DNA from: Vogesella urethralis
Lineage (GTDB): Bacteria > Pseudomonadota > Gammaproteobacteria > Burkholderiales > Chromobacteriaceae
Assembly: GCF_007644045.2 (NCBI RefSeq)
Contig: NZ_VMDW02000118.1
Coordinates: 62,001 to 126,000 of the forward strand
Direction: 5' to 3'
Length of the DNA stretch: 64,000 bases
Positions 1 through 64,000 of this stretch are shown here, in pieces. The translations under genes were made by a program, and so were the position numbers. The notes below the pieces were generated by a model. The model did not search any database, was not told where the DNA came from, and saw only the letters and a list, made by a program, of their open reading frames with translations. Positions within the stretch are counted from its first letter, which is position 1. Each line of letters opens with the position of its first letter.

Positions 1-149
1 CGCTCGATTTCGTCGAAGGTCAGCCAGTTGGCCGGCTCCTCGAAGCCCTTGAAGCCTTTGGGGATGCAATAACTGCAGCGCAGGTCACAGCGGTCGGTTA
101 CCGAGATGCGCAGGTAGTCGATGGTGCGGCCAAAGCGATCGGACAGCAT
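1..149 (-). CDS. moaA: GTP 3',8-cyclase MoaA, N-terminal part (cut by window edge)
   Basis: Only the first 49 codons are visible; the gene runs off the left edge. The protein begins MLSDRFGRTIDYLRIS and carries the radical-SAM cluster C21-x3-C25-x2-C28 within VTDRCDLRCSYC, the MoaA signature. MoaA turns GTP into the cyclic precursor of molybdopterin, the first step of molybdenum cofactor synthesis. The cofactor would be needed by the formate dehydrogenase encoded at 17-20 kb, although the two loci are not adjacent. The ATG is the only plausible start; no clear Shine-Dalgarno sequence precedes it. Identification is firm despite truncation because this cysteine spacing and the surrounding residues are characteristic. 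Confidence 0.9.
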   Translation of the reverse strand, partial: MLSDRFGRTIDYLRISVTDRCDLRCSYCIPKGFKGFEEPANWLTFDEIE

Positions 150-369
150 GGGGAGGTCCCGGGTTAGCGTTCAGACAAGGGGAGTAACAAGCAAGCAGCT
201 TGCCAGCCCCGCAACGGCACCGCAAGGTTGGCCGCAGCGTGGTCTGGCTTGCGTTGCTGGCCTATCAGTCGCACAAACGGGGTGCCGGCTTACACGCCAG
301 GTGCGACTTTCTGTCTTGCCGGCACCGTGCTGGGACATTTTGTCCGTGTGCGTGTGCCGGCCAGACATG

Positions 370-394
370 AAAAAAGCCTGCACGCGGCAGGCTT
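370..394 (-). terminator. Rho-independent terminator after puuC
   Basis: An 8-bp stem (374-381 with 387-394) around a 5-nt loop, followed on the minus strand by a run of six T (370-375). It lies 20 bp beyond the puuC stop codon. The rest of the 150-413 gap shows only one copy of the dispersed 10-mer (226-235) and no gene. Confidence 0.85.
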
Positions 395-413
395 GGCTGG
401 GTAGGGCGCGGGC

Positions 414-1901
414 TTACAGCTTGATCAGCGTCGACTTCAGCTCGGTGTATTTTTCCAGCGCGTGCAGCGATTTGTCGCGGCCATTGCCGGACTGCTTGAA
501 GCCGCCGAACGGGAAGTTCATGTCGCCGCCTTCGTCGTAGCAGTTCACCCACACGGTACCGGCGCGCAGGCGGCGCGACACCTGGTGCGCGGTGGTGACG
601 TTGCTGGTCCACACCGCGGCGGCCAGGCCGTACTCGGTGTCGTTGGCGATGCGGATGGCTTCTTCCACGTCGCTGAAGGTGATGATGGACAGCACCGGGC
701 CGAAGATTTCCTCGCGGCAGATGGTCATGTCCGGGCGCGGGCACACGAAGGCAGTAGGTTCGATGAACAGGCCTTCGTCGGTGCGGGTAGCGTTGCCTCC
801 GCACACCAGTTCGCAGTTTTCCTCGCGCGCTTTGGCGATGTAGCCCAGCACCTTGTCGTACTGGATGCGGTCAACAATGGCGCCCATGCTGGTGGCCGGG
901 TCCAGCGGGTCGGCCGGCTGGTAGGCGGCAGCGGCTTTCTTGAACTCGGCCAGGAAGGCGTCCTTGATATCCTTGTGTACCAGCAGGCGCGAACCGGCAG
1001 TGCACATCTCACCCATGTTGTAGAAGATGGCGCCGGCGGCGGTGTTGGCGGCGCGGGCCAGGTCCGGGCAGTCCGGCAGGATGATGTTGGGCGACTTGCC
1101 GCCCAGCTCCAGCCAGGCACGCTTGAGGTTGGACTGCGCGGCGTAGGTGGCGATCAGCTTGCCCACGCCGGTGGAGCCGGTAAAGGCGACGCAATCGATA
1201 TCCATGTGCAGGGACAGCGCCTTGCCCACGTCGCCGGCACCCGGCAATACCTGGAACACGCCGTCCGGCATGCCGGCTTGCTTGGCCAGTGCGGCCAACC
1301 TGATGGCGGTGAGCGGCGATTTTTCCGACGGCTTGACGATCACCGCGTTACCGGCGGCCAGCGCCGGGCCGAACTTCCAGCTGGCCATCAGGATGGGGAA
1401 GTTCCACGGCACGATGGCTGCCACCACGCCGATGGCTTCGCGGGTAACCAGGCCAACCAGTTTCGGGTCCACCGGGGCGACTTCGCCGCCGATCTTGTCG
1501 ATGGCTTCGGCAAACCATTCCACGCAGTAGGCAGCGCCCGGTACGTCCACGGTGGTGGTGTCGCCGATCGGCTTGCCGGCGTCCAGCGTTTCCAGCAGCG
1601 ACAGCTCGTCCTTGTGTTCGCGGATCAGGGCGGCAAAGCGCTTCAGGATGCGGCCGCGCACCAGCGGGGCCAGGCCCGACCACTTGCCGCTGTCGAATAC
1701 GCGGCGGGCGGCGGCGACCGCCTGCTCCACCTCGGCGTCGCCGGCCCAGCTGATGTCGGCCAGCTTGGCGCCGGTTGCCGGGTTGATACAGTCAAACGTG
1801 CGCCCGTCTGCAGCCGTGACGTACTGGCCGTCGATGAATGCGCGGCCTTCGATGGTGAGCTGGCTGGCCAGAGCCTGCCATTCTGCATGGGTGCGAGCCA
1901 T
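414..1901 (-). CDS. puuC: Gamma-glutamyl-gamma-aminobutyraldehyde dehydrogenase
   Basis: A 495-residue NAD(P)+-dependent aldehyde dehydrogenase of normal length. Visible landmarks are PWNFP (165-169), the cofactor loop FTGSTGVGK (240-248), the general base Glu265 in LELGGK and the catalytic Cys300 in GEMCTAG. The start has a good ribosome site (AAGGAGAA). In the puu pathway the enzyme oxidises gamma-glutamyl-gamma-aminobutyraldehyde to gamma-glutamyl-GABA; homologues such as KauB accept several omega-amino aldehydes. The exact substrate is inferred from the neighbours: puuR lies 48 bp upstream on the same strand and ald-puuD-puuA-spuC run divergently. A terminator follows the stop. Confidence 0.9.
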   Translation of the reverse strand: MARTHAEWQALASQLTIEGRAFIDGQYVTAADGRTFDCINPATGAKLADISWAGDAEVEQAVAAARRVFDSGKWSGLAPLVRGRILKRFAALIREHKDELSLLETLDAGKPIGDTTTVDVPGAAYCVEWFAEAIDKIGGEVAPVDPKLVGLVTREAIGVVAAIVPWNFPILMASWKFGPALAAGNAVIVKPSEKSPLTAIRLAALAKQAGMPDGVFQVLPGAGDVGKALSLHMDIDCVAFTGSTGVGKLIATYAAQSNLKRAWLELGGKSPNIILPDCPDLARAANTAAGAIFYNMGEMCTAGSRLLVHKDIKDAFLAEFKKAAAAYQPADPLDPATSMGAIVDRIQYDKVLGYIAKAREENCELVCGGNATRTDEGLFIEPTAFVCPRPDMTICREEIFGPVLSIITFSDVEEAIRIANDTEYGLAAAVWTSNVTTAHQVSRRLRAGTVWVNCYDEGGDMNFPFGGFKQSGNGRDKSLHALEKYTELKSTLIKL

Positions 1902-1949
1902 GGTGTTTCTCCTTTGTGGTGTCGGGTGCGCCCCGCCTGGCGGAGCGGC

Positions 1950-2495
1950 TTAGAACGTTGGCGGCGAGCTCGCGCTCACGATTTCACAGGTGTCGGTGCC
2001 AACGTTGCGGAAACGGTGCGGCTGCTTGCTGTCGAAATAGTAGGAATCACCCGGGCGCAGTACCCGCACGTCGTTACCAACGGTAATTTCCACTTCGCCT
2101 TTCAGTACCACGCCGCCTTCCTGGCCTTCGTGCACCAGCATGTCCGGGCCGGTGTCGGCACCTGGCTGGTACACCTCGCGCAGGATGGCAATGTCGCGTC
2201 GCGGATGGGCGGTGCCCACCAGCAGCAGCTGGATCTGGTCGTTGCCCAGGTTGGGCAGCTCCTCGCTGCTATAAAACACGTGAGCCTGTTGGGGCTCGGT
2301 ATCGAAGGTGAAAAAGTCCGACAGTGTCATCGGCAAGCCTTCCAGTACCTTGCGCAGCGAGCTGATGGAAGGGCTGACGCGGTTTTGCTCGATCAGCGAG
2401 ATCGTGCCGTTTGTCACGCCGGCCCTTTTGGCGAGTTCGCGTTGGGAAAGCCCCATGCGTTCGCGAACCATCCTGAGTCGTGCACCAACATCCAT
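1950..2495 (-). CDS. puuR: XRE/cupin repressor of putrescine catabolism
   Basis: A 181-residue two-domain regulator. An N-terminal Cro/CI-type helix-turn-helix (about residues 7-60, with LSQRELAKRAGVTNGTIS) is followed by a cupin domain (about 105-175, with HEGQEGGVVLKGE and PGDSYYFDSKQPHRF). This is the PuuR architecture, in which the cupin is thought to sense the polyamine. The reading frame is open upstream to 2621, but the ATG at 2495 is chosen because the helix-turn-helix begins right after it and a GGACAGGAA ribosome site precedes it. It probably forms a two-gene unit with puuC and represses both divergent units from the shared 210-bp gap. Confidence 0.88.
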   Translation of the reverse strand: MDVGARLRMVRERMGLSQRELAKRAGVTNGTISLIEQNRVSPSISSLRKVLEGLPMTLSDFFTFDTEPQQAHVFYSSEELPNLGNDQIQLLLVGTAHPRRDIAILREVYQPGADTGPDMLVHEGQEGGVVLKGEVEITVGNDVRVLRPGDSYYFDSKQPHRFRNVGTDTCEIVSASSPPTF

Positions 2496-2546
2496 ATGTT
2501 CCTGTCCAATCCAAATGTTAATAATTTTAGACGTGCGATGATAAGG

Positions 2547-2624
2547 ATTTTGACCATTTCTTGCGCGACTGCTGCGCTGCAATAACGAAATTTCTTTGCA
2601 AGGTGTGCAAGTTATAGTCAAAAT
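2547..2624. promoter_or_regulatory. Divergent puuR/ald control region with candidate operators
   Basis: The 210-bp gap between puuR and ald is clearly AT-richer than its surroundings. It holds an 8-bp inverted repeat ATTTTGAC (2547-2554) and GTCAAAAT (2617-2624) and, inside it, a tighter dyad TTGCA-AGGTG-TGCAA (2596-2610). Either could be the PuuR operator. The dyads are seen in the sequence; the assignment to PuuR rests only on position. Confidence 0.4.
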
Positions 2625-2705
2625 CAGTGTGTGACTGCAAGCTTGTTGTAGATTTTTTTAAACAACTGATGCTAAATATTCACGACACCACCAAAGGAGA
2701 CAGCT

Positions 2706-3830
2706 ATGTTAATCGGCGTTCCGAAGGAGATCAAAAATCATGAGTACCGCGTGGGCCTTACGCCCTCCGGTGTGCGTGAGTTGGTGGCCGCCGGCCACAA
2801 GGTGATTGTGCAGACGCAGGCCGGTCTGGCGATCGGTTTTACCGACGAACACTACCTGCAGGCCGGGGCCGGTATTGCCGCCCACGCCGAAGAGGTGTTC
2901 GCCCAGGCCGAGATGATCATCAAGGTAAAAGAGCCGCAACCGGTAGAGTGTCGCATGCTGCGCCCCGGCCAGCTGCTGTTTACCTACCTGCACCTGGCGC
3001 CGGACCCGGAGCAGACCCGTCTGCTGGTGGAATCGGGCGCGGTCGCCATTGCCTACGAGACGGTTACCGACGAGCGCGGCGGGCTGCCGCTGCTGGCGCC
3101 GATGTCCGAGGTGGCCGGCCGCATGGCGGTGCAGGCCGGGGCGCACGCGCTGGAAAAAGCGCAAGGCGGCCGTGGCGTGCTACTGGGTGGTGTGCCCGGC
3201 GTGGCACCGGCCCGGGTGGTGGTGATCGGGGGCGGTGTGGTAGGGTTGAATGCCGCTCGCATGGCGATGGGGCTGGGCGCCGACGTGACGCTGCTGGACA
3301 AGTCGCTGGCGCGCCTGAAAGAGATAGACATGGTTTTCGGTGGCCGCATCAAGACGCTGATGTCGAATGCGGCCAACATCGAGGACAGCATCCGCGAAGC
3401 CGACATGATCGTCGGCGCAGTGCTGATCCCGGGTGCGGCGGCGCCCAAGCTGGTGAGCCGCGCCATGCTGAAGCACCTGAAGCCGGGTGCGGTACTGGTG
3501 GACGTGGCGATAGACCAGGGCGGCTGTTTCGAAACCAGCCGCGCTACCACGCACCAGGACCCGACTTACATCGTGGACGGGATCGTGCATTACTGCGTGG
3601 CCAACATGCCGGGCGGCGTGGCGCGGACCTCCACCATGGCACTGACCAATGCCACCTTGCCGTACGCGCTGGAACTGGCGGGCAAGGGCTGGGTGCAGGC
3701 CATTACCGATAACGTGCACCTGCGTCACGGCCTGAATGTGTGCCGTGGCAAGGTCACTTACGCCGCCGTGGCGCGCGACCTGGGCTACCCGTACGTAGAC
3801 CCGCTGGTGGCCGCCGGGGCGGCAGGCTGA
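2706..3830 (+). CDS. ald: Alanine dehydrogenase
   Basis: A 374-residue, full-length alanine dehydrogenase catalysing the reversible NAD+-dependent deamination of L-alanine to pyruvate and ammonia. It opens with the family signature [20 protein letters not shown] and has the catalytic Lys75 (IIKVKEP) and His96 (YLHLAPD). The Rossmann loop [17 protein letters not shown] lies at about 170-186. A strong ribosome site (AAAGGAGA) fixes the start. It heads the ald-puuD-puuA-spuC unit, with puuD 15 bp downstream. That placement suggests it recycles the alanine made by the pyruvate-dependent transaminase SpuC back to pyruvate, releasing putrescine nitrogen as ammonia. Confidence 0.95.
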
Positions 3831-3845
3831 GCAAACGAGGACACT

Positions 3846-4601
3846 ATGCAGCAACCGATTATCGGGATTCCCTGCGACGTCAAGCAGATCGGCCTGTTTC
3901 CGTTCCACGCGGTGGGAGAGAAGTACATCACCGCCGCGGTGGGCGGGGCCGGGGGCGTTGCCATCCTTATCCCTTCGCTGGGCGATGCCAGCCAGCTGCG
4001 CGCCATTGTCGACCTGGTCGACGGCGTGCTGCTGCCAGGCTCGCCTTCCAATGTGGAACCGCACCACTATCAGGGCGAGCCCAGCCGTGAGGGCACGCTG
4101 CACGACAAGGCGCGCGATGCCACCACGTTGCCGCTGATCGACATGCTGGTCGCCGAAGGCGTGCCCTTGCTGGGCATTTGCCGCGGCTTCCAGGAGATCA
4201 ACGTGGCGATGGGGGGCGAGCTGCACCAGCACGTACAGGAAGTGCCGGGGCTGCACGACCACCGCGAACCGGACACCCAGGACGTGGAACACATGTACGG
4301 CCCGGCGCACCCGGTGCAGCTGGCCGAGGGCAGCTGGCTGCGCGGCTGGCTGGGCTGTGACACCGCGATGGTCAACTCCATCCACCAGCAGGGCATCAAG
4401 CGCCTGGCCGACGGCCTGGCCGTGGAAGCCCGCGCCGAGGATGGCCTGGTGGAGGCCTACCGATTTGCCAAGGCGCCGGGTTTTGCCTACGCCGTGCAGT
4501 GGCACCCGGAGTGGAAGTACTGGGACAACAAAGTCTCCCAGGCAATTTTGAAGGCTTTCGGCGACGCTTGCCGGGAGCGCCGTATGCGTCGAAACCAATA
4601 G
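3846..4601 (+). CDS. puuD: Gamma-glutamyl-GABA hydrolase (class I glutamine amidotransferase-like)
   Basis: A 251-residue C26-family peptidase that splits gamma-glutamyl-GABA into glutamate and GABA, the last step of the gamma-glutamyl putrescine pathway. The nucleophile is Cys112 in LLGICRGFQEINVA and the His220/Glu222 pair sits in QWHPEW, completing the triad. The early GIPCD and the LLPGSPSNVEP segment are also typical. The ATG follows the ald stop by 15 bp and has a GAGGA ribosome site, so the two genes are very likely co-transcribed. Confidence 0.9.
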   Translation: MQQPIIGIPCDVKQIGLFPFHAVGEKYITAAVGGAGGVAILIPSLGDASQLRAIVDLVDGVLLPGSPSNVEPHHYQGEPSREGTLHDKARDATTLPLIDMLVAEGVPLLGICRGFQEINVAMGGELHQHVQEVPGLHDHREPDTQDVEHMYGPAHPVQLAEGSWLRGWLGCDTAMVNSIHQQGIKRLADGLAVEARAEDGLVEAYRFAKAPGFAYAVQWHPEWKYWDNKVSQAILKAFGDACRERRMRRNQ

Positions 4602-4655
4602 ACGCGTACTCGGCAAAACCTTCCGGCACAGACCGGAAAATAGAGGAAATGCATC

Positions 4656-5990
4656 ATGAGTCACCAAATGTTTGAATGGCTGCGCGAGCACCGTATTACC
4701 GAGATGGAGTGCATTGTGCCGGACATGACCGGCGTTGCACGCGGCAAGATCGTACCGAAGGACAAGTTTGTTTCCGAGTCGGAAATGCGCCTGCCGGAAG
4801 CGGTACTGATCCAGACCGTTACCGGCGACTACCCTGACGACAGCATGCTGGACCTGACCGACCCGGACATGGTCCTGCTGCCCGACCCCAACACCCTGCG
4901 CTACGTACCGTGGGCTACCGACCCTACCGCCCAGCTGATTTACGACGCCTTCCGCGCCGACGGCCAGCCGGTGGAAGTGGCACCGCGTAACGTGCTGCGC
5001 CGCGTACTGAAGATGTACGAAGACAAGGGCTGGGCGCCGGTTGTGGCACCCGAGATGGAGTTCTACCTGCTGTCGCCGAACCCTGATCCGGACATCCCGC
5101 TGGCACCGCCGGTTGGCCGTACCGGTCGCGCCGAATTCGGCCGTCGCTCCTACGCCATCGATGCGGTAAACGAGTTCGACCCGCTGTTCGAAGACATTTA
5201 TGACTACTGCCACGCCCAGAACCTGGAAGTGGACACCCTGATTCACGAGATCGGCACCGCGCAGATGGAAATCAACTTCCTGCACGGCAATGCGCTGGAC
5301 CTGTGTGACCAGGTGTTCCTGTTCAAGCGGACAGTGCGCGAGGCTGCATTCCGCCATAACATGTATGCCACTTTCATGGCCAAGCCGATGGAAGGCGAGC
5401 CGGGCAGCGCCATGCACGTGCACCAGAGCGTGTGCAGCATCGAAACCGGCAAGAACATCTTCAGCAACGCCGATGGCAGTGCGTCGGACGACTTCCTGCA
5501 CTTCATCGGCGGTCTGCAGCACTACCTGCCGGAGTGCATGCCGTTCTTCGCCCCGTACGTGAACAGCTACCGTCGCCTGTCGCGCTACACCGCCGCGCCG
5601 ACCAACGTGGAGTGGGGTTACGACAACCGCACCGTCGGCCTGCGCGTACCGCATTCGTCGCCGGCTGCCCGCCGCGTGGAAAACCGCGTACCGGGCGTGG
5701 ACGTTAACCCGTACATCGCCATGGCCGCCACCCTGGCCTGCGGCTACCTCGGCATGGTCAACAAGATCAAGCCGCGTGACCCGCTGTCCAGCGACGCCTA
5801 CGAACTGCCGTTCCAGTTCCCGCACGGCACCGAAGAAGCGCTGGTGCGCCTGAAGAACTGCAGCGACATCGCCGAGATCCTTGGCCCGCGCTTCGTGAAG
5901 ATGTATGTGGGTATGAAAGAGAAAGAATTCTCCGAGTACTTCCGCGTGATCAGCCCGTGGGAACGCAAATTCCTGCTGCTGCACGTGTAA
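4656..5990 (+). CDS. puuA: Gamma-glutamylputrescine synthetase (glutamine synthetase family)
   Basis: A 444-residue member of the glutamine synthetase family, catalysing ATP-dependent ligation of glutamate to putrescine, the entry step of the pathway. Family landmarks are the metal-binding PEMEFYL, the GSAMHVHQS segment and the ATP/glutamate-binding NRTVGLRVPHSS. It is shorter than a housekeeping glutamine synthetase and lacks the adenylylation-loop tyrosine region seen in GlnA. Ribosome site AGAGGAAA, 54 bp after puuD. Assignment to PuuA rather than another GlnA-like ligase relies on the neighbouring puuC, puuD and spuC. Confidence 0.88.
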   Translation: MSHQMFEWLREHRITEMECIVPDMTGVARGKIVPKDKFVSESEMRLPEAVLIQTVTGDYPDDSMLDLTDPDMVLLPDPNTLRYVPWATDPTAQLIYDAFRADGQPVEVAPRNVLRRVLKMYEDKGWAPVVAPEMEFYLLSPNPDPDIPLAPPVGRTGRAEFGRRSYAIDAVNEFDPLFEDIYDYCHAQNLEVDTLIHEIGTAQMEINFLHGNALDLCDQVFLFKRTVREAAFRHNMYATFMAKPMEGEPGSAMHVHQSVCSIETGKNIFSNADGSASDDFLHFIGGLQHYLPECMPFFAPYVNSYRRLSRYTAAPTNVEWGYDNRTVGLRVPHSSPAARRVENRVPGVDVNPYIAMAATLACGYLGMVNKIKPRDPLSSDAYELPFQFPHGTEEALVRLKNCSDIAEILGPRFVKMYVGMKEKEFSEYFRVISPWERKFLLLHV

Positions 5991-6016
5991 CACCATAACG
6001 ACAACGACGATACGCC

Positions 6017-6050
6017 GCCGCCTGCGGCCAACCCTGGCCCCGCAGGCGGC
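6017..6050 (+). promoter_or_regulatory. Strong intercistronic hairpin between puuA and spuC
   Basis: An 11-bp perfect GC-rich stem (GCCGCCTGCGG at 6017-6027 with its complement at 6040-6050) around a 12-nt loop that can pair further. There is no T-run, so it is not a classical terminator. It may stabilise the upstream message or uncouple spuC from puuA. One copy of the dispersed 10-mer (6024-6033) forms part of the stem and loop. Confidence 0.55.
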
Positions 6051-6068
6051 ATCTACAGGAGAGTAGAA

Positions 6069-7448
6069 ATGACGCAGCAACGCAATACCGCAGCCTGGCG
6101 CGAAATGGATGCCGCTCACCACCTGCACCCCTTTACCGATACCGCTTCGCTGAACGAGCAGGGTGTGCGCATGATCACCCGTGCCGATGGTATTTACCTG
6201 TGGGATAGCGAAGGCAACAAGATCATGGACGGCATGGCCGGCCTGTGGTGCGTGAACATCGGCTACGGCCGCAAGGACCTGTCCGACGTGGCCAAGCGCC
6301 AGATGGACGAACTGGCCTACTACAACACCTTCTTCAAGACTTCCCACCCGGCGGTGGTGGAGTTGTCGCACCTGCTGGCCGAGGTGGCGCCGCAGGGTTT
6401 CGACCACGTGTTCTACACTAACTCCGGCTCCGAGTCGGTAGACACCATGATCCGCATGGTGCGCCGCTACTGGGACGTCAAAGGCAAGCCGCAGAAGAAA
6501 ACCCTGATCGGCCGCTGGAACGGCTACCACGGCTCCACCATCGGCGGTGCCAGCCTGGGTGGCATGAGCTATATGCACGAGCAGGGCGACCTGCCGATTC
6601 CGGGCATCGCCCACGTTGAACAGCCGTGGTACTACAAACACGGCAAAGACATGACGCCGGAAGAATTCGGCGTGGCTGCGGCACGCTGGATCGAAGAAAA
6701 GATTCTGGAAATCGGCGCCGACAAGGTAGCCGCTTTCGTCGGCGAGCCGATCCAGGGCGCCGGCGGCGTGATCGTGCCGCCGTCCACCTACTGGCCGGAA
6801 GTCGAGCGCATCTGCCGCAAGTACGACATCCTGCTGGTGGCCGACGAAGTGATCTGCGGCTTTGGCCGTACCGGCGAGTGGTTCGGCCACAGCCACTTCG
6901 GTTTCACCCCGGACATCTACACCACGGCCAAGGGCCTGTCGTCCGGCTACCTGCCGATCGGCGCCGTGTTCGTCAACGACGAAGTGGCCGCCACGCTGGC
7001 GGCCGGCGGTGACTTCAACCACGGCTTTACCTATTCCGGCCACCCGGTAGCGGCTGCCGTGGCGCACGCCAACGTGAAGGCACTGCGCGACGAAGGCATC
7101 GTGCAGCGCGTGAAGGAAGACATCGGCCCGTACATGCAGCAGCGCTGGCGCGAAACCTTTAGCCAGTTCGAGCACGTGGACGACATCCGTGGCGTCGGCC
7201 TGATCCAAGCGTTCACGCTGGTGAAAAACAAGCAGACGCGCGAGCTGTTCGACAACTGGGGCGAGATCGGCCTGATGTGCCGTGACATCTTCTTTGCCAA
7301 CAACCTGATCATGCGTGCCTGCGGCGACCACATCGTGTCGGCGCCGCCGCTGGTGATCAGCAAGGACGAGATCGACCAGATGCTGGCCACCGCCGCCCGC
7401 TGCATGGAAACCTTCGAGCGCAAGCTGAAGGAAAAAGGCCTGGCCTGA
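6069..7448 (+). CDS. spuC: Putrescine-pyruvate aminotransferase (omega-transaminase)
   Basis: A 459-residue class III, PLP-dependent aminotransferase that moves the terminal amino group of putrescine or gamma-glutamylputrescine to pyruvate, forming alanine. PLP-site residues are visible: the GSES phosphate loop (120-123), Asp259 in LLVADEVICGFGRTGEW and the Schiff-base Lys288 in TTAKGLSSGYLPIG. Length and sequence closely resemble the Chromobacterium violaceum omega-transaminase as I remember it, which supports a Chromobacteriaceae origin. No PuuB-type oxidase is present in the locus, so this enzyme probably supplies the aldehyde-forming step. It is followed by a terminator. Confidence 0.93.
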   Translation: MTQQRNTAAWREMDAAHHLHPFTDTASLNEQGVRMITRADGIYLWDSEGNKIMDGMAGLWCVNIGYGRKDLSDVAKRQMDELAYYNTFFKTSHPAVVELSHLLAEVAPQGFDHVFYTNSGSESVDTMIRMVRRYWDVKGKPQKKTLIGRWNGYHGSTIGGASLGGMSYMHEQGDLPIPGIAHVEQPWYYKHGKDMTPEEFGVAAARWIEEKILEIGADKVAAFVGEPIQGAGGVIVPPSTYWPEVERICRKYDILLVADEVICGFGRTGEWFGHSHFGFTPDIYTTAKGLSSGYLPIGAVFVNDEVAATLAAGGDFNHGFTYSGHPVAAAVAHANVKALRDEGIVQRVKEDIGPYMQQRWRETFSQFEHVDDIRGVGLIQAFTLVKNKQTRELFDNWGEIGLMCRDIFFANNLIMRACGDHIVSAPPLVISKDEIDQMLATAARCMETFERKLKEKGLA

Positions 7449-7475
7449 TCCTGCTGCGCTGCCTGACACTGCCAG

Positions 7476-7503
7476 CCCCTTCCGACAGGAAGGGGTTTTT
7501 CTT
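7476..7503 (+). terminator. Terminator of the ald-puuD-puuA-spuC unit
   Basis: An 8-bp stem (CCCCTTCC, 7476-7483, with 7488-7495), a GACA loop and a TTTTTC tail. It lies 28 bp after the spuC stop. Confidence 0.92.
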
Positions 7504-7569
7504 TGCCGGCTCATGCCGGATGGCAGGCGAGCCGGCCTGCCGAAGCTGCAGGTCATGTAGTAAGATAGG

Positions 7570-7598
7570 GGTTGGCCGCGCCTGTTGTGCGGCCAACC
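7570..7598. repeat. Inverted pair of the dispersed 10-mer
   Basis: GGTTGGCCGC (7570-7579) and GCGGCCAACC (7589-7598) face each other across 9 nt, making a perfect 10-bp hairpin; the flanking AG and CT add to the stem. No T-run follows on either strand. It sits in the gap between spuC and motB, about 70 bp beyond the spuC terminator, so it could serve as a secondary terminator or as a paired uptake-type signal. A second inverted repeat (GGCGCCTG 7644-7651 with 7674-7681) lies closer to motB. Confidence 0.7.
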
Positions 7599-7715
7599 CT
7601 GGCGCCGCCCGCTGCACGCTATGCTGCAGCTTGTGATCCCGATGGCGCCTGTCCGTATACCGGCCGGTGCCCGCAGGCGCCGGCCCCAATCTCCGAGCAA
7701 ACAAGGGCTGCAAGC

Positions 7716-8645
7716 ATGGCTGACGAATCACAACGCCCCATAGTCGTCAAAAAGATCAAGAAGGGTGGCCACGGCCACCACGGCGGGGCATGGAAGATTG
7801 CCTACGCCGACTTCGTTACCGCCATGATGGCCTTCTTCCTGCTGATGTGGCTGCTGGGCTCCACCTCGCAGGGCACGCTTAGTGGTATCTCCGATTACTT
7901 CAAGTCGCCACTCAAGACCGCGCTGCAGGGCGGCGAGGGCGCCGGCGCGTCCACGTCCGTCATCAAGGGCGGCGGTACCGACCTGACCAAATCGGCCGGC
8001 CTGGTGCGCAAGGGCAACCCCGACCCGGCCAAGGCCGAAGAAGAAGCACAAAAGCTGAACAAGCTGCAGCAGCGGCTGCAGAACAAGCTGGACGAAAGCC
8101 TGAACAAGAGCGAGCTGATGAAGCAGTTCAAGAACCAGGTGAAGATGGAAATGACGCCGGATGGCCTGCGCATCATGATCATCGACGAGCAGAACCGGCC
8201 GATGTTCCAGTCCGGCGGTATTGCACCGCTGGGGCATACCCGCGAGATTCTGCAATCGATCGGCCGCGAGCTGAACGACCTGGACAACAAGATCAGCATT
8301 TCCGGCCATACCGACGCCAACCGTTTCTCTGGCAGTGACGCCGGCTACACCAACTGGGAGCTGTCGTCTGACCGCGCCAACGCGGCGCGCCGCGAAATGG
8401 TGGCCGGCGGCATGCTGGACGAAAAAGTGCTGCGCGTGGTGGGCCTGGGCTCAGCCGACCCGTTCAACAAGCAGAACGTATTCAGCCCGGAAAACCGCCG
8501 CATCGCCATCGTCATCCTCAACAAGGAAGCCGAGTCGCGCATTCGCGGTGACGGGCTGATTTCGCAGGATGCCGACCTCAGCAACGCCAGCGTCAGCTCT
8601 CCCAAAGAGGCAGCCGCTGCGGTGGCGCCGGCTGGCGGGCACTGA
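7716..8645 (+). CDS. motB: Flagellar stator protein MotB, without an adjacent motA
   Basis: A 309-residue MotB. The N-terminus is basic and histidine-rich, followed by one membrane helix (about 30-48) holding the proton-conducting Asp32 in YADFVTAMMAFFLLMWLL. A plug region comes next, then a C-terminal OmpA-like peptidoglycan-binding domain with ISGHTDANRF and ENRRIAIVIL. The frame is open from 7572, but the ATG at 7716 gives the normal MotB N-terminus. MotB anchors MotA to the cell wall in the proton-driven stator. motA, usually immediately upstream, is absent from the window. The stop overlaps the next start by one base. Confidence 0.93.
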   Translation: MADESQRPIVVKKIKKGGHGHHGGAWKIAYADFVTAMMAFFLLMWLLGSTSQGTLSGISDYFKSPLKTALQGGEGAGASTSVIKGGGTDLTKSAGLVRKGNPDPAKAEEEAQKLNKLQQRLQNKLDESLNKSELMKQFKNQVKMEMTPDGLRIMIIDEQNRPMFQSGGIAPLGHTREILQSIGRELNDLDNKISISGHTDANRFSGSDAGYTNWELSSDRANAARREMVAGGMLDEKVLRVVGLGSADPFNKQNVFSPENRRIAIVILNKEAESRIRGDGLISQDADLSNASVSSPKEAAAAVAPAGGH

Positions 8646-9391
8646 TGCTGCGTGTCATCCTGCGTGCCTTGCTGATCCAGCTGCTGGCAGCGCTGGCGGT
8701 ATCGTTCTTCATCGCGCCGCTGGCTCAGCCGTTGTGGTGGGCATGCTGCCAGGCGGCGCTGGCGTTGCTGCTGGCCAGCCTGCTGCGCTTGCAGGGGCTG
8801 GCGCGCTGGCAACACGCGGCGTTCGGCCCCTTGCTGATGCTGGCCTTGTGGCTGGCGCTGCCACCGTGGGTATACCTGTTGGCCTTCGTGCTCACCTATG
8901 CCGTGTCACGCAATGCGCTAACCGAGCAAGTGCCGCTGTACCTGTCGTCGCGTGAAAGTACGGCCGCGTTGGCCGCTTGGCTGCCACACGGCGCCCGCGT
9001 GCTGGACCTGGGCAGCGGCGACGGTCGCGTGGTGCTGCGCTTGGCGCAACTGCGGCCGGACGTACAGGTAACCGGCGTGGAAAACGCCGTGCTGCCCTGG
9101 CTGTATAGCCGCCTGCGCCATGTACTGGCTGGCCGCCCCTGCAACGCCCGCCTGTGTTACGGCAACTTCTGGCAGCAGGACTGGGCCGCGTTCGATGTGG
9201 TGCATGCGTTTCTGTCCCCTGTCCCGATGGACAGGGTATGGCAGCAGTTCTTAAACAAATGCTGCGCAAATAGCTGGCTGATAAGTAATACTTTCACTAT
9301 CAATGCCCAAGAGCCCGACCAGCGCCTGCCGCTGCAGGGCGTATTGCAAAAAGAACTCTTGATCTGGCGTCATCCGCATGGAACTTGCTAA
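8645..9391 (+). CDS. Membrane-anchored class I SAM-dependent methyltransferase
   Basis: A 248-residue protein. The first ~90 residues hold three hydrophobic segments; a Rossmann methyltransferase domain follows, with the SAM loop VLDLGSGDGRVVL and a second acidic strand ending in VTGVEN. The substrate cannot be read from the sequence. The start codon shares a base with the motB stop, so translation is coupled. The last ~150 bases are noticeably AT-richer than the rest of the gene. The 3' end overlaps the HDOD gene by 14 bp. Membrane anchoring plus a methyltransferase fold is clear; any link to motility is only positional. Confidence 0.75.
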   Translation: MLRVILRALLIQLLAALAVSFFIAPLAQPLWWACCQAALALLLASLLRLQGLARWQHAAFGPLLMLALWLALPPWVYLLAFVLTYAVSRNALTEQVPLYLSSRESTAALAAWLPHGARVLDLGSGDGRVVLRLAQLRPDVQVTGVENAVLPWLYSRLRHVLAGRPCNARLCYGNFWQQDWAAFDVVHAFLSPVPMDRVWQQFLNKCCANSWLISNTFTINAQEPDQRLPLQGVLQKELLIWRHPHGTC

Positions 9392-10706
9392 CTGGTTGTC
9401 TTCCCTGGCAGAAAACCGCTGGCCGATACTGCCTGGCACCGCGCTGAAGGTGCGCCAGATGATGGGCCAGCACCCCGACCAGATCGCGTTTGCCGATCTG
9501 TCCAACCTGACGCTGTCCGACCCCTTCCTGTTGCTGGACCTGCTGCGGGTAGTGGGCGCCAGCAAGGCGCTGCAACGCAGCGAGGCCAACCCCACCGTAG
9601 AGCAGATGCTGATGATGCTGGGGCTGGAAGCGGTCAATACCCGCTTTCGTAATATCCCGGTGCTGGAAGTCAGCCGTGGCAAGCTGGATGAAGACGTGAT
9701 GGACGCGCTGGGCGACTGGCTGGGCCGCAGCCGCATTGCCGCCTTCACCATCAAGGGCTGGCTGGCGATGCTGGACGACTACAAGGTGGAAGACTGCTTC
9801 CTGGCGGCGCTGGTGTACAACCTGCCGGCCTGCCTGTACCTGATCTACCGCAACCGCGTCCCGCAAGGCCCGCTGCTGCAGGAAGTGTCCGAGGTGTTCA
9901 AGACCGAATACCCCAAGCTGCTGGAGCAGTTCATCCAGAAAATGCCGCTGCCCAGCGGTTTGCTGGCCAACCTGGGTACCGGCCCGGGCAACCGCCGCAA
10001 ACAGTTGCTGAAGCTGGCCATTGCCACCGCCAACGGCGTGGACCAGGGTTGGTGGCGACCGCAGTGGAACGTCGGCATCGAGGCGGCCGCCAAGCTGATG
10101 GGCTGCAGCCCGGAAGACGCGCACCGCGTGGTGCAGCAGGCCATCCTGCAGATTGCGCGCAACCCGCGTGCCACCGGCTACACCTACAGCGCCCGTGCTT
10201 ATATGTACATGGAAGGCCCGTTCCCCAGCGTGCTGCAGCAAAACCCGGTCTCCACGCTCAGCAGTGCCGAGCAGCTGGACCTGGCGCTGCGCGAGTCCAT
10301 CCGCCACTTTGCCAACGACCTCAAGCTGGAGCGCATTTTCTTCCTGCGTTACGACCAGCCCAGCCATACCTTGCGTTTGCGCTACCAGGTGGGGCTGGAC
10401 GACAAGGACCCGCTACGCAAGCTGGCGGTATCGCTGGAGCCGGGCAGCTTTTTCAACCTGCTGGCCAGCAAGCCGCAAAGCTTCCACGCGCCGATGGCCA
10501 CCCGCATCCAGCTGGCGCGCAAATACGGCGACGAGTTTTTCAATCACATTGGCGAGAGCGCCTTTGCCAGCATGTCGGTGTTTACCGGCCATACGCTGGC
10601 CGGGGTGTTCTACGTTGACAACTTCCGCAGCAACAAACCGATCGACGACGACACCTACCAGCGCTTCAAGGAAACCGTAGCGCGGGTGTCGCAAATAACC
10701 CTGTAA
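9378..10706 (+). CDS. HDOD-domain signalling protein
   Basis: A 442-residue soluble protein. An HDOD-like all-helical domain occupies about residues 5-260, starting with the typical LPILPGTALKVRQMM pattern. The C-terminal half resembles a GAF-type sensory module (FANDLKLERIFFLRYD, GVFYVDNFRSNKPI). HDOD proteins are non-catalytic relatives of HD phosphohydrolases found in signalling and motility control. The ATG lies inside the end of the methyltransferase gene, so motB, the methyltransferase and this gene probably form one transcript. No ligand or output can be assigned. Confidence 0.75.
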   Translation: MELANWLSSLAENRWPILPGTALKVRQMMGQHPDQIAFADLSNLTLSDPFLLLDLLRVVGASKALQRSEANPTVEQMLMMLGLEAVNTRFRNIPVLEVSRGKLDEDVMDALGDWLGRSRIAAFTIKGWLAMLDDYKVEDCFLAALVYNLPACLYLIYRNRVPQGPLLQEVSEVFKTEYPKLLEQFIQKMPLPSGLLANLGTGPGNRRKQLLKLAIATANGVDQGWWRPQWNVGIEAAAKLMGCSPEDAHRVVQQAILQIARNPRATGYTYSARAYMYMEGPFPSVLQQNPVSTLSSAEQLDLALRESIRHFANDLKLERIFFLRYDQPSHTLRLRYQVGLDDKDPLRKLAVSLEPGSFFNLLASKPQSFHAPMATRIQLARKYGDEFFNHIGESAFASMSVFTGHTLAGVFYVDNFRSNKPIDDDTYQRFKETVARVSQITL

Positions 10707-10709
10707 AGC

Positions 10710-11501
10710 ATGACATTCCACAAGATTCTGACTTCGGCGGCCAACGATGACCTCAAACATCTGGGCCGCCTGCTCGCCAATGCCCGCGACCGCCGCAAAC
10801 ACGGTCAGCTGGTGTTGGAAGGCATCCATCTGCTGCAATCAGCACTGGACGCCGGCCTCGCCATCGACACCGTCTACGTCAACGAAAGCGCGCAGCACCA
10901 CGGCGAGCTGTTGCCGCTGTTGTCGCGCCTCGATAGCCGCCGCCTGGTGCTGGTGTCCACGCCAGTGCTGGCCAAAGTCACCGCACTGGCCACGCCGTCC
11001 GAAGTGCTTACCGTCTGTCAGCGCCCGGCAGCGCACGCCACCGCCAGTGGCGCGCCGTGCGTGATGCTGGACGACGTGCAGGACCCGGGCAACCTGGGCA
11101 CCATCCTGCGCTGCGCCGCTGCGGCCAACGTGCGGGATGTCTACCTGTCCAAAGGTTGCGTCGACGTGTACTCGCCCAAGGTATTGCGCGCCGGCATGGG
11201 CGCGCACTTTGCGCTCAATATCCACGAAGCGGCCGACCTGCCCGCCGTGCTGGCCGCCTGGCCCGGCCGTAAACTGGTCACGCATCTGGAAGGTAGCGTG
11301 TCGCTGTACAGCCAACCGCTGGCCGGCGATGTGGCGTTCGTGTTTGGTAACGAAGGCGCCGGTGTCAGTGCCGCCGTGCTGGCCGCCGCCGACGTGCGGG
11401 TGCGCATTCCGATGCCGGGCCATGCCGAGTCGCTGAACGTGGCGATGGCGGCTACCGTGTGCCTGTTCGAGCGCGTGCGCCAGCTGGAAGCGGGCGCTTG
11501 A
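10710..11501 (+). CDS. SpoU/TrmH-family RNA 2'-O-methyltransferase
   Basis: A 263-residue enzyme of the knotted SPOUT class. An N-terminal substrate-binding domain (about 1-105) precedes the SpoU domain with its three motifs: DDVQDPGNLGTILRCAAA, VAFVFGNEGAG and IPMPGHAESLNVAMAA. Such enzymes methylate ribose 2'-OH groups of rRNA or tRNA. Length and domain order fit the RlmB/YsgA-type rRNA group, but the target nucleotide cannot be deduced. It starts 3 bp after the HDOD gene and is followed by a strong terminator. Confidence 0.88.
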   Translation: MTFHKILTSAANDDLKHLGRLLANARDRRKHGQLVLEGIHLLQSALDAGLAIDTVYVNESAQHHGELLPLLSRLDSRRLVLVSTPVLAKVTALATPSEVLTVCQRPAAHATASGAPCVMLDDVQDPGNLGTILRCAAAANVRDVYLSKGCVDVYSPKVLRAGMGAHFALNIHEAADLPAVLAAWPGRKLVTHLEGSVSLYSQPLAGDVAFVFGNEGAGVSAAVLAAADVRVRIPMPGHAESLNVAMAATVCLFERVRQLEAGA

Positions 11502-11523
11502 CGCTTGTCACTTGCGTTGCGAC

Positions 11524-11553
11524 ATGGCAGGGTGAAAACCCTGCCATTTTTCT
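11524..11553 (+). terminator. Terminator after the SpoU methyltransferase
   Basis: A perfect 10-bp stem ATGGCAGGGT (11524-11533) with ACCCTGCCAT (11538-11547), a GAAA loop and a T-rich tail. One dispersed 10-mer copy (11556-11565) follows directly. Confidence 0.92.
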
Positions 11554-11587
11554 TTGCGGCCAACCTTTCGCCCGCCGGACGCCTGCC

Positions 11588-12499
11588 ATGCACATCGCCT
11601 TCGAACACCCGGACCAAGCCGACATTATCGCCCTCATTGCCGAGTTGGACGCCTACCAGGGCAGCCTGTACCCACCTGAAGCCTGCTATACCTTGGACAT
11701 CGCCGCGCTGGCCCAGCCGCAGGTGCGTTTTGCCGTAGCGCGCGACGCAGACGGCGTGGCGCGTGGCTGCGCCGCTGTGGTGCTGGGCGGCGATTATGGC
11801 GAGATCAAGCGCATGTACGTGCAGCCGGCGCTGCGCGGGCAGGGCGTTGCCGCGCTATTGCTGCAGCAGCTGATCGTCGCCGCACAGGCAGCAGGCTGCC
11901 CCGCGTTGATGCTGGAAACCGGCCCGCTGCAGCCGGCGGCGCTGGCCTTCTACGCGGCGCAGGGTTTTGAACGCTGCGCTGCGTTTGGCGACTACCCCGA
12001 CCACCCGCTGAGCGTGTTCATGCGCAAGCCGCTGGCTGATGCGGCGGCAGCGGTGGGCTATCAGCTGGCGCCGTGTGCCGATGACGACTTCGAGGCCTTG
12101 CTGGCTCTGCGGCTGGCGGCGATGCAGCCCAGCCTCAGCGCCATCGGCCGCTTCGACCCGCAGCGCGCCCGCGAACGCTTGGCCGCCAGTTACCAGCCGG
12201 CCATTACCCGCTGGATCGTGCGCGCCGGCCAGCGCATCGGCTTTCTGGCGTGTCGCCGGCAAAGCGACCACCATTATCTCGACCACTTCTACCTGCTGCC
12301 GGCGCAGCAAGGGCAGGGTGTCGGCAGCGCGGTACTGCGGCAATTGCAGGCCGAGGCGGCTGCCGCTGGGTTGCCGATCAAGCTGGGGGCGCTGCGGGGC
12401 AGCGCGGCCAACCGGTTTTACCAGCGCCACGGCTTCGTGCCCACGCACGAGGAGGAATGGGATATCTACTACCGCTGGGATGGCACCATCCGGCCTTGA
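11588..12499 (+). CDS. Tandem GNAT N-acetyltransferase
   Basis: A 303-residue protein made of two consecutive GNAT folds. The first has the acetyl-CoA loop VQPALRGQGVAALLL and GFERCAAFGDY; the second has LLPAQQGQGVGSAVL followed by NRFYQRHGFVP. Each half ends with the usual strand near 148 and 300. Substrate unknown. The frame is open from 11459, but the ATG at 11588 is preferred because the upstream part covers the terminator of the previous gene; its ribosome site is weak. Confidence 0.82.
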   Translation: MHIAFEHPDQADIIALIAELDAYQGSLYPPEACYTLDIAALAQPQVRFAVARDADGVARGCAAVVLGGDYGEIKRMYVQPALRGQGVAALLLQQLIVAAQAAGCPALMLETGPLQPAALAFYAAQGFERCAAFGDYPDHPLSVFMRKPLADAAAAVGYQLAPCADDDFEALLALRLAAMQPSLSAIGRFDPQRARERLAASYQPAITRWIVRAGQRIGFLACRRQSDHHYLDHFYLLPAQQGQGVGSAVLRQLQAEAAAAGLPIKLGALRGSAANRFYQRHGFVPTHEEEWDIYYRWDGTIRP

Positions 12500-12580
12500 G
12501 TGTGCCGGGCAGTCCGCAGTGACCGGCAGGCGCTTGTCGGCGGGCGGAATAAGCTTGCCAGCAAAACATGCCAGGTGGCC

Positions 12581-12611
12581 ACGCCAGCTTGGGTAAACTG
12601 GCGTTTTGTCT
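12581..12611 (+). terminator. Possible terminator or leader hairpin before chrA
   Basis: A 7-bp stem (ACGCCAG 12581-12587 with CTGGCGT 12598-12604), a 10-nt loop and a TTTTGTCTTT tail. It ends 18 bp before the chrA start, so it could end the GNAT transcript or act as an attenuator for chrA. Confidence 0.5.
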
Positions 12612-12628
12612 TTCCAAGCATCTGCACC

Positions 12629-13978
12629 ATGCCGCCATCCACCCCTGCAAACGAAGCGCCACATCACGTCGGTTTCTGGCAAGCCTTCCGCTTCTGGCTG
12701 AAGCTGGGTTTCATCAGTTTTGGCGGCCCGGCCGGGCAGATCGCCATCATGCACCAGGAGCTGGTAGAGCGGCGGCGCTGGGTCTCCGAACGCCGCTTCC
12801 TGCATGCGCTCAATTACTGCATGGTGCTGCCCGGACCGGAGGCGCAGCAGTTGGCCACGTACATTGGCTGGCTGATGCACCGCACCTGGGGCGGCATTGC
12901 CGCCGGTGCTTTGTTCATTCTGCCGTCTTTGTTCATGCTGATCGGCCTGGCCTGGGTGTACGTCGCGTTTGGCGACGTGCCGTGGGTGGCCGGGCTGTTG
13001 TTCGGCATCAAGCCGGCGGTGACGGCTATCGTGCTGCAGGCGGCGCATCGCATCGGTTCGCGTGCGCTGAAGCACCGAGCCTTGTGGGCGATAGCAGCGG
13101 CAGCTTTCGTGGCGATCTTTGCGCTGGGGGTGCCGTTCCCGGTGATTGTCCTTACCGCAGCGCTTATCGGTTATGTCGGCGGGCGCGTGGCACCGGCTGT
13201 ATTTCAGGGCAATGGCGGGCACGGCCCCGCTGGCTTGCCGGCGGGCAGCGCCATGATCGACGACCATACCCCCACGCCGCCGCACGCGCTGTTTAGCTGG
13301 CCGCGCCTGCGCCGGGTGCTGCTGGCGGGGGCGTTGTTGTGGCTGCTGCCGATGGGCTTGCTGACCGCCTGGTATGGTTGGCCGCATACGCTGACCCAGA
13401 TGGGCTGGTTCTTTACCAAGGCAGCCTTGCTGACCTTTGGCGGTGCTTACGCGGTATTGCCGTATGTGTATCAGGGCGCAGTGGGCAGCTATGGCTGGCT
13501 CAGTCCCACGCAAATGATGGACGGGCTGGCGTTGGGGGAAACCACGCCGGGGCCGCTGATCATGGTGGTGACCTTTGTCGGTTTTGTCGGTGGCTACGTC
13601 AAAGCCGTGTTCGGGCCGGATAGCCTGTTCCTGGCCGGCGCGGTGGCGGCCACGCTGGTGACCTGGTTTACCTTTTTGCCGTCTTTCATCTTCATCCTGG
13701 CGGGCGGGCCGTTCATCGAAACCACCCATGGCCAGCTGAAATTTACCGCACCGCTTACCGCCATCACTGCCGCCGTGGTCGGCGTCATCCTGAACCTGGC
13801 GCTGTTTTTTGCCTACCACGTGTTGTGGCCAGCCGGGCTGGGTGGCGCGTTTGACTGGCGCGCAGCGCTGCTGGCAGTGCTGGCCGCCATCGCCTTGTTC
13901 CGGTTCAAGGTCGGGGTCATCCCGGTTATTGTCGCCAGCGGTTTGGCGGGTGGTCTGATGCGCCTGCTGTCCGTTTGA
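12629..13978 (+). CDS. chrA: Chromate transporter, two-domain CHR family
   Basis: A 449-residue inner-membrane protein with two homologous CHR domains, each starting with its FGG motif (FISFGGPAGQIAIMH near residue 33 and LLTFGGAYAVLPYV in the second half). About ten hydrophobic segments are visible, and a hydrophilic linker (about 190-225) joins the halves. Long-chain ChrA proteins export chromate and confer resistance; some homologues have other anion substrates. The frame extends upstream to 12500, but the ATG at 12629 matches the family N-terminus. It is convergent with fdhE and shares a terminator palindrome. Confidence 0.9.
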   Translation: MPPSTPANEAPHHVGFWQAFRFWLKLGFISFGGPAGQIAIMHQELVERRRWVSERRFLHALNYCMVLPGPEAQQLATYIGWLMHRTWGGIAAGALFILPSLFMLIGLAWVYVAFGDVPWVAGLLFGIKPAVTAIVLQAAHRIGSRALKHRALWAIAAAAFVAIFALGVPFPVIVLTAALIGYVGGRVAPAVFQGNGGHGPAGLPAGSAMIDDHTPTPPHALFSWPRLRRVLLAGALLWLLPMGLLTAWYGWPHTLTQMGWFFTKAALLTFGGAYAVLPYVYQGAVGSYGWLSPTQMMDGLALGETTPGPLIMVVTFVGFVGGYVKAVFGPDSLFLAGAVAATLVTWFTFLPSFIFILAGGPFIETTHGQLKFTAPLTAITAAVVGVILNLALFFAYHVLWPAGLGGAFDWRAALLAVLAAIALFRFKVGVIPVIVASGLAGGLMRLLSV

Positions 13979-14010
13979 CCGCAGGCCGGCCTGCCCCGGT
14001 TGGCGGCGCA

Positions 14011-14040
14011 AAACAAACTGGCCGCCCGAGGGCGGCCAGT
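14011..14040 (-). terminator. Terminator of the fdn operon, palindromic
   Basis: A perfect 11-bp stem (14017-14027 with 14030-14040) with a 2-nt centre. On the minus strand it is followed by TTTGTTTTG. It lies between convergent chrA and fdhE and may stop both transcripts. Confidence 0.8.
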
Positions 14041-14062
14041 GCGCATTGCGATGCGGTCAGGC

Positions 14063-14947
14063 TCAGGCTTCGCCGGCAACGAAGTAGGGGTTGACGCCGA
14101 TGCGGCCGTAGCCGGCTTCTGCGGCCAACATGTCCAGTAGCAGGCTGGCCAGGTCGTCGGCAAACGCCTCGGCTTGCGCGTCCAGCAGCGTGGATACCAT
14201 TTTCAGCTCGCCCTGGCAGGCGTCGCAGCATTCCACCTCTTGCACCGCGCGGTAGGTGTGCGGCTGCTTCGGGTCGGCGGCGGGAGGCGGCACGTCCTGG
14301 CGGGCCAGGCTGCGGTACTGCAGCTGGCGGGTGTTGCCGCAGGACACGCACTTCACCCGGCTGATGTGCCACTCGCTGGCGCACTGGCTGCAGCAGGCAA
14401 AGCGTACCGCGTGGCCGCTGTCGCCTCGGCGTAGAACCGACGCCACCGGTGGCGCGTGGCACACCGGGCACTGGCTGCTTTCGTCCGGGCGCAGGCTGCC
14501 TAGGTCACGCTGGCGGGCGCTGATGACCGCCTGGATCTGCATGGCCGCACCGAGCAAGGGCAGGCCGGCCTGCCACGCCGGGTTGGCCGCCGGCAGACCG
14601 TCGCGCAGCTGGGCGGCGGCCAGTTGCAGTGCGTCGTCGTCCAGCGCCAGCAGGCAGTGCAGCGCTTGCTGGCTGGCGGAGGGCAGGGTGTCGCCCAGCG
14701 CTTGTTGCAAGCGGCTGAGCAGCTCGCGTAGCGCGGCGATGTCGTGCAGCGCTTGCGCGGCCAGGGCATCGAACAGCTGTTGCTGGGCGCGGGCGATAGC
14801 GGCGCACAGTTGCAGGTAGCCGGCCATGCTGTGGCCGTCGGCCAGGCGGGCCAGCCGCTCGGCGCGACGGGCAAACACCTGCTGCCCTGGCGGACGCAGC
14901 GGCTGGGCTTGGGCGGTGTCCTGAATGTCCAGATCGTCAATCAACAT
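14063..14947 (-). CDS. fdhE: Formate dehydrogenase accessory protein FdhE
   Basis: A 294-residue cytoplasmic protein needed for active respiratory formate dehydrogenase. The C-terminal half holds the four CxxC pairs that mark the family: CPVC, CSQC, CVSC and CDAC, a rubredoxin-like iron site. Length is near the usual ~305 residues. The start lies inside the end of fdhD (11-bp overlap), so it is the last gene of fdnGHI-fdhD-fdhE. Confidence 0.93.
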   Translation of the reverse strand: MLIDDLDIQDTAQAQPLRPPGQQVFARRAERLARLADGHSMAGYLQLCAAIARAQQQLFDALAAQALHDIAALRELLSRLQQALGDTLPSASQQALHCLLALDDDALQLAAAQLRDGLPAANPAWQAGLPLLGAAMQIQAVISARQRDLGSLRPDESSQCPVCHAPPVASVLRRGDSGHAVRFACCSQCASEWHISRVKCVSCGNTRQLQYRSLARQDVPPPAADPKQPHTYRAVQEVECCDACQGELKMVSTLLDAQAEAFADDLASLLLDMLAAEAGYGRIGVNPYFVAGEA

Positions 14948-15794
14948 AGTCGTTTTCCATTACGGGGGCGGAGTGCAAGCGCCCGGTCTCGGTATAGGCC
15001 ACCAGGCGGCCGGGGCGGGCAAAGCCGGCCAGCAGCAGGCCGCAGTGGGCGGCTAGGTTGGCCGCGTAGGCGGTGGGGGCAGACACCGCCACCAGCGCCG
15101 GAATGCCGGCGAGGGCGGTTTTCTGCACCATTTCGTAACTGGCGCGGCTGGACACCAGCACAAAGCCGTCGTGGCAGGCGATGCGCTGGCGACGCAGCGC
15201 GCCGATCAGCTTGTCCAGTGCGTTGTGGCGGCCAACGTCTTCGCGTACGAGGACGATGCTGCCGTCGGCGCGGCAGTAGGCTGCGCCGTGTGCGGCGCCG
15301 GTGGCGGCGTGCAGCGGCTGCTGCGCAGGCAGCGCGGCCAGTGCACGCGCCACGCTATCCACGTGCAGGGTTGGCCGCAGCGGCAGCGGCGGGATGGCGC
15401 GGGCGACGGCGTCCAGGCTATCGACGCCGCACAGGCCGCAGCCGGTACGGCCGCTAAGGCTGCGGCGGCGGTCTTTCAGCGCGGCAAAGCGCGCGCTGGA
15501 TATTTCCAGCCGCAGCTCGATGCCGGCGCTGCCGTGCCACAGCTCGCAGTCGTACAGCTCGCCCGGCTGCTGCAGAATGCCTTCGCTCAAGGAAAAGCCC
15601 AGTGCGAAGTCCGCCAGGTCGCCGGGGCTGGCCAGCAGCACCGCGTGCGAGATGCCGTTGTACACCATCGCCACCGGCACCTCGTCGATCAGCACGTCGC
15701 TGTCCGGGTGCGCCAGCCCGCCCTGTACGCGCAGTACCGGGCGGTCTTGTTGCAAGGGCAGGCTGTCGCCGGCCAGCGGTTGCGCGCAGCTCAC
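14937..15794 (-). CDS. fdhD: Formate dehydrogenase sulfurtransferase FdhD
   Basis: A 285-residue FdhD, which carries sulfur from IscS to the molybdenum cofactor of formate dehydrogenase. The functional CxxC is visible in GRTGCGLCGVDS; the family segments VYNGISHAVLLASP, REDVGRHNALDKLIG and SSRASYEMVQKT are present. The GTG at 15794 is chosen as start: it overlaps the fdnI stop by 4 bp (GTGA) and follows a GGAAA ribosome site. The next in-frame ATG would cut into the conserved region. Confidence 0.93.
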   Translation of the reverse strand: MSCAQPLAGDSLPLQQDRPVLRVQGGLAHPDSDVLIDEVPVAMVYNGISHAVLLASPGDLADFALGFSLSEGILQQPGELYDCELWHGSAGIELRLEISSARFAALKDRRRSLSGRTGCGLCGVDSLDAVARAIPPLPLRPTLHVDSVARALAALPAQQPLHAATGAAHGAAYCRADGSIVLVREDVGRHNALDKLIGALRRQRIACHDGFVLVSSRASYEMVQKTALAGIPALVAVSAPTAYAANLAAHCGLLLAGFARPGRLVAYTETGRLHSAPVMENDYVD

Positions 15795-16411
15795 TTCTGT
15801 TTTCCTGTCATCTCGCGGTACCAGCGCGGGTGGTGCTTCTTGGCCCAGGCGTGGGTGACCACGCCTTCCACCATGGCGCGGATGGTGCCTTTCACCCAGA
15901 ACGCGGCGTACACGTGCACGATGATGCCGGCGATCAGGCCGGTGGCGGCCCAGGCGTGCGCCAGCAGCGCCAGGCGGATGACCGGAATGGGGAAGTAGCC
16001 GGCAAAGTACGGCCGCCAGGCGATGAAGCCCGACACCAGCAGCACGCCCATGCAGGCGCACATCAGCCAGAACATGCCTTTCTGGCCGCCGTTGTATTTG
16101 CCGATATCGCCCACTTCGTGGCCGGACAGTACCGTTTTGACCGACTTCATCCAGCGGATGTCTTCGCTGTTGATCAGGTTGTGGTGCCAGTAGCGGAAGA
16201 ACTGCCGCGCAAAAGCCAGGAACATGATCACGCCGACGAACGGGTGCACGATGCGCGCCAGCTGCGGGGTACCGAACACGCCGGTCAGCCAGAAAAAGGC
16301 CGGGTAGAAGAAGGCCAGGCCGGACAGCGCCAGCAGGATGAAGCACACCGCCACAATCCAGTGGTTGATGCGTTCGGCCGCGCTGTAGCGCTGGATCAGT
16401 TGCTCTTTCAT
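15791..16411 (-). CDS. fdnI: Formate dehydrogenase cytochrome b556 (gamma) subunit
   Basis: A 206-residue membrane subunit with four helices (about 18-40, 50-70, 112-130 and 150-172). Candidate haem b histidines are His17 (NHWIV), His56 (VHPFVG) and His151 and His165 in the last helix. It passes electrons from the FdnGH dimer to quinone. It overlaps fdnH by 4 bp upstream and fdhD by 4 bp downstream, so the operon is translationally coupled. Confidence 0.93.
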
Positions 16412-17310
16412 GCCTTGTCCTCCTCTTTGGCAGCCGGGTTGGCCGCAGCGTGGCTATCGTCTTCGTCCGGGCGGTTGGGGCCGACGGTGATGTAGTGGAA
16501 GAAGCCGAACAGGCCGGCGGCGGCAATGCCCACCGTGGCCAGCGGTTTCAGCCAGCCTTTCCACAGCTGCACCGTGGTGCTGATGGCCGGGTCTTTCGGC
16601 AAGCCCGAGTACTGCTCTGGCTTGTCGGCGTGGTGCAGCACGTACATCACGTGGGTGCCGCCCACGCCTTGCGGGTCGTACAGGCCGGCGTTGGCGTAGC
16701 CGCGGGATTTGAGGTCGGTGACGCGGGTGGCGGCCACTTCCTTCATGTCTTCCTTGCTGCCGAACTGGATGGCGCCGGTGGGGCAGGTTTTCACGCAGGC
16801 CGGCTCCAGGCCCACCGACACGCGGTCGGAGCACAGCGTGCACTTGTAGGCCTTGTTGTCCTTCTTGCTGATGCGCGGCACGTTGAACGGGCAGCCGGAG
16901 ATGCAGTAGCCGCAGCCGATGCAGTTTTCCTGGTGGAAATCCACAATGCCGTTGCTGTACTGGATGATGGCGCCCGGCGACGGACAGGCCTTCAGGCAGC
17001 CGGGGTCGGCGCAGTGCATGCAGCCGTCTTTGCGGATCAGCCATTCCAGCTTGCCGTTACTGTCTTCTTCGGCAAAACGCATCACCGTCCAGGCGTCGGC
17101 GCTGAGGTCGGTGGGGTTGTCGTAGACGCCGATGTTGTGGCCAACCTCCTCGCGGATGTCGTTCCATTCCGAACAGGCCACCTGGCAGGCCTTGCAGCCG
17201 ATACAGGTGGAGGTGTCGATCAGTTTGGCGATTTCGATGGTCTTGCGCGCCTGCGGGCTGGCCGTGGGGCTGGCGGAGCGGCGGCTGATATCAAGGGATT
17301 GCAATGCCAT
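16408..17310 (-). CDS. fdnH: Formate dehydrogenase iron-sulfur (beta) subunit
   Basis: A 300-residue ferredoxin-type subunit. Four cysteine groups are visible: [35 protein letters not shown] and CTLC...CVKTC, enough for four [4Fe-4S] clusters. A single C-terminal membrane helix (about 255-275) anchors it beside the cytochrome, as in E. coli FdnH/FdoH. It lies 13 bp after fdnG and overlaps fdnI by 4 bp. The tail is rich in Ala, Asp and Glu and carries one copy of the dispersed 10-mer. Confidence 0.94.
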
Positions 17311-17323
17311 GGTCCGTGGCTCC

Positions 17324-20300
17324 TCAGGCTTTTTCCAGGTTCACAAGGAAGGATTTGTACTCGGGCGTCTGCGTATTGCAGTCACCTACCGCCGGCGGCA
17401 GGCTGTTGGTGAGGTAGCCTTTCTGCGCCACGCCTTCCCAGCCCCAGTGCAGCGGAATGCCGATCTGGTGGACGGTCTGGCCGTTCACCTTCAGCGCCAT
17501 CAGCCGCTTGGTGACCACCGCCTTGGCCTTGATGAAGCCGCGCTTGGAGCTGACCTTCACCGTATCGCCCTGCACGATGCCTTTTTCCTGCGCCAGCGCG
17601 GTGCCGATCTCGACAAATTGCTCCGGTTGCGCGATGGCGTTCAGCAGTACCGACTTGGTCCAGAACTGGAAGTGCTCGGTCAGGCGGTAGGTGGTGCCCA
17701 CGTACGGAAACTCTTTGTGCGTGCCCAGGCGATCGCGGTCGGTCTTGAAGATGCGTACCGCCGGGCTGCTCACTACCTTGGGGTGCAGCGGGTTGGTACC
17801 GATCGGGCTTTCCATCGGCTCGTAGTGCTCGGGGAAGGGGCCGTCTGCCAGCTTGTCGGTACAGAACAGCCGTGCCACGCCTTCCGGGTTCATGATGAAC
17901 GGGTTCATGCCGCTATCCGGGCCGGCGTCGGCCTTGAAGTCGGGGATGTCGGCACCGGCCCATTTCTCGCCGTTCCAGGCGATCAGCTTGCGTGTCGGGT
18001 CCCACGGTGCGCCGGCCGGGGTGCAGCTGGCGCGGTTGTACAGGATGCGACGGTTGGCCGGCCACGCCCAGGCCCAGCCGGGGGTGTTGCCCAGGCCGGT
18101 ATCGGTATTGTCGCGACGGGCCATCTGATTACCAGCCTGTGTCCAGCTGCCGGAGAAAATCCAGCAGGCGCAACTGGTGCTGCCGTCGTCCTGCAGCGCG
18201 GCAAAGCCGGGTAGCTGCTCGCCTTTCTTGGCCAGGAATTTGCCGGCTTCTTTCGGGTCCGGCAGGTCGGCCAGCGCCTTGCCGTTCATCTCGCGGGCCA
18301 GCTCTTCTGCCGATGGCGCGTTGGGGTCGCGGTAGTTCCAGGCCACGTTCAGGATGGGCTCGGCCACCTTGCCGCCTTCCTTGAGGTAGAGCTGGCGCAG
18401 GGTGTTGAACAGCTCGCCGATGATCTCGTTGTCGCCCTTGGCTTCGCCCGGCGCGTCGGCGCCTTTCCAGTGCCACTGCAGCCAGCGCGCCGAGCTGACA
18501 ATGGCGCCGTCTTCTTCGGCAAAACAGGTGGACGGCAGGCGGAACACCTCGGTGTGGATGTCGGCCGGGTTCACGTCGTGCGCGTCGCCGTGGTTTTGCC
18601 AGAAGGTGGAGGTCTCGGTGGCGATCGGGTCGATGATCACCATGTACTTCAGCTTGCTGAACGCCTGCGTCACCTTGGTGGCATCGGGGAAGGACGCCAG
18701 CGGGTTGAAGCCCTGCACGATGAAGCCGTTGATCTTGCCCTGGTGCATCAGCTCCACGATGTGCAGCACGTCGTACAGTTTGTCCCACTTCGGCAGCCAG
18801 TCGAAGCCCCAGTTGTTGTCTGCGGTGGCCTTGTCGCCCCAGAACCACTTCATCAGGCTGACAAAGAACTTGGGGGTGTTGCTCCAGTAGTTGAACTGGT
18901 TGGGCTGCAGCGCCTTGGGCGTGGTTTTGGCGATGTAGCTGGCGTAGTCGGGGTGGTCTTTCTCGTTGGGTAGCGTCAGGTAGCCCGGCAGCGAGGTGGA
19001 CAGCAGGCCCAGATCGGACAGGCCCTGGATGTTGGAGTGGCCGCGCAGCGCGTTCACGCCGCCACCGGGCATGCCCATATTGCCCAGCAGCAGCTGGATC
19101 ATGGCCATGGTGCGGATGTTCTGCGCGCCTACGGTGTGCTGGGTCCAGCCCAGTGCGTACAGGATGGTGCCCACTTTGTCCGGGCGGGCGGTTTCGCCCA
19201 GCTGCTTGCACACTTCCAGAAAGCCTTCTACCGGTGTACCGCACAGGTTGGTTACCACTTCCGGTGTGTAACGGGCAAAGTGCGCCTTCATCAGGTTCCA
19301 CACGCAGCGCGGGTGCTGCAGCGTGGGGTCGGTCTTGGCGTTGCCGTCGGCGTCCAGCTCGTAGGCCCAGCTGCTGCGGTCGTACTTGCCCTTGGCTTCG
19401 TCGTAGCCGCTGAACAGGCCTTCTTCAAAGCCATAGCCTTCGCCGACGATGAAGCTGGCGTTGGTGTAGGCCTTCACGTAGTCCCAGTGGATCTTGTCGT
19501 GGCCGATCAGCCAGTTGATCACGCCGCCCAGGAACGGGATGTCGGCGCCGGCGCGGATCGGCAGGTACAGGTCGGACACCGCGGCGGTGCGGTTGTAGCG
19601 CGGGTCTACCACGATCAGCTTGGTGCCGCGTGTTTTCTTGGCTTCGATGGCCCACTTGAAGCCCACCGGGTGCGCCTCGGCGGCGTTGCCGCCCATCACC
19701 AGGATGAAGTCGGCGTTCTTGATGTCTACCCAGCTATTGGTCATCGCGCCGCGGCCAAAGGTGGACGCCAGTGCCGACACAGTGGGGCCGTGGCAGACGC
19801 GGGCTTGCGCGTCGGTGGCGATGATGCCCAGGCTGCGCAAGAACTTCTGCGTGATGATGCCGGTTTCGTTGGAGCCGGCCGACGCGGTAAGCATGGCGGT
19901 AGACAGCCAGCGGTTGACCGGCACGCCGTCGGCGTTTTTTTCCACCACGTTGGCGTCGCGGTCGTCCTTCATGTGGCGGGCAATGCGGTGCAGCGCATCG
20001 TGCCAGCTGATGCGCTTCCATTCATTGCTGCCGGCTTCGCGCACTTCCGGGTATTTTAGGCGTTTGGGGCTATGGATGAAGTCCAGCAGGCCGGCGCCTT
20101 TGGGGCACAGCGAGCCGCGGCTGACCGGGTGGTCCGGGTCGCCTTCGATGTGGAAGATTTCCGATTTGGCGTTCTTGGCGCCGTCGCCCAGGCTGTACAG
20201 GATCAGGCCACAGCCTACCGAACAGTAGGTACAGGTGTTACGCGTTTCGCGTGCGCCCATCAGCTTGAACTGCCGCACTTCGGCCAGCGCTTCGCTGGGG

Positions 20301-20380
20301 CTGAACCCCATCGCCACCAGGCTGGAGGCACCCACCTGCGCTGCGCTGAGTTTGAAAAACTGCCGCCGGTTCACTTCCAT
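17324..20380 (-). CDS. fdnG: Formate dehydrogenase catalytic (alpha) subunit, Tat-exported, cysteine form
   Basis: A 1018-residue molybdopterin bis-MGD enzyme that oxidises formate to CO2 in the periplasm. A twin-arginine signal (NRRQFFK, residues 4-10) is followed by a hydrophobic segment and an ALA cleavage region near 33. The proximal [4Fe-4S] ligands are Cys50, Cys53, Cys57 and Cys92. The metal ligand is Cys196 in ARVCHGPT, exactly where the E. coli enzymes carry selenocysteine, so no UGA recoding is needed. The ATG at 20380 is fixed by the Tat motif and an AAGGAGAG ribosome site; the frame is open further upstream. It heads the operon behind a sigma-54-type promoter. Confidence 0.95.
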
Positions 20381-20442
20381 CGGACTCTCCTTTTTATCGC
20401 TATTCGTTTGACGTACGCCGGGTTGCGCAATAGCCTTGACAT

Positions 20443-20460
20443 AGCATTTGCCGTGCCTGT
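20443..20460 (-). promoter_or_regulatory. Sigma-54-type promoter of the fdn operon
   Basis: Read on the minus strand the sequence is AGGCACGGCAAATGCT: GG at -24 (20457-20456) and GC at -12 (20445-20444) separated by exactly 10 nt, with the GGCACG half matching the consensus fully and ATGC in place of TTGC. Transcription would start near 20432, about 50 bp before the fdnG ATG. The divergent neighbour is an NtrC-type activator with the sigma-54 contact motif, which makes a chance match less likely. Confidence 0.7.
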
Positions 20461-20536
20461 AGTAGGGTTTTTGCTTTTTCAACGAATAAACAAAGGGTTG
20501 GGTGGTGCCGGGTGCCGGCATGTCACCCGCCCATAA

Positions 20537-20579
20537 GACAAAGTGACGCAATGCCGGCCTGGCGTTGCGACAGTTTGTC
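20537..20579. promoter_or_regulatory. Candidate upstream activator sites for the fdn regulator
   Basis: A 15-bp imperfect inverted repeat, GACAAAGTGACGCAA (20537-20551) and TTGCGACAGTTTGTC (20565-20579), agrees at 13 of 15 positions. It lies about 80-120 bp upstream of the -24 element, a usual place for NtrC-family enhancer sites, and just in front of the regulator gene, so autoregulation is also possible. Confidence 0.5.
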
Positions 20580-20597
20580 CGCACAAGGGGTAGGGTC

Positions 20598-22004
20598 TTG
20601 CAGCAAGAAGACAAGTTGGCCGCAAGTAGTGACAAGCCGTGGGGCAGTTACAGCGTGCTGGTGGTAGATGACGAGCCGGGCATGGTGAATTTCATCCGCC
20701 GGGCGCTGGAAGTGCGCTGCGGTACGGTGTTGACCGCAGGCAGTGCCGAAGAAGGCGAGCAGCTGCTGGCGCAGCAGCGTTTCGACCTGATCGTGCTGGA
20801 TATCTCGCTGCCCGGCATGTCGGGCGTGAGCTGGCTGAAACAGCTGCGTGAGCGCGGTGTGAATAGCGAGGTGATGCTGATGACGGCGTTCGCCGACGTG
20901 GAAACCGCCATCGACGCGCTGCGTGCCGGCGCGTCCGATTTCCTGCTGAAGCCGTTTTCGCTGGCGCAATTGATCAACGCGGCGCGGCGTGCCTTTGAGC
21001 GTGCGCGGCTGGAGGCGGAAAACTGGGTGCTGCGCCGCGAAGTGGCGTCGCACGCCAGCCGCAGCCACGTCAGCCGCGACGGCCTGATCGGCGAATCGCC
21101 GGCCATCGCCGACGTGCGCGCCATGCTGCAGCGTTTTGCGCCGATGCCGTCTACGGTGCTGATTCAGGGCGAGTCGGGCACCGGCAAGGAAGTGGTGGCA
21201 CGGGCGCTGCATCAGCAAAGCCCGCGTGCCGACGCCAGTTTTGTGCCGGTGAACTGCGCGGCCATCGCGCAAGAACTGATCGAAAGCGAGCTGTTTGGCC
21301 ATGTGAAAGGCGCCTATACCGGTGCCACCGGCAGCCGCGATGGCCTGTTTTATTACGCGCGCGGCGGCACGCTGTTTCTGGACGAAATCGGCGAGCTGCC
21401 GTTGGCTATCCAGGCCAAGCTGCTGCGGGTGCTGGAGGAGCGCCGCATCCGCCCGGTGGGGTCGGAGCAGGAAATCAAGGTGGACGTGCGCGTGATCGCC
21501 GCCACCAACAAACCGCTGGCCGACGAGGTGGCTGCCGGCCGCTTCCGCGCCGATCTTTACTACCGCCTGCAGGTGCTGGAGTTGCACCTGCCGCCGCTGC
21601 GCGAGCGCACTGAAGACCTGCCGGCGCTGACCGCCCATTTCATGGATTTGCTGAGCCCAGCGCTGGGCGTGCAGCCGGTGGAGGTGGAGCCGGCGGTACT
21701 GGCGGCGATGGCTGCCTACGACTGGCCGGGCAATGTGCGTGAGCTGAAAAACCTGGTCGAGCGCTCGCTGATTCTGGGCTATGTGCCGCGTGACCTGCCG
21801 TGCACGCGGGCAGCGGCTGCCGGTAGCCTGCCAGCGGAGATGGCGGCCAACCTGGGCGAGGAGGGCGACAGCCTGGCTACCGTGGAAAACCGCCATATCC
21901 GCGCAGTGTTGGCCGCCTGCGGCGGCAACAAATCCGAAGCCGCGCGGCGGCTGGGTATCTCGCGTAAGACACTGGAGCGCAAATGTCTGGTCTGGGGCGA
22001 GTAA
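20598..22004 (+). CDS. NtrC-family response regulator, probable activator of the fdn operon
   Basis: About 468 residues in three domains. A receiver (about 18-135) has phospho-acceptor Asp68 in LIVLDISLPGMSG and switch Lys in LLKPF. A sigma-54 AAA+ domain (about 155-390) has GESGTGKE, the sigma-54 contact loop GAYTGA and the Walker B segment GGTLFLDEIGELP. A C-terminal Fis-type helix-turn-helix ends at LGISRKTLERKC. The TTG at 20598 is preferred for its AGGGG ribosome site 7 nt upstream; a TTG at 20565 is the alternative. It overlaps the kinase gene by 22 bp and is divergent from fdnG. Confidence 0.88.
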   Translation: MQQEDKLAASSDKPWGSYSVLVVDDEPGMVNFIRRALEVRCGTVLTAGSAEEGEQLLAQQRFDLIVLDISLPGMSGVSWLKQLRERGVNSEVMLMTAFADVETAIDALRAGASDFLLKPFSLAQLINAARRAFERARLEAENWVLRREVASHASRSHVSRDGLIGESPAIADVRAMLQRFAPMPSTVLIQGESGTGKEVVARALHQQSPRADASFVPVNCAAIAQELIESELFGHVKGAYTGATGSRDGLFYYARGGTLFLDEIGELPLAIQAKLLRVLEERRIRPVGSEQEIKVDVRVIAATNKPLADEVAAGRFRADLYYRLQVLELHLPPLRERTEDLPALTAHFMDLLSPALGVQPVEVEPAVLAAMAAYDWPGNVRELKNLVERSLILGYVPRDLPCTRAAAAGSLPAEMAANLGEEGDSLATVENRHIRAVLAACGGNKSEAARRLGISRKTLERKCLVWGE

Positions 22005-24046
22005 GACAGGGCTGGCAGCGGCTGATGCAGCCGCTGAACCGCTCGGTACGCAACCGCTTTGTGGCGCTGGCCTTGCTACCGCTGGTGGGCGGCTTTCCGG
22101 TGTTGTTGCTGCTGCTGGCCGGTTGGGGCGGTGCGGCGTTCCAGGAGCTGCTGGTGTTCAAGGTGCGCAGCGACCTGGCGGTGGCCAATACCTACTTCGA
22201 GCGGGTGCAAGGCGAGCTTGGGCGCAGCATCGAAGCGTTGGCCACGTCCGAGATGCTGGCCGACGCGCAACGGCGGCCGGAGCAATCGCTGGACGGCTTG
22301 CTGCAAGCACGGGCCGCCGCACTGGGGCTGGACTATCTGGTGTTGCTGGATGAGGAGCGCCGTGTGTTGGCCGCGTCGTTGCCTGCGGCACGATCACAGC
22401 CCTATCCTGCCGGCTTGGTGGCGGCGGTGGCGGTCAATGGTGGTAGCAGGGTAGCGTTGGATGTGTTTACTGCCGAGCAGCTGGATGCGCTGTCTCCGGC
22501 TTTTCGGCAGCAGGCTGCCATCGCATTGCGCCCAACCCGTGGCGCCCGGCCCAGCTGGCAGCAACAGAGCCAGAGCGGCCTGCTGTTGCATGCGGCAACC
22601 GCCTTGCCGGGGCGGCGTCTGGCGCTGGTGGGCGGCCAGCTGCTCAACCGTAACGTGGGCTTTGTCGATCGCATCCAGCATCTGGTTTACCCGCCGGGGT
22701 CGCTGCCGGCCAATAGCCGGGGCGCGACCACGCTGTTTCTGGACGATGTCCGCATCGCCACCACGGTCAAGCTGCCGCAAGGCGAACGCGCCATCGGCAC
22801 CCGCGTATCCGGCGCGGTAGCCGACCAGGTGCTGGAGCACGGTCAGATGTGGCTGGACCGGGCGCTGGTGGTGGGCGACTGGTACGTGTCCGGCTACCAG
22901 CCCTTGCTGGATAGCCGCGGCGAGCGCGTTGGCATGCTGTACGTCGGTTTCCTGGAGCAGCCTTTCGTGCTGGCCAAATGGCTGGCGCTGGCGGTGTTGT
23001 TTGTATTGTTTGCCATCACCATGGCGGTGGCGGCCTGGATCAGCTGGCGCTTTGCTCAGTCTGTCATCCAGCCGGTAGAGCGCTTGCGGGCCACCATGCG
23101 CAGTGTGGAAGCCGGCCAGCTGGACGCCCGCGTGGGCGCCTTGCCGCAACAGGACGAGCTGGCCTTGCTGGCCAGCCATTTCGACCATTTGCTGGACCGC
23201 ATCCAGTCGCAAAATCAGGCGCTGACGCGCTGGGCGAGCGAGCTGGACGACAAGGTGGCAGCGCGGACGCGCGAGCTGGCAGCAGCCAACCAGACGCTGC
23301 TGACGGCACAGCAGCAGCTGTTCAAGTCGGAGAAGCTGGCCGCCATCGGCCAGCTGGCGGCAGGCATCGCGCACGAGGTCAACAACCCGGTGGCAGTCAT
23401 TCAGGGCAACCTGGAGCTGATGCAGGAGCTACTGGGGCCAGCGGCGGACCCCGTGGCCGAGGAATTCCGCCTGCTGAACGAGCAAGTGCAGCGCATCCGC
23501 CTGATTGTGGCCAAGCTGCTGCAATACGCCCGGCCCAACGAGTACTCCGGCTATCTGCAGCAGGTGCGTGCCGACGAGGTGTTCCAGGATAGCCTGGTGC
23601 TGGTCGGCCATCAGCTGGGCAGTAGCCGGGTGATGGTGCGTACCGAATGGCAGGCGCAGCGCACGCTACTGGTGAACCGCTACGAGCTGCAGCAGGTGCT
23701 GATCAATTTGCTGCTGAACGCGCTGCAAGCCATGCCGGAAGGCGGCGAGCTGGCGCTGGCGACGCACGACTGCGACGGCGGCGATGATCAGCCGGGCGTA
23801 TTGATGACGGTGTCCGACCGCGGCGGCGGCATTGCCGACGCCGACATGGCGCGGCTGTTCACGCCGTTCTTTACCCGCAAGGCAGAGGGTACCGGCTTGG
23901 GATTATGGGTGTGCCAGGGGCTGATCGAGCGTTACGGCGGCCAGATCAATGCGGCCAACCTGCCGCAGGGTGGCGCAATCTTCCGCGTCTGGTTGCCGTG
24001 CGAGCCGTTGCTGGATGGCGAACCGCTGCTGGATACGCCGCTGTAG
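21983..24046 (+). CDS. Membrane sensor histidine kinase, partner of the NtrC-type regulator
   Basis: A 687-residue kinase. An N-terminal helix (about 26-48) and a second helix (about 334-356) enclose a ~285-residue periplasmic region resembling a double Cache sensor. A HAMP linker and coiled coil follow. The HisKA box has the phospho-acceptor His464 in GIAHEVNNP, and the ATPase domain shows the N box NLLLNALQAMPEGG, VSDRGGGI and GTGLGLWVCQGL. The periplasmic sensor would suit detection of an external carboxylate such as formate, but the ligand is unknown. The gene overlaps the regulator by 22 bp and ends at a terminator. Confidence 0.88.
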   Translation: MSGLGRVRQGWQRLMQPLNRSVRNRFVALALLPLVGGFPVLLLLLAGWGGAAFQELLVFKVRSDLAVANTYFERVQGELGRSIEALATSEMLADAQRRPEQSLDGLLQARAAALGLDYLVLLDEERRVLAASLPAARSQPYPAGLVAAVAVNGGSRVALDVFTAEQLDALSPAFRQQAAIALRPTRGARPSWQQQSQSGLLLHAATALPGRRLALVGGQLLNRNVGFVDRIQHLVYPPGSLPANSRGATTLFLDDVRIATTVKLPQGERAIGTRVSGAVADQVLEHGQMWLDRALVVGDWYVSGYQPLLDSRGERVGMLYVGFLEQPFVLAKWLALAVLFVLFAITMAVAAWISWRFAQSVIQPVERLRATMRSVEAGQLDARVGALPQQDELALLASHFDHLLDRIQSQNQALTRWASELDDKVAARTRELAAANQTLLTAQQQLFKSEKLAAIGQLAAGIAHEVNNPVAVIQGNLELMQELLGPAADPVAEEFRLLNEQVQRIRLIVAKLLQYARPNEYSGYLQQVRADEVFQDSLVLVGHQLGSSRVMVRTEWQAQRTLLVNRYELQQVLINLLLNALQAMPEGGELALATHDCDGGDDQPGVLMTVSDRGGGIADADMARLFTPFFTRKAEGTGLGLWVCQGLIERYGGQINAANLPQGGAIFRVWLPCEPLLDGEPLLDTPL

Positions 24047-24071
24047 CGTGCAAGGCTTGAGTGGGCAAGGT

Positions 24072-24099
24072 AAAGGCTGCCTGAAAGGGCAGCCTTTTT
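24072..24099 (+). terminator. Terminator of the two-component genes
   Basis: A 10-bp stem (24072-24081 with 24088-24097) with a TGAAAG-type loop; T95-T99 form the end of the stem and the tail. It lies about 25 bp after the kinase stop. Confidence 0.88.
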
Positions 24100-24158
24100 A
24101 GTGTGCAACAGACTGCTGCCGGGCCGGAGCGCGGCAGGCAGAAGGATGGGGTAGCGGC

Positions 24159-24326
24159 TTACTCCTGAGACTCGCGCTCGATCCGCCGGCGTTCGATTTC
24201 GCGCCGGGCGGCCGCGTTACGGATGTCACACGGGCGAGTGCGCGGCATCGGCTTGCCGGCAAGAATGTTGCTGCGCACTTCGGCGCGCACTTCATAGTAA
24301 GCAGATTTGGACTGATACTGCGACAT
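24159..24326 (-). CDS. Small basic hypothetical protein, 55 residues
   Basis: A 55-residue protein starting MSQYQSKSAYYEVRAEVRSN and ending in an arginine/glutamate-rich, probably helical tail (NAAARREIERRRIERESQE). No signal peptide, membrane helix or known domain is visible. The start has an excellent ribosome site (AAGGAGAAG, 8 nt before ATG), the main reason to accept the gene. It is convergent with the kinase gene and stands alone. The 24327-24589 gap upstream shows no other gene. Function unknown; a nucleic-acid-binding role is possible from charge alone. Confidence 0.65.
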   Translation of the reverse strand: MSQYQSKSAYYEVRAEVRSNILAGKPMPRTRPCDIRNAAARREIERRRIERESQE

Positions 24327-24550
24327 GACGGCTTCTCCTTCATTAAGGGATGCTGCTCTATCTAGCAATCTGACCGCTTTGCATTACTGCTTTATTACGC
24401 CGCTGCAGCCCGGCTGGCAAGCGCCATTTGCATGTTGCACTGCCGCAAGCGGGGAAGTGTCGCCGAAGTGTTGTATTCGTCTGGCAAAATCTATCGAATG
24501 GCTGGCGGCGAGTATTCTTTTCAATGCTGCCGTGGCGGTGGTGGCGGCGT

Positions 24551-24558
24551 GTTATAGT
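24551..24558 (+). promoter_or_regulatory. Possible extended -10 promoter of the acyltransferase gene
   Basis: TGTTATAGT contains a TATAGT hexamer (24553-24558) with an upstream TG, an extended -10 pattern, about 30 bp before the ATG. No convincing -35 is seen. Confidence 0.4.
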
Positions 24559-24589
24559 GCGCCGTTTTTTTATCTAGCGGTTGCTCTGG

Positions 24590-25165
24590 ATGCACTACAC
24601 CATTTTCGATACCCCTGTGCTGCGCACGCTGTTGCGCTGGTTTTCCCTGATCATGCTGCGTTTGCTGGGCTGGCGCTTGGTGGGGGATTTCCCGCGTGAC
24701 AAGAAATACGTGCTGATCGGCGCGCCGCATACCAGTAACTGGGATTTCCCGTTTACGCTGATGTTCTGTTTTGCCGGCGGTGCCAAACTGTACTGGATGG
24801 GCAAGCACACGCTGTTCAGCGGCCCGGCCGGCCCGCTGATGCGCTGGCTGGGGGGCATTTCTGTCGATCGCCGCCAGAAAAACTCGCTGGTAGAGCAGAT
24901 GATCGAGGTCTACCAACTCAGCGATAGCCTGGTGGTGGCGGTGCCGCCGGAAGGCACCCGTTCGCGGGTCAGCGAATGGAAGACCGGCTTTTACCATATT
25001 GCCTGCGGTGCGCAGGTGCCCATCGCGCTGGGCTACCTGGATTTTTCCCGTAAACAGGGCGGGGTAATGGGTCTGTTTCAGCCCACCGGCGATATTGCGC
25101 ACGACATGCCGTTAATCCGGGCGCGTTACCGTGATGTGCGCGGCAAATGCCCGCATAACCAGTAG
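24590..25165 (+). CDS. 1-acyl-glycerol-3-phosphate acyltransferase-family protein
   Basis: A 191-residue PlsC-superfamily acyltransferase with a hydrophobic N-terminal segment (about 12-28). The catalytic HxxxxD motif appears as HTSNWD and the substrate-binding motif as PPEGTRSR, each at its usual spacing. These enzymes transfer acyl chains to lysophosphatidate or related lipids at the inner membrane. This short form lacks extra domains, and many relatives are annotated only as putative acyltransferases, so the acceptor is uncertain. ATG at 24590 is preferred over an in-frame TTG at 24581. Confidence 0.82.
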   Translation: MHYTIFDTPVLRTLLRWFSLIMLRLLGWRLVGDFPRDKKYVLIGAPHTSNWDFPFTLMFCFAGGAKLYWMGKHTLFSGPAGPLMRWLGGISVDRRQKNSLVEQMIEVYQLSDSLVVAVPPEGTRSRVSEWKTGFYHIACGAQVPIALGYLDFSRKQGGVMGLFQPTGDIAHDMPLIRARYRDVRGKCPHNQ

Positions 25166-25182
25166 TATTTAAATGTCTCAAT

Positions 25183-25211
25183 AAAAAAACCGGCGCTGTG
25201 CCGGTTTTTTT
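25183..25211. terminator. Bidirectional terminator between convergent genes
   Basis: A 6-bp core stem ACCGGC/GCCGGT with a 5-nt loop, flanked by seven A on one side and seven T on the other, giving a U-tract on both strands. It serves the acyltransferase gene (+) and the DUF1415 gene (-). Confidence 0.88.
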
Positions 25212-25265
25212 ATTGGCTTGCGGCCGGGTCGCAGCCGGCATGGAAACTGAATGCCGGGTGGTCGC

Positions 25266-25826
25266 TTATTTGGCTTTCGGGGCGCCGACATTCAGCGCTT
25301 CCCAGCCATCGCGGCCCAGTTCCTGCATTAGGGCAATATTGCGCTCGTAAATGGTGGCAGCGTCGGGAAAGGCTTCCACTGCGCGGTCGATACTGCTCTC
25401 GCGAATCAGGTGCAGGGTGGGGAATGGCGAGCGGTTGGTATTGTTGCTGACGTCGTTCAGCGTGGTGCCGGCAAACTGGAATTTGGGGTGGAAGTCGGCC
25501 ACCTGCAATTCGCCTTCCAGGCCCATGTCGGCCAGTGCTGCGTCGGCAATTTCGAGGAAGTCGTTGAAGTCCAGGAAGCGCTGCAGTACGTAGGGGTGTA
25601 CCAGCAGCGTGGTATCGATTTCTTCCGGGTCGCTGTCGGCCAGCAGGCGCAGCTCGGTCATCAGGTGCTCCAGCAGCGCGGCCGGGTCTTTGGCGTCGCT
25701 GACGATGATGCGCACCTGGTCTTTGACGTACACCGCCTTGGCAAACGGGCACAGGTTGAGGCCGATCACGGCCTTTTCCAGCCAGTTGCGGGTAGCGGCA
25801 ATGATGTCGTCGTGGGTCAGTTCCAT
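25266..25826 (-). CDS. DUF1415-family conserved protein
   Basis: A 186-residue soluble protein of the DUF1415 family, recognised by the opening (about residues 10-30: NWLEKAVIGLNLCPFAKAV) and by the later DFHPKFQFAGT and SPFPTLHLIRE segments. The invariant Cys-Pro in LNLCPFA may be functional, but no activity is established. The frame opens at 25871; the ATG at 25826 is chosen for the conserved start MELTHDDI and a GGAG ribosome site. It lies downstream of cspA on the same strand, separated by a terminator. Confidence 0.85.
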   Translation of the reverse strand: MELTHDDIIAATRNWLEKAVIGLNLCPFAKAVYVKDQVRIIVSDAKDPAALLEHLMTELRLLADSDPEEIDTTLLVHPYVLQRFLDFNDFLEIADAALADMGLEGELQVADFHPKFQFAGTTLNDVSNNTNRSPFPTLHLIRESSIDRAVEAFPDAATIYERNIALMQELGRDGWEALNVGAPKAK

Positions 25827-25850
25827 GTTTTGCTCCGGGGCGGTTAATGC

Positions 25851-25884
25851 AAAAAACCCGGATGCGGGCATCCGGGTTTCTTTT
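25851..25884 (-). terminator. Terminator of cspA
   Basis: An 11-bp stem (25854-25864 with 25869-25879) and CGGG loop. Read on the minus strand the stem runs into a run of T ending TTTTTT, 25 bp after the cspA stop. Confidence 0.88.
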
Positions 25885-25908
25885 CAGGCGTACAGCCGGG
25901 TGTCTGGA

Positions 25909-26112
25909 TTACAGACCCTGGATGTTGGAAGCCTGTTTGCCTTTCGGGCCTTCAACGATGTCGAAGCTTACACGCTGGTTTTCAGCCAGGGTGCGGAAGC
26001 CTTTAGCGTTGATCTGGGAGAAGTGAGCGAATACGTCGTCACCGCCGTTGTCCGGAGTGATGAAGCCGAAGCCCTTGGAGTCATTGAACCATTTAACGGT
26101 ACCGGTTGCCAT
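25909..26112 (-). CDS. cspA: Cold shock protein, CspA family
   Basis: A 67-residue single cold-shock domain. The RNA-binding motifs KGFGFI (RNP1) and VFAHF (RNP2) are intact, and the protein starts [12 protein letters not shown] as usual. Such proteins melt RNA structure at low temperature or in growth transitions. The ATG at 26112 is clear from the family N-terminus and an AAGGGAA ribosome site, although the frame opens earlier. The paralogue type (cold-induced or constitutive) cannot be told from sequence. Confidence 0.95.
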
Positions 26113-26429
26113 GTTCTGTTCCCTTATGGAATAGCGTTGAGTATGAGAAAAGCGCATGTCAATCAAGGGAAATGACAAACTGTGGTACGGGCAACGCCAC
26201 TACAACAACTGACAGATCACGACTTGAAAAACTGCAGCACGCAGTCTGCCTGCGCTTACAAATGTCGGCAAGTGTTTTTTGTGGTGCCCTGATAAAAAAC
26301 CACTGGCATCAGGGTCTTTGCTGGCATGCGTCAGGGTATTGGCTGGAAAAGCTCGCAGCGTAGCGGTGGCGCAAACTATAGTTCACACAGGCACAGTGAA
26401 TAGTACGCAGGCTAATGACGGAGACAGGC
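26113..26429. other. Intergenic region upstream of cspA and the Hpt/HD-GYP gene
   Basis: 317 bp between divergent genes with no credible reading frame. It would hold the cspA leader, usually long in cold-inducible genes, and both promoters. A 7-bp inverted repeat CCCTGAT (26287-26293) / ATCAGGG (26308-26314) is the only clear symmetry. Confidence 0.5.
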
Positions 26430-27518
26430 ATGGATCGATATCGCATTGAAGATGAAGAAAGTTTTTCCGACTTCCAGTACGCGCTCGATGACTACGCGCC
26501 GCGTATTGCCAACCTGTTGGCCGCCTTGCGGCAGAGCCCGCAGGATATCGCCATGCTGGGTGAGCTGATGCGGCTTTTTCACACCATCAAGGGCGATGCC
26601 GGTCTGTGCCGGCTGCCGTTTGTCGAGCCGATGGTGCACGCGGCAGAAGACCTGCTGGGCATGGTACGTGCCGGGTCGCTGCCGTTTACGGCGGCACTGG
26701 AGCAACTGCTGTTGCTGGCGCTGGACCGGCTGGAGCTGTTGGTCAGCGAGCTGGAAACCGGGCGCGAAATCTCGCTGGCCGATTTCAACCGCATGGTGGA
26801 CGAAATGACCCAGCTGGCCGCGCAGCCGCCGGCGCTGGTAGAGGCGCAGGCCTGGCTGGTCATCAAGCGCCTTACCGGTTTCCTGCCGCAGCAGCCGGTG
26901 GCGCCGTTGCCGGCGCGTAACCCGCAGCAGGAGGCGGATCTGCAGTACTTCCGCAGCCTGGCGTTGCAGTTCGAGCAGCGCTCGGTGCTGTTTCAGGGCC
27001 GTACCGAGCGCAATCTGGTGCTGGCAGCGGCCTGCAACGAGGCGGCGGGCTGGAAGGTGGACCCGCTGCAGCTGGAGGCCGCCGTCTACATGCACGACGT
27101 GGGCATGATGTACTTGCCGGAGGAGTTGTGGCTGAAACAGGGCAAGCTCAGCGCCGAGGAGCGTCTGCAGCTGGCGGCGCACCCGGGCTGGGCGGCCGAC
27201 ATGCTGATGCGGATGAAGGGGTGGGAGGAGGCGGCCAGCATCGTGCGCGATCACCACGAGCGTATCGATGGTACCGGCTATCCGGCGGGCAAGCCGGCCG
27301 GGCTGATCATGGAAGGTGCCAAGCTGTTGGCCATCATCGATACCTTCGAAGCCGTTATTCTCAAGCATGGCCAGCGCCGCCAGGTGCGCTCGCTATTGCG
27401 TGCCGTGGCCGAAATCAACGCCTGCGAGTCGCAGTTTGATGCGGCGTGGATCAATTGTTTCAATCTGGTGGTGCGCGACATGATCGAGCGCGGCATGGTG
27501 TTGCCGCACGTGCGCTAG
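26430..27518 (+). CDS. Hpt domain fused to a degenerate HD-GYP domain
   Basis: A 362-residue protein. An N-terminal histidine phosphotransfer domain (about 5-110) has His51 in LFHTIKGDAG, the usual phosphorylation site. The C-terminal half is an HD-GYP domain (about 170-350) with YMHDVGMMYLP and HHERIDGTGYPAG, the c-di-GMP phosphodiesterase signature. The first metal-ligand histidine seems replaced (GRTERNL where GHTERV is usual) and the lysine of HDxGK is Met, so activity is doubtful. The ATG at 26430 has a GGAGACAGG ribosome site; an ATG 15 bp upstream is less likely. No kinase or receiver gene is adjacent. Confidence 0.82.
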   Translation: MDRYRIEDEESFSDFQYALDDYAPRIANLLAALRQSPQDIAMLGELMRLFHTIKGDAGLCRLPFVEPMVHAAEDLLGMVRAGSLPFTAALEQLLLLALDRLELLVSELETGREISLADFNRMVDEMTQLAAQPPALVEAQAWLVIKRLTGFLPQQPVAPLPARNPQQEADLQYFRSLALQFEQRSVLFQGRTERNLVLAAACNEAAGWKVDPLQLEAAVYMHDVGMMYLPEELWLKQGKLSAEERLQLAAHPGWAADMLMRMKGWEEAASIVRDHHERIDGTGYPAGKPAGLIMEGAKLLAIIDTFEAVILKHGQRRQVRSLLRAVAEINACESQFDAAWINCFNLVVRDMIERGMVLPHVR

Positions 27519-27614
27519 TGCCCGATGTGGCAACTAGGTTGACGCTGCAAATCGGCTGCGGGCATGATGCTGGGCAAGAGCCGTGTAACGGCCGTGCCCA
27601 AACAAGGAGAAATC

Positions 27615-27926
27615 ATGAGTCAGTTCGATAATGTCAGCGTGGTAAAGCAAGCCAACGTTTACTTTGACGGCAAGTGTGTCAGCCACACCGTCATCCTGCA
27701 GGATGGTACCCGCAAGTCGGTAGGCGTAATCCTGCCGTCCAAGCTGCTGTTCAGTACCGGTGCGCCGGAAGTGATGGAGCTGATCGCCGGCGAGTGCAAA
27801 GTCACGCTGGCTGGTGAAGCCGAAGCCCGCACCTACCGCGGTGGCGACTCGTTCTCGGTGCCGGGCGAGAGCTCTTTCCAGATCGAAGTGACCGACACCC
27901 TGCATTACGTCTGCCACTTCGGCTAA
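27615..27926 (+). CDS. ppnP: Pyrimidine/purine nucleoside phosphorylase
   Basis: A 103-residue single-domain cupin of the PpnP (YaiE/UPF0345) family, which phosphorolyses several nucleosides to free base and ribose-1-phosphate. Recognisable segments are [31 protein letters not shown] and [15 protein letters not shown]; length is typical. The ATG at 27615 has an AAGGAGAAAT ribosome site. It is a single-gene unit closed by a palindromic terminator. Confidence 0.9.
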
Positions 27927-27945
27927 GCGCGGTAGCAGGCAAGCA

Positions 27946-27973
27946 AAAAGGTTGGCCGCGGCCAACCTTTTTT
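27946..27973. terminator. Bidirectional terminator built from two overlapping dispersed 10-mers
   Basis: GGTTGGCCGC (27950-27959) and GCGGCCAACC (27958-27967) overlap by two bases, forming a perfect 18-bp palindrome flanked by A-run and T-run. It ends ppnP and, in the other direction, the K+ channel gene that stops at 27997. This matches the way inverted uptake sequences double as terminators in Neisseria. Confidence 0.9.
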
Positions 27974-27996
27974 CATTATCGCGCGTGGCAGGCTGC

Positions 27997-29007
27997 TTAT
28001 AGCGCCAGCGCGCCGTCATCGCGCCGCGAAATCACCATCAGCGACTCGCCCGTCAGCAGCAGGGTTTCCCACGCCGGGTTGAACACCACCTCGCCACCCG
28101 GCCGTTCCAGTGCTACCACAATCACACTGCCGTCGCGTACCGGCAGGCATTCGGCAATGCTGCGGCCAACCCATGCCGGATCAATGGCCAGCACCTGCGC
28201 GCGGAAGGTATTGGGGTAGCGGCTGTGCAATCGCTCAAAGAAGTGCAGCGTTTCCGGCTTGACCACCAGGTTGGCCATGTTCATGCCGCCAAGGTAGGAC
28301 GGAATCACTACTTGGTCGGCGCCGACGGCTTTCAGCTTCTTGCGGGCACTTTCGGTTTCTGCCTTGGACACGATATTGATCTGGCGGCTCAGGTTGCGCG
28401 CTGTTACTACCACGAAGGCGTTGTCGGCGTCCGAGGTCAGGCAGGTAATGATGGCGCGGGCGCGGTGGATGCCGGCGGCCTCCAGATTGGCGTCTTCGGT
28501 GGCGTCACCGATGATGTACGGATAGTCGCGGCCGTCCAGCAGTTGCTGCGCTTGCTGGGCGTTCTTTTCGATGATCACCACGTCGTGGCCGGCCTGGGTC
28601 AGTTCGTCCAGCGCGTACAGCCCGGTGCGGCTGAGGCCGCAGATGATGATGTGTTGCTCGAGGCGGGAAATGATCTTGTCCATTTTGCGTGCACGCAGGT
28701 ATTGGGGCAGGTCGCCCTGGAACATCAGCAAGGTAAGCGAAGAAATGCCGTAACCCACCACACCGGTGCCGAAGATGATCAGCAGTACGGTAAACACGCG
28801 GCCCACTGTGTCCAGCGGGTGCGTTTCGCCGTAGCCGATGGTGGCCAGCGTGATGACGGTCATGTACAGGCTGTCGAAGACGCTCCAGCCTTCCAGCAGG
28901 TGGTAGCCCAGCGTGCCCATCACCACCGCGCTGAGTACCAGTGCGGACAGCGACAGCAAGCGGACGGCCAGGGCACGGCCCATGGTGTGTCGGGTTGGCA
29001 GGTTCAT
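27997..29007 (-). CDS. Potassium channel with RCK (TrkA-N) domain
   Basis: A 336-residue two-helix K+ channel. Membrane helices at about 10-35 and 70-95 flank the selectivity filter TIGYGE (56-61). A cytoplasmic RCK domain follows, with the Rossmann start IIICGLSRTGLYALDEL and acidic VVIIEKN, then a TrkA-C-like end. Such channels are gated by ligand binding to the RCK ring. The ATG at 29007 starts MNLPTRHTMGRALA; the frame is open 105 bp further upstream, but that stretch covers the gap to the regulator gene. The Crp-type regulator ends 43 bp upstream on the same strand. Confidence 0.88.
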   Translation of the reverse strand: MNLPTRHTMGRALAVRLLSLSALVLSAVVMGTLGYHLLEGWSVFDSLYMTVITLATIGYGETHPLDTVGRVFTVLLIIFGTGVVGYGISSLTLLMFQGDLPQYLRARKMDKIISRLEQHIIICGLSRTGLYALDELTQAGHDVVIIEKNAQQAQQLLDGRDYPYIIGDATEDANLEAAGIHRARAIITCLTSDADNAFVVVTARNLSRQINIVSKAETESARKKLKAVGADQVVIPSYLGGMNMANLVVKPETLHFFERLHSRYPNTFRAQVLAIDPAWVGRSIAECLPVRDGSVIVVALERPGGEVVFNPAWETLLLTGESLMVISRRDDGALAL

Positions 29008-29050
29008 GCCGCCATTGTAATGGCTGCTTGGCAGGGCGGCCTGCTTTTGC

Positions 29051-29755
29051 TCAAGTCTGCCCGCTTTCCAGCTGCTGTAGCGCGCTGCGATCGTGTACTT
29101 GCAACTGGCCACGGCCCACGCTGATCAGCCCCGCATCGGCCAGCTGCCCCAGGATGGCGTTGCAGGTTTGGCGGCTGATGCCGGTGGCGCTGGCCAGCGC
29201 TTCCTGGCTAAGCCGGATGCGGCCGTCGCCATCTGCCAGCAACAGCAGGCGCTGGGCCAGTCGCGCCTCTGGCGACAGTAGCGTTTGCTGGGCCAGGCCT
29301 TGCATCAGCTTGCGCGTTTTGGCTGCCATCAGCTGCCCCAGCGGCAGCCAGCCTTGCGGCCAACCTTGCAGCCAGCCCAGCAGCGCGGCTTGCGGGACGT
29401 GCCATAGCAGGCAACCGCGGTCGCTGCCGGCGTCGTGGGTGCGCGGCCCGTGGTCGAACAGTGCCACCTCGCCAAACCAGTGGCCGGCGCCCAGCCGGGT
29501 CAGCACGCTGTGCTTGCCGGTGAGCGAGCTGCTGCCGATCACCATGCTGCCTTCCAGAATGCCGTACAGGCCGTCAGGCGCGTCTTCGTGCAGAAACAGG
29601 AAGCCGCCCGCCGGCAAGCGTCGTGGCTGGCCCAGTGCCTGCAGTGCGGCCTGCATGGTATCCGGCAGGCCGGCAAACCAAGGGTCGGCCGCCAGTCGCT
29701 GCAAAGCATGGCTTCTGTCGTCTGCTTGACAGAGTGAATCCGGGCGCAAGGGCAT
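29051..29755 (-). CDS. Crp/Fnr-family transcriptional regulator
   Basis: A 234-residue regulator with an N-terminal cyclic-nucleotide-binding fold (about 18-140; LPAGGFLFLHEDAPDGLYGI, GHWFGEVALFD) and a C-terminal winged helix (about 160-225; LSQEALASATGISRQTCN). No N-terminal cysteine cluster is visible, so it is not an oxygen-sensing FNR, and the effector is unknown. The odd segment GWLQGWPQGW partly arises from a copy of the dispersed 10-mer at 29356-29365. It is divergent from the next gene with only 30 bp between the starts. Confidence 0.85.
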   Translation of the reverse strand: MPLRPDSLCQADDRSHALQRLAADPWFAGLPDTMQAALQALGQPRRLPAGGFLFLHEDAPDGLYGILEGSMVIGSSSLTGKHSVLTRLGAGHWFGEVALFDHGPRTHDAGSDRGCLLWHVPQAALLGWLQGWPQGWLPLGQLMAAKTRKLMQGLAQQTLLSPEARLAQRLLLLADGDGRIRLSQEALASATGISRQTCNAILGQLADAGLISVGRGQLQVHDRSALQQLESGQT

Positions 29756-29785
29756 GATGGAGCCTCAACCTGATGGAGGGCTACC

Positions 29786-30298
29786 ATGAAAACGCTAGAA
29801 CAACATTTAGTCAATTACGCCAGCTACCACCGCGACGTGCGCAATATCCGCACCCACTTTGTCGGCATTCCGCTGATCGTGCTGGCGGTGGCGCAGTTGC
29901 TGGCACAGGTGCCGCTGGGCAGCGGGCTGACGCTGCTGGCGCCGGTGCTGCTGGCCTCGTGTGCGTTTTATCTGGCGCTAAGCCGCCCGCTGGGCCTGCT
30001 GATGACGGTACTGATGCTGCTGACCGGCTGGGCCGGTACGCTGCTGGCGGCGCAGCCTGGCGCCTTGTGGCTGGGACTGTTGCTGTTTGCGCTGGGCTGG
30101 GTCATCCAGTTTGTCGGCCATTGGTACGAAGGCCGCAAGCCGGCGTTTGTCGACGATTTGCTGGGCCTGCTGGTGGGGCCGCTGTTCGTGGTGGTGGAGT
30201 GGCTGTTTCTGCTTGGGCTGTGCCAACCGTTGCAGGCGGCCATCACTGCCGGTGCCGGCCCGCTGCGCGGCGTGCAGAAAGTCGCTGCAGGTCACTGA
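29786..30298 (+). CDS. Mpo1-like (DUF962) membrane protein
   Basis: A 170-residue protein with four hydrophobic segments. It carries the DUF962 signature histidines: YHRDVRNIRTHFVGIP near the start and GHWYEGRKPAF about two-thirds along. In yeast the homologue Mpo1 is an iron-dependent dioxygenase acting on 2-hydroxy fatty acids; the bacterial role is not settled. Good ribosome site (GGAGGG). It precedes the yegD-like gene by 46 bp. Confidence 0.82.
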   Translation: MKTLEQHLVNYASYHRDVRNIRTHFVGIPLIVLAVAQLLAQVPLGSGLTLLAPVLLASCAFYLALSRPLGLLMTVLMLLTGWAGTLLAAQPGALWLGLLLFALGWVIQFVGHWYEGRKPAFVDDLLGLLVGPLFVVVEWLFLLGLCQPLQAAITAGAGPLRGVQKVAAGH

Positions 30299-30344
30299 AG
30301 TTTCGCTATAATCCCGCTCCTTTTGCCTGAGGGGGTGGATAAGC

Positions 30345-31598
30345 ATGACCGTAAAAGCCTGTGGCGTGGACTTTGGTACGTCCAATTCGACCGTGGGCTG
30401 GTGCCGCCCCGGTGAGCCCAGCCTGCTGGCGCTGGAAGACGGCAAGACCACGCTGCCGTCGGTAGTGTTCTTCAATGCCGAGGAAGAAAGCACGGCGGTT
30501 GGCCGCGCCGCCATCGCCGAGTATCTGGATGGCTACGAAGGCCGCCTGATGCGCTCGCTGAAGAGCATTCTGGGTACCAGCCTGATGAACGGGCAGACCG
30601 AAGTGCAGGGGCGTCCGCTGCGTTTTCTGGACTTGCTGACGCTGTTCATCGGCGAGCTCAAGCAGCGCGCCGAGCGTCAGGCTGGCCGCGCTTTCGAGCA
30701 GGCCGTGTTCGGCCGCCCGGTGTTCTTTGTAGATGACGACCCGGTGGCCGACCGCCTGGCGCAAGACACGCTGGGCGACATCGCCCGCCGTGTCGGTTTC
30801 AAGGAAGTGGCGTTCCAGTTCGAGCCGATTGCCGCCGCGTTCGACTACGAAAGCCGCGTGCAGCGCGAGGAGCTGGTGCTGATCGTCGATATCGGTGGCG
30901 GTACTTCCGACTTTTCGCTGCTGCGCCTGTCGCCGGAGCGTGCCCACCTGCTGGATCGTCGCGCCGACATTCTGGCTAACGGCGGTGTGCATATCGGCGG
31001 CACCGACTTCGACAAGCAGCTCAGTCTGCACGCGGTGATGCCGCAGCTGGGCTACCGCACGCGCCTGAAGAACAACGCCGAGGTGCCGTCCGGTTTCTAC
31101 TTCAACCTGGCCACCTGGCACACCATCAACTTTGCCTACACCCGCAAGGCCCTGAACGACCTGCAGGGCATTTACCCGGACGCGCTGGAGCAGCGCAAGC
31201 TGGACCGCTTGTTTTCGCTGATCGACAAGCGCGCCGGCCACTGGCTGGCCATCCAGGTGGAAGCGGCCAAGATTGCCTTATCCGACGTGGCCAGCACGCG
31301 GCTGGACATGAGCGAGATCGAGCGCGATCTGTGGCACGAGGTGTTGCGCAGCGATTTCGACGAGGCGATCGAGAAACAGATTGTCAGCATCGAAACCACG
31401 GTCACGCGTTTGCTGGCCGACGCGCAGCTGCAGGCAGGCGAGGTGGATACCGTGTTCTTTACCGGTGGCTCCAGCGGCGTGCCACTGCTGCGCCAGCGCA
31501 TTGCCGCCATGTTCCCTGCCGCGCAGGCCGTGGAGGGCGACCGCTACGGCAGTATCGGCAGCGGCCTGGCTTTGGACGCCTCGCGCCGCTTTGCCTGA
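30345..31598 (+). CDS. yegD: Hsp70-family chaperone-like protein YegD
   Basis: A 417-residue actin/Hsp70-fold ATPase without the substrate-binding half of DnaK. Nucleotide-binding motifs are CGVDFGTSNSTVGW (phosphate 1), LIVDIGGGTSDFSL (phosphate 2) and VFFTGGSSGVPLLR (adenosine). This is the YegD form, whose biological role is poorly defined. A bidirectional terminator follows, shared with the convergent DUF808 gene. Confidence 0.88.
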   Translation: MTVKACGVDFGTSNSTVGWCRPGEPSLLALEDGKTTLPSVVFFNAEEESTAVGRAAIAEYLDGYEGRLMRSLKSILGTSLMNGQTEVQGRPLRFLDLLTLFIGELKQRAERQAGRAFEQAVFGRPVFFVDDDPVADRLAQDTLGDIARRVGFKEVAFQFEPIAAAFDYESRVQREELVLIVDIGGGTSDFSLLRLSPERAHLLDRRADILANGGVHIGGTDFDKQLSLHAVMPQLGYRTRLKNNAEVPSGFYFNLATWHTINFAYTRKALNDLQGIYPDALEQRKLDRLFSLIDKRAGHWLAIQVEAAKIALSDVASTRLDMSEIERDLWHEVLRSDFDEAIEKQIVSIETTVTRLLADAQLQAGEVDTVFFTGGSSGVPLLRQRIAAMFPAAQAVEGDRYGSIGSGLALDASRRFA

Positions 31599-31640
31599 GT
31601 GCACCGCCACCAGGTTGGTCGCAGGTGTCAGCCATAAAAG

Positions 31641-31671
31641 CAAACCCCGCCAGTTGGCGGGGTTTGTGTTT
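31641..31671. terminator. Bidirectional terminator, yegD / DUF808 gene
   Basis: An 11-bp stem (CAAACCCCGCC with its complement) and AGTT loop, with a TTTT run on the minus strand and a looser T-rich tail on the plus strand. Confidence 0.8.
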
Positions 31672-31692
31672 GGCGGGACAGTAGGCTGCGCG

Positions 31693-32625
31693 TCAGTGCG
31701 CTTTTTCCCCGCGCAGCTTGCCGATTGCCATCACCACAGCCAGTACCAGTGCGCCGGCTACCACGCCGAACAACCCGTCCAGCACCGCCGGTATAATGGC
31801 CGCCAGCAGGCCGCCGATGCCGGCGACCCCGGCCACGCTGTGAGCGGCGGCTTCGATGGCGTGGTGGGCGAACGGCAGGCCGTGGGTAAGGATGCCACCG
31901 CCAACCAGGAACATCGCGATAGTGCCGGCCACGGCCAGAAAGCGCATCAGCGGCGGGGCGGCGTTTACCAGCGCACGGCCCAGTTGCTGGCTGGCAGCAC
32001 CCGGTTTGCGTGTCAGGTACAGGCCGATGTCGTCCAGCTTGACGATGCCGGCTACCAGGCCGTACACGCCGACAGTCATGATCAGCGAGATGCCGGTCAG
32101 CACCACCAGCTGCGACATGAACGGCTGCGTGGCGACGGTGCCCAGCGTGATGGCGATGATCTCGGCGGACAGGATGAAGTCGGTGGTGATGGCGCCTTTG
32201 ATCTTGTCTTTCTCGTAGGCCACCATGTCCACGTCGGGGTTGGTCAGTGCGGCCAACCTGTCGCTGTGCTCGGCGTCTTCCTCTGCGGCGTGCAGGTATT
32301 TGTGCGCCAGTTTTTCCACGCCTTCAAAGCACAGGAAGGCGCCGCCTATCATCAGCAGCGGGGTGATCAGGATTGGTGCAAAGGCGCTGATGGCCAGCGC
32401 CAACGGTACCAGAATGGCCTTGTTTCGCAGCGAGCCCAGCGCTACGGCCCAGACCACCGGCAGCTCGCGGTCGGCTTGCACGCCGGCCACCTGTTGCGCG
32501 TTCAGCGCCAGGTCGTCACCCAGTACGCCGGCGGTTTTCTTGGCGGCCACTTTGGTCATTACCGCCACGTCGTCCAGAATAGTGGCGATGTCATCAATCA
32601 GCATTAGCAGGCTACTACCAGCCAT
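31693..32625 (-). CDS. yedI: DUF808 (YedI-type) inner-membrane protein
   Basis: A 310-residue polytopic protein. It opens with the family signature [20 protein letters not shown], followed by about six to seven hydrophobic segments including the glycine-rich [20 protein letters not shown] near the end. No function is established for DUF808. The ribosome site is good (ACAGGAAAC). It is monocistronic between two terminators. Confidence 0.87.
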
Positions 32626-32676
32626 GTTTGTTTCCTGTCAGCAAAGGCGGTCGCTGTTGTGCAAACGGCGACACGA

Positions 32677-32698
32677 AAAGCCCGGCGGTTGCCGGGCG
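32677..32698 (-). terminator. Terminator after the alpha/beta hydrolase gene
   Basis: A 7-bp stem GCCCGGC/GCCGGGC with a four-base loop; on the minus strand it runs into CTTTTCG. It lies about 25 bp after the hydrolase stop. Confidence 0.75.
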
Positions 32699-32723
32699 GG
32701 ATGCACACGGTAGCAAAGCGTGA

Positions 32724-33524
32724 CTATGTCATCAAGTGTTGCTGCAACCAGTGATGGATACGCTGGGCGGCATACTGCCAGCGCGTGTCCAGCATCAGCA
32801 TGTGGGCGGTGCCGGGCAGGATCTCGCACGGCAGGCCCAGCGCTTGCGCCATCTGCCGCACTTCGGCGGCGCTGATCAGCTGGTCGTGCTCGCCGCCCAG
32901 TATCAGTACCGGCAAGTTCAGCCGCGGCCTTGCCAGCGGCGACACCATCGACATGTCCATGATGGCGCGCACGCTCTCCACCTGGCTGTTGGCCGCCATC
33001 CAGGCCACGTCCGCTAGCGGGGCGTCGGCCGAAAACAGCATGCCTTGCAGTTCGCTGGTGTGTGGCTGGTAGTTGCCTTGCTGAAACAGGTTGAGCCCCA
33101 GCAGCATGCCGGGTGACTGGCTGAACAGCCGCCAGGTGGAGGCGGCAAGCCCGGTGTGCGGTACCGACGCCAGCAGTACCAGCGCAGCCGCCTGGTGGCG
33201 CTGCAGGTATTGCTGGCACACGAAACCGCCCATCGAATGGCCCAGCAACACCGGCGCGCGGCCGATCTGCCGTACTGCCTGCGCCACGTTGGCCACGTAG
33301 TCGTCAATGCTGGTGGCGGCCAGCCAGGCCTGGCCTTCGCTGTGGCCGTGGCCTTCCAGGCTCAGTGCCCAGCAGTCGTAGCCTTGCGCGGCAAACCAGG
33401 GCAGAAAGTGCTGCTGCCAGCAGCGGGCGCTGCTGTACGCGCCGTGGATAAACAGCAGGGGCGGCACGTCCAGTGCGGCCCCCGCCGGTGCGTGGTGGAT
33501 CAACTCAAGTTGTAGCGAACTCAC
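32724..33524 (-). CDS. Alpha/beta-fold hydrolase
   Basis: A 266-residue hydrolase with a complete apparent triad: nucleophile Ser97 in LLGHSMGG, the acid in GGEHDQLI and His in GTAHMLML. The oxyanion region is LLFIHGAYSSARCW. No signal peptide, so it is cytoplasmic. The substrate is unknown; it looks like a lysophospholipase or esterase-type enzyme. Its start overlaps the phoH stop by 4 bp, so the two are co-translated. Confidence 0.85.
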   Translation of the reverse strand: MSSLQLELIHHAPAGAALDVPPLLFIHGAYSSARCWQQHFLPWFAAQGYDCWALSLEGHGHSEGQAWLAATSIDDYVANVAQAVRQIGRAPVLLGHSMGGFVCQQYLQRHQAAALVLLASVPHTGLAASTWRLFSQSPGMLLGLNLFQQGNYQPHTSELQGMLFSADAPLADVAWMAANSQVESVRAIMDMSMVSPLARPRLNLPVLILGGEHDQLISAAEVRQMAQALGLPCEILPGTAHMLMLDTRWQYAAQRIHHWLQQHLMT

Positions 33525-34924
33525 AGTACCTCGGCGGCGTGATCTGCCAGACGCGAGCGTTCGCCGCGCTGCAGGGTGATGTGGCCGGAATGATCCCAGC
33601 CTTTGAAGCGGTCAACGACGTAAGTCAGGCCGGAGCTGCCCTCGGTAAGGTAGGGCGTGTCGATCTGGCTGATGTTGCCCAGGCAGACCACCTTGGTGCC
33701 GGGGCCGGCGCGGGTGATCAGGGTTTTCATCTGCTTGGGCGTCAGGTTCTGCGCTTCGTCGATGATCAGGTATTTGTTGAGGAAGGTGCGACCGCGCATG
33801 AAGTTCAGCGATTTCACCTTGATGCGGCTGCGGATCAGGTCGCGGGTGGCGGCACGGCCCCACTCGCCGCCATCGTCCTCGTTGCGGTTGAGCACGTCCA
33901 GGTTGTCTTCCAGTGCGCCCATCCACGGCAGCATTTTTTCTTCTTCGGTGCCGGGCAGGAAGCCGATGTCTTCGCCCACCGGCACGGTAACGCGGGTCAT
34001 GATGATTTCGCTGTACAGCTTTTGCTCCAGCGTCATCGCCAGGCCTGCGGCCAACGTCAGCAGCGTCTTGCCGGTGCCGGCCTGGCCCAGCAGGGTGACG
34101 AAGTCGATTTCCGGGTTCATCAGCAGGTTTAGCGCGAAGTTCTGTTCGCGGTTGCGCGCGGTAATGCCCCACACGTTGTTCTTCTGGTGGCTGTAGTCCT
34201 TCAGCGTTTCCAGTACCGCGCTCTTGCCGTCGATCTGGGTGACGCGACATTGCAAGGGCTGGTCGCCTTGCTGCCAAAGCAGCTGGTTCAGGTGCAGGCT
34301 GGCAACGTCGCTACCCTTGATCTGGTAGTAGGTGCGGCCGTGTTCCTGCCACGATTTGAGGTCTTTGCCATTGCGGTCCCAGAAGCCGGGGTCGATTTCG
34401 CGGGTGCCGGTGTACAGCAGGTCGGTGTCTTCCAGCACCTTGTCGTTGAAATAGTCTTCGGCCTCCAGCCCCAGTGCGCTGGCCTTGATGCGCATATTGA
34501 TGTCTTTGGACACCAGGATCACGTTGCGGCCGGGCTCGCGCTCTTTCAGCGCCATCACGATGCCCAGGATCTGATTGTCGGCCTTGCCTACCGGCATGGA
34601 GGCGGGCAGCACGGCGTGGATGGCCTGGGTCTGCAGCCGCAGCTTGCCGCTGGCGGCGTCACGGCTGGCGCTTTGCAGCGGGATGCCGGTGTCGATGCTG
34701 CCGGCGCCGGCGCGCACGATCTCGTCCAGAAAGCGGCTGGCCTGGCGGGCGTTGCGCGCCACTTCGGTCATGCCCTTCTTGTGGGTGTCCAGCTCTTCCA
34801 GCGTGATGATGGGGATGAAGACGTCGTGTTCCTCGAAGCGGAACAGGCAGGTAGGGTCGTGCAACAGCACATTGGTATCGAGAACAAACAGCTTGACGGT
34901 TTTGGTCTTTTTGCGGCTTGCCAT
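33521..34924 (-). CDS. PhoH-like ATPase with N-terminal PIN nuclease domain
   Basis: A 467-residue PhoH2-type protein. The PIN domain (about 10-140) has its acidic residues in FVLDTNVLLHDP and ITLEELD; the PhoH helicase-like ATPase follows with Walker A GQAGTGKT (about 275) and Walker B YLIIDEAQNLTP. PhoH2 proteins couple ATP hydrolysis to RNA cleavage. Length is normal. The hydrolase follows with a 4-bp overlap and bcp precedes on the same strand 50 bp away, with a 7-bp GC hairpin (34931-34953, no T-run) between them. Confidence 0.9.
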   Translation of the reverse strand: MASRKKTKTVKLFVLDTNVLLHDPTCLFRFEEHDVFIPIITLEELDTHKKGMTEVARNARQASRFLDEIVRAGAGSIDTGIPLQSASRDAASGKLRLQTQAIHAVLPASMPVGKADNQILGIVMALKEREPGRNVILVSKDINMRIKASALGLEAEDYFNDKVLEDTDLLYTGTREIDPGFWDRNGKDLKSWQEHGRTYYQIKGSDVASLHLNQLLWQQGDQPLQCRVTQIDGKSAVLETLKDYSHQKNNVWGITARNREQNFALNLLMNPEIDFVTLLGQAGTGKTLLTLAAGLAMTLEQKLYSEIIMTRVTVPVGEDIGFLPGTEEEKMLPWMGALEDNLDVLNRNEDDGGEWGRAATRDLIRSRIKVKSLNFMRGRTFLNKYLIIDEAQNLTPKQMKTLITRAGPGTKVVCLGNISQIDTPYLTEGSSGLTYVVDRFKGWDHSGHITLQRGERSRLADHAAEVL

Positions 34925-34974
34925 GATAGAGGCCCCTTGATGAGCGGGGCCTCGCGGTATGCCAGACCCTGCGC

Positions 34975-35418
34975 TTATAGCGAATTCACGAATGCCAGCA
35001 CTTCTTCGACGTGGCCAGGGACCTTCAGGCCGCGCCAGGCTTTGAGGATCTTGCCCGCGCTGTCGATGACGAAGGTGCTGCGTTCGATCCCTCTTACCTG
35101 TTTGCCGTACATATTTTTCAGCTTCATGACAGCGAACAGATTACATACAGTTTCCTCCGGATCGCTGATCAATTCAAATGGCAATTCGTACTTGGCCTTG
35201 AAGTTCTCGTGCGATTTCAGGCTGTCGCGCGACACGCCGACGATGGTGACGTTGGCCGCAGCAAACGCGGCGTGGTGGTCACGAAAACCGATAGCCTGGG
35301 TGGTGCAGCCCGGGGTGCTGTCCTTGGGGTAGAAGTACAGCACGGTCAGGCCGGCGGCGGGCAGGCTGATGGTCTGGCCGCTGGTGGCCGGGGCGCTGAA
35401 GGGGGTGATCTGTTCCAT
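34975..35418 (-). CDS. bcp: Peroxiredoxin, Bcp type
   Basis: A 147-residue thiol peroxidase. The peroxidatic cysteine is Cys38 in YPKDSTPGCTTQ. The usual nearby resolving cysteine five residues later is absent (CTTQAI); the only other cysteine is Cys92 in PEETVCNLF, which could resolve. The ATG at 35418 is preferred because a GGAGAAAG ribosome site lies just upstream; an ATG at 35430 has none. It follows the Smr gene by 16 bp, in line with a trxB-smr-bcp unit that would place the peroxidase beside its thioredoxin reductase. Confidence 0.9.
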   Translation of the reverse strand: MEQITPFSAPATSGQTISLPAAGLTVLYFYPKDSTPGCTTQAIGFRDHHAAFAAANVTIVGVSRDSLKSHENFKAKYELPFELISDPEETVCNLFAVMKLKNMYGKQVRGIERSTFVIDSAGKILKAWRGLKVPGHVEEVLAFVNSL

Positions 35419-35434
35419 TGCTTTCTCCATGGTG

Positions 35435-36043
35435 TCAGTCCGGACGGCGCAGCAGCGCCAGCACGGCGCCGCTGCCGCCGTGCTGCAGGCGGGTTTCGCA
35501 AAATGCCAGTACGTCTGGATGGTGGGTAAGCCAGCTGCGTACCATTTTGGGCAGTACCGGCTCGCCGCGCGAGCTCAGGCCCTTGCCGTGGATGATGCGC
35601 ACGCACTGGCCCTGGTGGCGGGCGCGGTGCAGGAATAGTGCCAGCTGTTCGTGTGCTTCAAAGCGGTCCAGGCCGTGCAGATCCAGCTCGGCACACACTG
35701 GCCAGTGGCCGGCTTTCAGCTTTTTCAGCGTGTGCGCCGGCATGCCGGGGCTTCGGTGTTCGATGTCGATATGGGCGGGTTCGAACCAGCCCAGCATCTG
35801 CGCAAACAGGCTGTGGTCCGGGTTGTTGCTGTACAGGCGGTGGCCGGCGTGGTGCAGCGGCCGCGGGCGCGGTCGCGGTAGCGGCGCCTGCACGCGGCCG
35901 TCCGGCTTAAGCGGCCGCACGTCGCGCATCAGGGCTGGGAAGTCCGGCTCCGGCTCGGGCGCAGCCACAATAGCCACAGGCAAGACCCTTGCGGGCCTTG
36001 CCTGTGGTTTGATCGGCTTCAGTTGCTCCTTGAGCGACTTCAA
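35435..36043 (-). CDS. Smr-domain protein
   Basis: About 202 residues. The N-terminal third is proline/arginine-rich and probably disordered; the C-terminal Smr domain (about 110-200) contains the typical ELDLHGLDRFEAHEQL and VRIIHGKGLSSRG. Small MutS-related domains are nucleases or nucleic-acid binders. The start is uncertain: no ATG lies before the domain. The TTG at 36043, right after the trxB stop (LKSLKEQLK), is my best guess, by translational coupling. The sequence is open further upstream inside trxB, but that part is a shadow. Confidence 0.8.
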   Translation of the reverse strand: MKSLKEQLKPIKPQARPARVLPVAIVAAPEPEPDFPALMRDVRPLKPDGRVQAPLPRPRPRPLHHAGHRLYSNNPDHSLFAQMLGWFEPAHIDIEHRSPGMPAHTLKKLKAGHWPVCAELDLHGLDRFEAHEQLALFLHRARHQGQCVRIIHGKGLSSRGEPVLPKMVRSWLTHHPDVLAFCETRLQHGGSGAVLALLRRPD

Positions 36044-36050
36044 CGCCGTA

Positions 36051-37043
<993 letters not shown>

Positions 37044-37044
37044 T

Positions 37045-37072
37045 TAACAGTATTCCGGAAGCAGGCCGATAA
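37045..37072 (+). promoter_or_regulatory. FliA (sigma-28)-type promoter
   Basis: GCCGATAA (37065-37072) is an exact match to the flagellar sigma-28 -10 box, and TAACAGTA (37045-37052) 12 bp upstream is a partial -35. It lies 45 bp before the small motility gene, the right place and orientation to drive it. Confidence 0.65.
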
Positions 37073-37117
37073 AGTGTTTCTACCTGCCAAATAGTTTCTG
37101 GCTACCGAAAGGAGTAA

Positions 37118-37300
37118 ATGATGGAAGTAGGCGCCAGCAGCAGCGCGAGTGTGAAACAGACCACCGAAACCTTCGTGCTGAAGAAATCGATGGAGGCATC
37201 CAGCGACATGATGTCCACGCTGATGGCTTCGGTGGAGCAGAACGCGCCCAAAACCAACAATCCGCCGCATCTGGGGCAGAATGTTGACGTCAAGGCCTGA
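37118..37300 (+). CDS. Small putative motility protein (YjfB-like)
   Basis: A 60-residue protein, MMEVGASSSASVKQTTETFV..., without membrane segment or cysteine. Its pattern, a short helical core with VLKKSMEAS and a polar tail ending in GQNVDVKA, resembles the YjfB family of putative motility proteins; the call is tentative. The ATG has a strong AAAGGAGTAA ribosome site, and a FliA-type promoter lies upstream, independently supporting a role linked to motility. A bidirectional terminator follows. Confidence 0.65.
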   Translation: MMEVGASSSASVKQTTETFVLKKSMEASSDMMSTLMASVEQNAPKTNNPPHLGQNVDVKA

Positions 37301-37324
37301 TCTGATCCTGTCCGCCGGCAGCAA

Positions 37325-37352
37325 AAACCCGCCTGTTACAGGCGGGTTTTTT
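37325..37352. terminator. Bidirectional terminator
   Basis: An 11-bp stem AAACCCGCCTG/CAGGCGGGTTT with a TTA loop, with A-run and T-run on either side. Serves the small motility gene (+) and the Gln-rich gene (-). Confidence 0.9.
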
Positions 37353-37368
37353 CATGGCGCGGTACGGT

Positions 37369-37971
37369 TCAGACGCTGAAGCTTACCCGGCTGCCGCTGC
37401 TGCTTTGCAGTAGCGATTGCGTGGCCTGGTACTGCGCTACGGCCTGTTGCTGGGCGCTGGCGTTCAGCTCGGCGCGGCTGCTGTCTTCCGGCTGGCTGGC
37501 GGCTTGCGGCGTGCTGCGCGGGGTGGCGGTCTGCTGGGCCTGCGCCTCGGGCGGCGGTGCGCTGATGCCGGATGGTGCATTGGGCTGCGCGTTGTCGTTG
37601 CGGGTGGCCAGGTTGGCCGCAGGCTGTGCCGGTGGCGAGGTGGTCGGCTCGTTGCTGGCGGTTTGCACCACGCTGGCGGTTTGCTGCTGGGTTTGCTGCA
37701 AACGCAGGGCCTGGGTGCTTAACAGCTGGGCTTGCAGGCTGTTTTGCAGGTCGATGGCGCGGTTGTTCAACTGCGGGGCGGCATTTTCCGGCTTGCCAGC
37801 TACTTGCTGGGTGGCTGCCTGTAACTGGGCATCCCGGGCGGTGCTGGCCTCCAGCGCTTGCTGGCCGGCGCTTTCCAGACTGCCGGTTTGCGGCAATTCA
37901 CGCTGACGGGCGGCCACGCTGTCACGGTACAGCGGGCTGGGGCTGAGCGGGTTAGTGCTGCTGATGTCCAT
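37369..37971 (-). CDS. Gln/Ala/Ser/Pro-rich hypothetical protein
   Basis: A 200-residue low-complexity protein with no visible domain: it starts MDISSTNPLSPSPLYRDSVA, continues with Gln/Ala-rich helical stretches (NSLQAQLLSTQALRLQQTQQ) and a proline-rich middle, and ends SSSGSRVSFSV. No signal peptide. An AGGAGGAG ribosome site and terminator make it a real gene. It overlaps the DUF454 gene by 20 bp, so they are co-expressed. The composition recalls the disordered halves of flagellar hook-length or secretion-system proteins, but this is a loose resemblance only. Confidence 0.65.
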   Translation of the reverse strand: MDISSTNPLSPSPLYRDSVAARQRELPQTGSLESAGQQALEASTARDAQLQAATQQVAGKPENAAPQLNNRAIDLQNSLQAQLLSTQALRLQQTQQQTASVVQTASNEPTTSPPAQPAANLATRNDNAQPNAPSGISAPPPEAQAQQTATPRSTPQAASQPEDSSRAELNASAQQQAVAQYQATQSLLQSSSGSRVSFSV

Positions 37972-38413
37972 GAGACTCCTCCTGGTGCACACCTTGCCGC
38001 AGTGCACATTGCGGTAGTGGCTGCCCCGGGCTGTCGGCGGTGACGGTAGGCAGGTGCCAGATCCAGGCCGACAAACCCAACCACAGTGCGGCCAACATGG
38101 CTTGCAGCAGGGGCAGCTGCCCCAGTAGGGCCAGGCTGATGCTGAACGACAGCGCCATGGCCAGCAGGGCGACACGCTTGGTTTGTCTGCGCATGCCGCG
38201 ATAAGTTCGCCAGTCGCGGATGGCCGGCCCGAAGCGCGGGTGGTCCAGCAGGCGCTGTTCCAGTTGCGGATGGCTGCGGGCAAAACAGGCAGCCGCCATC
38301 AGGATGAACACCGTGGTCGGCAGTAGCGGGGTAACGGCGCCGATCAGGCCCAGCGCCAGGTTCAGGTAACCCAGTGCTGCCCAGGCGCTTTTGCCAAGCC
38401 GGTGTTTGTTCAT
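37952..38413 (-). CDS. DUF454 (YbaN-type) membrane protein
   Basis: A 153-residue protein with a helix pair near the start (about 12-45, GYLNLALGLIGAVTPLLPTTVFIL), a central polar part (FARSHPQLEQRLLDHPRFGPAI) and two more helices near 85-125. This is the YbaN/DUF454 layout; function unknown. The ATG at 38413 has a GGGAGA ribosome site; the ATG at 38428 is less likely. The 3' end overlaps the next gene by 20 bp. Confidence 0.82.
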   Translation of the reverse strand: MNKHRLGKSAWAALGYLNLALGLIGAVTPLLPTTVFILMAAACFARSHPQLEQRLLDHPRFGPAIRDWRTYRGMRRQTKRVALLAMALSFSISLALLGQLPLLQAMLAALWLGLSAWIWHLPTVTADSPGQPLPQCALRQGVHQEESHGHQQH

Positions 38414-38466
38414 GGCTGTCTCCCGCAAGGTGCCATTGTCAGCTTAGACGCTGGCAGCGTGCTCGC

Positions 38467-39060
38467 CTAGCCCTGCTGCAGGGTCAGCGCCAGCATGCGG
38501 TCGGCCAGTTGCGCTACGCTCAGCTCGCCGTCGTTGCGGTACCACTGCACGGTCCAGTGCAGGCTGCCCAGCAGCGTGCGGCGCAGCAGGTGGGTGTCCT
38601 GCTTGATCAGGCCCTGGGCGGCGGCTTCGTCCAGTACGCCTTGCCATAGTGATTCGTAGCGGTCGCGCAGCACGATCAGGCCCGGTTTGGCGCTGTCGGA
38701 CACGCTGCGCCACTCGTACAGCATGACTTCCAGCGCGGCCTGGTTGTCGCCCAGCAGCGAGTGCAGGTGGACGTGAAACAGTGCGGCCAACTTGCTGCGG
38801 ATATCGGGGGCGGTAGCCAGTGCCAGCGCCAGCTGCTCGGTGGTGGCGGTAATGCCCAGAGCCATCACGGCGACCAGGATCTCTTCCTTGGTGCGGAAGT
38901 GGTAGAACAGGCTGCCCGATTGCAGCCCGACGGCATTGCCTAGGTCGCGCACAGTGGTGCGTTCGTAGCCTTGGTCGCGAAACAGCTTGGCTGCGGCACG
39001 GATCAGCTCCATGCGGCGACTGTTGGCTTCCTGGTGGTTGTTCAGGTCGTTGCGGCTCAT
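38467..39060 (-). CDS. TetR/AcrR-family transcriptional regulator
   Basis: A 197-residue repressor-type protein. The N-terminal helix-turn-helix (about 17-65) contains AAKLFRDQGYERTTVRDL and SGSLFYHFRTKEEIL; the rest is the helical ligand domain. The start ATG overlaps the waaF stop (ATGA), so it is read from the waaF transcript. The target and ligand are not evident. The frame is open upstream within waaF but that is shadow. Confidence 0.87.
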   Translation of the reverse strand: MSRNDLNNHQEANSRRMELIRAAAKLFRDQGYERTTVRDLGNAVGLQSGSLFYHFRTKEEILVAVMALGITATTEQLALALATAPDIRSKLAALFHVHLHSLLGDNQAALEVMLYEWRSVSDSAKPGLIVLRDRYESLWQGVLDEAAAQGLIKQDTHLLRRTLLGSLHWTVQWYRNDGELSVAQLADRMLALTLQQG

Positions 39061-40106
39061 GCTTGGCTCGTCTGGGTGGGTTCCTGGGCTGGCTGGCGCA
39101 GCAAGGCGTCGGCCGCACTGCGTACCTGGGCGGGTAGCAGGTTTTCCAGGCAGTGGGTGTGTTTGTACGGGCAGGTGCGTTCGAAGCAGGGGCTGCAGTC
39201 CATGTTCAGCGACACGATGCTGGCACGGTGGCTGAGCGGCGGCGTGAAATCCGGGCTGGACGAGCCATATACGCCCACCAGAGGAATGCCCAGCGCCGCC
39301 GCCACGTGCATCAGGCCGGAGTCGTTGCAGATGGCCAGGCTGGCCAGGCCCATCAGGTCGATGGCTTCTTCCAGACCGGTCTTGCCGCACAGGTTCAGCG
39401 CGCAGCCGTCGGCCAGGCGGGCGATTTCGTCGCCGATGTCTTTATCCTTGCCGGAGCCGAACAGCCATACCTGGTAACCGTCGGCGTGATACTGGCGGGC
39501 CAGCTCGGCAAAGTGGCGTGCCGGCCAGCGTTTGGCCGGGCCGTATTCGGCACCGGGGCACATGGCCACTACCGGCTGTGCCAGCGACAGGCCCAGGCGC
39601 TGGGCTGTGCGCTGCTGCTCGGCTGGGGTGGAGCGCAATTGCGGGTGGGCAATCGGCCGATGCAGCGCCTGGCGCGGCGGTTCGCCCAGTGCACAGAAGC
39701 GCTCCACCATGGTGGGCAGCTCGTGCTCGTCCAGTTCACGGGTATCGTTCAGCAGGCCGTAGCGCAGCTCGCCGGTAAAGCCGGTGCGCAGCGGGATGCC
39801 GGCCAGAAACGGTATCAGTGCCGCTTTCAGCGAATTGGGCAGCACCACCACCTGGTCGAAGTTTTCGCGGCGCAGCGCACGCGCCACTTTCCAGCGCTCG
39901 CCCAGCCGCAGCTGGCCGTGGCCGAAAGGGTTCAGGTGCGACTTGGCCACTTCGGGCATGCGCGACAACAGCGGCAGCGTCCACGCCGGGGCAAAGACAT
40001 GCAGCTCCAGGCCCGGGTGGCGTTCGTGCAGGCGGCGGTACAGGGGCTGCGCCATCACGCTGTCGCCTACCCAGGACGGGCCGATTACCAGTATTTTTTT
40101 GATCAT
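39057..40106 (-). CDS. waaF: ADP-heptose:LPS heptosyltransferase II
   Basis: A 349-residue GT9-family glycosyltransferase that adds the second heptose of the lipopolysaccharide inner core at the inner membrane. Family marks are the start KKILVIGPSWVGDSVMAQPL, FCALGEP, the CPGAEYGPAKRWP donor-binding segment and the late ICNDSGLMHVAAALGIP. The C-terminal CSPCFERTCPYKHTHC cluster of cysteines is also typical. ATG at 40106 chosen for the family N-terminus; no clear ribosome site. TetR follows with a 4-bp overlap. Confidence 0.92.
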   Translation of the reverse strand: MIKKILVIGPSWVGDSVMAQPLYRRLHERHPGLELHVFAPAWTLPLLSRMPEVAKSHLNPFGHGQLRLGERWKVARALRRENFDQVVVLPNSLKAALIPFLAGIPLRTGFTGELRYGLLNDTRELDEHELPTMVERFCALGEPPRQALHRPIAHPQLRSTPAEQQRTAQRLGLSLAQPVVAMCPGAEYGPAKRWPARHFAELARQYHADGYQVWLFGSGKDKDIGDEIARLADGCALNLCGKTGLEEAIDLMGLASLAICNDSGLMHVAAALGIPLVGVYGSSSPDFTPPLSHRASIVSLNMDCSPCFERTCPYKHTHCLENLLPAQVRSAADALLRQPAQEPTQTSQA

Positions 40107-40114
40107 GTAAACAA

Positions 40115-40144
40115 GCAAAAAAGGTGTAGCCAGGCCACACCTTT
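40115..40144 (-). terminator. Terminator of the zf-CHCC gene
   Basis: An 8-bp stem AAAGGTGT (40120-40127) with ACACCTTT (40137-40144) and 9-nt loop; the minus strand continues in a T-run. It lies just upstream of waaF, separating it from the zinc-finger gene. Confidence 0.75.
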
Positions 40145-40166
40145 GATTCAGGCGGTCAGAAAAGGC

Positions 40167-40373
40167 TTAGTGGTGGCCGTGCGGCAGCGGGCCCACCAGC
40201 TTGTAGCGGGTGCCGCAGTACGGGCACAGGGCTTCACCGCCATTCTTGGCGACGGGCAGGAACACGCGCGGGTGCGAGTTCCACTTCACCATGTCCGGCG
40301 TCGGACAGTGCAGCGGCAGGTCCTTGGCGGTAACTTCGATGGTGCGGGCAGTGTTTTCTTTCAGTTCGGCCAT
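40167..40373 (-). CDS. Small zinc-finger (zf-CHCC) protein
   Basis: A 68-residue protein with the CHCC zinc site: Cys23 (LHCPTP), His34 (NSHPRVFLP) and the pair in LCPYCGTRYKL. The family is related to the zinc subunit of mitochondrial complex I and is common in proteobacteria next to ilvE and waaF. No catalytic role is known. It follows ilvE by 49 bp on the same strand. Confidence 0.88.
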   Translation of the reverse strand: MAELKENTARTIEVTAKDLPLHCPTPDMVKWNSHPRVFLPVAKNGGEALCPYCGTRYKLVGPLPHGHH

Positions 40374-40422
40374 GCTGTGTGCTTCCGGTTGGGGCCCGCG
40401 CGCGGCGGGCCGTCTTGTGTAA

Positions 40423-41346
40423 TCAGGCGACGTAGGTCAGCCAGTGTTGCTTGCTTTCATCCAGGCCCTTCACGCAGTCGAAGTAGCGTTTCTGGATTTC
40501 GGCGGTAATCGGGCCGCGTTTGCCGCTGCCGATGGCGCGACGGTCCAGCTCGCGGATCGGGGTGACTTCGGCAGCGGTGCCGGTGAAGAAGGCTTCGTCG
40601 GCGCTGTAGACTTCGTCGCGGGTGATGCGTTTTTCGATCAGCTCCAGGCCCATCTCATCGGCCAGCTGTACCACGGTATCACGGGTGATGCCTTCCAGTG
40701 CGCTGGTGAGGTCCGGCGTGTACAGCTTGCCTTTGCGCACGATGAAGATGTTCTCGCCCGAACCCTCGGCCACAAAGCCGTCCACGTCCAGCAGCAGTGC
40801 TTCGTCGTAGCCGTCGGCGGTGGCTTCGTTGTTGGCCAGGATGGAGTTCATGTAGTTGCCGTTGGCCTTGGCCTTGCACATGGTGATGTTCACGTGATGG
40901 CGGGTAAACGAGCTGGTCTTCACGCGGATGCCGTTTTCCAGGCCGTCTTCGCCCAGGTAAGCGCCCCACGGCCAGGCGGCCACGATCAGCTGTACGTCGT
41001 CTTTCTTCGGTGCCACACCCAGCTTGCCGGAGCCGTAAAAGGCCATCGGGCGGAAGTAGCACGACTTCAGCTGGTTGGCTTTCACCACGTCGAGGTGGGC
41101 CTGGTTGACCTGTTCTTTGCTGAACGGCAGGTCCATGCCCAGAATCTTGGCGGAGCGGAACAGGCGGTCGGTATGGTCCTGCAGGCGGAAAATGGCCGGG
41201 CCACGCGGGGTTTCGTAGGCGCGGACGCCTTCGAATACGCCCATGCCGTAGTGCAGGGTGTGGGTCAGCACGTGGGTGGTGGCGTTGCGCCAGTCTACCA
41301 GTTCGCCGTTGTACCAGATGAAGCCGTCGCGGTCTGCCATCGACAT
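40423..41346 (-). CDS. ilvE: Branched-chain amino acid aminotransferase
   Basis: A 307-residue fold-type IV PLP enzyme catalysing the last step of Val, Leu and Ile synthesis. It starts MSMADRDGFIWYNGELVDW and has the Schiff-base Lys160 in CKAKANGNYMNS, the substrate loop FEGVRAYETP and the phosphate-binding EVTPIRELD. The ATG at 41346 has a CGGAG ribosome site; the open frame extending to 41916 lies inside glnE and is shadow. Confidence 0.95.
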   Translation of the reverse strand: MSMADRDGFIWYNGELVDWRNATTHVLTHTLHYGMGVFEGVRAYETPRGPAIFRLQDHTDRLFRSAKILGMDLPFSKEQVNQAHLDVVKANQLKSCYFRPMAFYGSGKLGVAPKKDDVQLIVAAWPWGAYLGEDGLENGIRVKTSSFTRHHVNITMCKAKANGNYMNSILANNEATADGYDEALLLDVDGFVAEGSGENIFIVRKGKLYTPDLTSALEGITRDTVVQLADEMGLELIEKRITRDEVYSADEAFFTGTAAEVTPIRELDRRAIGSGKRGPITAEIQKRYFDCVKGLDESKQHWLTYVA

Positions 41347-41399
41347 GGTGAATTCTCCGAATAGTCCTGTTTTTGGTGTGCTGCGATTATACAGTTGCC

Positions 41400-44096
41400 T
41401 TACTGAAAGTGAACCGGCTTTTCCGGTAACGCCGCGTAAGGGCCCAGTACCGCCTGCCACAGCGCCTGCACCTGGGCGTAGTCGTCCAGCGGCGGGTGCG
41501 CAATGCGGCTGCTGCCGTCCAGCCGGCTGGCGTGTTGCAGGCGGCGGTAGTGGCGGTAAGCCTGGCGGGCCGCTTCGGCCAGCGTGGCGTCGATCAGGCC
41601 GGCGTCGGCAGCGGCGGCCAGCAGCGCGATATTGCCGCTGTTGGCCAGCAGGGCCGGGTGCTGGCCGGCGTGGGCCAGAATCAGGAACTGCACGATGAAT
41701 TCCACGTCGATGATGCCGCCGCGGGCGTGTTTGACGTCCTCCGGGTTGGCCGCATGGCTTTCCAGCATCTTGTTGCGCATGGCCACTACTTCGCCGCCCA
41801 GGGCTGCGGTGTCGCGCGGTAGCGCCAGCACCTGCTGGCGGATGGCCTCGAAGCGGGCGCCAATGCCGGCATCGCCGCACACAAAGCGGGCGCGGGTCAG
41901 CGCCTGGTGCTCCCACAGCCAGGCTTTGTGGTGCTGGTAATGCGCGAAGGCGTCGGTGGTGCTCACCAGCAGGCCGCTGGCGCCGTCCGGGCGCAGGCGG
42001 ATGTCCACGTCGTACAGCACGCCGGCCGAGGTAGTGCTGGTGAGCCAGGTAATGATCTTGCGCGCCAGGCGCGAGTACAGGTCCGGCGCGTCCGGGTGAT
42101 CGTCGTCGTACAGGAAGATCACGTCCAGGTCCGAGGCGTAGCCCAGCTCCTTGCCGCCCAGCTTGCCGTAGCCCACCACGCTGAACAGCGGCACCTCACG
42201 GTGGCGTTTGGGGATGTCCAGCCAGGCGTGGCGCACGGTGACGTCCAGCACCAGGTCGGCCAGGCGCGACAGTTCGTCGCTCAATGCTTCCAGTGTCCAC
42301 ATGCCGGCCAGGTCTTGCGCTACCAGGCGGAAGGTTTGCGCGTGCTGGAAATGGCGCAGCGCGTCCATCTGCGCTTCCACGTCGCCGTGGCAATCCTGCA
42401 GCTGCTGCTCCAGTTGTGCGGCCAACTGCGGCCAGTCCGGGGTGGCGTACAGCACGCGGGCGTCGAGCAGTTCGTCCAGCAGGATGGGGTGGCGCGACAG
42501 GTAGTCCGACACCCAGGCGCTGGACGAGTACAGCGAAGCCAGCCGCTGCAGCGTTTGCGGGTATTCCAGCAGCAGCGACAGGTAAGACGCGCGCCGGCTG
42601 ATGGCGTCGATCAGTTGCAGGATGCGCTGCAGCGTGGTGTCGGCGTTGTCGAAGCTGGCGGCCACTTCCATCAGCGGGCCCATCAGCGCGTCCAGCTTCT
42701 TGCGGCTGGCGTCCGGCAACTGCAGGTAACGTTGGCCGCAGGCCAGGTTGCGCAGCTGGCGTTGCAGGTCGTCCGGGTCGTGGTAGCCCAGGCTGGCCAG
42801 CCGGGGCGCGATGTCGACGTTGGCGATGTCGCGCCAGTCGTTTTCCAGCGGGTGGGCAGCGGCGCCTTCGGTGGGCAGGAAGAACACTTGCTCGAAGTGC
42901 CGCGTCACGCGGCGGCGATGGCGGTTCAGCTCGTTCAGGAAGGCGTGCCAGTCGGCAAAACCCATGCTGCTGGCGATGCGCTGCCGGTTCTCGTCACTGG
43001 CGGGCAGGCTTTGCGTCTGCTGGTCGTCCAGGTACTGCAGGCGGTGTTCGAGGTTGCGCAGGAAGGTGTAGGCACCCAGCAGCTCGGCCACGGTGTCCGG
43101 CTCCAGCAGGCGCAGCTCGGCCAGGACGGCGTAGGTGTCGCGCGTGCTTTTCAGCTGCAGGCGGCGCTCGCGGCCACCGCGTATCAGCTGGAATACCTGC
43201 GCGATGAACTCCACTTCACGAATGCCGCCCGGCCCCAGCTTGATGTTGTCGGCCATGTCACGGCGCGCCACTTCGCGGCGGATCTGTGCGTGCAGCTCGC
43301 GCATGGCGCCGTAGGCGCCGTAGTCGAGGTATTTGCGGTAGACGAACGGGCGCACCAGTTGCGCCAGCTGGCTGTCGTCGCCGCTCATCACGCGGGCCTT
43401 GATCCAGGCGTAGCGTTCCCATTCGCGTCCCTGGGTTAGCAGGTAGTTTTCCAGCGCGGCCAGGCTCATCACCAGCGGCCCGCTGTCGCCGTAGGGGCGC
43501 AGCCGCATGTCGACGCGGAACACCTGGCCGTCGTAGGTGACGTCATTGATGGCGCTGATCAGCAGTTTGCCCAGCCGGGTGAAGTATTCGTGGTTGGACA
43601 GCCGGCGCGGGCCGCTGGTGTCGCCGTCTTCCGGGTAAACAAAGATCAGGTCGATGTCGCTGGAGACGTTCAGCTCGTAGCCGCCCAGCTTGCCCATGCC
43701 GATCACGATCAGCTGCTGCACCTCGCCGCTGTCTTCGCCGATGGGGGCGCCCAGGTTGGCCAGCGCGCGGCGCGCCACCGGCAGCGTGGTCTGCACCGCA
43801 AAGTCGGCCAGCAGGCTGATGGTGGTCACCACTTCGTGCAGGTCGGCCAGGCCGGCGTGGTCGCGGGTAATCAGCCGCGCCATCACGGCAATGCGCAGCT
43901 TGCGCAGGGCAGGGCTTAGCGCGTCGATGCTGTCAAAGCCCTGCCAGTCGGCAAAGGCGGCCATCTCGGCGGCGTCGAACGGGTGGTCCAGCCTGGCGGC
44001 CAAGCGCTCGGCCTCTTCGGGGCGGGCGGCAAGCTGGCGGTCAAGGTAGTAACTGAATGTACGGGCACAGGCGATAGCGGCGGTATTTGCTGGCAT
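41400..44096 (-). CDS. glnE: Bifunctional glutamine synthetase adenylyltransferase/adenylyl-removase
   Basis: An 898-residue enzyme (E. coli: 946) that adds or removes AMP on glutamine synthetase according to nitrogen status. Both nucleotidyltransferase sites are intact: GMGKLGGYELNVSSDIDLIF in the N-terminal half and GYGKLGGKELGYASDLDVIF in the C-terminal half, with a GlnD-like helical stretch between. The ATG at 44096 is the first suitable start (MPANTAAIACARTF). It is only one base away from the divergent yhdP start codon, so one of the two starts may lie further inside. Stop lies 53 bp before ilvE. Confidence 0.93.
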   Translation of the reverse strand: MPANTAAIACARTFSYYLDRQLAARPEEAERLAARLDHPFDAAEMAAFADWQGFDSIDALSPALRKLRIAVMARLITRDHAGLADLHEVVTTISLLADFAVQTTLPVARRALANLGAPIGEDSGEVQQLIVIGMGKLGGYELNVSSDIDLIFVYPEDGDTSGPRRLSNHEYFTRLGKLLISAINDVTYDGQVFRVDMRLRPYGDSGPLVMSLAALENYLLTQGREWERYAWIKARVMSGDDSQLAQLVRPFVYRKYLDYGAYGAMRELHAQIRREVARRDMADNIKLGPGGIREVEFIAQVFQLIRGGRERRLQLKSTRDTYAVLAELRLLEPDTVAELLGAYTFLRNLEHRLQYLDDQQTQSLPASDENRQRIASSMGFADWHAFLNELNRHRRRVTRHFEQVFFLPTEGAAAHPLENDWRDIANVDIAPRLASLGYHDPDDLQRQLRNLACGQRYLQLPDASRKKLDALMGPLMEVAASFDNADTTLQRILQLIDAISRRASYLSLLLEYPQTLQRLASLYSSSAWVSDYLSRHPILLDELLDARVLYATPDWPQLAAQLEQQLQDCHGDVEAQMDALRHFQHAQTFRLVAQDLAGMWTLEALSDELSRLADLVLDVTVRHAWLDIPKRHREVPLFSVVGYGKLGGKELGYASDLDVIFLYDDDHPDAPDLYSRLARKIITWLTSTTSAGVLYDVDIRLRPDGASGLLVSTTDAFAHYQHHKAWLWEHQALTRARFVCGDAGIGARFEAIRQQVLALPRDTAALGGEVVAMRNKMLESHAANPEDVKHARGGIIDVEFIVQFLILAHAGQHPALLANSGNIALLAAAADAGLIDATLAEAARQAYRHYRRLQHASRLDGSSRIAHPPLDDYAQVQALWQAVLGPYAALPEKPVHFQ

Positions 44097-44097
44097 A

Positions 44098-47000
44098 ATG
44101 CGCTTTCCACGCAATGACAAAATCGTGACTGACCATTCTACCCCCACTCCCGACCCGGCGGCAGCCGCTGCAGACCGCAGCCCGCGGGTAATTTTCTGGC
44201 TGCGTCGCATCCTCGGCATCACGTTCTGGCTGTTGCTGGTCGTGACGCTGACGCTCGCCTGTGCCTTCGGGGTGTTCCGCTTTTACATCTTGCCCAATCT
44301 GAACGACTGGCGGCCGGCATTGGCGCGCCAGATCAGCCAGGCGGTGGGCATGCCGGTGACGCTGGGGCATATCCGCGGCGAGTGGCGCGTGCTGGCACCG
44401 CGCTTTACCGTGGACCGCCTGCAGATCCAGACCGATCCAGCCATCGCCCCGTTGACCGTGCGTGAAGTACAAGTGCAGCCGTCGTGGCAAAGCCTGCTGT
44501 TTCTGGAACCGCGGCTGAGCCTGCTGCGGCTGGATGGCCTGAGCCTGAACCTGGAGCGCCGTACCAACGGGCACCTGTACCTGAACGGTATCGACCTGTC
44601 TGCGGGCAAGGGCGATGGCCGCGCGCTGGACTGGCTGCTGCGCCAGCACGAGATCAGCGTCGAGGTGCAGCGCTTTGTCTGGCAAGACCACCTGCTGGCC
44701 TTGCCGCCGCTGGAAGCGCGCAAACTGTCGCTGACGCTTGGCAGCGGCCTGTTCGGCCATCAGCTGAAGGCGGTAGCGTTGCCAGCAGGCAGCCAGCTAT
44801 CGCATGTCGATTTTGAAGCCGAGTGGCAGGGCGGGGCGGTAGCCGACTGGCAACAGTGGCAGGGTAGTGCCACCTTGCAGGCGGATACGCCGCAGCTGGG
44901 CTGGTTCCAGCGCTATCTGCCGCGTTCGCCGCTGGCGGTGGGTGGTTCGGCGTCGTCGCGGGTGCAGCTGGCGTTCGACGCTGGCCGCGTCACCCGCCTG
45001 CAAGGCAAGTGGCAGGTGGATAACGCGGCGCTGTCGCTGCGCGGCGGAGAGACCACCCGGCTGCCGCGTCTGGCCGGCGAGGTGGATTACCACAGCCCGG
45101 CGGCCGGCGAACACCGGCTGCAGGCCAGCCATCTGTTTCTGCAAACCCGTTTTGGCAGCCTGCTGCAGGACGCCGCGGTCACCGCCAGCTGGCACGACAG
45201 CCGTGGCGGTTTTGTCGAAGCCAGCGGTCTGCAGCTGGCGCCGGTATTGCCGCTGCTGCAGCCGCATGTGCCGGCACTGGCAGATAGCGCGCTGCGACAG
45301 CTCGATGGCGAGCTGAAAGGCCTGCGCTGGCAATGGCAAGGCCGGATCGCCCAGCCGCAACAATACCTGTTCAAAACCCGTTTTGCCGGGCTGTCGCCCA
45401 GGTTGGCCGCAGACAGTGTCCGTATCGACGGCGGCCTGGACGGCGAGCTCACTGCCAGCCAGCACGATGGCAGCCTGCGCTTCAGCGCGGCGCCGATGAG
45501 TGTTGCGGTGCCGGCCGAGCTGCGCCAGCCCCTGCGCTTGACCGGTGCCCAGGGCGAACTGCGCTGGCAGCGCCAGGCGCAGGGCTGGCAGCTGCGGGTC
45601 GCCGGTGTGGATGTGGCGACGCCCGATTTCTCTGCCCGCCTGCAGGGCGAGGTCAGCCTGCCGGATAGCGGCCCCAGCGATAGCCGCCTTGGCTTGAGCA
45701 TGGTGCAGGTGCCGGTAAAACGCATTGCCGCCTACCTGCCGGAACTGATCGGCACCGACACCGTCACCTGGCTGCACGCCGCCTTGCAAGGCGGCACCGC
45801 CCGCGAGGTGCGTGCCAGTTTGCAGGGCGACATCACGCGCTTCCCGTTTGCCGGCGGCCAGGGCGGCCGCTTCCTGGTGGAAGCCGACGTGGACGACGGC
45901 AAGTTCCTGTTTGACCCGGCCTGGCCGGTGCTGGACGGCATACAGGGTCGCTTTCGCATGCTGAACGATGGCATCGAGGTACAGGCAGCCCGTGCGCGCA
46001 CTGCTGGTGTCGCCTTGCAGCAGGTAACGGTGCGGCTGCCAGACCTGATGCGCGAGCACGCCAAGTTGTACGTCGAGGGTCTGGCTCAGGGCGAGCTGCC
46101 GCAGATGTTGGCCTACACCCGTGCCAGCCCGGTGGATGGCTGGCTGGACGGGTTTCTGTCCACGCTGGACAGCAGCGGCCAGGCGCAACTGAAACTGGGC
46201 CTGACGCTGCCGCTGGACGATATGGAAGCTGCGCGTGTTGACGGCGACGTCACGCTGGCGGGCAATACGCTGCAGCTACGGGATTTGCCCTTGCCCCTGC
46301 TTACCGACATCCACGGGGTGTTGCACTTCAACGAACACGGTGTGTCAACGCCCGGTATCGACTATCAGGCCTTTGGCGGGCACAGCCGCCTGCAGGCCAC
46401 GCTGGACAAGCAGCAGCGCATGCAGTTTGTCAGCCATGGGCAGGTAGACATCAGCCCCGTACTGCAACAGTACGTGCCGTTCCTGGCGCGTTATGCCAGC
46501 GGCAATACCGATTACCGCGCCGACTTTACCGTTGGCCGCACGCTGGACGCCTTGACCGTGCAGTCGTCGCTGCAAGGGGTGGCCACCGCGGTGCCGGCGC
46601 CACTGGCCAAACCGGCGCAGGACAGTTGGCCGCTGCAGCTGGGGGTGTACGCCACGCAGAAGGGCTGGCAAGTGGACTGGCAAGTGCCCGGCCATGCCCA
46701 GGGCCTGGTAGCGCTGGGCGCCAATGGCGAGTTGCTGGGTGCCGGCGTGGGTGTGGGTACCGACACGCCGGACCCCACCGGCCGCATTGCGATCCGGGCT
46801 GCCGCCCCGGCGGTACAGCTGGAGCCGTGGCTGGCTGCTTTGCCAGCAGGCGAGGATGTCGCCGGTGAATGGGCATTGCCACTGAAGCTGGCGCTGAGCA
46901 CGCCGCGCTTTAGCGCCCAAGGCAAGCAACTGAACCAGCTGGACGCGGTGATGAACTGGCAGGGCGGCGAATCGCCGCTGCAACTGCAGTTGAAGTCGCG

Positions 47001-47973
47001 CGAGGTGTCCGGCGACATCCGCTACATGCCGCACGGGCACGGCAAGCTGGAGGCCCGGCTGCAGCACCTGTCGCTGCCGCTGGCGGAAGGGGGCGACGCC
47101 GCCGGCGACAGCGGGCAGGAGATCAGCGTGCCCGGGCTGGACATCCACGTGGCGGCGCTCAGCTGGAAAGACCGCGTCTTGGGCGACCTGATCCTGAAGG
47201 CGCAGCACCAGCCGCAATTGTGGCTGCTGGACGAAGTGCTACTGCAAACGCCGGACGGCAACCTGGCCATTAGCGGCGCCGCGCCGGAAGGCAAGAGCAG
47301 CAGCGCACGCCGTACCGAGATCGTGTTCAGCGCCAAGAGCCAGGACGCCGGCAAGCTGCTGGCCAGGCTGGGTGTGCCCGACGCGCTGATCGGCGGCGAG
47401 GGCGAGCTGGCCGGACGCGTGTCGTGGCTGGGCCATGTCACCGCGTTCGACCTGGCGCGGCTGGCCGGCAGCGTGAAGCTGGACCTGCGCAAAGGGCGCT
47501 TCGCCCAGGTGGACCCGGGCGCGGCGCGCTTGCTTGGCGTGCTCAGCCTGCAGTCGTTGTCGCGGCGCATCCGGCTGGATTTTACCGATGTGTTCAGTAG
47601 CGGCTTTGCTTTCGATACCCTGACCGGCAGTGCCGATATCGACGCCGGCGTGTTCCGCTCGCGCAATGTGCTGTTGCAGGGGCCGGCCGCCAAGGTTAAC
47701 TTGCAAGGCGAGGCCGATTTGGCCAATAACAGCCAGCAGCTGCGCGTGCACATCACGCCGACGCTGTCGGAAGGGGTGGCGGTGATTACCGGCGCCTCCT
47801 TGCTGAACCCGATTGCCGGCGCCATCACCTTTGCGGCGCAAAAGCTGCTGAAGGACCCGGTAAGCCAGATATTGTCATTCGATTATGAAGTCACCGGCAG
47901 CCTGACCGAACCGCAAGTGCGCAAGGTAGGCCAGCAGGTGGAAAATGTCCCGGCGGCACCCGCTGCCCGTTGA
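44098..47973 (+). CDS. yhdP: AsmA-like envelope protein YhdP
   Basis: A very large (1291-residue) envelope protein of the YhdP group (TIGR02099/DUF3971, AsmA-like C-terminus; E. coli about 1266). A basic N-terminus and one membrane helix (about 35-60) anchor it; the rest is a long periplasmic beta-rich rod, ending in an AsmA-like segment (DVFSSGFAFDTLTGSADI). YhdP is one of the proteins that carry phospholipids to the outer membrane. The start is uncertain: the ATG at 44098 abuts glnE and a GTG at 44125 is possible. The order yhdP-nitrilase-tldD is common in beta- and gammaproteobacteria. Confidence 0.9.
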   Translation: MRFPRNDKIVTDHSTPTPDPAAAAADRSPRVIFWLRRILGITFWLLLVVTLTLACAFGVFRFYILPNLNDWRPALARQISQAVGMPVTLGHIRGEWRVLAPRFTVDRLQIQTDPAIAPLTVREVQVQPSWQSLLFLEPRLSLLRLDGLSLNLERRTNGHLYLNGIDLSAGKGDGRALDWLLRQHEISVEVQRFVWQDHLLALPPLEARKLSLTLGSGLFGHQLKAVALPAGSQLSHVDFEAEWQGGAVADWQQWQGSATLQADTPQLGWFQRYLPRSPLAVGGSASSRVQLAFDAGRVTRLQGKWQVDNAALSLRGGETTRLPRLAGEVDYHSPAAGEHRLQASHLFLQTRFGSLLQDAAVTASWHDSRGGFVEASGLQLAPVLPLLQPHVPALADSALRQLDGELKGLRWQWQGRIAQPQQYLFKTRFAGLSPRLAADSVRIDGGLDGELTASQHDGSLRFSAAPMSVAVPAELRQPLRLTGAQGELRWQRQAQGWQLRVAGVDVATPDFSARLQGEVSLPDSGPSDSRLGLSMVQVPVKRIAAYLPELIGTDTVTWLHAALQGGTAREVRASLQGDITRFPFAGGQGGRFLVEADVDDGKFLFDPAWPVLDGIQGRFRMLNDGIEVQAARARTAGVALQQVTVRLPDLMREHAKLYVEGLAQGELPQMLAYTRASPVDGWLDGFLSTLDSSGQAQLKLGLTLPLDDMEAARVDGDVTLAGNTLQLRDLPLPLLTDIHGVLHFNEHGVSTPGIDYQAFGGHSRLQATLDKQQRMQFVSHGQVDISPVLQQYVPFLARYASGNTDYRADFTVGRTLDALTVQSSLQGVATAVPAPLAKPAQDSWPLQLGVYATQKGWQVDWQVPGHAQGLVALGANGELLGAGVGVGTDTPDPTGRIAIRAAAPAVQLEPWLAALPAGEDVAGEWALPLKLALSTPRFSAQGKQLNQLDAVMNWQGGESPLQLQLKSREVSGDIRYMPHGHGKLEARLQHLSLPLAEGGDAAGDSGQEISVPGLDIHVAALSWKDRVLGDLILKAQHQPQLWLLDEVLLQTPDGNLAISGAAPEGKSSSARRTEIVFSAKSQDAGKLLARLGVPDALIGGEGELAGRVSWLGHVTAFDLARLAGSVKLDLRKGRFAQVDPGAARLLGVLSLQSLSRRIRLDFTDVFSSGFAFDTLTGSADIDAGVFRSRNVLLQGPAAKVNLQGEADLANNSQQLRVHITPTLSEGVAVITGASLLNPIAGAITFAAQKLLKDPVSQILSFDYEVTGSLTEPQVRKVGQQVENVPAAPAAR

Positions 47974-47986
47974 GGCTGGAGAACAT

Positions 47987-48796
47987 ATGGAACACGCTTT
48001 CAAGGTGGCTGCCGTACAGATGGTGTCCACCACCGATCCGCAACGCAACCTGGCGCGTGCAGCCGAGCTGGTGGCCGAAGCCGCCGCCGCTGGCGCCCAG
48101 CTGGTGGTATTGCCGGAATACTTTTGCCTGATGGGGCGCGCCGACGGCGACAAGGTCGCCATCCGCGAAACCTTCGGCGACGGCCCGCTGCAGCGCGGCC
48201 TGGCCGCCATGGCGCGCCAGCACGGCGTGTGGCTGGTAGCCGGTACCATCCCGCTGGCCTGCCCGGACCCGGACCGCGTGTTCAATACCCTGCTGCTGTA
48301 CGCGCCGGACGGCAGCGTGCACGGCCGTTACGACAAGATTCACCTGTTCGGTTTTACCGGCCAGGGCGAGCGTTATTGCGAATCGGACAGCATCGTGCCG
48401 GGCAGCGAGCCGCTGCGCGTCAGCACGCCGCTGGCCGAGCTGGCGTTCGGCATTTGCTACGACCTGCGTTTCCCCGAGTTATTCCGCCGCATGGCGCCGT
48501 TCGACCTGCTGATCCTGCCGGCGGCGTTTACCGCCACCACCGGCGAGGCGCACTGGGAAGTGCTGCTGCGCGCCCGTGCCATCGAAAACCAGTGCTACGT
48601 GCTGGCGTCGGCGCAAGGCGGCAGCCATGAAAACGGCCGCCATACCCACGGCCAGAGCCTGCTGATCGACCCCTGGGGCAAGATCGTGGCCCAGCTGGAC
48701 AAGGGCGAGGGCGTGGTGGTGGCCGACATCGATCCCACTCTTCTTCAATCGGTGCGTAGCCGCCTGCCGGCGCTGGCGCATCGGGTGTTTTCCTGA
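47987..48796 (+). CDS. Carbon-nitrogen hydrolase (nitrilase superfamily)
   Basis: A 269-residue cytoplasmic amidase. The catalytic triad is visible: Glu in [11 protein letters not shown], Lys in YDKIHLFGF and Cys in [13 protein letters not shown]. The sequence resembles the Nit1/YbeM group that hydrolyses deaminated glutathione, but this is inference. The ATG at 47987 follows a TGGAG ribosome site 13 bp after the yhdP stop; an earlier in-frame ATG would overlap yhdP. tldD starts 11 bp downstream. Confidence 0.9.
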
Positions 48797-48807
48797 AAGA
48801 ACAAGAC

Positions 48808-50244
48808 ATGAGCCAATTAGCCATTGCCGAACAACTGTTGCTGGCCCCGTACGGCGTGACCGAAAGCGTGATCGAGTCCACGCTGGGGCGCATGCTGGGC
48901 CACCAGATCGATTACGCCGACCTGTACTTCCAGAGCACGCGCAGCGAAGGCTGGAGCCTGGAAGAGGGCATCGTCAAGGCCGGCAGTTTCAGCATTGACC
49001 AGGGCGTCGGCGTGCGCGCCGTCGCCGGCGACAAGACCGCCTTTGCCTATTCCGACGATATCAGCGCCTTTGCGCTGGGCAAGGCGGCCGACGCGGTACG
49101 CGCCATCGGTGCCGCCGGCGGCCACGGCAACGCCGGCGCGGTAGCCACCCGCTATGGCAGCAGCCTGTACGCGGCGGCCAACCCGCTGGACAGCCTGCCG
49201 GCCGAGGCCAAAGTGGCCATCCTGCAGAAAGTGGAAAAACTGGCCCGCGCCGCCGACCCGCGCATCATCCAGGTGATGGCCGGCCTGGCTGCGGAGTACG
49301 ACGTGGTTTACATCGCCCGCCACGACGGCGTGCGCAGCGCCGACGTCCGTCCGCTGGTGCGGCTATCGGTGACGGTGATTGCCGAACAGGATGGCCGCCG
49401 CGAAATGGGCAGCAGCGGTGGTGGCGGTCGTTACGACCTCAGCCGCTTTGGCGACGCGCAGATCGAGCACCACGTGCAGAAGGCGGTACGTCAGGCGCTG
49501 GTGAACCTGGAAGCCCGCCCGGCACCGGCCGGCCAGATGACGGTAGTGCTAGGCGCCGGCTGGCCCGGCGTGCTGCTGCACGAAGCCATCGGCCACGGCC
49601 TGGAAGGCGACTTCAACCGCAAGGGCACCTCGGCCTTCAGCGGCATGATCGGCCAGCGTGTCGCCGCAGCGGGCGTGACCGTGGTAGACGACGGCACGCT
49701 GCAGGACCGTCGCGGCTCGCTGTCCATCGACGACGAAGGTAATGCCACGCAGCGTACCGTGCTGATCGAGGACGGCATCCTCAAAGGCTATATGCAGGAC
49801 GCGATGAACGCCCGCCTGATGGGCGTGGCGCCTACCGGCAACGGCCGCCGCGAGTCCTACGCCCACATCCCGATGCCGCGCATGACCAACACCTACATGC
49901 TGGGCGGCGACAAGACGCCGGAAGAGATCATCGCCTCGGTGCCGGACGGCATTTATGCGGCCAACTTCGGCGGTGGCCAGGTGGACATCACCAGCGGCAA
50001 GTTCGTGTTCTCGGCGTCGGAGGCGTGGAAGATCGAAAACGGCAAGCTGGCCTACCCGGTGAAGGGCGCCACGCTGATCGGCAACGGCCCGGATGTGCTG
50101 AACTACGTGTCGATGATCGGCAACGACATGGCGCTGGACGAAGGCGTGGGCGTGTGCGGCAAGGAAGGCCAGAGCGTGCCGGTGGGCGTCGGCCAGCCCA
50201 CGCTGCGCATCGACGGCGGCCTCACCGTCGGCGGCACCGCCTGA
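48808..50244 (+). CDS. tldD: Metalloprotease TldD
   Basis: A 478-residue zinc protease subunit. The metal motif is [11 protein letters not shown] (His258, Glu259, His262). TldD works with TldE in a heterodimer that degrades unfolded peptides and matures some modified peptides; tldE is not in this window. Full length. The gene is the third of yhdP-nitrilase-tldD and converges on the ybdK-type gene with 16 bp between stops; an 8-bp GC hairpin without T-run (50252-50271) overlaps that junction. Confidence 0.95.
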
Positions 50245-50260
50245 CGCTGCCGGCTGGCCG

Positions 50261-51370
50261 TCAGGCCAGCCATTGCCCGGCCTGACGGCGCAGCATGTCG
50301 TGCAGGCTGGCATCGCCCGGCTGCAGGCACGGCGACGGCGTGTCGCCCGCTTGCAGCTGTTGCTGCAGCCCCTGCAGTAGCTGCCGGCTGAAGTCATCCG
50401 TGGCATGCGGCAGGATCTGTTGCAGCGTATCCAGCATCTGCTGCCGCAGCGGGCGCCGTCCGCCGCGCTGCACGTCAATGAAAGTGGCGTCCACGCCGTG
50501 GCGCGCTGCCTGAAAGCGGTTGTAGCCGTACACGCTGTACAGCGCTTCGCGCCCGGGCAAGGTTGGCCGCAAGGCCAGGTAGTACTGCGCCAGCGCCTGG
50601 GTGTATACCGCCAGCAGCACTGCATGCCGCATCGTGTACGGCGTATCGAAGATGCGTACCTCCACCGTGCCGTACTCCGGCTTGGGGCGAATGTCCCAGT
50701 ACAGGTCTTTCAGGCTGCCGATAATGCCGTGGCTGGCCAGCAGATGGGTGTGGTCACAAAAATCCTGCCATTGCCGCAGCTGAGCGGGCAGGTGGCCGCT
50801 ATTGGGGAACGCGTGCACGGTATTGCTGCGTGCCGAGGCAAAGCCGCTGGCTTCGCCTTGCACGTAGGGGGAGGCGGCTGACAGCGCCAGCAGCACCGGG
50901 ACGTGGTACGCCAGCGCGTGGCACAGCCAGATGGCGCTGTCGCCATCCGGGCAACCCACGTGTACATGCTGGCCGAAGACGGTGAACTGCCGCGCCAGGT
51001 AACCGTACTCGCTGGCAAAGTGATGGTAGCGCGGGTGGTCGCTGATACGGCGCTGCCGCCAGTCCTGGAACGGGTGGGTGCCGCCGCCGCACGGCAAGGC
51101 GCCCAGCTGGTAGCAATAATGCTGCAGGATCAGCCCCGCCGAGTGCATGTCGTCGTACAGCGTGGCGCCGGTGGCGTGCACCTGGCTGTTGATCTCCAGC
51201 ATCGAGCACGTCACCTCCTGCTTGAACTGCTGGTGTCCGTCGGCGTGCAAATCGGCCAGCAAAGCCGGCGCGCAGGGTTTCAGGTCCAGGTTTTGCTGGC
51301 ACAATAGCTGGATTTCCAGCTCCATGCCGACGGTACCGGGGCGCGAGGGGGTGAAAGCCGGAATGTGCAT
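50261..51370 (-). CDS. YbdK-type carboxylate-amine ligase (GCS2 family)
   Basis: A 369-residue ATP-grasp-like ligase related to plant-type glutamate-cysteine ligase. The N-terminal TVGMELEIQLLCQQNLDL, the metal-site strand EVTCSMLEINSQVHATGA and FGQHVHVGCPD identify the family. YbdK has weak gamma-glutamylcysteine ligase activity; the physiological substrate is unknown. The ATG at 51370 has an AAGGAGA ribosome site; the open frame up to 51655 overlaps the divergent MarR gene and is shadow. One dispersed 10-mer is at 50561. Confidence 0.88.
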   Translation of the reverse strand: MHIPAFTPSRPGTVGMELEIQLLCQQNLDLKPCAPALLADLHADGHQQFKQEVTCSMLEINSQVHATGATLYDDMHSAGLILQHYCYQLGALPCGGGTHPFQDWRQRRISDHPRYHHFASEYGYLARQFTVFGQHVHVGCPDGDSAIWLCHALAYHVPVLLALSAASPYVQGEASGFASARSNTVHAFPNSGHLPAQLRQWQDFCDHTHLLASHGIIGSLKDLYWDIRPKPEYGTVEVRIFDTPYTMRHAVLLAVYTQALAQYYLALRPTLPGREALYSVYGYNRFQAARHGVDATFIDVQRGGRRPLRQQMLDTLQQILPHATDDFSRQLLQGLQQQLQAGDTPSPCLQPGDASLHDMLRRQAGQWLA

Positions 51371-51425
51371 GGCGCGTCTCCTTGAATTTATATTTTGTAC
51401 AAAACCATTTCTCAAGAAAGAGCGT

Positions 51426-51905
51426 ATGTCGCAAGAGAAAGTTCCGGCTTCGCCGCTGGCGGTGTTGCAACTGTTTCGCGTCGTATTCCGGGCGGCCCAG
51501 CAGTATTCGGCCGATACCGAAAAAGCACTGGGCATTTCCGGCGCCCAAGCTTGGTTGATGGCCGAGCTGTACGAGCACGGGCCGCAAAAAGCTGGCGAGT
51601 TGGCCGCCCGCATGGCCATCAAGCCGGCTACGCTCAGCAATATGCTGATCCGCATGGGGGAGATGGGTTACATCACGCGCCAGCGCAGCGAGCGTGACCA
51701 GCGCGTGGTGGAGGTATCGCTGACCGAACAGGGCCAGCAACTGATGGCCGCCAAAGGCTGTACCCCGCGCGGCTGGCTGCCGGAAGCGCTGGGCAAGCTG
51801 CCTCCGGAGCAGTTGGTATCGCTGGCGGGCGGGCTGGAAGCCATGCTGGCCGCCATGGGCGTGCCGGCCGAAGGTGGTGACAAACCGCTACCGTTTACCG
51901 AATAA
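51426..51905 (+). CDS. MarR-family transcriptional regulator
   Basis: A 159-residue winged-helix regulator. The DNA-binding region (about 35-100) includes QKAGELAARMAIKPATLSNM and the wing RQRSERDQRVVEVSLT. MarR proteins usually repress neighbours; here the ybdK-type gene is divergent with a 55-bp shared region, so it is the likely target. The sequence is open further upstream, but the ATG at 51426 fits the family N-terminus and follows a purine-rich site. Confidence 0.85.
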   Translation: MSQEKVPASPLAVLQLFRVVFRAAQQYSADTEKALGISGAQAWLMAELYEHGPQKAGELAARMAIKPATLSNMLIRMGEMGYITRQRSERDQRVVEVSLTEQGQQLMAAKGCTPRGWLPEALGKLPPEQLVSLAGGLEAMLAAMGVPAEGGDKPLPFTE

Positions 51906-51965
51906 GCCCTGGCCGTGTCAGGGCCACGGCGGTTGACGCCCCCCGCGCGAACCCGGCACGAAAAA

Positions 51966-52000
51966 CAAAACCCCCTTGCTATGGCGGCAAGGGGGTTTTT
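51966..52000. terminator. Bidirectional terminator, MarR gene / msrB
   Basis: A 13-bp stem (AAAACCCCCTTGC with its complement) around a 7-nt loop, with T-runs in both directions. It lies between convergent genes. Confidence 0.9.
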
Positions 52001-52048
52001 GCTGCGTGTCTGCCTGTACGGCAGGTTGATCATCGATCCGGCCTGCGC

Positions 52049-52450
52049 TCAGGCCGGGTCATCTTCGAAGCGCATGGCGACCGAGTTGATGCAGTAGCGC
52101 TCGCCGGTAGGCGGCGGGCCGTCGTCGAACACGTGGCCCAGGTGGGCGTCGCAGCGGGCGCAGCGTACTTCGGTGCGGATCATGCCGTGGCTGGTGTCGC
52201 GGATGCGCAGGATGCTGCCGGCGACGGCTTCCTGCCAGAAGCTGGGCCAGCCGCAGCCGGCGTCGAATTTGGTGGCCGATTCGAACAGCAGGCTGTCACA
52301 GCAGATGCAGTGGTAGCGGCCGTGGCGGTTGTGGAAGTAGTGCTCGCCGGTAAACGGCCGCTCAGTGCCGGCTTCGCGGGTCACGTAGTATTGCTCCGGC
52401 GTCAGCTGGGCGCGCCATTGCTGCGGGGTTTTCAGGATCTTGTCTGTCAT
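52049..52450 (-). CDS. msrB: Peptide-methionine (R)-S-oxide reductase
   Basis: A 133-residue repair enzyme. The catalytic Cys120 is in GERYCINSV; the zinc site uses Cys48, Cys51 (CICC) and Cys97, Cys100 (CARC). Cys66 in [10 protein letters not shown] may resolve the sulfenic acid. It reduces the R-isomer of methionine sulfoxide in proteins using thioredoxin. Length is typical. Confidence 0.96.
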
Positions 52451-52483
52451 GCGGTGTGCTCCTTGCGGCCAACCCTGGCCGTA

Positions 52484-53137
52484 TCAGATTTCATCCAGGG
52501 CGGTTTCGCCCAGGTGGCGGGTGTCGGCCCACAAATCCACCTGCCAGCGTTCGCCATCAAATCTTAACCAGTTCAGCGAGGCGTTGGGCACCACGATCAT
52601 GCGTTGCCCTTGCAGCGGTTGGCCGCTGGCCAGGCGGTAGATCATGTCCAGTACCCCGCCGTGTGCCACCAGCAATACCCGTTGGCCGCGGTGCGCGTCG
52701 GCCAGTTGCCGAACCGCGCCGTGGATGCGGTCGGCAAAAGCCTGGATGCTCTCGCCACCGTACAGGTCGTGCTGCAGGCTGCGCTCGCTGTAAGCCGCCC
52801 ATGCTGCCGGGTGCGTGTGCGCGGCCTCGTCCAGCCGTGCTCCCTGCATGGCGCCGAAGTGGCGTTCCATCAGCGCGGCGTCGGTGGCCAGCGGCAGGCC
52901 GACGGCGTGGGCCAGCGGTACGGCGGTGTCGAAGGCGCGACGCAGTGGGCTGCTGTACAGCACGTCAAAGCGGTGGCCGGCGGCGGCGACGGCGTCTGCC
53001 AGCTGGCGCGCCTGGCGCTGGCCTTGCGCATTCAGCGGAATGTCGAGCTGGCCTTGCAGCCGGCGTTCGGCGTTCCAGTCGGTTTCGCCGTGGCGGACCA
53101 GGCAGAAGCGGGTGGCAAGGTGGGGCATGGCGGGCAT
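52484..53137 (-). CDS. Histidine phosphatase-family protein
   Basis: A 217-residue member of the phosphoglycerate mutase-like phosphatases. The phospho-histidine motif is RHGETDWN (Arg15-His16), with partner residues in YSSPLRRAFDTA and LLVAHGGVLDM. The substrate is unknown; phosphoglycerate mutase-, CobC- and GpmB-like enzymes all share these motifs. The ATG at 53137 or that at 53128 may be used. It follows the AEC transporter gene by 36 bp. Confidence 0.87.
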   Translation of the reverse strand: MPAMPHLATRFCLVRHGETDWNAERRLQGQLDIPLNAQGQRQARQLADAVAAAGHRFDVLYSSPLRRAFDTAVPLAHAVGLPLATDAALMERHFGAMQGARLDEAAHTHPAAWAAYSERSLQHDLYGGESIQAFADRIHGAVRQLADAHRGQRVLLVAHGGVLDMIYRLASGQPLQGQRMIVVPNASLNWLRFDGERWQVDLWADTRHLGETALDEI

Positions 53138-53173
53138 GGTCGGGTGTCGGGGTGGTTAGTGTACCCGACTGGC

Positions 53174-54049
53174 TCAGGCCAGCGCGACTGCCAGGCCCAG
53201 TGGCACGAACAGCAGGCTGGCGAGGTTGCCGATCAGCACGATGGACGCCATGCGTTCCGGTTCTTGCCGGTACAACTCGGCCATCAGGAAGTTCAGCACC
53301 GCCGGCGGCAGCACGCCAAACAGCACCAGCAACGCGTGTTGCTGGCTGTCCAGCTGCAGCAGTGGCGATACCAGCAGCGCGCCGGCCAGGCCGGTCAGCG
53401 GGCATAGCACCGCGCCCAGCACGCCGATGCGCCAGCCGGCCAGACTGACGTCCAGCATGCGTACGCCCAGGGCAAACAGCATCAGCGGGATGGTCATGTC
53501 GCCCAGCATCTTGGCCCCCAGCATCAGCCAGTCTGGCAGGTGCCAGCCTGCCACGCCAAACAGCAAGCCCAGCGCGGTGGCGATGACGATGGGGTTGCGT
53601 GCCAGCCCGCGCCAGCTGGTGTGCCGGTTGAAGATGAAGGCGCCTAGGGTGAAGTGCAGCAGGTTGGAGATGACGAACAGCACCACAAAGGCGTTGAAAC
53701 CATCGCGGCCAAAGGCCAGCAGCGCCAGCGGCAGCCCCATGTTGCCGCAGTTGTTGAACATGACCGGCGGCAGTAGCGTGCGCGGGCTGACGCCGGCCAG
53801 CCGGCACAGCGGCCAGGCCAGCAGGCCGGAGACGGCCACCACCAGCGCGGCGGCGGGCAGCAGCTTCCATTGTGCCAGCAGCTGGAAGTCGCGCGCCGAC
53901 AGGGCGGTGAATACCAGTAGCGGTACGCAGACGTCCATGTTCAGCTTGTTGGCTGCCCGCATGTCGGGCTTGGCGTGGCGAGCGTACAGCCAGCCGGCCA
54001 GTACGATCAGCAGAACCGGCAGGATGATGGTGAGGATGCGTTCGATCAT
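53174..54049 (-). CDS. AEC-family transporter (auxin efflux carrier type)
   Basis: A 291-residue protein with ten hydrophobic segments in two five-helix halves, as in the AEC family. Characteristic residues are the Asn/Pro-rich NKLNMDVCVPLLVFTAL and MFNNCGNMGLPLALLAFG in the first half and GDMTIPLMLFALG in the second. Bacterial members carry malate, malonate or other small acids; the substrate here is unknown. It ends 36 bp before the phosphatase gene on the same strand. Confidence 0.87.
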   Translation of the reverse strand: MIERILTIILPVLLIVLAGWLYARHAKPDMRAANKLNMDVCVPLLVFTALSARDFQLLAQWKLLPAAALVVAVSGLLAWPLCRLAGVSPRTLLPPVMFNNCGNMGLPLALLAFGRDGFNAFVVLFVISNLLHFTLGAFIFNRHTSWRGLARNPIVIATALGLLFGVAGWHLPDWLMLGAKMLGDMTIPLMLFALGVRMLDVSLAGWRIGVLGAVLCPLTGLAGALLVSPLLQLDSQQHALLVLFGVLPPAVLNFLMAELYRQEPERMASIVLIGNLASLLFVPLGLAVALA

Positions 54050-54164
54050 GATGGCGGGCCGGAAAGAGGAATGGGCATTGTGCTGCCAGACCGTAACGAG
54101 GCGGGCGAGGGTTTACCCTTGGTCTGGCGATGGGCTGGCGAACAGGCTGTTCGCCAGTACGGGT

Positions 54165-55529
54165 TCACAAGATGCCGACGCCGGAAATCTCTCGTGCTAG
54201 GTTGGCCGCGTAGTTGTCGGTCATGGCACCGATGTAATCCAGCACGCCCATATAGGCTTGGTACAGGGTCTGGTCATCGTGCAGCGGGCGCGGTAGCAGC
54301 CCTAATGCTAGTGCCTGTCGCGGGCTAAGCGCGGCCTCGCCGCCGCTGATGCGGGCATGCACTGCCGGCACCAGCACGTCGAGTACGGTGGCGATGCAAG
54401 GGTAGGATGCCAGCTCGGTTACCAGCTTGGTGCGGTGGCGGTACACCTTCTGGCTGGCCAGCGCCTTGGCGTCCTGCAGGGTTTGCTTGATGTCCGGCGC
54501 GCAGACGTCGATCAGGTCTTTGCCCGGGAAGGTGCCGGCCAGCAGCGTGTCCTGGTGCAGCATGAATTTCTCGGCTACCTCGGCCACGCAGCGGCCAACC
54601 GCTATCCCGCGCAGCATGGCGCATTTCTGGCTGATGTCCTGGGTTTGCCAGACGCGTTCGGTTTCGCCGAAGTGGCTGAACAGCATTTCGAACTCGCGTA
54701 CGTCAAGAATGCCGATTTCGACCGCGTCCTCCAGGTCGAGGATGGCGTAGCAGATGTCGTCGGCCGCTTCCATCAGGTAGGACAGCGGGTGGCGGCACCA
54801 TTCGCGTTCGCCCTTGCGCAGCAGGCCCAGCTCGGCGGCGACGCGTTCGAAATAGGGCAGCTCGGTGCGGTAGATGTTGAACTTGCCTCGTGCCTGCGCG
54901 CGCGGGGCGTCTGATGTCCACGGGTACTTGATCAGCGCGCCGAGGGCGGCGCTGGTTAGCCGCATGCCGCCTTCGCCCTGGTACATCTCCAGGCTGGCGA
55001 CCATGCGCAGGCCGTGGGCGTTGCCTTCGTAAGTCTGGATGTCATGCCGTTCGGCGTCGCTCAAACCAGCCAGCAGCGCCGCGTGGCGCGGGTCTCGGAA
55101 CCACTCGCGCAGCGCGTCCTCGCCGGTGTGGCCGAACGGCGGGTTGCCGATGTCGTGCGCCAGGCAGGCCACTTGCACCGCACCGCCGATATCGAACGGC
55201 GTATAGCCGTCCGGCAGCAGGCCCTGCGTCTGCATCATCGCGCCCACGCGGTTGCCCAGGCTGCGGCCAACGCTGGCCACTTCCACGCTATGGGTGAGCC
55301 GGTTGTGGGTGTGGTCGTTCGGCGCCAGCGGGTGAACCTGGGTCTTGCGCCCCAGACGGCGGAAGGCGCTGGAAAACACCACGCGGTCGTGGTCGATGTG
55401 GAAATCGCTGCGCAGGCCGGCTGCGCCTTCCAGTGTGGCCGGGGTGCGCGTTTCGCGGATGTCGTCGCCAGCCACCTTGAAACGGCGGGTGGACAGCAGT
55501 TGCGGCCAGTGCATGCGGTCGGTGCTCAT
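54165..55529 (-). CDS. dgt: Deoxyguanosinetriphosphate triphosphohydrolase-like protein
   Basis: A 454-residue HD-superfamily enzyme that splits dNTPs to the nucleoside and triphosphate. The HD-motif residues are in NRLTHSVEVASVG, ACLAHDIGNPPFGHTGE and the later MEAADDICYAILDLEDA; FRRLGRKTQVHPL near the start is also family-specific. The ATG at 55529 is chosen (AAGG 7 nt upstream); an ATG 6 bp earlier is also in frame. Two copies of the dispersed 10-mer lie within the gene. Confidence 0.92.
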   Translation of the reverse strand: MSTDRMHWPQLLSTRRFKVAGDDIRETRTPATLEGAAGLRSDFHIDHDRVVFSSAFRRLGRKTQVHPLAPNDHTHNRLTHSVEVASVGRSLGNRVGAMMQTQGLLPDGYTPFDIGGAVQVACLAHDIGNPPFGHTGEDALREWFRDPRHAALLAGLSDAERHDIQTYEGNAHGLRMVASLEMYQGEGGMRLTSAALGALIKYPWTSDAPRAQARGKFNIYRTELPYFERVAAELGLLRKGEREWCRHPLSYLMEAADDICYAILDLEDAVEIGILDVREFEMLFSHFGETERVWQTQDISQKCAMLRGIAVGRCVAEVAEKFMLHQDTLLAGTFPGKDLIDVCAPDIKQTLQDAKALASQKVYRHRTKLVTELASYPCIATVLDVLVPAVHARISGGEAALSPRQALALGLLPRPLHDDQTLYQAYMGVLDYIGAMTDNYAANLAREISGVGIL

Positions 55530-55680
55530 GATCATGCCTTGCAAGAGGGGATGACGGCATGATGCCAGAATCGCGGCCCGGGCTGTAAGGTTGGCCGCAG
55601 GCTGCATTGCTGGCGCTGCGGCCTTGCGCGTAAGGCAGGCCGGTGCTTGCGTGCGGTGAGGTGGCATTAAATAAATAAAA

Positions 55681-55704
55681 TTGTTTACTTAATTAGCCAA
55701 ACAA
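55681..55704. promoter_or_regulatory. AT-rich dyad upstream of the MFS gene, candidate operator
   Basis: TTGTTT (55681-55686) and AAACAA (55699-55704) flank a TAATTA centre, in an AT-rich patch that stands out from its surroundings. It is about 50 bp before the transporter start and may bind the co-encoded regulator. Confidence 0.45.
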
Positions 55705-55755
55705 GCGTAGCCTGTATTTATCGATATAGCCGGCCTGCACCGGCGAAAGCCTCCG

Positions 55756-56973
55756 ATGACTGCTGCACACCCCAAACTGATCCTGTTGGCCATTTGCCTG
55801 GTGGCCTTGATGAGCACGGCCGGCGTGGCCATGCCTTACCCAATCCTGGCGCCCATCTTCGTGGATGCGCCAGCCGATGGTTTCAACCACTTTGCCGGCT
55901 TGCCGCCCAAGCTGTTGCTGGGCATTGCACTGGCGGCCAACCCGCTGGGCATTTTGCTGGGCAGCAGCTTCATCGGCGCGCTGTCCGATCGCCTGGGTCG
56001 CCGCCGCGTGCTGCTGGCTACGCTGACGCTGACCTTGCTGGGCTATCTGCTGACTGCGTGGGCCTTGCATATGCGCTGGTACTGGCTGTTTGCCTTTGCC
56101 CGTTTCCTGACCGGGGTGACCGAGGGCAATGTAGCGGTGGCGCGGGCCATCGTGGCCGACCTGCACCCGCAGCTTGATCGCGCGCGCAGCTTTGCCATCC
56201 TGAACGCGGTGCTGTACATGGGCTGGTTGGTGGGGCCGATGATAGGCGGTTTTACCTTGCCGCTGGGCGAGCCGGTGCCGTTCATGATCGGCGCGCTGAC
56301 GCTGCTGCCTTGTCTGGCCATCCTGCTGTGGGTGTTGCCGGAAACCGGAGCCATCCCCGGCCTCGCCGGAAAATCGGTACTGGCCACCGTGCGCGAGCAG
56401 CATGCTTTCCGCCTGCTGCGGCAGGATCACACGCTGGCGGCGCTGTTCTGGATGCAGCTGGTGTTCGCGCTGGGTGTCAACGCTTTTTACGAGTTTTACC
56501 CGCTGTGGCTGGTGGAGTTTGCGCGGCTGGACAGTACCGGCATTGCCTGGGTCACCGCCGGCTTGTGCCTGGTGATGACGCTGAGCAGCACACTGGTGGG
56601 CAAGCTGGGCATGGGGGCCGACCCGCTGCGGCGCGCGCGACAGCAGGCGGTAATGCTAGGTTTGGGTTTGCTGCTGTTTGTGGCGTTACCGCCGGCAGCC
56701 GGCTTGTGGTTGATGATCGTGCTGGGTTTGCCGCTGGCTATCTACAACGCGGTGTTGCCGAGCTGGTGTGCCGAGCGCTTTGCGGCGTACGGGCAGGGCA
56801 GCGTGATGGGTTTGCTGAGTACCATTTTCTGTATCAGCAATGTATCGATTGCCATTCTGGGCAGCCTGCTGACCTTGCTGGACACTCGTCTTACCATCGC
56901 GCTGGGTGGCTGCATGTGCCTGCTGGCGGTGATCATGCTCAATCGTTTGTTGCGTAGCGGGAGGGAGGCGTGA
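55756..56973 (+). CDS. Major facilitator superfamily transporter
   Basis: A 405-residue, twelve-helix transporter. The MFS motif A between helices 2 and 3 reads GALSDRLGRRRVLL, and the first half keeps FARFLTGVTEGNVAV. The type resembles drug exporters (Tet/Bcr-like), but the substrate is unknown. It is followed directly by a regulator gene whose ATG overlaps the TGA stop, a usual arrangement for an exporter with its own control gene. Confidence 0.85.
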   Translation: MTAAHPKLILLAICLVALMSTAGVAMPYPILAPIFVDAPADGFNHFAGLPPKLLLGIALAANPLGILLGSSFIGALSDRLGRRRVLLATLTLTLLGYLLTAWALHMRWYWLFAFARFLTGVTEGNVAVARAIVADLHPQLDRARSFAILNAVLYMGWLVGPMIGGFTLPLGEPVPFMIGALTLLPCLAILLWVLPETGAIPGLAGKSVLATVREQHAFRLLRQDHTLAALFWMQLVFALGVNAFYEFYPLWLVEFARLDSTGIAWVTAGLCLVMTLSSTLVGKLGMGADPLRRARQQAVMLGLGLLLFVALPPAAGLWLMIVLGLPLAIYNAVLPSWCAERFAAYGQGSVMGLLSTIFCISNVSIAILGSLLTLLDTRLTIALGGCMCLLAVIMLNRLLRSGREA

Positions 56974-57596
56974 TGGCTGGTGTCGATAAGGTACTGTACC
57001 TGCTGAAAACCCGCGGCGAGCAGACTGCACAAACGCTGGCCGAGTTGCTGCAGCTTACCAGTATGGGCGCGCGCAAACATTTGGAGGCGTTGCAGCAGCG
57101 TGGCCTGGTGTGTAGTGAAGACAGGCCGGCGGGTAAGGGGCGCCCGGCGCGCTACTGGCAGCTGACCGAAGCCGGGCACGCCCGTTTTCCGGACCGGCAT
57201 GGCGAGTTGACCGCCCAGTTGCTGGTCTTGTTGCGGGAAACGGCGGGCGAAGCGGCGGTGGAGGCCTTGATTACCGCCCGCGAACAACAGGCCATGGCGG
57301 TGTACCGCGCCGGCATGGCCGCTGCGGCCAACCTGCCGGCGCGGCTACAGCGTCTGGCGCAAATGCGCAGTGACGAGGGCTATATGGCCGAGCTGACCCA
57401 GGACGGCGATAGTTGGCTGCTGATAGAAAACCACTGCCCGATCTGTGTCGCGGCGCGTGCCTGCCAGGGTTTCTGCCGTTCGGAGCTGCAGCAGTTTGCT
57501 GCCTTGTTGCCGCAGGCCGAAGTCCGCCGCGAAGCGCACTTGCTACAGGGTGGCCAGCGCTGCGTTTACCGCATCGTGCCCCTGAACGCTAACTAG
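56973..57596 (+). CDS. Helix-turn-helix regulator with four-cysteine C-terminal motif (SufR-like)
   Basis: A 207-residue regulator. The N-terminal winged helix (about 5-70, TAQTLAELLQLTSMGARKHL and KGRPARYWQLTEAGH) is DeoR/ArsR-like. The C-terminal part has four cysteines in HCPICVAARACQGFC (C-x2-C-x5-C-x3-C), suitable for a metal or iron-sulfur cluster and reminiscent of SufR-type proteins. The ATG overlaps the MFS stop (TGATG); a GTG one codon earlier is possible. The stop TAG is completed by the first base of the inverted-repeat element that follows. Confidence 0.78.
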   Translation: MAGVDKVLYLLKTRGEQTAQTLAELLQLTSMGARKHLEALQQRGLVCSEDRPAGKGRPARYWQLTEAGHARFPDRHGELTAQLLVLLRETAGEAAVEALITAREQQAMAVYRAGMAAAANLPARLQRLAQMRSDEGYMAELTQDGDSWLLIENHCPICVAARACQGFCRSELQQFAALLPQAEVRREAHLLQGGQRCVYRIVPLNAN

Positions 57597-57860
57597 GGCC
57601 TGTTAACGCAATTTTTGATGTGGTGGCGCTTGCCAGGCGGTGGCAATGCACGAAACCCGGGTGCAGCGGGGCGATGCCTGCCGGTACGGTTTGACAAAGC
57701 AGTGCCCCGCCTGGCGTGCGCCCTGAAGGGCAGGCCCGATAAGCTTCACACTGCGGCGTTGTCAGGCTTTCGCCGGGCACCACCCAGTGCATCGCTTTCG
57801 GCCTGGTATTGGAAAACTTATCGAGCCTGCGCCGCGACAATCAATAGTGTTAATAGGCCC
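57596..57860. mobile_element. 265-bp inverted-repeat element, MITE-like, flanked by TA
   Basis: The ends are GGGCCTGTTAAC (57596-57607) and GTTAATAGGCCC (57849-57860), inverted repeats agreeing at 11 of 12 positions. TA flanks both sides (57594-57595 and 57861-57862), suggesting a 2-bp target duplication. No transposase is encoded; the one open frame inside (minus, to 57840) runs through the repeat and has no recognisable domain. Small, coding-poor, TA-flanked elements of this type are usually mobilised in trans by an IS of the IS630 or IS5 groups; the family is not determined. Confidence 0.6.
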
Positions 57861-57862
57861 TA

Positions 57863-58172
57863 ATACTTGCCCGCTCGCTGGTGGCGCTGTGCAGGCCGAA
57901 GGGTTTTGTAGCAGATGGACGTGGCGCGTACACATCGTGTCTCGCCGAATAGCTTGGTTGTTCGCTGCCCTCGCAACACCTCGACCTGTCAGCGGGCAGA
58001 ACACTGCTTGGACAAAGCAGGCAGTTGAAGATTATCCCAAGATGGACATCCATGCTGAGCCAGCGTCAGGCTAAGTGGGGTAAGGCAGGTATACGAGTGC
58101 TGCCTGCTTTTTGCTGACTTGTGTGCTTACTTACACCGGTGGAACCACTGTGAACTGGCGAATGGTGGAAAT
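57863..58172 (+). other. Non-coding stretch with RNA-like structure and a terminator
   Basis: 310 bp between the inverted-repeat element and the next terminator, without a credible gene. Near its end AAAGCAGGCAG (58015-58025) can pair with CTGCCTGCTTT (58100-58110), closing a loop with smaller stems such as ATGGA/TCCAT, and followed by a T-run (58108-58112). This looks like a small RNA or the 3' end of a leader with an intrinsic terminator. No known RNA family is recognised. Confidence 0.35.
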
Positions 58173-58196
58173 AAAAAAACCCCGCCTAGGCGGGGT
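58173..58196 (-). terminator. Terminator of the 58.2-kb hypothetical gene
   Basis: A perfect palindrome ACCCCGCCTAGGCGGGGT (58179-58196) followed on the minus strand by a run of seven T. It lies 18 bp after the stop. Confidence 0.92.
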
Positions 58197-58213
58197 GAAT
58201 GCGAGTTTCCTGC

Positions 58214-59095
58214 TCAGATTGTCACCGTGATGCGAGCGGGTGATTTATTGGGACTGGGGGTGGGAATCTCGTAACCCAGCATGAACAACGCCGATTCGAA
58301 CTTGCGCAGGGCGTCCGGTTTTTGGCACCAGCTAGCACGGGAGTTGGCCAGCGCTTCATTCACCACCCAGCTGGCACGGATTTTCCATTCGGCATGGAAG
58401 CGGCTGCGGTTGGCCAGTTGTTTGAAGTGCAGCAATTCGGTGCTGGGGTTGCGGTTCATGGTGGAGGCACCTGGTGCCCAAGGGAAGCACAGCTCCTCCG
58501 GCAGCAGAATGCGGCGGCTTTCGCAGAACTGGCGCACCAGATAGCCCATGGCGGCGCCTGTGCGGCCATCGTAGATCATCACGTTGTCTGCCGCGAGCGC
58601 ATAGACCTTGGTAAAGCCGGCGTTCATGCGCAGTTCGCCGTCAAAGCGTGCCACGTCCGGTTCGTCCGATTGCAGGATGTCGAGGGCCTGCTTGATCTTG
58701 TTCACCAGATGCGTCTGGTTGTGGCGTGCCCAGTCGCGGTTAAGGGTGTAAAGCTTGATGACTTTGCCGCCTGAGCCCCAGAGCAGGATCTCGTCGATGA
58801 CGCTGACCAGCGCCGGAGCATTGTTGTTAGCCAGTGCCTCGCGCAGGCGGCTGCGAAGGCTGCTGAGTTGAACCTGGTTTTCCTCGTAATAGTTGCCATT
58901 CCAGTAAAAGCGGGCGAAGGCTTGTTCCAGGGTGCTGGCAAAAAAATCCCGGTCGTAATTGGCCGGCAGGATCTTGTCACGAACCTTGAATGCGTGATCG
59001 CCGAAACTTTCACCGTCCATCCAGCTGGTCAGCTGTCCGATGAATTCCTGGACAGGCTGGCGCTGAAGATAATCTGTTTTGTTTGTTAAATTCAT
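58214..59095 (-). CDS. Unrecognised 293-residue protein
   Basis: A 293-residue soluble protein that I do not recognise. It has no signal peptide or membrane helix. It is rich in Asn, Trp and aromatic residues, with possible landmarks FYWNGNYYEENQ, IDEILLWGSGG, MIYDGRTGAAMGYLVRQF and LCFPWAPGAS. The MIYDGRTGAAMGYL pattern distantly recalls OGG-fold DNA glycosylase-like proteins of accessory regions; this is weak. The ATG at 59095 is directly preceded by an in-frame stop, so the start is bounded, but the ribosome site is poor. GC content falls upstream of the gene, suggesting acquisition. A strong terminator follows. Confidence 0.7.
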   Translation of the reverse strand: MNLTNKTDYLQRQPVQEFIGQLTSWMDGESFGDHAFKVRDKILPANYDRDFFASTLEQAFARFYWNGNYYEENQVQLSSLRSRLREALANNNAPALVSVIDEILLWGSGGKVIKLYTLNRDWARHNQTHLVNKIKQALDILQSDEPDVARFDGELRMNAGFTKVYALAADNVMIYDGRTGAAMGYLVRQFCESRRILLPEELCFPWAPGASTMNRNPSTELLHFKQLANRSRFHAEWKIRASWVVNEALANSRASWCQKPDALRKFESALFMLGYEIPTPSPNKSPARITVTI

Positions 59096-59433
59096 TCTTC
59101 AACAGGACCTTATAGCAAGAGAGCGGTAAGTGGTGCTCGTACATCTCGTTCGGCCAGCGTTCTCTGATAAAGGCGTAAGTGCGCGGCTCAATATATATTT
59201 TCTCACAATCAGATCTTTTCACAACCCTTCAAAATGACGAATGAATTCTTAGCTGCGACAATAATGCCAATTGGAATACATATTAAATCAAATGATTTAA
59301 GAACATTTACTAATACTTTTAAGTTGGGATGGCTTAGCACGGATGTGGTGCAAAAATTTTTTGCTGAATTTTGTTGCTTTTTGGCAACCCAAAGTACAAT
59401 CGGGCCCATGTTGCAGCAGGGGAGGTGAAAGAG
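59096..59433. other. AT-rich intergenic region with a possible promoter
   Basis: 338 bp, markedly AT-richer than the rest of the window. It probably contains the promoters of the two divergent genes. A TTGTTG (59371-59376) and TACAAT (59395-59400) pair with 18-bp spacing could drive the AtaL-like gene, and GTTGC/GCAAC forms a small hairpin. Two short frames (minus 59010-59222, plus 59234-59428) lack convincing signals and are not called. Confidence 0.45.
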
Positions 59434-59919
59434 ATGAGGTTTGAGCACCTGGTAAAGATGTACGACGAGCTGGCGCCGCAGCCTTTGATCACGCGCCGGC
59501 AGCTGTGGCAAGGGCTGGTGCTGCGTGCCGAGGACCCGTGCCGTTTCGACGAGAACATCTCGTCGTCGACGATCCTGGCCTATGACGAGCGCGGCTTGCG
59601 CAGGGAAGTATCCTTCGGTCAGCTGGTGGTGCGCGAGAGTGTAGGTTTTGAGCCGGAAAAATCGGTCCGCTACGAAACCGAGCCTAGCGAACAACACCCT
59701 CCCAGCAAATTAGGCATGTTTATCGAAGAGCCGCAGCCGGGGCATTTGTTCATCCGCTTCGTCTACGAGAACGATTTGCCTGATGCAGCGGTCACAGACG
59801 ATACCAATGATCCGGGCTATTACGTGCCTTACTTGAAGGCGGCATACAAGCAGGCTGATCTGCATACTGCCCAGGTCATTCTGTCGCTGGCGCAGGAAGG
59901 TGCGTTGGGCTCTGCATAA
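59434..59919 (+). CDS. AtaL-like (DUF1857) SRPBCC-fold protein
   Basis: A 161-residue protein starting MRFEHLVKMYDELAPQPLIT, with RRQLWQGLVLRAEDPCRFDE, which are marks of the AtaL-like DUF1857 family within the START/SRPBCC ligand-binding fold. These small proteins have a hydrophobic cavity; their role in proteobacteria is unknown. The ATG at 59434 has a strong GGGGAGG ribosome site. The cytochrome c' gene follows 54 bp downstream on the same strand. Confidence 0.75.
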   Translation: MRFEHLVKMYDELAPQPLITRRQLWQGLVLRAEDPCRFDENISSSTILAYDERGLRREVSFGQLVVRESVGFEPEKSVRYETEPSEQHPPSKLGMFIEEPQPGHLFIRFVYENDLPDAAVTDDTNDPGYYVPYLKAAYKQADLHTAQVILSLAQEGALGSA

Positions 59920-59973
59920 GGTCTTTTGCAGCTTGGCTGCATATTGCTTTCACATTGCTTGAGTTGGACAAAG

Positions 59974-60402
59974 ATGAAAAAACTGTTTGCTGCTGTGGTG
60001 TTGTCGGCGTTGTGTGCGCAGGCAATGGCGGGCGCCGGCGAGGATCGTCAGCGTAGTTTCAAGAAGGTGCTACTGAGCTATGAGCCGATCGGGGTGATGC
60101 TGCGGGATGGCCCGTTCCGCAAGGAGCAGTTCATCAAGCACGCCGATGCCCTGAAGCTGGTGTCACGCGAGCCGTTCAAACTGTTTGCGCCGAATAGCAT
60201 CGATGCAGTCAGCCGCGCCAAGCCGGAAATCTGGAGTCAGGCTGCCAAATGGAAGCAGGAGGAGGCACGATTCCTGCAGGCGGTGGATGCTTTGCAGGCT
60301 GGCGCACGCAGTGATGACTTGGCTGCCGTGAAAATGAAATATGCCGCCATAACGCAAAGCTGTAAGAGCTGTCACGACGCATTCCGTGGTCCCAAAAAGT
60401 AG
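59974..60402 (+). CDS. Cytochrome c' (first of two)
   Basis: A 142-residue periplasmic haem protein. A Sec signal (MKKLFAAVVLSALCAQAMAG) is followed by a four-helix bundle with the haem motif CKSCHD near the C-terminus, the cytochrome c' arrangement. Such proteins bind NO and CO and help against nitrosative stress. It converges on the second cytochrome c' gene. The two share layout (signal, KPEIWS, C-terminal CxxCH) but are clearly diverged. The ATG at 59974 is set by the signal peptide. Confidence 0.88.
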   Translation: MKKLFAAVVLSALCAQAMAGAGEDRQRSFKKVLLSYEPIGVMLRDGPFRKEQFIKHADALKLVSREPFKLFAPNSIDAVSRAKPEIWSQAAKWKQEEARFLQAVDALQAGARSDDLAAVKMKYAAITQSCKSCHDAFRGPKK

Positions 60403-60558
60403 GCTCGGCGAGCAAGACCGATGACTGGCGCTGTTTTACGCATGGAGGCGGGTTTGTCTTGCAAGTAGCAAGGTGCACATGCAAGTGCAGGCGTGAAGCG
60501 GTGCGGCATTGCCGAAATGGACCAGCGTTGGGCCATGCTCCGTCGACAGGCTGAAATG

Positions 60559-60586
60559 AAAAAAGACCCGGCTAGCCGGGTCTTTT
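60559..60586. terminator. Bidirectional terminator between the two cytochrome c' genes
   Basis: A perfect palindrome AAGACCCGGCTAGCCGGGTCTT flanked by A-run and T-run on both sides, within the 199-bp gap between the convergent stops. The remainder of the gap shows no gene. Confidence 0.9.
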
Positions 60587-60601
60587 GTATGGTGACGCTG
60601 A

Positions 60602-61033
60602 TCAGTCCTTGCGGAAGCTGTCGTGGCAGGTCTTACAGGTTTTCATCACTGCGCCAAACTGTGGCTTGACGTCATCCAGGCTCTTGGCGCCGGCGGCAAC
60701 TTGTTTCAGTTTGGCTACTTCGGCTTTGTGGCTATCAACAGCAGCTTTGAACTCGGCCGGCTTGCTCCAGATTTCCGGTTTGGCGTCAGTTTTGCCCTTG
60801 TCACTGCCTGGCGTGAAATGTTGCCACGGCTGCTGGGCCAGCTCGTCCAGGTGAGCGGCCATTTTGGCGAATTCGTCCTTGTTGAACGGGGTTTCGCCTT
60901 TCACTACTTTGGACATCGGGCCTACGGTTTTCTTGTATTGCTCGAACACTTCCTTGCGGGCCTTGATCGGGTCGGCAGCCATTGCGGGCGCCAGCATGGC
61001 ACAGGAAAGAACAGCCAGAATCAGTTTTTTCAT
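60602..61033 (-). CDS. Cytochrome c' (second of two)
   Basis: A 143-residue periplasmic cytochrome with a Sec signal (MKKLILAVLSCAMLAPAMAA) and the C-terminal haem site CKTCHDSFRKD. It is lysine-rich and closer to the standard cytochrome c' pattern than its convergent neighbour. Probable NO-binding role. The ATG at 61033 has a GAGGTG ribosome site; the frame opens earlier but the signal peptide fixes the start. It is divergent from zur, so the promoters share a 151-bp gap. Confidence 0.9.
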   Translation of the reverse strand: MKKLILAVLSCAMLAPAMAADPIKARKEVFEQYKKTVGPMSKVVKGETPFNKDEFAKMAAHLDELAQQPWQHFTPGSDKGKTDAKPEIWSKPAEFKAAVDSHKAEVAKLKQVAAGAKSLDDVKPQFGAVMKTCKTCHDSFRKD

Positions 61034-61132
61034 TGCTACACCTCGTTTCGGGCAGGGTCGGATTGGGATGGCTAGAGCATAGCATAGTATGTCAGCGGGT
61101 TTGCTTACGCAGGTATTAACGCTTGTGAATAC

Positions 61133-61153
61133 TTTTGTTATAAAGTAACATTT
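61133..61153. promoter_or_regulatory. Zur-box-like operator upstream of zur
   Basis: The dyad TGTTATAAAGTAACA (61136-61150), with TTTT/ATTT-type flanks, is close to the known Zur operator pattern (AAATGTTATA-n-TATAACATTT). It lies about 35 bp before the zur start, where it could control zur and its downstream metal genes, and possibly the divergent cytochrome c'. Confidence 0.65.
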
Positions 61154-61184
61154 GAGAATTCTTAACGTTTGTAAGGTCATCGTC

Positions 61185-61619
61185 ATGGATCAAGCCTGCT
61201 TCATCGAGGCCGCCGACCGCCACTGCCAGCAGCAGGGGGTCAAGCTGACGGCGCTGCGGCGCCAGGTGCTGGAGCTGGTGTTGGGTTACCAGGGCGTGGT
61301 GAAGGCATACCAGGTGTTGGCAGATTTGCAGCGCATGCGCGGCATTGCGGCGCCGCCTACCGTGTATCGGGCGCTGGACTTTCTGGTGGCGGCGGGCTTG
61401 CTGCACAAGGTGGACGCCCTGAATGGCTACATCGTCTGCCACCATGTGGGTTGCAGCCACGAAGGCCTGATTCTGGTGTGCGGCGATTGCGGCAAGGTAG
61501 AAGAGCTGGATGCCACGCCGATGCTGGACGTATTGCGCCAACAGGCAGGTCAGGCCGGCTTTGCCATCGGCCCGCAGAACCTGATGCTGACCGGACGTTG
61601 TCAGGAGTGTCAGGCATGA
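61185..61619 (+). CDS. zur: Zinc uptake regulator Zur (Fur family)
   Basis: A 144-residue Fur-family repressor. The winged helix (about 20-80; KLTALRRQVLELVLGYQGVVKAYQVL and PPTVYRALDFL) is followed by metal sites: HHVGCSHEGLILVC, the structural zinc pair CGDCG, and the C-terminal CQEC. It represses zinc import when zinc is plentiful. Zur rather than Fur is chosen because the operon holds a COG0523 GTPase and a zinc-type ABC transporter. The ATG at 61185 is set by the family N-terminus; the stop overlaps the next start (ATGA). Confidence 0.92.
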   Translation: MDQACFIEAADRHCQQQGVKLTALRRQVLELVLGYQGVVKAYQVLADLQRMRGIAAPPTVYRALDFLVAAGLLHKVDALNGYIVCHHVGCSHEGLILVCGDCGKVEELDATPMLDVLRQQAGQAGFAIGPQNLMLTGRCQECQA

Positions 61620-62542
61620 AAAAAACGCTGGTCAATGTGATTACCGGCTTTCTGGGCGTGGGCAAGACCACGGCGCTGCGCCACATGATTGCCCACCGTC
61701 CGCAGGGCGAGAAGTGGGCCATTATCGTCAACGAATTTGGTGAAATCGGCATCGATGGCGCCGTGCTGGATAACGGCGAACTGCCGGTGGCGGAAATTGC
61801 CGGTGGTTGCCTGTGTTGCGTGGCCGGCCCGCAGATGACGGTGACGGTGGCCAACCTGGTGCGCCGTGAGCGCCCGGACCGGCTGATCATCGAAGCCAGT
61901 GGGCTGGCCCACGCTGCCGGCCTGATCGACGAGCTGCGCGCCGATCCATTGGGCAAGGCGCTGGAAGTGGGGGCGGTGATGACGCTGGTCGACCCGCGCC
62001 AATTCGTCAACAACGACTACTTCCGCCAGCCGCTGTACCGCGATCAGGTGATGGTGGCCGACGTGTTGCTGGCTACCAAGGGTGACCTGTGCGACGACGC
62101 CACTCTGGCCCAGTACCGAGACAAGGCAGCTGCGTTGTTCCCGCCCAAATCGCTGGTGGCCGATATCCGTGACGGTGCGGCCAACCCGGCCTGGCTGGAT
62201 ACCGAAGTGGCGGCCAAGCCGCGTTACCGCCCGGCGGTGCGCAGCGACGACAAGCCGGGCTGGCAGTCGCACGGCTGGACACTGCCGCCTGACACGCCGT
62301 TCTCTGGCGAGGCGCTGACGGCGTTCTTTGATGGCCTGCCAGGCATGGTGACCGGGCTGGTGCGCGCCAAAGGCATTTTCCGCGTGCTGGATACCTGGCT
62401 GTGGCTGAACTGGACCGAAGGCCGCTGGGCGGCCAACCAGGTAGCCTGGCGCCGGGACAACCGTTTTGAACTGATTGCCGAGCATATCGACGTTCCTGCC
62501 ATCGAAGCGGCCTTGCGAGCCTGCATTGCTGCCGAATTCTGA
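61616..62542 (+). CDS. COG0523 GTPase, probable zinc metallochaperone
   Basis: A 308-residue P-loop GTPase. The Walker A loop is GFLGVGKTT (11-19), the metal motif CLCC holds Cys64, Cys66 and Cys67, and a CobW C-terminal domain follows from about 220. COG0523 proteins under Zur are thought to deliver zinc to client enzymes during starvation; the ZigA and YeiR types are the nearest comparison. Start overlaps the zur stop by 4 bp and has a CAGGAG site. Fits a zinc-limitation operon. Confidence 0.9.
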   Translation: MKKTLVNVITGFLGVGKTTALRHMIAHRPQGEKWAIIVNEFGEIGIDGAVLDNGELPVAEIAGGCLCCVAGPQMTVTVANLVRRERPDRLIIEASGLAHAAGLIDELRADPLGKALEVGAVMTLVDPRQFVNNDYFRQPLYRDQVMVADVLLATKGDLCDDATLAQYRDKAAALFPPKSLVADIRDGAANPAWLDTEVAAKPRYRPAVRSDDKPGWQSHGWTLPPDTPFSGEALTAFFDGLPGMVTGLVRAKGIFRVLDTWLWLNWTEGRWAANQVAWRRDNRFELIAEHIDVPAIEAALRACIAAEF

Positions 62543-62556
62543 GTCCGAATTACTGC

Positions 62557-62751
62557 ATGTCCCAACATCATCACGCTGCGCATGAGCACCATGCGCACTC
62601 GCACCCCCATCCGCATGGCGCCGGTGACGACCATCACCTGCCGCGCTGGCGCTTGCTGTCCATGTCTGCCGGGCAGCGCCTGCTGCTGGCGGCGCTGCCC
62701 CTCAGCCTGCTTTGGCTGCTGGTGGCCTGGGCGCTGGGAGGGGAGGCATGA
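62557..62751 (+). CDS. Histidine-rich small membrane peptide
   Basis: A 64-residue protein. The first 27 residues contain twelve histidines (MSQHHHAAHEHHAHSHPHPH...), then a linker and one membrane helix (about 43-60, LLLAALPLSLLWLLVAWAL). It lies between the COG0523 GTPase and the ABC ATPase; its stop overlaps the ATPase start (ATGA), so expression with the transporter is assured. A metal-binding N-terminus is obvious, and a role as zinc buffer or donor is inferred. No named family is recognised. Confidence 0.7.
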   Translation: MSQHHHAAHEHHAHSHPHPHGAGDDHHLPRWRLLSMSAGQRLLLAALPLSLLWLLVAWALGGEA

Positions 62752-63488
62752 TCACGCTCGATAACCTGACCGTTTCCTACCAGCGCCACCCCGCGGTGCA
62801 CCACGTTAGCGGCCGTTTTGCCAGCGGTACGGCCACGGCCATCTTCGGCCCGAATGGCGCCGGCAAGAGCACCTTGCTGAAAACCATCATGGGGGCGCTG
62901 AAACCCGATAGCGGCAGCGTAAAGCTGCACGGCATCGGCCGGCGCGAGCTGGCTTATCTGCCGCAGCAGTCCGAAGTAGACCGCTCGTTGCCGGTGTCGG
63001 TCATCGACCTGGTCAGCAGCGGTCACTGGCGCCATAGCGGCCTGTTCGGCAAGGTTGGCCGCCAGCAGGACGAAGCCAGCTGGAATGCGCTGGTGACCGT
63101 GGGGCTGGAAGATTTTGCCACCCGCCCGATCTCGGCCCTGTCCAGCGGCCAGTTCCAGCGAGTGCTGTTTGCCCGCATCCTGGTGCAGGACGCCCGTTTG
63201 ATCCTGCTGGACGAACCGTTCAACGCGGTCGATGCCCGCACTACGCAAGACCTGCTGCAGTTGGTAGACCGCTGGCGTCAGGAGGGGCGCACGCTGGTGG
63301 CCGTCCTGCACGACCAGGCGCAGGTGCATAGCCATTTTCCGCAAACGCTGCTGATGGCGCGCGAGGTCATTGCCTGGGGCGATACCGCCGAGGTGCTGAC
63401 CGAGGCGCGCCTGCGTAAGGCCAGCGAAACCGCAGCGCACTGGCTGGCCAAGGCGCCGTTGTGCAATGTTGACGGGAGCCCGGCATGA
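62748..63488 (+). CDS. Metal ABC transporter, ATP-binding protein (ZnuC/AztA-like)
   Basis: A 246-residue ABC ATPase with Walker A GPNGAGKST (34-42), the signature LSSGQ, Walker B LILLDEP and the H-loop VLHD. The zinc/manganese (ABC-3) family is indicated by the partner permease. It energises zinc uptake in the operon started by zur. Start overlaps the peptide gene; stop overlaps the permease start (ATGA). One dispersed 10-mer lies at 63053. Confidence 0.9.
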   Translation: MITLDNLTVSYQRHPAVHHVSGRFASGTATAIFGPNGAGKSTLLKTIMGALKPDSGSVKLHGIGRRELAYLPQQSEVDRSLPVSVIDLVSSGHWRHSGLFGKVGRQQDEASWNALVTVGLEDFATRPISALSSGQFQRVLFARILVQDARLILLDEPFNAVDARTTQDLLQLVDRWRQEGRTLVAVLHDQAQVHSHFPQTLLMAREVIAWGDTAEVLTEARLRKASETAAHWLAKAPLCNVDGSPA

Positions 63489-64000
63489 GCACGTTGTACG
63501 ACCTGCTGTTGTCGCCGTTTGTCGACTTCGCTTTCATGCGCCGCGCGCTGGCCGGCTGCCTGGCGCTGGCCATGGGTAGCGCGCCGGTGGGGCTGTTCCT
63601 GGTGATGCGCCGCATGAGCCTGATGGGCGACGCCATGAGCCACGCCGTGTTGCCTGGCGCGGCAGTGGGTTACCTGCTGGCCGGGCTGAGTTTGCCGGCG
63701 ATGAGCCTGGGCGGTTTTGTTGCCGGGGTGTTGGTGGCGGTGCTGGCCGGTCTGGCCACCCGCTATACCGAGGTGAAGGAAGACGCCAGCTTTGCCGGCT
63801 TTTACCTGCTGTCCTTGTCGCTGGGTGTATTGCTGGTGTCCAAGACCGGCAGCAATGTCGACCTGATGCACCTGCTGTTCGGCTCGGTGCTGGCGGTGGA
63901 CGACCACGCACTGCTGCTGGTGGCGGGTGTCGCCAGCTTTACTGTGCTGAGCATGGCGCTGGTGTACCGCCCTTTGCTGCTGGAAAGCCTGGATCCGGTG
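63485..64000 (+). CDS. Metal ABC transporter permease, ABC-3 family (cut by window edge)
   Basis: The first 172 codons of an integral-membrane permease; the gene continues past the window. Several hydrophobic helices are visible, and the ABC-3 marks LVMRRMSLMGDAMSHAVLPG and the later SNVDLMHLLFGSVLAV show a ZnuB/AztB-type protein. It would form the membrane channel with the preceding ATPase. A substrate-binding protein gene is expected further downstream. Confidence 0.9.
   Translation, partial: MSTLYDLLLSPFVDFAFMRRALAGCLALAMGSAPVGLFLVMRRMSLMGDAMSHAVLPGAAVGYLLAGLSLPAMSLGGFVAGVLVAVLAGLATRYTEVKEDASFAGFYLLSLSLGVLLVSKTGSNVDLMHLLFGSVLAVDDHALLLVAGVASFTVLSMALVYRPLLLESLDPV

Follow-up and report, generated by a model that had tools for sequence, protein, structure and literature searches.

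A dispersed motif of Vogesella urethralis as a probable dialect of a Chromobacteriaceae DNA uptake sequence system

Abundance and placement of the motif

The window, a 64-kb stretch of the Vogesella urethralis genome, includes genes for an aldehyde dehydrogenase, a chromate transporter, a sensor kinase, an Hsp70-like protein, glnE and yhdP, and is studded from 226 to 63062 with 35 exact copies of the 10-mer GGTTGGCCGC, 17 on the plus and 18 on the minus strand. The preliminary description had counted 34 (16 and 18), nine of them intergenic: abundance and intergenic enrichment stand, and the numbers become 35 and 10, coding and intergenic calls here and below resting on a simple gene model made for this analysis. 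The copies of GGTTGGCCGC are:

226..235, plus, intergenic
1291..1300, minus, in aldehyde dehydrogenase gene 414-1901
6024..6033, minus, intergenic
7570..7579, plus, intergenic, left arm of a facing pair
7589..7598, minus, intergenic, right arm (partner 7570..7579)
11556..11565, minus, intergenic
12404..12413, minus, coding
13376..13385, plus, in chromate transporter gene
14581..14590, plus, coding
15056..15065, plus, coding
15369..15378, plus, coding
16437..16446, plus, coding
21843..21852, minus, coding
23951..23960, minus, in sensor kinase gene
27950..27959, plus, left arm of overlapping facing pair AAAAAGGTTGGCCGCGGCCAACCTTTTTT
27958..27967, minus, right arm of the same pair
28162..28171, minus, coding
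29356..29365, minus, intergenic
30497..30506, plus, in Hsp70-like gene
32249..32258, minus, coding
37611..37620, plus, coding; 9-mer kept in 5/5 close Vogesella (7 others not aligned there)
41744..41753, plus, in glnE; 9-mer kept in 5/5 close Vogesella, 0/7 others
45401..45410, plus, in yhdP; 9-mer kept in 0/8 relatives aligned there
49174..49183, minus, in PmbA/TldD-family gene; 9-mer kept in 0/12 relatives
50561..50570, plus, coding
52465..52474, minus, intergenic
52617..52626, plus, coding
54200..54209, plus, in HD-domain gene
54591..54600, minus, in HD-domain gene
55589..55598, plus, intergenic
55933..55942, minus, in MFS transporter gene
57324..57333, minus, coding
62177..62186, minus, in CobW-like gene
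62429..62438, minus, in CobW-like gene
63053..63062, plus, in ABC transporter gene

The motif is far commoner than chance predicts. One hundred dinucleotide shuffles of the window gave a mean of 0.70 copies (maximum 3), and a third-order Markov model expects 0.73 of GGTTGGCCGC, the commonest 10-mer of the window, and 2.57 of the 9-mer GTTGGCCGC, which occurs 58 times. The whole genome holds 1,867 copies of GGTTGGCCGC (931 plus, 936 minus), about 110 times the reversed-pattern control (9 plus and 8 minus, total 17). The k-mer ranking that had been proposed as a check agrees: in 461 kb of the genome, GTTGGCCGC is the top 9-mer and AGGTTGGCCGCA the top 12-mer in both count and Markov z, and GGTTGGCCGC leads the 10-mers by count, coming second by z after the overlapping GTTGGCCGCA. 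The consensus first put forward, AGGTTGGCCGCAG, is borne out in its first 12 bases, which are the top 12-mer AGGTTGGCCGCA with its core GTTGGCCGC, and is weak at its final G, found in 35%.

Near-equal strand counts, as had been described, were seen again when five contigs with opposing GC skew were sampled (60/47, 57/59, 49/47, 41/38 and 6/10), and on this balance we reject a polarity of the Chi or KOPS type. The 9-mer sites fall between genes in 79 of 414 cases (39.3 expected) and the 10-mer sites in 59 of 210 (19.9 expected). A further 334 of the 414 lie inside coding frames, 168 sense and 166 antisense, in all six frame and orientation classes; the several reading frames first noticed are thus confirmed, and six classes with intergenic enrichment rule out a codon artefact. 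Since core genes such as glnE and all 13 Vogesella genomes carry sites, the motif is not confined to mobile DNA. Mobile repeats dispersed through the genome, such as REP or MITE elements, or what is left of them, would explain many copies, some in inverted pairs, and this reading is hardly credible: nothing is conserved beyond the 12-mer, no position outside -3 to +9 (counting from the first T of TTGGCCGC) exceeding 0.07 bits in 482 sites of this genome, which is why we reject it, and the coding frames in six classes and the point changes that separate sites among relatives speak against it as well.

Two facing pairs lie in the window, at 7570/7589 and 27950/27958, where the preliminary description had one pair forming a terminator. 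The second is terminator-like: its overlapping arms (27950-27967) stand between convergent genes and form a hairpin with a T tail on each strand, with a predicted fold of -17.6 kcal/mol. Among the 414 sites, 14 facing pairs are at most 60 bp apart, where about 5.4 would be expected (21.7 divided by four); 12 have an offset of at most 35 bp, ten of them intergenic or at the edge of a gene and two inside genes. Facing pairs of Neisseriaceae DUS act as terminators between genes, and these are putative ones.

Cyanobacterial HIP1 is likewise a very abundant octamer-scale motif of coding and non-coding DNA; it is palindromic and without tie to a pilin receptor, unlike the proposed Vogesella system. 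That the present motif is a HIP1-like product of DNA methylation, restriction or biased repair, with no uptake role, would accord with the GGCC within its core and with the palindromic 8-mer CGATATCG, over-represented as well. We judge this highly improbable: the motif is non-palindromic, single-mismatch variants of the 12-mer cluster at outer positions 1, 2 and 12, dialect changes fall outside GGCC, facing pairs lie between genes, and Vogesella has a ComP relative and the parallel of its long stem (below).

Dialects and turnover among relatives

Conservation in related genera, which the preliminary description had proposed to test, proved partial. All 13 Vogesella genomes searched carry the motif (1,406-1,867 copies of GGTTGGCCGC each) and sister genera have their own spellings; a motif is present in 23 of 61 Chromobacteriaceae genomes and absent from 38. 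The sister dialects have GTTGGCCG in common and differ in spelling by genus, with the endings GAA, GAG and GCA and at least three dialects, one of them AGGTTGGCCGAA. Copies of GTTGGCCGAA number 183-2,168 in eight genomes of five lineages and 8-78 in the other 53 of the family. Judged by genus labels, dialects follow phylogeny: one spelling in 13 of 13 Vogesella, another in other genera, the exception to genus lines being G010 among g2. Genome G035, with 480 AGGTTGGCCG, 78 GTTGGCCGAA and 37 GGTTGGCCGC, bears its GAG label in the tree by assumption. Elsewhere in the order (386 genomes, 50 families) none exceeds 64 copies of AGGTTGGCCG; across 399 genomes, the wider skeleton AGGNNGNCNGAA occurs at threefold its control count or more only in two Chromobacteriaceae, G010 and G038, and in 10 of the 11 genomes that make up a family inferred to be Neisseriaceae (f44). 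No hidden dialect was seen in samples of motif-free genera, which came from G003 (200 kb), G017 (280 kb), G002 and G039 (80 kb apiece), and G031 and G013 (60 kb apiece). Some words in motif-free samples reach z 10-26, with few copies each.

One could also think of a motif for recombination or chromosome maintenance (Chi, KOPS or matS type), or of a nucleoid-protein site, abundant by chance. High copy numbers genome-wide and in core genes favour this, as does a spacing more even than random (variance/mean 0.65 over 91 bins of 5 kb). It is nevertheless very unlikely, given the strand balance, the enrichment between genes and in facing pairs, an end-to-end resemblance to DUS, and a spelling that varies by genus and is missing from most of the family, unlike housekeeping motifs.

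Sites turn over between species. Five close relatives keep 53-65% of them, against 23-28% for control 9-mers, and differences among relatives are point changes. Twelve relatives hold 12-20 sites per 15.6-20 kb stretch, many at different positions, and such similar numbers at differing positions call for continuing site gain. Some dialect differences occur in place: at 4 of 23 sister-genus GTTGGCCGA sites the equivalent position carries the spelling of Vogesella, as a raw count.

A ComP-like minor pilin and the uptake genes

The check for a ComP-like minor pilin was positive: V. urethralis has such a gene. The ComP relative matches PF16732 and has Neisseria ComP as its best PDB match by sequence (2nba) and by fold (5hz7). 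We chose this group because its best PDB match is ComP, unlike the PilE-like PF16732 group; in many genomes, G000:C146 and L028 being examples, the best PF16732 match is by sequence another, PilE-like minor pilin. The gene adjoins pilMNOPQ-aroKB in V. urethralis and aroB-aroK-pilQ in V. indigofera, and a ComEC gene lies at G000:C78:9349-10119. An in-frame TGA taken to break the ComP of G039 is its natural end.

Vogesella ComPs form one clade (support 100/99) on a stem of 0.8; in the 46-row tree, Neisseria and four other-family rows stand among the Chromobacteriaceae rows, with forks open. Lys58 occurs in 21 of 23 motif-bearing ComPs, in all four from Neisseria and in none of 15 from motif-free genera; net charge does not separate motif-bearing from motif-free genera. 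Of 42 rows counted, all have Cys118 and Cys142; Cys76 is confined to the four Neisseria rows, and Cys125 occurs in four. The C-terminal insert of Neisseria ComP has no counterpart here, and the ComP relative lacks the two-disulfide arrangement in which one bond fastens the DD-region. As for the electropositive stripe R78, K94, K108, all 13 Vogesella have R at position 94, and R78 and K108 are unconserved in that genus.

Presence of the gene does not explain presence of the motif, since 57 of 61 family genomes have a ComP-like gene and 23 the motif. Its persistence in motif-free genera would suit a relic, an ancestral uptake sequence no longer working in V. urethralis, as would the relaxed A after TTGGCCGC (45% of 482 sites here, 82% of 73 in G060). 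The site numbers maintained in twelve relatives despite shifted positions, and the open comP, pilM-Q and ComEC frames of V. urethralis, make a relic unlikely.

Relation to known uptake sequences and proposed mechanism

In Neisseriaceae, DUS with the receptor ComP come in eight dialects (Frye et al. 2013, PMC3630211). According to earlier work, a DUS is a continuous stretch of 10-12 nt in which CTG occupies +6 to +8 and A stands at +10; all dialects are said to share the CTG core needed by the receptor, and uptake sequences are dated to after the Chromobacterium line branched off. The Vogesella motif is alike in being a continuous motif of 10-12 nt and a top-ranking oligomer, with the hundreds to thousands of copies that mark DUS, coding and intergenic, and in its inverted, terminator-like pairs, dialects by genus, 12-base frame AGG..G.C.GAA and related ComP minor pilin of the same fold. 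End to end, AGGTTGGCCGAA matches AG-mucDUS and AG-simDUS at 9 of 12 positions, a score that same-composition shuffles reached against six dialects in 459 of 100,000 cases in fixed register and 291 of 30,000 with the register free by 3 either way. Unlike DUS, it belongs to a different family, has the core CCG with endings GCA, GAG and GAA and does not fit the CTG and A pattern; Chromobacteriaceae ComP is without the DD-region and its disulfide, and Vogesella comP sits beside pilMNOPQ-aroKB. The likeness to Neisseriaceae DUS drawn in the preliminary description therefore holds for the kind of system; a strict DUS it is not, the CTG core being CCG here and the receptor candidate lacking the DD-region.

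Pasteurellaceae USS (AAGTGCGGT or ACAAGCGGT with AT-rich downstream parts, and PpdA/ComN as predicted receptor candidate; PMC12616744) are also abundant, dispersed, found in inverted pairs and divided into dialects by clade. They differ in their unrelated sequence, AT-rich parts and receptor candidate: the Vogesella motif has a different core and no flanking information. Searches for the motif, or for uptake sequences in these genera, found no report of the motif in the accessible parts of the open-access literature, including those of PMC3630211, PMC7371117, PMC12061091, PMC12616744, PMC11316581 and PMC10715097; Table S1D of PMC3630211, which gives over-represented 10-mers of five genomes without obvious DUS, may print it unrecognised.

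On this comparative evidence, the motif is very probably the Vogesella dialect (AGGTTGGCCGCA, core GTTGGCCGC) of a Chromobacteriaceae DNA uptake sequence system, a label by which such bacteria would know kindred DNA during uptake, and the new-dialect reading of the preliminary description is supported. The ComP relative, a type IV pilus minor pilin, would, if strictly orthologous, bind the 12-mer on extracellular DNA; together with its PilQ secretin, the pilus would pull the DNA inward, and ComEC would pass one strand into the cell, to be fixed by recombination. Because tagged fragments would be preferred in uptake, tags would accumulate and spread by molecular drive where sequence tolerates them, with their highest relative density in intergenic DNA and at permissive codons, facing pairs serving also as transcription terminators. 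A change in ComP specificity could then let an entire genome move gradually to another dialect (with GAA, GAG or GCA endings). On balance, we lean towards a fuller history: a complete uptake system of the Chromobacteriaceae's own, with a CCG core and at least three dialects (AGGTTGGCCGAA, -GAG, -GCA), which goes back to an ancestor shared with Neisseriaceae and has disappeared from several genera. The CTG core and ComP DD-region would then be Neisseriaceae inventions that such a system does not require, and the Vogesella dialect would have arisen with a rebuilt ComP moved beside pilMNOPQ.

A CCG-core family with three dialects and a smaller receptor relative would make DNA reading by ComP testable, offering comparisons of receptors with and without the DD-region and of GAA, GAG and GCA readers. 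It would do the same for a second question, how a dialect changes in a genome with thousands of tags. Genera that keep a ComP-like gene and have no tags offer natural losses. In practical terms, it hints at how DNA might be tagged for transforming Vogesella, Gulbenkiania and Pseudogulbenkiania.

Abundance and placement of the motif in Vogesella urethralis

The ten-base motif GGTTGGCCGC has 35 exact copies in the window, 17 on the plus and 18 on the minus strand, where shuffled sequence yields a mean of 0.70; the high abundance noted in the preliminary description thus stands, while its count of 34 (16 and 18) needs correction. In the entire V. urethralis assembly (4,028,666 bases in 157 contigs), the motif occurs 931 and 936 times per strand, and a reversed-pattern control 9 and 8 times. 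The k-mer ranking proposed as a check came out in its favour: in a 461-kb sample (the window plus 397 kb), motif words head the 9-, 10- and 12-mer lists. Observed and expected counts are 414 and 20.75 for the 9-mer GTTGGCCGC, 70 and 0.19 for the 12-mer AGGTTGGCCGCA, and 210 and 5.76 for GGTTGGCCGC, which ranks first by count and second by z, behind the overlapping GTTGGCCGCA (205 and 3.70).

With a simple gene model of our own (449 genes, 90.6% of the sample coding), intergenic copies number 79 of 414 for the 9-mer (39.3 expected), 59 of 210 for the 10-mer (19.9 expected) and 29 of 70 for the 12-mer (6.6 expected). Coding copies of the 9-mer are divided into 168 sense and 166 antisense and occupy all six frame classes (124, 94, 63, 32, 11 and 10), an uneven use that would fit permissive codons; the use of several reading frames and the intergenic excess, both claimed earlier, are thereby upheld. 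Counted from the first T of TTGGCCGC, positions outside -3 to +9 carry at most 0.07 bits each (n=482 sites). The base after TTGGCCGC is A at 45% of these 482 sites versus 82% of 73 sites in another Vogesella genome, G060 (sampled loci L071-L074), and the motif end (the base after TTGGCCGC or GTTGGCCGC) seems relaxed in V. urethralis relative to G060.

Across 91 bins of 5 kb, site counts have a variance/mean of 0.65, a spacing more even than chance would give. The longest motif-free stretch of the sample, 8.5 kb (G000:C9:21512-29982), is not improbable in its length; most of it is a ribosomal protein operon, its genes, secY- and rpoA-like ones among them, identified by eye. The longest 9-mer-free stretch of the window, 57323-62176 (4.85 kb, GC 0.57, a length within chance), encodes an AtaL-domain protein and contains a cytochrome c' gene.

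Facing pairs of sites

Closeness of sites is not in itself in excess, since 25 neighbouring 9-mers lie within 60 bp of each other against 21.7 expected. Their orientation is skewed: facing pairs number 14 (about 5.4 expected), diverging pairs 7 and tandem pairs 4 (about 10.9 expected). Among the facing pairs, the offsets 7, 11 and 16 each appear more than once. Convergent genes flank the pair at 27950-27967, which is predicted to fold into a hairpin (-17.6 kcal/mol, z -4.85) with T runs at its end on both strands, a terminator-like structure consistent with the earlier proposal that one pair forms a terminator. A near-identical sequence lies at two further sampled places, also between convergent genes.

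Dialects and site turnover in the family

Among 61 Chromobacteriaceae genomes, GGTTGGCCGC occurs 1,406-1,867 times in all 13 Vogesella, including V. alkaliphila, V. fluminis, V. indigofera DSM 3303 and V. margarita, and 15-74 times in the other 48. De novo counts in genome samples returned related top words: AGGTTGGCCGAG in G034 of genus g5, whose GAG ending, counted in that sample alone, is presumed for the other member, Crenobacter luteus; and GTTGGCCGAA in G010, G037, G038, G045 and G046. A comparable word was looked for in the samples of genera g2, g3, g4 and g8, and none was found.

Whole-genome counts of GTTGGCCGAA
G010: 1,368
G036, Crenobacter oryzisoli: 579
G037: 2,168
G038, Gulbenkiania mobilis: 1,245
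G045: 1,851
G046, P. ferrooxidans 2002: 1,104
G047, Pseudogulbenkiania MAG, 84% complete: 183
G048, P. subflava: 893
Genus g5, two genomes: 77 and 78
Vogesella: 8-34
Remaining 38 family genomes: 10-62

The count of 183 in the MAG is far below the 893 and 1,104 of its relatives. The common stem AGGTTGGCCG occurs 135-1,267 times in 23 of the 61 genomes, merely 5-50 times in the other 38 (g2 minus G010, g3, g4 and g8), and never more than 64 times in 386 genomes from 50 other families of the order. The palindrome CGATATCG is also enriched, with 92 copies versus 19.1 expected in V. urethralis (397 kb), 16 versus 2.8 in G010 and 16 versus 3.0 in G002.

Retention was followed at the 18 9-mer sites of window 34001-54000, with GC-matched 9-mers as controls. 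Exact retention of aligned sites is 53-65% in five close Vogesella (controls 23-28%), 45% in G055 (10%) and 42% in G060 (24%); in the V. indigofera clade (five genomes) it is 9-20%, no better than controls (19-21%). Every relative nonetheless has 12-20 sites in its stretch: sites turn over while density is maintained. Four of 23 sister-genus GTTGGCCGA sites alignable to Vogesella stretches have the Vogesella spelling in place (a raw count, without control), differing as GAG or GAA versus GCA or GCG.

Resemblance to the Neisseria uptake sequences

The top 12-mers share the frame of the Neisseria DNA uptake sequences (DUS). AGGTTGGCCGAA matches AG-mucDUS and AG-simDUS at 9 of 12 positions, AG-DUS, AG-kingDUS and AG-eikDUS at 8 and AT-DUS at 7; the GAG and GCA spellings reach up to 8 of 12. 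Same-composition shuffles attain 9 against the six dialects in 459 of 100,000 cases in fixed register and 291 of 30,000 with the register free by 3, so that the resemblance is suggestive, not proof of relation. Among 399 genomes of the order, the skeleton AGGNNGNCNGAA reaches at least three times its control only in G010, G038 and 10 of the 11 genomes of family f44, a pattern suggesting that f44 is Neisseriaceae.

Frye et al. (2013; PMC3630211) give CTG as common to all DUS dialects, place Lutiella nitroferrum 2002 and C. violaceum among five genomes without obvious DUS, and report finding no ComP in C. violaceum. In NCBI taxonomy, Lutiella nitroferrum is listed as a name of P. ferrooxidans, so a genome examined there has 1,104 copies of GTTGGCCGAA; this word may be listed in their Table S1D.

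Open genes for minor pilins resembling ComP, the DUS receptor, occur in genera g2 (G001-G009), g3 and g8, in which no uptake motif was detected (for example L278, L279 and L282-L284); at the position of Lys58, a residue frequent in motif-bearing genera, the 15 rows from these genera have T, H, Y, Q or a missing residue. In Neisseria sp. HMSC077D05, contig KV797049.1 carries two comP-like genes (L188 and L192) on opposite strands, with some 13 kb between them.

We set the motif system apart as a variant of the Neisseriaceae system because two defining features of the latter, the CTG core and the ComP DD-region, are both missing. The best reading, inferred with considerable confidence after allowing for the open forks of the ComP tree, is of a DNA uptake sequence and a receptor that reads it, working as in Neisseriaceae; the two systems are probably homologous.
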